A stretch of 34,509 nucleotides of DNA from Spirogloea muscicola (lineage: Eukaryota; Streptophyta; Zygnematophyceae; Spirogloeales; Spirogloeaceae), in assembly GCA_009602725.1 (NCBI GenBank), contig WELB01000001.1:1570307-1604815 (forward strand), given 5' to 3'. Shown one piece after another: positions 1 through 34,509 of this stretch. Both the position numbers and the translations under genes were made by a program. Each line of letters opens with the position of its first letter. Position 1 is the first letter of the stretch. The notes beneath the pieces were generated by a model. The model saw nothing but the letters and a program-made list of their open reading frames with translations. It did no database searches and had not been told where the DNA came from.

Positions 1-600
1 GCTGCCCGTGAAGACAGGAGGCGCTTGGTAGGGGAGGACGAGCTCGGCTCCCGCCGGGGTAGAGGAGGCCGGGGCGCCCGAGGCCGCCGCCGCGGGGCTT
101 GAAGCGTCGGGAGGAGCAGCTGTCGCTGGCGCAGGCACGGGGAACTGCTGCCCAGCCGAGGGTGACCGGGGGAACTCGGCAGCGGCGAGGGATCCGGAGG
201 GGGGGGCCCAGGGTCTGCCGCGGCCTTGAGCGTGGGGCCCGAAGAAGCCCCGGGGCCTGGCGCGGCCATGAGCTCGTCGGCGCCAGCTCGCCAGCCGGCG
301 GCAGCGGGGGGCGAAAGGACCGCCGCCGCCGCCGCGGCGGCGGCGGCGGCGGCGCGGGGGGCAAGCGCGGGCGCGCCAACGGTCGGGTTGGGGGTTGGAA
401 AGAATCACAGGGAGATGGTGGGCATGGCCGGCGCCGTAGCAAGGATGGACACGTGTTGGGCAACAGTTGGCAGCGAGGGTTGAGGTGGGAGGCAGCGGCG
501 GGGGAGAGAGAGAAGGCGCGCGGGGCGCATGAATTGAAAGGGAGGCCAATTCAAGCCAATACATTGTTCAGGCAGAGTCGAGTGCAGACTAAACAATGCT
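1..600. other. GC-rich stretch with a GCC/GCG run; no assignable gene
   Basis: This stretch is strongly GC-rich with a CpG-island look and contains a GCC/GCG trinucleotide run near 320-360. On the plus strand an ATG at 268 opens a frame that reads through the run as poly-alanine, which could be a first exon of an alga-style alanine-rich protein, but overlapping frames on both strands are also open and no domain is recognisable. I therefore do not call a gene. The right end, from about 495, passes into the R3 repeat module. Confidence 0.5.
495..600 (+). repeat. R3 repeat module, copy 1
   Basis: The block matches 1815-1900 in the same orientation and 20400-20475 in reverse. Shared landmarks are a GAGAGAAGGCGCG stretch (first two copies), a GCATGAA or GCATGGAA word, an AGGCCAA block and a CACTGT or CATTGT word followed by CAGGCA. 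Identity falls outside these blocks, so the copies are old or mosaic. The module lies directly before a copy of R1, and the same modules also neighbour each other near 20.4-20.7 kb. Confidence 0.6.
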
Positions 601-624
601 ACATAATACGGAGACCTAATCTAA

Positions 625-720
625 GGTAAGAGAAGAAAGAAGAAAGGGCTCGCCCATTGAGGATAGGGGCTGGAAAAGCCAGCCCAAAAAAGAATGAACA
701 GAGTACGAGAAGGGGGAAGA
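625..720 (+). repeat. R1 stem-loop repeat, long copy matching 20603-20693
   Basis: A roughly 85-90 bp segment is nearly repeated at 20603-20693 in the same orientation. Both contain GCTCGCCCATTGAG, the core GGCTGGAAAAGCCAGCC (here 668-684), then an AAAAAAGAAT run and ACGAGAAGGGGG. The core has self-complementary arms GGCTG and CAGCC separated by seven bases. This is the cleanest long-range pair of R1 copies in the window. Confidence 0.75.
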
Positions 721-949
721 GAGAGAAGGGGAGAAGGGGTGACGGGGGGTTTAAGGGATGCGGGGGGACTAAGCCAGCCCAGGAAGATATGGACAACGTC
801 CGAATTGCCGATAGGCGCCAACCAGGAGAGGGCTCCGACCGGAGGAGCGGGAGATGGGGCGTGTAGCGGCCCGCGCGAGATGCGGCGGGCGGGGCCTCCC
901 GCGTGCGCCCTCTGAGCCGCCAGGCCCCCCCACCTACTCGCCGGCGCAA

Positions 950-1080
950 GGGGGGGGGTTTGTGGGCTTGGCAGCTAGCTCCGGCCTCCCCGGCAGGAAG
1001 ACGAAGAAGTAGACGTCCGGGAAGACGTCGCTGGCGGCTGGGCGGGTGATGCGCTGAGATCTGGCCACTTTTCTGAGGTC
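950..1080. other. GC-rich segment with one protein-like minus-strand reading
   Basis: On the minus strand, roughly 1060 to 970, one frame reads a coherent hydrophobic and aromatic stretch (DVFPDVYFFVFLPG). It looks protein-like but has no start, no supported splice sites and no family match that I know. It may be an exon of an unrecognised gene or chance. Confidence 0.2.
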
Positions 1081-1094
1081 ATTGAGTGCATCCA

Positions 1095-1760
1095 TTCCTT
1101 TGCGCTAGCCTCTCACAGCCCCTGCTGTCAATTTGGAAGCGCTGTTTTCATTGTCTTACTGAGCGCGCAATCGCAGGAGTCAACGAAGAAACTCTCCCAA
1201 GCAGAGGGCGATGGCTGTGATTGGCCATCCCTAGGAAATAAAATGGACAGTGTACGAAGCGGCCTGAAAGCGCCGAAGCACACAGCGACTCAAGTGGCAA
1301 CTGGGTGCTCAATACCCCTTGTGGGAGAGTAACTTCGTGCTATTTGCGCCTTCCGGCCCTCTCTGACCTTCTACATTCTTTTGGGCTGGGCTGGCTTCCC
1401 ACAGCCAGTGGGAGAGCCGATTCTCTCACAGCCATTGCCTCACAATGGAAGAGCTGTTTCTTTTTGAGCCGGCCTCGAGATCTCGCTCATTCCTTTTGTT
1501 CATTTCTTCTTACAGGCTGGCCAATCACAGCCATCGCCCTCTAAGTAGGTTCTGCGGAGGTTATGTAGATCTTTAGATGTGCTTGCCTTGTCGTTTTGGC
1601 GCTTGCGGCCCCTTACGGACCTTTGTAATGCTTTTCGGGCTCGGCTTTTCACAGCCCTCGCCCCCTTTGGATATGCTTACATCTTCTGGCTGGCCCTCCA
1701 CAGCCACGCCTTACTTTGGAGAAGCTTTTCTTGCTTTCCACAGCCTCCGCCCCCTGTGGA
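1095..1760 (-). repeat. R1 repeat cluster, mostly minus orientation
   Basis: At least four full-arm R1 cores appear in the GGCTGG...CACAGCC orientation, near 1389-1406, 1515-1532, 1638-1656 and 1688-1705. Partial CACAGCC words lie near 1113, 1428 and 1738. One plus-oriented core sits at 1213-1227. The recurring flank after the core is a GCC-rich spacer and then a TTTGGA-AGCT-like word. The block 1200-1325 is also similar to 21372-21475 (shared CGACTC, AAGTGG, CTGGGTGC and ATACCCC or ATATCCCC words). A fragment of R2 is embedded at about 1556-1600. Confidence 0.7.
1556..1612 (+). repeat. R2 repeat, short fragment
   Basis: The words TATGTAGATCTTTAGATGTG and CTTGCCTTGT match the internal part of R2 as read from the reverse strand of 20890-21080. 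This fragment runs directly into an R1 core, showing that R1 and R2 occur as adjoining modules. Confidence 0.6.
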
Positions 1761-1814
1761 AAAATTGGTAAAACTGCTCCTCCTTTTCGCAGACATCGCG
1801 CGAGCTGCTTTCAT

Positions 1815-1900
1815 TTATTGGGAGCGAGAGAAGGCGCGGCGCGCATGGAATGGAGGAGGCCAAGTTAAGCGAATGCACTGTGCAGGCAAAAGCAAGTGCA
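1815..1900 (+). repeat. R3 repeat module, copy 2
   Basis: Same landmarks as 495-600: a GAGAGAAGGCGCG stretch, GCGCATGGAA, GGAGGCCAAGTTAAG, and CACTGTGCAGGCA followed by GTGCAGA. It lies about 40 bp before an R2 copy in the minus orientation, giving an R3-R2 composite of about 300 bp. Confidence 0.6.
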
Positions 1901-1929
1901 GAGAAAGGGGCTACACAAAGCGAAGCCCT

Positions 1930-2130
1930 TATGCTGAAGGGGGGCAATTCCGTGTATAAGAAACAAATGTAGGCCAAATGGCCAAGTACAAAGGCAAGCA
2001 CATCTAAAGATCTACATAATCTACAGCAGATTGACCTGCTCAATAACCACGGGTCAAAACATAAAGGTCACTAATCGATACATGAATACTAGATGCCAGA
2101 AACGGAGCCCTTCTGCCACCAACTAGAGCT
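1930..2130 (-). repeat. R2 repeat, full-length copy
   Basis: The segment matches 20890-21080 over about 190 bp in the same orientation, with shared words such as GGCCAAGTACAAAGGCAAGC, ACATCTAAAGA, ACAGCAGATTGACC, GGGTCAAAACATAAAGGTC and CACCAACTAGAGCTCG. Its reverse complement matches the copies at 8695-8885 and in GPHR intron 1. There is no coding potential and no terminal repeat or target duplication that I can define by eye. Confidence 0.8.
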
Positions 2131-2640
2131 CGCTGAAGGGGGGCGAGGTATGAGTGCGAAGCCTAGTTGGGAGGCCGGCGCCCGGCCTTGCGGCGACGAC
2201 TGCGGCGGCGGCGGCGGAAGCGGCCGCGGCGCCGCTTTCTGCTGCAAGCGCGACGACAAGGCGCTGGTGGAGGGCCCTTTGCGGGCCGCCACGCCGGGAA
2301 TAGGCCGGCGGCGAGCCCCAGTGGGGCGGAACGGGGTTCGGCGCTTCTCCGGCCGCCTACCTCCCACACCACAACCCCACGGCTGGGCGGGGAGTCGCGA
2401 CAGTCGGTTTCGCCCGTGCTGCCCGTCTCTTTCGGGCAGGCCGCTGGAGCCGCTTGAGATGTCTGCCCTGCGGAAGTGGCAGCCGGCAGCGCCCCATGGT
2501 GGGACCGGCTGCAAGTCACGTGACCGCCCGCCCCCTCTGCCCGACCGTGCCGGTTCCCTCCGTCTGCTCAATTCCGGCGGTCGGTGGCGCTAGTTGAGCT
2601 TGCCGTTGAGTCCCCGGGAAGGCTTCCTGTTAGGACCCGC
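2131..2640. other. GC-rich island without assignable gene
   Basis: A block rich in CGG and GCC words follows the R2 copy. Open frames exist on both strands (for example plus 2093-2593), but all overlap one another, have high arginine and proline content typical of GC-driven chance frames, and show no domain. It may be the promoter of an unrecognised gene. Confidence 0.4.
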
Positions 2641-3890
2641 CGTCAAACTTCAGCCAAGAGTACGAGTTGGGCGGGGGTAAGTTGAAGAGAAGATGCACTC
2701 TTACCAGGGGGCAGTGGCTGTGAAAACAGAAACATACACTTCTTAAAGTGGATTCGGGCGAAGCTCAGTGCCGAGGATGTATGAATGTGAAAGAGAAGTG
2801 GCTCTCCCAATGGGGGCAAGGGCTGTGAGAAGCCAGCCCGAAAAGAGTTGACAAGGCTCGAAAGGGCCAAATAGGGGCCTGAAGCGCTAAGCAGCTACTA
2901 AGGGGCCTGAAGATGTAAAAGGTGGACTTGCTGAGTGAATACAAGATCGTCCATAGGGGGCGGGGCGATCACTGCGAAGGGCCAAGCCTGACGAGATTCA
3001 GGGAATTACACTTCTCAAAAAAGAAAGCAGCATTTCGAAAGGGGTTGAGGGGTGTGAAAAGCCAGCCACAAGATGGTGAACAAGGCTTAAAGTTGGAAGG
3101 CGCGGGGACCTGAACAGAGCTTTTCCAAGAGGGGCAATGACTGTGAGAAGCTCACCTGAAAGGGCGATAGCTCCTCTAGGAAGGCAATGGCTGTGAGAGC
3201 TCAGACGAATAAGCTGTTTAGGTACGGCAATAGCTGTGGGAGGCCAGCCCAAAAGGATTGGACAAGGTCCGAAAGGGCCAGAAGGGGCAAACAGATGAAA
3301 TTACACTCCGTGACTTCTCTTAATGGATGCTAGATATTTTCTGGTCGACAAATGCGGATCGGAGTAACCAGAAGGCGGAGAAGGGTCGCCCTGCGTGTCG
3401 ACACCCGGAGGCAGCAGCCAAGGCGCGGCCTGTCGATAATTGCACGTCACCCAGGAACGCTTGATGGGAGAGGGCAAGCGGCATTCTGTACATCTGATCG
3501 AGCGACCCTGACGACGCTGAAGCGGCTGCTCGCCCTGCTGCCCTTGACGGAGGAATGGACACGGTCCAACGGAGTCGAAGCACAAATCACTCAGGAAAGG
3601 GAATGACCACTAGGGCTGGCCGCTCAAAGTCCCTAGTCAAGAAGCTCGCGTGGAAAAAGAACACTATGATGGCAAGGCAATGATTGTGAGAGGCCAGCCC
3701 AAAGGAGTGAACAAGGTATAAAACGGGAACAACTAGCAGCCCCAAAAAGGAGCTCTTTCCTCGTATATTCGAGGTGGCAAGCTCTACCCAAGGAGGGAAG
3801 CTCTACCAAAGCCGGAGAGAGAAGCTCCTTTACAGCGCACTATGATTGTGGGAAGATAAAACTCTCCCAATGGCTGTGAAAGGCCAGTAT
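2640..3890 (+). repeat. R1 repeat cluster, plus orientation
   Basis: Plus-oriented R1 copies have cores near 2716, 2821-2838, 3049-3067, 3139, 3189, 3234-3251, 3682-3699 and 3872-3887. Better copies extend to CCAGCCCAAAAGGATTGGAC then AAGGTCCGAAAGGGCC, giving a unit of about 60-65 bp that often starts with a CTTCCAAG-like word and GGCAATGGC. Between about 3115 and 3290 three units follow one another at intervals of roughly 43-51 bp. At about 3300-3620 the repeats are interrupted by a GC-richer piece with short overlapping open frames on both strands and no recognisable product. Confidence 0.75.
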
Positions 3891-3897
3891 AAAAAAG

Positions 3898-3935
3898 AAG
3901 GCAACTCCTTTCCTGGACAAGGAAGGAGTTGCCTT
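3898..3935 (+). repeat. Hairpin: 13-bp perfect inverted repeat
   Basis: AAGGCAACTCCTT (3898-3910) is the exact reverse complement of AAGGAGTTGCCTT (3923-3935), with a 12-base centre in which two further pairs can form. It follows directly on the last R1 core of the cluster. The position and perfect arms suggest a recent palindromic insertion or a transcribed hairpin. No gene nearby allows a functional call. Confidence 0.7.
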
Positions 3936-4091
3936 ATCTTAAGCTGCGGGCGGCGTTGGATAACAAAAGTTACAACTAGCAGCAGCGATAGACTCTACCA
4001 AGGAACTTCTTCATGACAGATCTGGATGCAAAGCCTTAATGGAGACTCACGCTGAGCAGCAAAGTACCAGGGCTGCCTCATAAGAAGACCC

Positions 4092-4147
4092 GATTGTCTG
4101 GCTTTCTCTGTCTCCTAGCCAGCGGAGATAGAGAAAGCTAGACAATC
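4092..4147 (+). repeat. 24-bp-stem hairpin with wobble-only mismatches
   Basis: The 5' arm at 4092-4115 and the 3' arm at 4124-4147 pair over 24 positions around an eight-base loop (TAGCCAGC, 4116-4123). Only two positions are not Watson-Crick, and read as plus-strand RNA both are G-U wobbles; on the minus strand they would be C-A mismatches. This asymmetry fits a structure kept as RNA, such as a small-RNA precursor or processed 3' hairpin, but a young inverted repeat is equally possible. No ORF overlaps it. Confidence 0.75.
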
Positions 4148-4454
4148 AGCTGCATCCTCGTCATCATCATCGAACTCCATGTTCTCATTCCAGAACTGCT
4201 GGCTCATCTTGGGATCAGATTATCTCGCCCCCATTTGCATCAATATCAATAATTTTTTCAGGCATGTTATGAATATGTCAGCGCATTGGGCGCTGTGCCC
4301 ATGACAACGGACAGCTATACAGCAGAGACAGTACTTTACATTAAGGCCCAGAGAGCAGGGTATATTTGCAAAGCATCTTGACAAAGATTACAACTGACGA
4401 TGTCCCACAGGATCTCACGCTTGATATTGCACAGAATATAATCCTCAGCAACAG
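4148..4454. other. AT-richer intergenic stretch
   Basis: Nothing recognisable. Base composition drops visibly from the GC-rich repeat cluster, and this remains so until about 7.9 kb. Confidence 0.4.
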
Positions 4455-4980
4455 ATGGAGGCTGAGGTTGAGATGATGTCCGTGAAGGAGGCGTCCTACG
4501 TGTTCTGTCCTAGTACTCCTTGCCCGTACACGGGATCTCTAAGGAGCTACAGAGCGGATGGTAAGCTTAAGGCGCGTCAGGAGCTTGACAGGTCGCTGAA
4601 GTATCACAAGAGGAATATGCTGAACATAAGGGCAATTAGTGCTACACTGCGTTTGAGAGTGATACCACATAGAGGAGGTCTGCTTAAGCCCTAATGACAG
4701 GGCCCTGACAGCCACCTTCCCTGAAGAGGACGACAGTTTTGAGCCCGATAGACTGTGCGCTACTATGGGTGCAGATGTAGTACTCTCCGAAGAAGTCGAT
4801 TGTGTAGCACTCTTAGGCGCCAAAATCATGGTCAGGGAGGTGAGCCTAAGCACTTTGTCTTATGTCTCACTATCATAGGTAATTGAGATATTCCAGTCAC
4901 ATGACAGGGAGGACCTTGTCTACAACATTGTGGGCACTGACTACAGTCTGGGAGCAAAGAAGGAAGCGCGGCCAGATTGA
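4455..4980 (+). CDS. Unrecognised candidate coding region, possibly spliced
   Basis: An ATG at 4455 opens 79 codons. The start of this frame has a Cys-Pro-rich segment (FCPSTPCPYTG) followed by a lysine- and arginine-rich part with a histidine, loosely zinc-finger-like. After its stop a second frame (about 4701-4838) reads an acidic segment and VLSEEVDCVALLGAKIMV. A possible donor precedes GTGATACC near 4662 and a CTAAT...ACAG acceptor lies near 4700; another GTGAGC to ATAG pair at about 4842-4878 would add VIEIFQSHDREDLVYNIVG. The pieces are protein-like but match no family I know. It could be a decayed transposon-derived gene. The reading stops near the R1 copy at 4980. Confidence 0.25.
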
Positions 4981-5040
4981 CTGGTGGCTGGGAAAGGCCA
5001 GCCCAAAAGAATGGACAAAGTCTGAGCAGAGGGTATAGGG
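4940..5040 (+). repeat. R1 stem-loop repeat, isolated copy
   Basis: Core GGCTGGGAAAGGCCAGCC at 4986-5003, followed by CAAAAGAATGGACAAAGTCT. The left flank (GCGCGGCCAGATTGACTGGT) is the reverse complement of the flank beside the copies near 8675 and 21480, so the conserved unit extends at least 25 bp beyond the core on that side. Confidence 0.75.
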
Positions 5041-5636
5041 CCCGGGGGGCCTTTCAATGTCCCTATGCATTTTGATGGTATCTCATAAGGGCATGGGTTA
5101 ATTGTTCTTGGACCCATGTTTGTGCACTCGCGATTGCAACTCCCAGTACAGCATGCTGGTAGCAGTCCTTCAAGTATCCTACCCTCTCTTAAGCTCGATA
5201 TTGGGCTATGGCCAACACATATCCCGTTAGAATTATAGACCTTACAATGTGACCGGTAACATATGAAGAACTGGCAATTATATACCAAAGTAAAGGTTCC
5301 CTAAGGTGAACGGGTCTTTCCAGATAAGAGATTCTGTATGGCAGAGATCTGGCTTTGTAGCAGTGATGTACTCAGATCAACGTCTATCTGAATGCCATGA
5401 GGGAACGCGATTAGGCTACCTGCTACGCTCATATCACGGACTACAAAAATTGACGGATAACTCAGTTCTGGTCGTAAGACCCATTGCTGCGTCATAGTAC
5501 CGAGTGTAACAGAATCTGTGATAACATTCTCCTAGCACCATCATCTCCTAAGTCAATAACACTGATGGGGTTGCCGTTCATATCGTTCTGGGTCGAACGC
5601 GATATTCCTGCCAACAGGGATTCCAGATAGCTTATT
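5041..5636. other. AT-richer stretch, nothing recognised
   Basis: Short open frames on both strands overlap each other here (near 5300-5495) and none has protein-like character. No repeat copy or RNA gene was seen. Confidence 0.35.
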
Positions 5637-6535
5637 CTAGAGTTCCATGTGGCTACCTAAGATTGAAAAGCTGTCAGTTGATTGTATGGGACCGAATGAA
5701 ACAACAGCGCATGATAAGTCCCCCCCTGGAGTTGTTGTAACATATACATCGGTAACACCACTGTCAGGATCTTTTGCAGACATTAATACACATGTGATTG
5801 TGTACACAGCATTCACAACCAACTGAAAGTTGTAGGTTGCAGCTCCTACTGGTAACGAAGGTCCTTGCGGTTTGCAGTTGACAATACCATTAGTTGCTGA
5901 TAGCCCAGTAACATAAGCCTTTGCTCCTAAGTCGTTTGTTACAAATTGGATATCTATGGAAAGACTTCTTGAGTCTGTCCCTGTTGTCTGTTTTATTCTT
6001 ATCCCAGTTGCATACATGTAAAGACAACTTACATATGATGACTGTACTGAAGGGTCTATGTACTGAGATATTGTAGATACGGAATTTGAGAAAGAGTTCT
6101 TGTTCTGAGAACTGCTAGATGCGCAAGATGTCTGTCTATAAGAGCTTTGAGCACCGTAAAATTGCATTTATCCATCTCGTAGTGACTTCTATCAACACCT
6201 ACTGTACCAGATATGATGCCCAGATAGTTTGCTTAACTGCGTTTACGTTAACAGCTGTCGAGCTGGCACTTTGAGATGACACATCCTTGCATATAATTCC
6301 TGTAACTGTAAGAGCTTAGATCTTGGCACATTGTAGACTGAAATTGTGAATAAGACAAAGACTGTGAGTCTACTGATGACTGAAATATATTGTATACCCT
6401 TGCTTGGAGTACAGCAGCGCATGAAGCTGCACCAACATCCGAGAACGATTGTGCATAAACGCCGCTGATAACAGCGGCCAATATTAGTACATGATCTACA
6501 ATCAACAAGCTGGCGACTATCTGTACCTTATACAA
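5637..6535 (-). CDS. Hypothetical secreted Ser/Tyr/Gln-rich protein, split frame
   Basis: Two minus-strand frames lie end to end. The upstream one (stop at about 6248) starts with a hydrophobic segment ending in an AVISGVYA-like signal-peptidase site, then a serine-, tyrosine- and glutamine-rich chain with several cysteines. The downstream one (from about 6167, stop 5637) continues with the same style (QTSCASSSSQ), then a likely beta-rich domain of about 140 residues. They probably belong to one gene joined by a short intron; a weak GTGCCA donor near 6265 with a TATAG acceptor near 6131 would keep frame. There is no in-frame ATG at the left edge: position 6535 is TTG and CTTTGTATAAGGTACAG looks like an acceptor, so a further 5' exon is likely. 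Base and codon use are AT-richer than in the named genes. Family not recognised. Confidence 0.5.
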
Positions 6536-6990
6536 AGTTGGGAATGGTGTTCAATTTCTATGTGTAAACAGAGCAATGTGCACTCTTCCCAGAACATGTA
6601 AGTTACAAACAAGTAAGCGTTACAAGTTGCCCGGATATCTCTGCATGTATGCGAAGAAGCTTTCTATAAGGTGAATGTGCATGTCTTTAAATTGCTCGCC
6701 CAAGATTACAAGACATTCAGCAAAGAAATCTGCTATTACTTAAGCAAGACTAAGCACATGATACGGATGTTACCCTATATAGCGATTAACCAAGATAATA
6801 GCTGCATCGTCACCTTAAGAGTGTGCAAAGTCTGCCGAGTATTTGATCGTACAAGCCAACCAGCATGTACAGATCATGTAAGCAAAGCACCTCTGGTCAA
6901 CTAATAATTCAGCCTTACGGGGTCGACTGGTGATTCAGCAAGTAACTTACACAGCAATTACGAGGCATAAAACATGCCTTCTGGGTCAAC
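6536..6990. other. AT-richer stretch, nothing firm
   Basis: It may hold the 5' exon or promoter of the secreted-type gene to its left. A 77-codon plus-strand frame at 6671-6904 has no recognisable feature. Confidence 0.3.
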
Positions 6991-6993
6991 TGG

Positions 6994-7480
6994 TTATTCA
7001 GCAAGACTATTCATCGCATGAAAGCTTGCTAACATCCCTTGAAGGTCCCGGACGCTCCCACCCTCTTCCTCAGAACCCTTCAACATAAAGTCCACCCAAG
7101 ACCTGTGACTCTGCTGCCATTGCCATGGGCAAGAAGTGGAAGATAAAGCAAAGCAAATTTCCCAGGCGAGCTGCTTCTTCTTGATTGAGCCCCTCAATAG
7201 CAATTACTGAAGCCTGACCTTGAGCATCCACTGAGCTCCAAGAGAGCAGGTAAGACAAGCTCAATCTGACTACTTTTGGGACACCCGCTGCAGCCGCATT
7301 TTCTTCAGGCGACCCTTAAGCTCCATCCAAGGATAGGCTTCAACTTTGGGGGTAAGAATACACAAAATCCATGTCAAATGAAATGAATATCAAAAGCTCT
7401 AAAATCCGGGACTAGGACCTCCACTTCAAGGACCTTCGATGAAGTCAGCATCCTCAGAGGAAGCCTTCAGGCTTGTTATG
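6994..7480 (-). pseudogene. Possible decayed or unresolved multi-exon gene
   Basis: Several minus-strand pieces read like protein although they sit in different frames. In transcription order they are SLKASSEDADFIEG (about 7475-7430), EVEVLVPDFRAFDI (about 7434-7390), EAYPWMELKGRLKKMRLQR (about 7345-7290), SVDAQGQASVIAIEGLNQEE (about 7230-7170) and WVDFMLKGSEEEGG (about 7095-7050). Splice-like sites occur between some of them but I could not build a phase-consistent chain. VEVLVPDFR also occurs in lipoyl synthases, but the cysteine motifs of that family are absent, so I do not assign it. Confidence 0.2.
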
Positions 7481-7499
7481 ATTCTGTATCATTAGTTTT

Positions 7500-7900
7500 G
7501 AGGGTGTTGAGAGTGTGGTGGATAGACAGGAAAGCTGATGGCTGTTATAAATAGTGGTGAACTATAAGCATATGGCATTGTTTTGACTGCCTAACTTGCC
7601 CGCTTTAAATGAACGGAGACCCATGGATCATGGAGGGGAGAGAATGGAACCCTCCAGTCGCTCAGGTCGTTTCCACTGCTTCTGGGTTAAGTAGCATTTG
7701 TAGGTCTTGTTACTTGTAGCTTCTCTGACCCCACAGCTCTTATGAGTAGTGCACTTACTAAGCTGAAGGCTGGGCCTCCTGCCTGTTTCTTTCTGTAAGA
7801 GACTTGGGGACAGGAAAGCTCGCTGTAAATCAGATTTAGGACCTCAGCGCTGAGGACCTTCCAGCAGAGGTTGGCAACGCAAGCCCTTAGTATATCTCTA
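7500..7900. other. Intergenic, nothing recognised
   Basis: AT-richer sequence with no repeat copy, long frame or RNA gene visible. Confidence 0.35.
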
Positions 7901-7919
7901 AATGCGAAATCACCCCCAT

Positions 7920-8060
7920 TGAGGATGTGAACATGTGGTGTATAATTCGGGAGCTACCCAACATGTCTGCTCTCACAAAGAATCCTCAAAACCCGTCCCT
8001 TTTCAAGCTCCACCCATGAGAGCTGCTTCCTCTGCAGATTGCATTCCCTCTGGCTGCCCC
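7920..8060 (+). mobile_element. Ty1/copia-type protease remnant
   Basis: From 7935 the frame reads VVYNSGATQHVCSHKESS, the pattern of the copia retrotransposon protease active site, usually W-hydrophobic-hydrophobic-D-S-G-A-T followed by His-hydrophobic-Cys. Here the aspartate is asparagine, a stop lies five codons upstream (7920-7922), and no integrase or reverse transcriptase follows, because the frame runs into an R1 copy. It is best read as a short dead fragment. The call rests on one motif and could be coincidence. Confidence 0.4.
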
Positions 8061-8200
8061 TTCAGACCTTGTCCAACCTTTTCGGGCTGGCCTCTCACAC
8101 CCCTTGCCCCACTTGGAAGAGCTTACCTATCTGCATGGACTCCGCTGGCTTTCACAGCCGCCCCTTTATGTCAGCAGCCGCGTTCTTCTCCTTGACACCC
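8040..8200 (-). repeat. R1 stem-loop repeat
   Basis: CCCCTTCAGACCTTGTCCAA, CCTTTTCGGGCTGGCCTCTC and then TTGCCCCACTTGGAAGAGCT make this one of the most complete minus-oriented R1 units, including the distal TTGGAAGAGCT word. The arm that should read CAGCC is altered to CACCCC, so the stem is broken in this copy. Confidence 0.7.
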
Positions 8201-8549
8201 TAGACATCGTGGATGTACAACCTGGCGGATGTCGGCAAGCCTTGTACCAATGTCCTTACTGACGAAGGCGTACAAGAGTTCAGCGTCGACCCTCATGGCT
8301 GGTCACGCAGTGGAGAGTGCAGAGCAGAGAAAGCTGACTACCCCCGCAGCGATCATTTCCTACCTTCGGCTGCATGGGTCCCCGCTTTTATATCTTACTT
8401 GAGAACAGTGCTGGTCTAGGACATGCACGACCTGAGAGTGTATTTTCAGCCGAATGGGCCTGCCGGAGCACAAGTACCGTCTTACACCGTGTGTCAGCCT
8501 GTTTGCAGTGAGCTCAGGGTCGTGGTTTGCACCTGATAGAAACAGCCTT

Positions 8550-8690
8550 TAAATGTAAGGGCATTAGCTGTGAGAGGCCAGCCTAAAAAGGAATAACTAA
8601 GCGACAAGAAGCTGGTCAACTATTAGCCGGCTCCTTCAGACCTTGTCCATTCCTTTGGGCTGGCCTCTCACAGCCACCAGTCAATATGGC
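8550..8690. repeat. Facing pair of R1 repeats
   Basis: A plus-oriented core (8566-8583, AGCTGTGAGAGGCCAGCC) and a minus-oriented core (8658-8675, GGCTGGCCTCTCACAGCC) lie about 75 bp apart, so the pair itself forms an inverted repeat. The second is preceded by TTCAGACCTTGTCCATTCC and followed by ACCAGTCAATATGGCCGCGC, the extended consensus also seen near 4960 and 21480. Confidence 0.75.
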
Positions 8691-8694
8691 CGCG

Positions 8695-8890
8695 CTTTTC
8701 CTTTAGCTGGTGGCAGAAGGGCTTGTCATTTGCGGTCCGACATTCGGGCATCAGACCTCTACATACTGACTCGTTTTTACTGAGCGCGTCAGCCTATTTA
8801 GCAGGTGATGTATGTCTGTTTATGTGGTCTTTCTTCTGATGTGGTTGCCTTCAATACTTGGGCCACTCAGGCCCAAGGTACTCCATCACC
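8695..8890 (+). repeat. R2 repeat upstream of GPHR exon 1
   Basis: Reads as the reverse strand of 1930-2130 and 20890-21080: GGTGGCAGAAGGGCTT, CATTCGGGCATCAGAC, TACTGAGCGCGTCAGC and GGGCCACTCAGGCCC. It is a direct repeat of the copy in GPHR intron 1 (9298-9445), and the two bracket the first recognisable GPHR exon. Confidence 0.75.
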
Positions 8891-8959
8891 CAACACACGC
8901 TCCCCTGTTTGCCATCAACGGCGGCCTTGTTCTTCCTCAGCTCCCCACCTCCCCGGCCA

Positions 8960-9010
8960 GGCGCGGATGCCGGCGGCGGCTCCGCGGCGGCGGCGGCGGC
9001 GGCGGCGGCC
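8960..9010 (+). repeat. GGC/GCG trinucleotide run
   Basis: An uninterrupted run of GGC or GCG triplets ends just before the ATG at 9011, whose context (GCCGCCATGG) fits a strong eukaryotic start. Such runs often stall sequencing and assembly, relevant to the N at 9086. Confidence 0.8.
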
Positions 9011-12000
9011 ATGGCGGTCAGGATGCTGGGGCAGCTGCCGGCGCCCAAGCACGGGGCGGGGCTCGGCGGTTTGCCGGCGTACGATNGCCGTCTTCGCGCT
9101 GTCCACCAACCTCCTCCAGCTCGTCCTCCTGGAGATGCTGCCCCTGCTGGGCAAGCGCGCGCGCCTCCTCAACTGGCGCCTCGACCTCGTCGCCCTCATC
9201 GCGCTCCTCGTCTTCGTGCTCCCCTACTACCACTGCTACATCGTCCTGCGTAACGGCGGTCTGTTTGCCGCTCCGAAACCCATCACCCCATTGTCGATTG
9301 CCGTTCGGTATTCGGGCATCAAGTAGCGATCGATCTCTACGTGCCGACTCGTGGTCACTGAGCGGGTCAGCTTGGCAGCAGGTGATGTGCATCTGTCGAT
9401 GTGCCTGCCTTTGTACTCGGCCACTCAGGCCCTTCATCACCCATCATCCTCCTTGTGGCCCCACTCGACGGTCCAGCTCGAGTGTGCCCACTTCGTGGCG
9501 TCCCCCAGATGAGCCGCAGCTTGGCAAATCCTGAGAAACCCACACCCCTGAGACCACCTTGGCTTCCGGATGCCTGGCAGGCATGCGCAGCGAGCGCGCG
9601 GGCCTTGGCGCCGTCGTCTTCCTCGCCGCCTTCCTCTACGCCTTCTGGCGCATGGGCATCCACTTCCCGATGCCGTCCCCCGACAAAGGTGCAGACCCAC
9701 TTCAGGCCTTGTGCTGCTTGCTCCTCTGCCGCTAAAGCCAAGACTATGGGAGAGAGCTCCATCCAGGCCCCGCGGCGTTGACGAGACCTGGCGTTGGCGT
9801 CCAGGCTTTTTCACGGTGGCGCAGCTGGTCAGCCGCATCGGCGTCATCGGTGTGTCACTCATGGCCATCCTGTCGGGCTTCGGAGCTGTCAACTTGCCCT
9901 ACAGTTACCTCTCCCTCTTCATCAGGTCGCCGCCCTCCTTCCCTATCCGCTCCTTCTCTCCCTCTAGTCAATGCAGGTGAATGTTTCCAGGAAAATCTAA
10001 AACCTCAACTCCATGCTGAGAAAGTGCACCGCATATTCAGGTCTGTACCTCAAAGTCAGCCTCATATCATTGTCGCCTTGCTTGCTTGCAAGAGCAGGAA
10101 GATTGAGGAGTCGGAGATCGCGGTGCTGGAGCGGCGGCTGATGCAGGCCATGGAGTCGTGCGTGGCAAGGAAGAAGAAGATTGTGCTATCACGAGTGGAG
10201 CAGGGCGAGCAGAACGGCTTGCACCCGGTTCGCACCCCTCTGCCATTGCAGCTTTGGCTGCCATCTTGCTGTGCAGCTGCTTGGACTTTCCCTGGATGGC
10301 AATCCAGAATTGTGCAATGCATGCCCGCCATGGCCGGAGGTCAATGCACACTGGTTAGACACAGCTGAGCTCTGCTGCTTGATTAAGTGCAAGAGGGGCA
10401 TCCGCGGCAGCCTGTTGGGCCACAGGAGAAGCACTCCTACTTCAAGCGCCTCGTCACAACGGTGGTCCGCACAGGCAAGCAGGACGAGCAAGAGGTTGGT
10501 GAGTGCTCGATTCTACCTCCTTCATGTGGCCTCCTAAATTCAGCTGCAGCGTCTTAGAGGTCGTGAAATTTCTCCTTAGCTCATGAGGGGGGCCTTGGCA
10601 ACTGCTCGCCGTGGCAGACATACTCGGCATCGAGGGTGAGGTACACGCCCTTGAGGGTCTCTGCCAGACGCTGTTCGTGGAGATCTGTGAACTCCGGCAA
10701 GCCAAGGTGCGTTCCAGTCTTGGAGCTCTAGTCTTGGCCAATTTCTTGTGACCAGCTTGGCTTGTAGTAGTATACAGAAGGGCCACTTTGTCTTGACTGC
10801 ATTGCCGTTGCAGTTGCTTGCCTGCTAGTAACCCGAAAGTTTTATTGTCCAAGCATCCTGGCAAACTTAAACCCCCTTTGCTGGTGCAATTATTGCCCCG
10901 TCAGCAAGCCATGGCGTACTCTCGTACCTGGCGCGGCCACGTGAAGAATCTGCTTGGCTATGCCTGCTCCATATACTGTATATACAAAATGTATACGGTG
11001 CGCCCTCTAGTCCGGCATGTTAAGAGAAGTAGCAGAAAAGCACATGTGGCAGTGAGGCCTTTCCACATCCTTTGAGGAAGGACATAACATGATGAGAATA
11101 GTACGCAATAATAGATGATGAGAATAATAGACGATGAGAATAGTAGGCAATATAGTGTGATGAATCGATTCTTTATTTGACATCCTCATAGTGGCTGAAA
11201 GCCATGCCTGTGGGGGTTGGTGTTGTGCAGTCCTGCACGAGCCTGCTGCTCTTCAAGGAGGTAGATGCTTACTTGCAGACCTTGTCTCGTGCTGCTTCAG
11301 GAGACACAGATTGATATAGAATGAGATAGCTGCGATGGAATGAACAGATGATAGCATCCAGCCGATGCTAGTATCTCATCATCAGCATCCCTCTTGTGCT
11401 GACGCCAAAGCTTTTGATTCGCTAAACTGTTGCAGACTAACAGCGAAGACCCAGTTTCTACGACCATCAGCCTCTCCTTGCATTACTTCCATGTGCAACT
11501 TAACGTAGCACTCTGGTCCCAGGTATATCCTCTCCGAATTTCTCTCTGTTCCTGACCACTCACTCCATGTGTGTGCAGTATACAGCTTGTTCCCAATTGC
11601 TGGCATTTGGCCTTGCTTAAACTGCTACAGTAGAAGGGCCGTGTTGTATTTGGTGTGCTATACATCTGGATGGCAAGAGATAGTAGAGGATTCTGCCCCT
11701 GTCAATAGCAGGCATTGTCGACGATGAAGAAGCAGTTGTTGACCAGCCCGGCTGGAGGAGGCTGACACCAGTCAGCACTGTGAAGTCAACAAATATGCGA
11801 TCTACTGCCTTCCTTCTGAGACATTGTGCCAGAATAGTTAGTGATCATGCGTGAGGTTTGTGCATTTTATTTCATGAAATTACGGCAGGCGCTTATTGAC
11901 CCTCATCGTTTGCTCTTGCTCAGTACATCTCGCTGCTCTTCACAGGCGTTCTCATCACGGTGTCCCTGCGTGGCTTCCTGTTCAACCTGATGAGAGTATG

Positions 12001-12638
12001 GCTTCAAAGAGTGCAACCATTGCTCTTGGGTAGACAAGCCTATGCTGGCAGAAATGTAGCACAGCTGTGTTGAGCTCCAGGGTACCGCGCAATGCCACCA
12101 TTCCATGACGCACTAAGTTTCACCTCTTGCTGCAGCTCCTCTTTACGATGTCGGGCGGCGCCAGCGGCGTGGGAAGCAATGTGGTGCTGTTCCTCACAGA
12201 GATCATGGGGATGTACTTCATCTCCCTTATTCTCCTCATCCGGAAGAGCCTTGCCAATAGATACCGGTGAGTACTTATCAGCCTGCCTCTTACAAAGTGA
12301 ACTGCAAGTTGCAGGCACACCTGCAAACAACTGCTACAATCCGTGACCTGCTCCATCTGTCACTTTGCTAGGATGATTATGGATTAAGGACAACGTAGAC
12401 ACAGGTGCCCTGATTGCATGTGCAGTTGTTAACTAAGTGGTCGATAGTCTCTGATCAACCAACCAAATCAAGCTGTTCTTGCAGAGTCATTATCACCGAC
12501 GTGCTGGGAGGTGACATCCAATTCAATTTCTACCACCGATGGTTCGACGCCATCTTCGTTGCCAGCGCCATTCTTTCAATATTTTTCATTGCTGCACATC
12601 ACACATCGCGGCGGATAGACAAGGCGCCGATTGATTGA
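9011..12638 (+). CDS. GPHR: GPHR/GTG-type membrane protein (Golgi pH regulator family)
   Basis: Multi-pass membrane protein of the GPHR/GTG family: acidification of Golgi and secretory compartments in animals; GTG1/2 in plants, whose proposed role as abscisic-acid receptors is disputed. Exons by phase and family match: 9087-9258, 9581-9688, 9805-9925, 10098-10227, 10411-10498 (or from 10426), 10618-10706, 10905-10997, 11231-11260, 11436-11522, 11924-11995, 12136-12266, 12485-12638. Diagnostic segments are [25 protein letters not shown]-like [79 protein letters not shown] and [18 protein letters not shown] near the C-terminus. The ATG at 9011 is in a different frame from 9087 onward across an N at 9086, and the usual first transmembrane segment (about 45 residues) is missing. 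Intron 1 carries an R2 repeat. Family assignment is firm; the 5' end is not. Confidence 0.95.
9086..9086. other. Ambiguous base (N) in GPHR exon 1
   Basis: A single N separates [15 protein letters not shown]-type sequence, which resembles no GPHR N-terminus, from in-family sequence starting [11 protein letters not shown]. As written the frames do not join, so the N probably stands for a longer gap. Confidence 0.85.
9298..9445 (+). repeat. R2 repeat inside GPHR intron 1
   Basis: TATTCGGGCATCAAGTAGCG, CACTGAGCGGGTCAGC, GTGCCTGCCTTTGTACTCGG and CCACTCAGGCCC align with the other R2 copies. The intron is spliced at flanking GT (9259) and AG (9580), so the insertion is tolerated. Confidence 0.75.
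11085..11150 (+). repeat. Imperfect tandem repeat in GPHR intron
   Basis: Three related units around GATGAGAATA, separated by TAGTACGCAATA-, ATAGAC- or TAGGCAATA-like words, occur in the intron after exon 7. It looks like ordinary replication slippage. Confidence 0.7.
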
Positions 12639-12953
12639 GGTTGATCAAGCTTGTTGTCCATCTCAACACCATCTAGTACTCAATTCAGAGATGTGCCGCT
12701 GCCCATTGTCAATAATTGGAGATGGATATTTGCAACTTAGTATACATTGCATAACTGGTAAACAAAGGGCAAGACAAGGAGCAACCTGCAGAAGTGGGTT
12801 CACTCATGTGGTTGTCTATTAAGTGTGTATTATGTTACAAATAGATGTTGTCCATAGCTGTCCTGGAGCTGTGCTAGCACCGCTGCAATTGTAATGAGCC
12901 AGTCCATTGAGGTGAGCAACCTCAAAGACATTCATTCTGCACAAGGTCTTCAT
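12639..12953. promoter_or_regulatory. Shared 3' region of GPHR and ALDH6 with facing TGTAA signals
   Basis: The two genes converge on 315 bp. A plus-strand TGTAA lies at 12890-12894 and a minus-strand TGTAA at 12839-12835. TGTAA is the established poly(A) signal of many chlorophytes. If both are used, each transcript ends beyond the other's signal, so the two 3' UTRs overlap by at least about 50 bases. Nothing else is seen here. Confidence 0.5.
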
Positions 12954-15900
12954 TCAGGATCTCTGTGAAGTCGGAAAAGCCATGGCCACGCCTACATCGC
13001 TGGACTTCCATTGGGCGCTGACAGTCTTAACTTGGGTAAAGAAGTGTACACCGGCCTTGCCTGCACGCAGACAACATGGACAAACGGCAATCAGCCCCAT
13101 GTTCAGAAAGATATGCTGCGCAAATATGAAATAAACACGTGCACATTGACACAAAAGTTTCGCAAGGGTATAGTCAACAGCTCCAAACATGGGGCAGGAA
13201 TTGAGAGATGAGGAATTGCAGAAATAGCAGTGAACAAAAGATGCTGGCAAAGTCGGCCACATACTCATGTCAACAGTTGGAAGCTCTACCACAAAAGCAA
13301 TCTAGAAAGGCAGGTGAAAGTAAAGTATTACCGTAGAAGTTCAGGTCGCCTGCAAATGAACCTCTGGAGCCAGTGAAGGAGAAAAAGGGTAGTGGCACAG
13401 GAATGGGCACGTTGATACCAACCTGCCAAGGCGACAAAGTGCCTGCTCAATGCTTGCCAATACAGATTCCAGAGGTAGCAGACCGAATCAAACCCTTCGA
13501 ATAATCAATCTCCCAGCTCATTTGTATGTCTATTATGCACAGTTGCTGACTCAGACTTGCTGCAAACATTTGAAGCTTGTAAGAAGCAACACCTGTCCAA
13601 CGTCCACTTCGTGCTGAAATTTCCTTGCAGCGGCGCCAGATCGCGTGAAGATGGCCGTCCCATTGCCATACCTGAACAAGAAGATTGGGAAAACAACCCA
13701 TGTAAGATTGTAACAATTGGGATAGTCTCCATGAATCTCCGCAGTTATTGCAAATATGGTGTGCCATGCAACGATCATGCCAAACTTGCCAAGATCTTGA
13801 CTCTGGTCCAATGAGGAGTTTCCCTCCATATGAGCAGATTGCTGCAGCTAGTGGAGCGGAGCGAGATTTACCGGTTGGTGTTGATGGTGTTGATTGCGTT
13901 GTCAAGCGTGTCTTCCTGCATGTCAGATACTGATGCATCTCAGCTGCACTCGTAGGCTTCTATGCCCTAGTCGCACTTCAGCTAATTTGACACACTCCTT
14001 GCACTAGCTGACAACTGCCATGAGATTGTTGTCAGCAACGGATGCCCCCTGAGTGGTTTGGCAAACAGAAGGGGGCCAGGCAGCGCAGCGATCTCGTTAC
14101 CTTCATGAGGAGGAGAACAGGCCCGAAAATCTCCTCCTGGTCAAGTCACAGAAGACCTGCCGCCTCAGTCGGGTATCATCACAAAAATCCAGCAGCTAAA
14201 CCCTAAAACGCCCTTGACTGATACCTGTATCCATCATGGATGGGGTTGGACAGATGGGTGTTGTGTCATGCAATACCTTGTAACATTCCATGTCAGGTGT
14301 GACGTCTGCAATAAGCGTCGGCCCGACAAAGTTCCCTTCCTCGTACCCTTCCACCTGCAAAGGTGACGTTATGCCAATCCAGATTTAAGAAGCAATCTAC
14401 ATATCCCAAGCAGGGCCATAGAGCTCACCACATAAATTCAGAGTCTGTGATAAAGTGCTTGACCAACCAGTGTATACACATGGCACACAAAAGCAGAAGC
14501 TTGCATACCTTGATGTCCCGTCCATCAAGCACGAGCCTGGCACCTTGGTCCACGGCACTCTGGATGAGCCGGTGTATGCCGTCTTTTGCCTGCAAGCAAT
14601 TAAGGCAAAGATTTACTGTGCAGCCTCCATGTACATGTAGGCAACCTGATGGTTAGAGTACCTGCTGGACTAATTGCTTCTGTGGTGATGCCAGCCTCTT
14701 CAACTCGATAATGGCAGAATAGCAAATCAATAGGCAGCGCAATCATAACCGCACCCTAAAGCGTGCTGCATGACCACTTATTGAGGCAGCACGCAAAGCC
14801 TCACCTGCTTGCTGATAACGGGCCCCAGGTCCGCATCCGGCTCTGTGCCAGCGCTCACCCTCAGCTTCTTCGCACGCTGCAGTAGGCCAGCTTCCCTAAG
14901 AGGCAACCAAAATGCAGCCTCTTGTTGAGGGACCTTACTTGGAGCTTGCTTTGACAAAGCAACAGACATTGATTGTCTTTGCCCTGCTCCAAATTGTTGG
15001 GACATGCACATTAAGCAGATCCCAGCATTAAATTGATAAGTCTGCCAAGTACATGCAAATAGATTCTTATAAAGTGGGGTACATACTTGTTGGCCCTTGA
15101 GGCTGACTACGACTGTACCAAAATATATATGTGCATCTAAGATTGGGCAACATCCATTTGCTACCCACCAGGGCTCCGACCCGCCAACAAATACTGCAGT
15201 ACTGATTGCCATGCAGCGCTGGCCAGCGGCTCCAAATGCGGCACCCGTTAAAGCATTGCAGGCTTGCTCCATGTCAGCATCCGGCAGGACAACTGCATGA
15301 TTTTTGGCTCCCATGTTGCTCTTGAGAAAAGCATACCAGAGGAGTGCATGATCAGTGCCGAGCTCAGATGTAGAGTGCTGGAATGAGTCACTGATCAGCC
15401 AACATTCTGAAAAGAGCACAACGAGAGCCAATGCAGCATGCATTCAAGACACAAGACTAGGGGGCTTGCGTCTGCAGTGGCACCTGCACACGCTTGCCAT
15501 GAGCACAGGCTCGACTGTAGATGTGGCGACCGGCCTAGTAATAAGAGACATGCCAAGATGGTCAGAGAAGGTCAGCTTGGCGGCTTGGCCAGCTCCCTGC
15601 AGGCTCGACGAGAGAAGGATACTGAGGTTGGCGGAAGAGCAATCTCACACTTTCCTTCCCCATACTCCTAAAAAGCTTGTAACTCCAGCTGTTCTGACAT
15701 GAGACACACGAGAAACATGCAGTGGCAAGCATGCAACAATCGTTCCTGCTGGGCTGCACAAAGCTGCCAGGAACTTACAATGTCAGAGCCGACGAAGGAT
15801 ATAGCCCGAATGTCAGGGTGGTCACAGATCTTGTTCACGATGTCCTGCACGACACTGTGAACCTCGTCAGGGCCAAAGTTTCCACAATAATCCACAGCGT

Positions 15901-18004
15901 CTGTCAGCACCTTACAACATTCTTGTGAAGTGCAGAAGCTTGTGCAGGAGCTTGCAGATTGAGATTATCAGAAAGATATTGCAGCTTGCGGTGGCGACAA
16001 TGATGGCCCATGCTACAGGGTTTCCAGTGCTGGCAGATTTAAAAGGAGGGGAAGGAGCCCACATGGGTACCATGTATGATGTTGAGCACGCCGGGTGGGA
16101 GGCCAGCCTCCATTGCCAGCTCCGAAAGCATCGCCGCAGCACCTGACACCGCGAGCAAGTCTGCTAGCTTCTGGGCTTGATAAAGACGGCGAGCAGAGTG
16201 GACATCTCGAGCTCAGTATAAATAACCACTCACAAAGCTGAAGTTCTTTTCAGTCCACAGGACCGATCCTTGCCAACTTCCGTGTATAAGTACAAGCATC
16301 GCTCGTTGGGCACGGCCACTGTGCATGGGCAGGATGTGCGAAGGCCACACCTGGGTCTTTCTCTGACGGCTTTAGGATGTATGTGTTGCCGCATGTGACG
16401 GCCATGGGAAACATCTGCATTGCACGAGCGCCAACGGCCACGCTCATCAAGAAGGGGGCCACTGCAAATAGCCAGAGTTTTGCTAGCTGCTGCTTTGCTG
16501 TCCTCGCTGCCCTCGTGTCAGAAAAGGTTGCAGCTCGACTTTAGCCCAATATGCAGTCCTGGGCAACTCCCGGCTGTCAAATCAGCCCCAACTTGTAGGT
16601 ACATTTAAGATCAGGGACTGCCTGTCTGTCTTTGGATATCCTTGATCAGAGCACTGGGCCGCTTTCTTGCGGCAGGAGCATGCAGCCAACGAGCACTGGG
16701 GTCGTTATCAGTTGCTACGAAGCTTGTGGGAGCTCAAGCCTTGGTCTCCTCACCCAAAGCGGGATCATGGCAGGAAAGTTGAAGGGGCAGATGCCTGCGC
16801 AGACACCGAGCGGCTGTCGGATGCTGTACGTGTCGATGCCCGCTGATACATTCTCGACGAGCTCGCCCATGAGTGCAGTCGGCATGCCGCACGCCTGCTC
16901 CACCACCTCTGCCCTTTGCCCGCCAGGCACTGCCGTCAATCTCGTCTTAAGGGTGCTAGGAAGGACAGCAACTTGGGTGGCAGCAGCAGAGTGCGGGCTC
17001 GTCCTCTGTGCAAGCGAGCCATGTAATGGCGCGGCGTGCACAGGGGTTGGCCATCGTGCTAGTGCGCACCGAGGCCGCGGAATACATCGCCCCGGGCGTC
17101 TGCCAGCGTCTTGCCCTGCTCAATTGTCACTGCCATTGCCAGCTTGTCCTGCAGAGGGGCACAATAGCAACAGTCATCGCTTGCAAGGGTACATTAGTTG
17201 GGGTGTTGAAGGACAAGTGTGGATTAGAAGGTTGCCATGCAGGCAAGCTTGCAAGCTCAACCGGCAGTCACCATCCACAGGGCTCAGGCTTAGGTGGGCA
17301 TCTGTATCTCCTTGCATGCTAACACAACGGATCAGGCCACGGGGAGCAAGCCATCACAGGAGTTGGTTCAAGGCAGAGAGTGCACGACCACCGGTCACTG
17401 ACACTCAGCGACCCCCTCACACGGCGCTTGTTCTCTCAGGTGCTGCAGGCCAGGGCACTCCTCACAAGGTCTACCAATATTATAGATCTATGTTATATTG
17501 GTCTACCAAATATGATCTTAATGAGATAAGAAAAGGATGAGACAAGCTAAGACTGGGGACCACGAAGCAGAGGTGGTGCTTCAAGGGGGCGCGCACCATG
17601 TTCTCCCGGACGAGCGCCTGCAGCCGGAACATGACCCGCGCGCGGGCGGTGACAGGCGTGGCCCGCCAGGCGGGGTAGGCGTCGCGCGCGGCGGCCACCG
17701 CGGCCTCGAATTCCGCGCCGGTCGCCAGCGGGACACGGCTCACCAGCTCCTGCGTCGCCTGCTCCGCGGGGCTCGCGCGGCCCTCTGCCAAGCGGCTCTC
17801 AGGCCCCTCTGCCGCCGCCGCCGCCGCCGCCGCCTCCGCCTGCCCTCCGGCTGCCCGAGGAATGCCCGGAATACGCGACGGCTTCGGCGCCGTCTCTGCC
17901 GGCGCCGGCAGCGCGACTGTCTGGTGCGGTCTTGCAGCGGATGCTGGTCTAGGCAATGCGAAGGACGGCGGCGGCGGCCGCCGTCGCGGCCCTTTCCTGT
18001 ACAT
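12954..18004 (-). CDS. ALDH6: Methylmalonate-semialdehyde dehydrogenase (ALDH6), mitochondrial
   Basis: CoA-acylating aldehyde dehydrogenase of valine, pyrimidine and inositol catabolism; converts methylmalonate or malonate semialdehyde to propionyl- or acetyl-CoA in mitochondria. Sixteen exons in transcription order: 18004-17597, 17148-17070, 16908-16754, 16414-16351, 16142-16063, 15844-15779, 15534-15484, 15320-15169, 14895-14805, 14589-14509, 14354-14277, 14136-14101, 13915-13872, 13671-13593, 13422-13332, 13060-12954. All junctions keep phase and give 553 residues. Landmarks are [49 protein letters not shown], catalytic cysteine in [43 protein letters not shown] and [19 protein letters not shown]. 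The arginine-rich start suits a mitochondrial presequence. Oddity: the usual strand with I-G-G and N-P-A-T before TQELVSRVP is replaced by an alanine-rich stretch. Confidence 0.96.
17810..17835 (-). repeat. GCC run coding poly-alanine in ALDH6 exon 1
   Basis: The triplet run codes a chain of alanines between the putative presequence and the catalytic domain, in place of the conserved N-terminal strand of this family. Confidence 0.8.
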
Positions 18005-18548
18005 GGATTTGGCGTCGTCCGCGTTTCTGCGGCGATGGCCTCGTCAATTTCAACGGAACGCGCGGCTGGCAAACCGGCGCTACGCCAGAGCCGGCGAATC
18101 ACTGCGCTGCTGTGGGCCTCGTCTCGAATCCTCCAAATCTCAGTGGTCGTCCCCTGACTGACTGGCCGCTGCTCCCGCCCTGCCCAACTTCTCGCAGAGA
18201 AACGCCGGCGGCGGCCGCGGGCGGCCAAGGCCCGGTGCGACGGCGGCAGAACCTCGCGCTTCTTCATCTTCCTCGTCGCCTTCTCGATCATCGCATGGGT
18301 AAGGCCGACACTCCGCCTCGCTTTTAAATTCCCAGAAATATCTCTGATTTGGTTCTACCGTTGTGTTGCCTTCTCTATCGTGTTAGGTGCTTGTGGAGTT
18401 GCCAGTCCAGAGAGCGCTGGCTGGTCTTGTGCGATGCCTTGAGCTGACAACAACGCGCGGCTTCTACGTGGGTCTGTCGAGCAGATGTCGTACATGTTCC
18501 TCACCAAGGACGAGGAGTAGGAGCCAGGCTCACGGCACCCAACTGGAN
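18005..18548. promoter_or_regulatory. Head-to-head promoter region of ALDH6 and TLS1, with a possible small membrane protein
   Basis: The 5' ends of ALDH6 (minus) and TLS1 (plus) face each other over at most about 540 bp, so promoters are probably shared. Within it, one plus-strand frame reads a basic cluster (EKRRRRPRAAK, about 18197-18229), then RFFIFLVAFSIIAW up to a GTAAGG donor at 18299. A TTAG acceptor at 18386 continues in frame with VLVELPVQRALAGLVRC. This resembles the signal-anchor of a type II membrane protein, but there is no family match and its end is unclear. Confidence 0.35.
18548..18548. other. Ambiguous base (N) at TLS1 5' end
   Basis: A single N next to a CGG run marks where recognisable TLS1 sequence starts. 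The usual basic N-terminal region is not found to the left, so sequence is probably missing here. Confidence 0.8.
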
Positions 18549-20132
18549 CGGCGGCGGCGGTGGGCTGGCGTCGCCGCGCGGCGGGCTAGCAGCGGCCGGT
18601 GGCGCACCCCCTGGGGACGACGACCGCGGCGAGCTCGTGCTCAACGAGAACTTTGCGCAGGAGACGGTGGTCACCGTCGAGGACCCCAATATGTGAGCGC
18701 GCCGCTGCTGCACGGGCAGGCGCGCGCTTGGCAGGGGCCCCGGATGGCTGTGGCGGGTGACGCACCGCCGTTGTTGCCGCTGCCACGCCAGGGTGAAGTA
18801 CGTGGAGCAGGAGCTGGCGAAGCGCAAAGGCGTGGCGCTGGCGGCGCAGAGCGCTGAGGAGGCCCTGCAGTCTGCTGAGGACGAGCTCTACCGCGTCCCC
18901 GACCACCTCAAGGTGCACGCAGCATTGGCGGGCGCCGCAACAGCACTGCTGCCCAACAGTGGTGCTGGGTGTTGCTTGTTGCGACAAGCTCTGGTGTGAA
19001 GCTCTGGATGCCCGACTGCCGTGTAGGCTTGCCGGGCTTGCCAGCCCGCTTCCGGCGAGCAGTGTGCTAGACGCGTGAGACGACGGAAGGCAGCCATGGC
19101 CTGCCCCTGTTGCTACCACTGGCCTGGCAGGTGGCGCAGCGCAGTGCAGACGAGGGTTCCACGGCGTGGACGACTGGCATTGCGGAGGTCCAGCTGCCAA
19201 TTGAGTGCGCATGCGCAGCCCCCGCCCGCTGCGCATACCTAGGACGACACCAAAGAAAGGGAAGCCGCTTTTGGCTAGAGTTGCATGGTTGTGTTGTCTT
19301 TACGGCATATGGTTGAGGTTGTTAGGATGTCAAGAGCTGGGGCTCTGCAAGAGTTGGGGTAGTCAAGCTCTGGCAGCTCCGAGGGTGCCAGTGGCAGCCC
19401 ATGTTGCAGGCTGCAGACTGAACATCACGTGGACGGGTTGGCCATGAAAATGTGGCTTATTTGACTATTGCTCGCCCGCAGGTACAAGCTGAGCAACATT
19501 GAGGAGACGGAGGCAGCAAAGAAGCACCTGCAGGAGTCACGACCGCTTGTCGGGCGCAGGTCCGCAGTCGCCCGTGCTTCCGTGGGCCTCACAGCCAATT
19601 TTCCCACGCGCCGCTCCCCGCTGACAGCCCCTGCTTGATGCAGGCCGCCTGGCCCTGCAATTGCCCTATTTGCCGCGTATGGAGCTTATTGACGGCTCCT
19701 TTCCAGCATCTATACCGTCCCTTGATCTCTAACAAGTCCTCCCTCTCTGCAAGCTGCCTGGGCAGGAAGGCAGAGTCCACACTACCGGCGAGCTTCAGCG
19801 CAGACTACCACCAACGTGGTCGCGACTTTGCCGAGACACAGCGCCGAGGTCAGCTCCCGTCGGGCCCCACTACAGGTTGCGGTTGCCAAACATGCAAGCT
19901 TGGGCGATGTCGATGTATGATATGCAGATTGTCAAATCCATGGGTGCTAGAAATTGAGCATTCTCTAATGTCCTTCCTACCACTTTGAGCAGCGAGTGTG
20001 GCCGCCAACAAGGACGGCCGGAAGGACGCGCCCCCAGGCGGCGGCGAGGAGGGCCGGCGGCTGGCGGCCACAGACGAGATCATGCTGGAGCGGTTCCGGA
20101 AGCGCGAGCGCAACCGCATGATGCGGCGGTAG
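18549..20132 (+). CDS. TLS1: TLS1/C9orf78 (Hep59) family spliceosome-associated protein, 5' partial
   Basis: Nuclear protein of the Hep59 family. The human member C9orf78 associates with the spliceosome and the BRR2 helicase; fission-yeast Tls1 affects splicing of telomere-silencing factors. Exons: from 18549 to 18692, 18792-18912, 19131-19204, 19482-19559, 19766-19848 and 19993-20132, all phase-consistent, stop TAG at 20130. Diagnostic segments are NENFAQETVVTVEDPNM, VKYVEQELAKRKG, ELYRVPDHLK, WTTGIAEVQLPIE, YKLSNIEETEAAKKHLQE, SFSADYHQRGRDFAE and the C-terminal IMLERFRKRERNRMMRR. The plant tract between the ADY motif and the C-terminus is shortened, with the usual HPELY words missing. The basic N-terminus (60-100 residues in relatives) is absent left of the N. 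Assignment is firm; the start is unknown. Confidence 0.93.
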
Positions 20133-20250
20133 CAAGCAGCCGGTGCACGATGGCAAGAGTGCAGCTGCGCCAAGCCCGTCGGCCGGCCACATGTGGCGAG
20201 CCTGCCCGCTGCGGAAAGTGGGGAAAGAGTTGGGGTCAGGGGATCTCTCG
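20133..20250 (+). other. TLS1 3' flank
   Basis: Short GC-rich 3' flank without clear features before the repeats begin. Confidence 0.4.
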
Positions 20251-20254
20251 GTTT

Positions 20255-20335
20255 CGGCCCATTGGACCATGTACATTCCTTTGGGGCTGGCCGATCACAG
20301 CCGCTGCCTTACTTTGTAAGAGCTGCTTCCTTCTC
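20255..20335 (-). repeat. R1 stem-loop repeat carrying a TGTAA
   Basis: GGCTGGCCGATCACAGCC at 20285-20302 with the usual flanks (CATTCCTTTGGGGC before, GCTGCCTTACTTTG after). Where other copies read CTTTGGAAGAGC, this one reads CTTTGTAAGAGC, giving a TGTAA at 20315-20319. That is the first such poly(A)-like word I see downstream of the TLS1 stop, so the repeat may supply its 3' end signal. Confidence 0.65.
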
Positions 20336-20399
20336 AATTGGGCGCGAGTGGAGAGCAGGGGAGCGTGGAGTAGGTAAGGAGCAGTGGTTGGGAAGGCGT

Positions 20400-20478
20400 G
20401 GCCGAAGCGGCCGCCTTGGCACTAGCGTTTGCCTGAACAGTGAATTGCCTTAAATTGGCCTGCCTGTCGTTTCATGCG
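20400..20478 (-). repeat. R3 repeat module, copy 3 (reverse)
   Basis: The reverse complement contains GCATGAAACGACAGGCAGG, CCAATTTAAGGCAAT and CACTGTTCAGGCA, matching 527-580. Confidence 0.6.
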
Positions 20479-20602
20479 AACGGCGTGACTTCGCTGGTTG
20501 GGCCGGGGCTGCTGGGGCGGGCGGGCCGCAGTCTACGCCAGTCTACGGCGACGCCCACCTGAGGCTCCATCCGCGCTGCGAGCGCCAGGGCAGCCACTTG
20601 CG

Positions 20603-20693
20603 AGAAATAGAAGAAAGTGCTCGCCCATTGAGAATAGGGGCTGGAAAAGCCAGCCCAAAAAAGAATCAACAAAGAACGAGAAGGGGGCCAGGG
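20603..20693 (+). repeat. R1 stem-loop repeat, long copy matching 625-720
   Basis: Core GGCTGGAAAAGCCAGCC at 20639-20655, inside an 85-90 bp near match to 625-720 some 20 kb away. Confidence 0.75.
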
Positions 20694-20814
20694 TAAGCGC
20701 TAAGATAAACAAGCACACAAAGAAACAAAGCAGCTACGGATCACTCAGTAACCCCTGCTAAGCAGCCTTAGGTCAGAGACGCTAGGCTCCTGGAAGTGGG
20801 TCCCAATAGGAGAA

Positions 20815-21085
20815 ATAGCTCTTCCAAGGTTAGGCAGTGGCCGTCAGAGGCCAGCCCAATGCAAATAGCCCTTGCAAAGTGCAAAGTAAGCAATTTCGTG
20901 TATTTGGAACAAACGAAGGCCAAACGGCCAAGTACAAAGGCAAGCACATCTAAAGACCTACATGACCTACAGCAGATTGACCCGCTCAGTAACCTCGGGT
21001 CAAAACATAAAGGTCGCTATTCGATGCCTGAATACTGGATGTCAGATACGAAGCCCTTCTACCACCAACTAGAGCTCGTCCAGCT
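20815..21085 (-). repeat. R1 copy followed by full-length R2 repeat
   Basis: An R1 core (GGCCGTCAGAGGCCAGCC, 20839-20856) preceded by AGCTCTTCCAAGGTTAGGCA is followed at 20890-21080 by a full R2 copy in the same orientation as 1930-2130. The order mirrors the R1/R2 adjacency in the left cluster. Confidence 0.75.
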
Positions 21086-21370
21086 TTCTGGTGCAAGGCA
21101 TTAGCCTGAGCACGCTGCAAACAGGCCGAAACTCGTCGTCGCAAGAAAGACAGATATGCAGCTGGTAAGCCCATCTTAGCCGGAAACACATCTGCACGAC
21201 GTGTGTAGCCGAGATTGGCAATGTTTTGGAGGATGGTGTGGAAACGAGGACCCAGACAGCCAAAGATGTCAATTGCCGCTGGCAGGAGCTGGTCGAAAGT
21301 GGAAAACGTGTGATCGAAAGTAAGGCGATGGTGTGAGAAGAGCTTGCACACGAGGGAGAACGACTAACCC
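21086..21370. other. Intergenic, nothing firm
   Basis: Minus-strand frames of up to 121 codons cross this region and continue into the R2 repeat. They are probably non-coding, and no domain is recognisable. Confidence 0.35.
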
Positions 21371-21600
21371 GCAGAGGGCGATGGCTGTGATTGGCCAGCC
21401 CCGAGAAGGGGCCAGAAGGCGCGGAAACCACAACGACTCGAAGTGGCGCTGGGTGCATGATATCCCCTCTTGAGCCACCAGTCAATCTGGCCGCGCTTTC
21501 TTCTTGAGCAGCAGCGGGTCAGCGAGGCTGGTCCTCGAACTTTTGTTCTCTGCTGGCTGACCAATCACAGCCATCGCCCTGGAAAAGGGTCTTACTCTCA
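21371..21600. repeat. Facing R1 repeats with block shared with 1200-1330
   Basis: A plus core (GGCTGTGATTGGCCAGCC, 21383-21400) and a minus core (GGCTGACCAATCACAGCC, 21555-21572) form an inverted pair. GCAGAGGGCGATGGCTGTGA and the following CGACTC, AAGTGG and CTGGGTGC words match 1201-1310. ACCAGTCAATCTGGCCGCGC matches the extended flank near 4960 and 8675. Confidence 0.75.
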
Positions 21601-21604
21601 ACTA

Positions 21605-22307
21605 GTTTCCGGGTAGCTAAACCCCCGCGGGCTTTTGGGCTTTTTCAGGCTTCGCGGTAACCACTGCGCCCCGGCGGCGGGACGAGGGAGGTGCTTGGGC
21701 AAGCGGCGGAATGCGGGGCGGCGGGCGGGAAGGGGCTAGAGAGTGATGGGCTGGCCGGGCGGGCGGGCGGGCGCCAGCTGGCGGGGCGCGGGGGGGCCTT
21801 GCTGACCCGGCCGGGCTCCGCCGCCCCCCGCCCTCCCTCCTCCCAGGCGAACGGCATAGTAGCTGAATAATGTGCTTGTGGGGAGGGAGGGCATGGGGCC
21901 CCGCGCACGTGGTGAGGGCTTCCCGGGGGCCCACGCCTGGCGCGTGGCAGCGCCGCCCGCCCGACCGCGGGGGAGATCGGATGGGGGCAGCACGTGCGCG
22001 GCGCCTCCACTTGGCGCCCGTGCGCCACGCGGCGCCCGCAGAGGCGCCCCGCTGACGCCACGCAAGGGGGTACGGTCGATCGTTCCGGGGAGTAGTCAGG
22101 GCAGGCGGCGCCCAGACGCGCGACACGTGGGGGATGGTCGTACGCGCTCTCCCCGCGCACCGCCGCCCCGCCATTCCCTCTCTCCGAATCCACTAGGAAG
22201 AATGACCGGGCGCCTCGCCCCAGCACCGGGCGGGGGAGGCGGGGGCCCTCCCCCCCGAAAGCCCCGTCCGTACGAGGAACGCTCCGCGTGCCCGGGACGC
22301 CCCCTCC
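21605..22307. other. Very GC-rich block without assignable gene, ending in N
   Basis: Composition rises abruptly, with GGCGGGCGGGCGGGCGGG near 21755-21773 (potential G-quadruplex) and many long open frames on both strands that are artefacts of the low stop density. No family is recognisable in any frame. The block ends at the N at 22308. Confidence 0.5.
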
Positions 22308-22308
22308 N
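22308..22308. other. Ambiguous base (N) at TAD2 3' side
   Basis: A single N in a C-run separates the GC-rich block from normal genic sequence carrying the last visible TAD2 exon. It may stand for a gap or join. Confidence 0.8.
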
Positions 22309-22374
22309 AAGCCAAACACGGGCAGTGGGAGGCATTGCTAGGAATTCTCTGCTTTAAGTGCAAAATGACTATAC

Positions 22375-23420
22375 CATTTGGATTGCCGTGCTCATAGAAG
22401 CTCTGGAAGAGCTCAATGGCCTCATCTGCCAATATTCCACCCACGCATAATAGTGCGGGAGATGTCGTGGCCAGCAGTTCGTCGCACGGACCAACTGGAG
22501 CACTGCTGTGAAAATCCATGGAGGGTTATTTGAGCAAGCGTCCTGTGATGTCAAGTAGCATACCAGCGTCTTGCCATGGTTACGAGACAAAGTTGTACCT
22601 TTTGCCGCATGGCCCAGAGCCGGCTACGTTCAAGGGCAGTACAGCCCCACAGCCTCCAAAACGGAAATCTGCGCACCCAAAATACACCTTGCGCAAGCCT
22701 GCCTCATTCCACTGATAACGAGTCATGCCTACATTCCTGCACGATCAGGACAGCTTGCAGGCATGAGCTATTCTGAGGTGTTCTCTCCCCGTGACTTGTC
22801 AGGGGCCGCCAAACTACTCTTATCAAGCAGAAGTTGAAGATACAGGGAAGAGCTTGCCAGCATACAGTCTGCTTGCAGAATCTCCGGTGAAGTAGGACAG
22901 CCTGTCTTGCACACACAGCGTACACGAGTCTCACCGAGTATTGACAAGGCAGCCGAGCACATGATGCATGGCTCGCAGGTTACATAGAGCTCGCTGTCTC
23001 GCAGCAGGGCGGCCAGGTCCTCTTGGCGACTGGCTTCAGATGTGCGCCACTGCTTCAGAAGATCATCAAACGCCTCCATCTCGGCGTGCCTTGTTGCCTG
23101 TGACCACAGACAGCCAGGCTGCCAGCTGGAAAGATTTGCAGACTGATCTTTGGGATTCAGACTGCATGCCCGCGAATGCTCCCATTTGCTTGTGCATCCT
23201 CTCACACACGAAGCTGCTCAAGTGCAGGCAAGCTGAATATTACATTGCGCGTCTCATTGGTGCGGTTGCTGCCTCGCCCAACGACCTCGTCATGATGCAC
23301 AATCACGCAACTAGAAACATACACAAGATTGACCAGACACCGTTACACAAGCATGGAAAAGTGCCGCGGGTACGACGGCACAGTGCCCGTCTGCGCAAGC
23401 AGCTCTAGGCGAGTTTCTGA
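22375..23420 (-). CDS. TAD2: tRNA-specific adenosine deaminase catalytic subunit (TAD2/ADAT2), partial
   Basis: Cytidine-deaminase-fold subunit of the eukaryotic enzyme (with TAD3/ADAT3) that makes inosine at the wobble position of tRNAs. Exons in transcription order: an uncertain first piece ending near 23374 (LELLAQTGTVP), then 23310-23244 (CVIVHHDEVVGRGSNRTNE), 23097-22935, 22698-22599 and 22505-22375. The zinc and catalytic motifs are intact: TRHAEMEAF (His ligand and catalytic Glu) and VTCEPCIMCSAAL (two Cys ligands). Later segments are FRFGGCGAVLPLN and GILADEAIELFQSFYEHGNPN. Internal junctions keep phase. The family's V-P-V-G just before the first strand appears as V-P-S, one residue short, so the first junction is doubtful. 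The last exon ends at a GTATAG donor with phase 1 and its continuation is not visible before the N at 22308, so the basic C-terminal tail is missing. Confidence 0.92.
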
Positions 23421-23749
23421 GGCCGTCTGCCGATGCTGATGGGAGGTCAGACGACCGCTGCAGAAGGTGATAAGCCCAAGAGTCCTTCCAACAGGCTCAG
23501 CGGCTCACCCGACGGGAACTTCGGCCCTCGCGAGCGCGGCGCGGGACTGCATGGCACGCACGCGCAGGGCTTGTCACGAACTTAGATTGGCACGCATGTC
23601 AGCCACCATGTTGGCAACTCAATGCCAATGCCGAGCGTGAAGCCTGTCGAATAGCCAGTCGCTGTAACCCGCGCAAGCCTGGACGATCGCCGTGCACAGA
23701 CGGGACGCCCAGCGCAGCGGCGGCGGCGGCGGCGGCGGCTGCCGCGGGG
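23421..23749. promoter_or_regulatory. Head-to-head promoter region of TAD2 and the AP2 gene
   Basis: The genes diverge from about 330 bp. The right side holds a GCG run (about 23715-23740) just before the AP2 start; no TATA-like element stands out. The AP2 frame is open upstream with no ATG, so part of this could be coding. Confidence 0.5.
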
Positions 23750-25044
23750 ATGGGGGGGGCGGTGGGCGACACCGCCGATCTCATGGCTGTTGCGACACAG
23801 AGCCTCAGCCCGAGGCCACCGCCGATTGCTACCGGCACTGGCGTTGAGTTGACGTTGCCGGCGGCGGCGTCCCCGCCGCTGGCGCAGCCGCCCCTAGACG
23901 TCCCCAGCCTCTGGGCGCGTCTCACAGAGGGCGGCGCCATGGGGGCCAGCGCCGGCTCCGTCCTGCCGGTCACCACCGGCGTTCCCTCTGCGGCCCTCTC
24001 CGCGCCCTCGCGGCCTGCGCCAGCCCTCCCGCTGCCGGCCCGCCAGCCCGCTGCCGCCACCACCACTGTGCCGGTGTCGCTGGACCAGTCACCGACGGCC
24101 TCGTCGCTGCAGCACGGCGGCACTGGCCAGGGCGAGAGCAGCTATCGTGGCGTGCGCCAGCGCCGCCGCAACCGGTAAGCACCTTGCCTCCCTCCTCGGT
24201 CTGCACTGTCTGTCTGGTGGAGCAGGGTCCCTCTTAACAAGTTTTAGTAAGAGATTTCCACGTCCTGATGACGTGGTCATAAGAGCCGTCAGCTGGGGCC
24301 AATTGTGCTTTACCTTAGTGGCACCTGTTATACTATAATGGCAATGGTTTGCCATGGTGCAGGTGGGTGGCAGAGATCCGGGACCCGCTGCGCAAGGTCC
24401 GGCGGTGGCTCGGCACCTTCCCTACGGCGCACGCCGCCGCCGAAGCGTACGACACGGCAGCCATCGCCATCCACGGCCGCCGCGCCCGCACCAACTTTCC
24501 GGCCTCGCCGGCCGCCGCCGCCACGGTCGCGTCCACGTCCGAGCCTCCGCCGCCACGGCTGCCATCGGTGACACCGCACAGCCGCTCCGAGGAGCTTTCT
24601 GGCGGTGGCCTTGCACCGGGCCCCATGCTCCAAAAGAGCAGGCACCCCGGTGGCAGCGCCACCGGACGCGCCGCGGTCGGCCCAGTTGGCCACGGTTCGC
24701 CACAGCGACCGTCCTCAGCGCCGGCGGCAGGTGCTGGTCTGCCGGTGCCGCCAGCAGGCTTGGGTGTCGCCAGACCCGGAGGCATTGAACGGGTCCTCAG
24801 CCCAGAGCTATCAGCAACATCAGCCTCCGTCCAGGGCCCACTGCGGCCGCTGGGCCTGTCAATGGCCGGCAATGGCGGCGGCGCTGCTGCTGCCAACCTG
24901 GGCGACATTGGAGGTTCCCTTCTGGTTTGGGAGATGGATGAGACGTCCTCGCCGGCTACCACAGCTGGGCGCAGCGCCGCGCCCTCCTCTTTGCTCAGCC
25001 AATGGCCACCCTGGCCCGACGACGACCGTCCGGACCTGCCGTAA
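23750..25044 (+). CDS. Single AP2/ERF-domain transcription factor
   Basis: Putative nuclear DNA-binding regulator. Two exons, 23750-24174 and 24363-25044, join in phase 2 inside the AP2 domain (GTAAGC donor, GGTGCAG acceptor). The domain reads [18 protein letters not shown], then [19 protein letters not shown] and [19 protein letters not shown] element, WVAEIRD strand, WLGTF and the AYD helix, all as in plant ERF-type domains. It lies at about residues 135-190 of 368. The flanks are long, alanine-, proline- and glycine-rich and probably disordered; the C-terminus (MDETSSP...[12 protein letters not shown]) is acidic and could activate transcription (inference). The start is uncertain because the frame is open upstream through a poly-alanine GCG run without an ATG. 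Target genes cannot be inferred. Confidence 0.92.
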
Positions 25045-25939
25045 TGCTCCAGCACGCCACCAAAATCTCACAGTCCACCTGTGGGCATTGCTCACAGTAT
25101 ATGCATCTTCAGTTGACATACGGTGACTGAAATCGTTGACCAATCAATGCACTCAGGGTAAATATGTTCTCTACGTTCGGCTAGCCCTGTGTCCTGCACA
25201 GTCACCACACTAGTATAGTGGGCCCTATATACTCTACACCCATAGCAAGTGTTCGGGCTACTGGTGCTCCTGAAGGAGCACCACAAGAACACTGCTATGT
25301 ACACTAGTAGTAGTGCTGTATACACCATAAACAATACATTCTAAAGCCCGCCAGAGATACGGTGTCCTCCGGTCCTCGCTGCCATGCTGGGATGCTCAGT
25401 ATTTCCGTCTAAGAAACCCAAAAATTTTGGCACTCAAGTGCCCAGCTTCGTATCTACAGCATGTGCTGCATAGTCCCCTGCTTCCACTACTGGAATGATG
25501 AGAAGCAGCACAAGTGGCCACGTGCTGAATTTTACCACAAGCTGCCACATACAGCTGCTGCATCCAGGGTCTGCATGCCCCTCCTCCCTCTGGCCAGAAA
25601 ATCCGAACTGATCCAGTGCCGATGCAGCGACAGCATTGAACGCTGTAGAAGACGACCCAAAATCAGACTTACTGTCAGGAGTCAAGTGGCACAAGAGGTC
25701 ACAGGTATGCTGGCAGAGCAAAGATAAAGTGATGACTAACGCAGACAGGCATAAGGGGCCACCTCTTGGTGGGTGACAGATGAGCACCTGACCAGAGAAC
25801 CAGGCATCCTTGGACCCCAGAGAGCATTGAAGCGAGCGCGAATTCGAACTTCAGCGCTTTGAGAATCCACTGACGTCCTGAGAAGGCCAGGTGCTCTCAC
25901 AGAACAAGTACTCGTCTATCTCACGCGAGTTCAGGCGTG
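25045..25939. other. Tail-to-tail region between AP2 gene and PRP2
   Basis: It contains the AP2 3' UTR with a nested hairpin (25241-25299) and the PRP2 3' flank. A minus-strand open frame of 117 codons (25787-25434) has no ATG-supported start that I could confirm and no recognisable domain. Confidence 0.4.
25241..25299 (+). repeat. Nested hairpin in AP2 3' region
   Basis: Outer arms CATAGCAAGTGTTC (25241-25254) and GAACACTGCTATG (25287-25299) pair with one bulge. Inside, GGTGCTCC (25263-25270) and GGAGCACC (25275-25282) form a perfect 8-bp stem with a TGAA loop. Together they make a two-tier stem of about 60 nt, about 200 nt after the AP2 stop. It may be a 3' UTR structure or a small inverted-repeat element. 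Confidence 0.75.

Positions 25940-34509
<8,570 letters not shown>

Follow-up and report, generated by a model that had tools for sequence, protein, structure and literature searches.

A short repeat with a palindromic core, here called R1, recurs through a 34,509-nucleotide stretch of DNA (the window), and the locus raises the question of whether this core is kept as a hairpin or whether the copies are the remains of something mobile.

Repeat detection and copy number

The R1 profile was built by iterated nhmmer from the copies of an earlier note, which had reported more than 20 copies in both orientations. This was borne out, with 28 matches in the window at E ≤ 0.5 and 27 at E ≤ 0.01 (Table 1); a copy was present at each of the 20 coordinates listed in that note, and both of the flanks described for the core were found. 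Matches beyond the listed 20 were at 1120(-), 1433(-), 1745(-), 2716(+), 3139(+), and 3189(+), together with the fragment 771-810 and the weak match 3612-3638 (E 0.32). In 100 whole-window shuffles, one match scored as many bits as the weaker copies. The exact pattern GGCTG-N(5-11)-CAGCC occurs 12 times in the window against 1.21 expected, a count reached in 0 of 100 shuffles. Eleven of the 12 exact occurrences are on the earlier list; the twelfth, at 16572, does not belong to R1. The GGCTG/CAGCC core as originally claimed holds for the 11 listed occurrences, the remaining nine listed copies having imperfect arms. The block GGCTGTGAnnnGCCAGCC at ≤3 mismatches gave 21 matches against 2.39 expected (shuffle maximum, 8). 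In a seedless count of 8-mers, filtered for low complexity, the commonest in the window were GGCTGTGA (15) and GGCCAGCC (14), with 13 and 12 of these, respectively, inside R1 matches (weak match counted). R1 is confirmed as a real dispersed repeat family.

Table 1. R1 copies and companion repeats in the window; bits are nhmmer scores
Feature	Position	Strand	Score (bits)	Remark
R1 copy	642..713	+	40.1	Core 668; 92% identity to 20602-20687 over 87 bp
R1 fragment	771..810	+	17.8	5' arm lacking
R1 copy	1091..1148	-	32.5	
R1 copy	1185..1273	+	48.6	Core 1213, CCAAT-bearing
R1 copy	1346..1424	-	41.6	Core 1389-1406
R1 half copy	1423..1461	-	26.1	Outer half
R1 copy	1496..1547	-	34.4	Core 1515-1532, CCAAT-bearing
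R1 copy	1600..1679	-	45.0	Then R2 piece (1556-1589), same strand
R1 copy	1685..1729	-	23.3	Core 1688-1705
R1 half copy	1713..1763	-	23.4	
R1 half copy	2688..2725	+	14.8	
R1 copy	2794..2876	+	63.0	Core 2821-2838; top score
R1 copy	3025..3097	+	34.5	
R1 half copy	3115..3151	+	22.8	
R1 half copy	3166..3204	+	20.4	
R1 copy	3207..3288	+	53.2	
R1 fragment, weak and doubtful	3612..3638	-	6.2	E 0.32
R1 copy	3672..3733	+	38.8	
R1 copy	3854..3910	+	25.3	
R1 copy	4963..5038	+	43.0	GCGCGGCC outer variant; 92% identity to 8636-8697 over 62 bp
R1 copy	8051..8124	-	59.0	
R1 copy	8538..8617	+	39.6	Faces 8625..8701; pair between R4 and R2
R1 copy	8625..8701	-	54.1	GCGCGGCC outer variant
R1 copy	20251..20330	-	54.4	
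R1 copy	20612..20691	+	38.1	
R1 copy	20811..20899	+	42.6	Abuts R2, then R4, same strand; R1 ends at 20859 under longer profile
R1 copy	21364..21432	+	31.3	CCAAT-bearing core
R1 copy	21516..21583	-	28.2	CCAAT-bearing core
R2 piece	1556..1589	-	23.9	Adjoins R1
R2	1916..2150	+	220.7	Seed
R2	8671..8901	-	166.7	Seed
R2	9291..9447	-	142.1	Seed; apparently in a GPHR-type gene intron (predicted)
R2	20862..21100	+	231.9	Seed
R3	493..621	+	114.7	Seed
R3	1809..1933	+	110.2	Seed; runs into R2
R3	20403..20511	-	95.0	Seed
R4	21084..21281	+		Seed; reverse complement FGCLGPRF...RVSACLQRAQA
R4	8347..8539	-		Seed; reverse complement FGCMGPRF...RVSACLQ with stops

Ends and arrangement of the copies

Copies can be aligned over lengths between about 40 and about 130 bp, more than the core spans. 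With a long R1 profile, 24 of 27 matches begin at model position ≤13 and their ends are scattered over 41-131, the profile limits varying with the choice of seeds. In pairwise alignment (124 accepted pairs of 325), left ends cluster at -40 to -21 (50) and at -10 to +4 (39), and right ends are broader, in partial agreement with the profile: a rather constant outer end and variable inner ends. On the reverse complement, the outer end of many copies consists of pyrimidines in a run. Two pairs of distant copies share sharp-edged stretches of 62 and 87 bp at 92% identity. Target duplications were sought by eye in the flanks of a few copies, and nothing convincing was seen.

Among the 17 neighbouring pairs within 250 bp, 13 have the same orientation (hand count, with the weak match at 3631 dropped), a tandem arrangement that retroposition does not predict, and three face each other with outer ends outward (1182-1425, 8538-8704, and 21359-21587). 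Half units form runs at a spacing of 27-50 bp (hand count). In the R1 clusters, Tandem Repeats Finder called a single array, weak and with an 18-bp unit, at 734-773.

Conservation and pairing of the core

The conserved feature of R1 is the sequence block GGCTGTGAnnnGCCAGCC, in which five of the eight loop positions are conserved like the arms. The earlier observation that the loop differs while the arms are kept applies to the three central loop positions only (identity 0.62); the other loop positions stand at 0.92 and 0.98, against 0.93 and 0.92 for the arms. In the 5-bp arms, 15 of 105 arm cells carry a change on one side (11 of them unpaired) and 0 of 105 a change on both. Covariation in the core was 0.077 compared with 0.085 in shuffles, a selected stem was likewise unsupported in a shifted pairing register, and the arms of a copy paired no better with each other than with swapped arms (p = 0.11). 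Arm swapping across other R1 segments (26 of 28 matches, six tests) gave p = 0.11-0.82 except for one p = 0.009, obtained when the outer module was paired with the 3' arm; this value does not survive six tests. As we read the predicted folds, the core hairpin is included in 2 of 12 copies on the R1 strand and in three of four chosen copies on the reverse strand. A pair-aware covariance model gave 25 matches at E ≤ 1 and a sequence-only model 32; the former gave higher bits to the copies from which it was built, bit scores of the two models not being comparable, and found no further clear copy.

There is no sign that the hairpin is preserved as a structure. The earlier note had proposed selection on a foldable core and a test of arm covariation against a null; that test was run and found no covariation, and with no compensatory arm change, covariation at the level of shuffles, and arms that pair no better than swapped ones, selection on folding is not supported. 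Should the reading given below be right, R1 is a warning that a palindrome shared by many copies does not, taken alone, point to a selected structure.

Genomic setting and companion repeats

The window is intron-bearing eukaryotic DNA with intron-split genes, and the host of R1 is a eukaryotic nuclear genome, probably of the green-plant lineage. A bacterial REP-like element is ruled out by the intron-split genes, and a protein-coding repeat is ruled out by single-base length differences between copies. R1 is confined to three gene-poor stretches, 3-12 kb apart, which also hold the decayed repeats R2, R3, and R4, and it lies nearer to these than circular shifts would place it (p ≈ 0.04). One R1 cluster is between two gene ends, and two divergent gene gaps contain no R1.

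The two R4 copies differ at 16 of 55, 12 of 53, and 25 of 53 columns at codon positions 1, 2, and 3, and the R4 reverse complement shows a codon-position bias as in a former gene, presumably the end of a retroelement ORF, which it may resemble. On the minus strand at 20810-21281, the order is R4, R2, R1, the one case of an R1 tail contiguous with a putative element ORF, R4 being so read from its codon bias. R1 also adjoins a piece of R2 on the same strand at 1556-1681; in shuffled sequence downstream of R1, the R2 profile never exceeded 2.0 bits. At 8.7 kb, R1 is on the opposite side of R2 from the order at 20810-21281, and the partner of R2 at 1809-2150 is R3 and not R1. For most of the long R1 copies, the R2 profile did not match the tail; R2 had been suspected by eye in the long-copy tails at 1213 and 21383, where the profile found none. 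The best alignment of R3 with R1 scored 16.4, reached by 1 of 120 single-R3 shuffles; R3 as a distant R1 variant is a weak proposition because three R3 copies were inspected and the shuffles were of a single R3.

Searches for relatives

Four DNA patterns had no match in viral contigs, and one DNA pattern had none in bacterial and archaeal genomes. The R4 peptide gave 20 pattern matches in the former and 295 in the latter, with none confirmed. No relative was found for the cluster at 600-3950 among plasmids, phages, and E. coli, or for the R4 peptide among plasmids and phages; against the PDB, this peptide gave a single match at E 0.67, which is noise. As the collections searched, apart from the PDB, are not intended to include eukaryotes, the lack of relatives for R1 and R4 says little. 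Four R1 core strings, searched for literally, were absent from the literature covered; papers seldom print strings of this kind. ARAGORN found no tRNA in the window, and Rfam gave no match at the gathering score; at a cutoff of E 1, the segment 560-5100 had no match of tRNA type and gave only weak matches to miRNA families, on an unrelated hairpin. A tRNA-like or other known RNA head, as a tRNA-derived SINE would have, was not found.

Origin of the repeat

Our preferred reading, held tentatively and at a little short of an even chance, is that R1 is decayed mobile-element debris which, reverse-complemented, represents the 3' terminus of a LINE-like or SINE-like element. The reverse complement would be the 3'-terminal part of either a LINE or a SINE that shares a LINE's 3' end, reading ...GGGCTGGCCTCTCACAGCCATTGCCCC..TTGGAAGAGCT..TTTCTT. 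The element RNA would have been copied from its 3' end by reverse transcriptase, with most insertions ending early, and it is proposed that such early stops leave a common 3' end and a varying 5' limit. The 18-bp core may be part of the tail recognised by the reverse transcriptase, and R4 would be the retroelement ORF, with R2 and R1 as its 3' region. The copies would now be neutral and decaying, some having multiplied via local tandem duplication. The suggestion in the earlier note of a non-autonomous element fits, as the copies are non-coding, dispersed on both strands, and confined to gene-poor stretches that they share with further decayed repeats, and the pair at 8538-8704 sits between two pieces of another repeat. 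That note also allowed that, with no covariation and the copies inside a known larger transposon consensus, the stem-loop would be only a piece of that element; covariation is absent and the transposon-like unit that R1 adjoins is indeed larger, but it matched no known consensus. No reverse-transcriptase or endonuclease Pfam domain was found in the frames scanned, which were part of the window's frames, and the full parent element may lie outside the window. If right, this reading extends the host's repeat catalogue by an unnamed dispersed family, together with the element that probably gave rise to it.

Foldback elements with arm sub-repeats exist, and R1 might be the terminal inverted repeat of transposase-mobilised DNA elements of the foldback or MITE-like kind, with solo and tandem copies as broken arms and arm sub-repeats. 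The three facing pairs with outer ends outward, one of them between R4 and R2, and the constant outer end agree with this, but facing pairs, at 3 of 17 within 250 bp, are not above chance orientation, the interiors of the three are alike only in part, and there is no clear target duplication, the TA flanking the 8.6-kb pair (by eye) being too short to count; we consider this origin unlikely. It is similarly improbable that R1 is a tandem-repeat unit spread by local duplication and rearrangement and never itself mobile. The prevailing same orientation of neighbours and the spacing of the half units speak for such a history, and the Tandem Repeats Finder result and the spread over three stretches and both strands speak against it; distant pairs that are 92% identical with sharp edges, in a family so spread out, require dispersal.

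Selection for protein binding to the core as a repeated dyad, for a regulatory role, or for RNA structure is very unlikely. Twenty copies give 190 possible pairs, of which the 149 chosen for a flank identity ≥0.6 were compared; in 144 of these non-independent pairs, with gap columns omitted, the 18-bp core was more alike than the flanks. Core conservation looks inflated because the copies were found via the core. Four of the five strict matches in the window to the NF-Y-type CCAAT consensus are R1 cores; these four, however, are paralogues that hardly differ, and two lie between gene ends. The copy at 642-713 folds better than shuffles (z -2.9 and -3.2 on the two strands), as does its close copy at 20612-20691 reversed (z -2.1), against which stand the missing arm covariation and the absence of an Rfam match at the gathering score. 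The multi-copy regulatory site offered in the earlier note is not supported by position, one cluster lying between two gene ends and two divergent gaps being free of R1. A highly improbable combination is that R1 is an undescribed LINE/SINE-type tail of the green-plant lineage whose 18-bp core has since been adopted as a protein-binding dyad, with a CCAAT box in some copies; such adoption would explain a core better kept than its flanks and free of covariation. Were the core bound or transcribed, R1 would be an instance of mobile-element tails turned into regulatory sites.

Comparison with known systems

Like bacterial REP/BIME sequences, R1 is a short, palindrome-bearing intergenic repeat in both orientations, but its host is eukaryotic, its stem shows no sign of conservation, and its units are longer and decayed. 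With foldback elements and MITEs, it shares non-coding copies in both orientations, three facing pairs, and half-unit sub-repeats, and it differs in that facing pairs are not enriched, interiors are only partly alike, and a clear target duplication is lacking. Hairpin-bearing 3' tails common to stringent LINEs and their partner SINEs (UnaL2, ZfL2-1, and ZfL2-2) are established (PMC4176376). Measured against such tails, R1 is without hairpin covariation, recognised target duplications, or a visible reverse transcriptase, is found in a different host group, and has an R4 partner whose homology is putative. Like them, it has a palindromic core near a rather constant end and many copies of different lengths, one of which is contiguous with a putative former coding sequence.

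Distribution of the repeat
The earlier note described R1, a short dispersed repeat with the core GGCTG-loop-CAGCC, as a multi-copy family, and this was confirmed by core counts, an iterated profile, shuffles, and seed-free 8-mers. The window contains 12 exact cores (1.21 expected) and 21 degenerate cores (2.39 expected). The iterated profile gave 28 matches, 27 of them with E ≤ 0.01; 100 whole-window dinucleotide shuffles gave one match at 14.8 bits or more, and 100 shuffles by 500-bp blocks gave none at 14.8 bits. After low-complexity filtering, the two halves of the core were the commonest 8-mers of the window, so the finding is independent of the note's seeds. Twenty-six copies, counted without a fragment at 771 and a weak match at 3612-3638, were located in three stretches, 0.56-5.1 kb (18), 8.0-8.75 kb (3), and 20.2-21.65 kb (5), with none in the rest of the window. 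Neighbours within 250 bp (17 pairs, tallied by hand with the weak match 3631 dropped) were tandem in 13 cases, facing in 3, and diverging in 1.

Stem-loop
Selection on a foldable core, proposed in the same note, is not supported: pairing and covariation equalled those of shuffles, and arm changes mostly break pairs. In an alignment of 21 of the 28 matches (7 half copies, fragments, or weak matches excluded), the six-pair core stem was paired in 81.0% of cells (81.4% in shuffles) with a covariation of 0.077 (0.085 in shuffles), and the covariation score rose to 0.133 when the 3' side was shifted one column along. A shifted five-pair register was paired in 87.6% (87.5% in shuffles). Within the 5-bp arms, one-sided changes were found in 15 of 105 cells, 11 of them breaking the pair, and two-sided changes in none; the sixth, outermost pair had two-sided changes in 2 cells, as in shuffles (mean 2.1). 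RNAalifold predicted four pairs, none with change on both sides. When 12 copies were folded on the R1 strand, z-scores ranged from -2.9 to +1.1 and, by our own reading, 2 of the 12 predicted folds contained the core stem; on the reverse strand it was present in 3 of 4 chosen copies (z -0.9 to -3.2). The conserved feature is sequence, not structure, with conservation of 0.93 for GGCTG, 0.92 for the next three bases, 0.62 for the middle three, 0.98 for GC, and 0.92 for CAGCC. The core was more alike than the flanks in 144 of the 149 pairs with flank identity of at least 0.6 (from 190 pairs of 20 copies), pairs that are not independent and whose copies were located via the core itself.

Two other hairpins are listed in the table. 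The stability of the 24-bp one was reached by 0 of 200 shuffles, and Rfam returned only weak miRNA-family matches far under the gathering score; this hairpin may be the precursor of a small RNA or, alternatively, an inverted-repeat element of small size.

Features of the window and basis of their assignment
Feature	Position	Strand	Basis or detail
GPHR_N	about 9.8-9.9 kb	plus	Pfam
ABA_GPCR	about 10.9-11.0 kb	plus	Pfam
Aldehyde dehydrogenase	best stretch about 16.75-16.92 kb	minus	Pfam
Hep_59	about 18.8-18.9 kb	plus	Pfam
Deaminase domain	about 22.9-23.1 kb	minus	Pfam
AP2-like match	about 24.4 kb	plus	Pfam, 26.5 bits, below cut-off (33.3)
Helicase-associated domains	about 27.6-27.9 kb	minus	Pfam
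Helicase_C	about 28.5-28.6 kb	minus	Pfam
R2	20862-21100, 1916-2150, 8671-8901, 9291-9447; 34-bp piece 1556-1589		Self-comparison, profiles
R3	493-621, 1809-1933, 20403-20511		Self-comparison, profiles
R4	21084-21281, 8347-8539		Self-comparison, profiles
Strong hairpin	3893-3940		Adjoins R1 copy 3854-3910; 3885-3950, -28.8 kcal/mol, z -5.34
24-bp hairpin, 8-nt loop	4092-4147		4080-4160, -42.6 kcal/mol, z -7.55
29-bp unit, twice in tandem	30082-30141		90% matches; close to helicase exons

Companion repeats
Self-comparison and profiles revealed three further decayed families (R2, R3, and R4) in the R1-bearing stretches. Translated on the reverse complement, one R4 copy gives FGCLGPRF...RVSACLQRAQA and the other, with stops, FGCMGPRF...RVSACLQ, a string that we take to resemble the ORF end of non-LTR retroelements. 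Differences between the copies at codon positions 1, 2, and 3 (16/55, 12/53, and 25/53 same-frame columns) are the pattern left by a former protein gene. No relatives of the peptide were confirmed in viral contigs, bacterial or archaeal genomes, plasmids, phages, or the PDB, eukaryotes being expected only in the last.

At 20810-21281, R1 is followed on the plus strand by R2 and then R4, so the minus strand reads putative ORF end, R2, R1. An R1 copy is likewise followed by an R2 piece on the same (minus) strand at 1681-1556. The R2 matches seen from three R1 copies near 1556-1681 are one single piece, and the match behind R1 copy 20639 is the R2 of 20810-21281; the independent cases of adjacency are therefore two. 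R3 occupies at 1809-2150 the place that R1 holds at 20810-21281, and a facing R1 pair lies between R4 and R2 at 8347-8901. Because the R2 copy at 1916-2150 has the sequence at this junction in common with the 20.9-kb copy, an insertion into the 8.6-kb copy seems likelier than a deletion from the other.

With a long R1 profile, 24 of 27 matches begin by model position 13, and the inner ends range from 41 to 131. Pairwise left ends cluster at -40 to -21 (50/124) and -10 to +4 (39/124), and right ends are more spread. In many copies the outer, rather constant end consists of a run of pyrimidines when read on the opposite strand.

The R1-bearing stretches are skewed in AT (600-4000, +0.08 to +0.20; 8000-10000, -0.18; 20000-22000, +0.15) and GC (+0.11 to +0.15, -0.12, and +0.11, respectively). 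This marked purine or pyrimidine skew agrees with a filling that is rich in mobile elements and biased to one strand.

Gene context and origin
The window is intron-bearing eukaryotic DNA. The AP2-like match, with what is known of such genes, suggests a green-plant lineage. Single N bases occur at 9086, 18548, and 22308; they may mark unresolved small assembly indels, since the frame of what is presumably exon 1 of the GPHR-type gene shifts across the N at 9086. A multi-copy regulatory site, also raised previously, finds no support in the positions of R1. The 20.2-21.65 kb cluster lies between two gene ends, that of the minus-strand deaminase gene and that of a plus-strand frame with its stop at 20130-20132, probably the end of the Hep_59-type gene. 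R1 is absent from the divergent gaps dehydrogenase/Hep_59 (dehydrogenase-strand ORF start at 18004) and deaminase/AP2 match. Only the 8-kb cluster is upstream of a recognisable gene, and no recognised genes surround the 0.6-5 kb cluster. R1 cores account for four of the five strict CCAAT matches, but the CCAAT-bearing copies are near-identical paralogues, and we consider a selected site or RNA very unlikely.

Overall, R1 is a real family, most likely debris of a mobile element, in line with the note's suggestion of a non-autonomous element; selection on its stem-loop finds no support. Perhaps this debris is the 3' end of a retroelement (LINE or SINE), a reading that we put tentatively, at a little under even chances. 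Copies truncated at the 5' end would give a common outer end and varying inner ends, as in R1, and this pattern, together with the pyrimidine run, is why it is preferred. Its weak points are that no reverse transcriptase was found in the window frames scanned, that no target duplications were recognised by eye in the flanks of a few copies, that the hairpin shows no covariation, that R1 at 8.7 kb flanks R2 on the opposite side, and that tandem neighbours are many (13/17). Derivation from a foldback element is unlikely, and tandem multiplication is doubtful to the same degree. Decayed repeats like R1 are expected in such genomes. For the LINE/SINE 3' end, it is established that LINEs of the stringent type and their SINEs have a hairpin-bearing 3' tail in common (PMC4176376).
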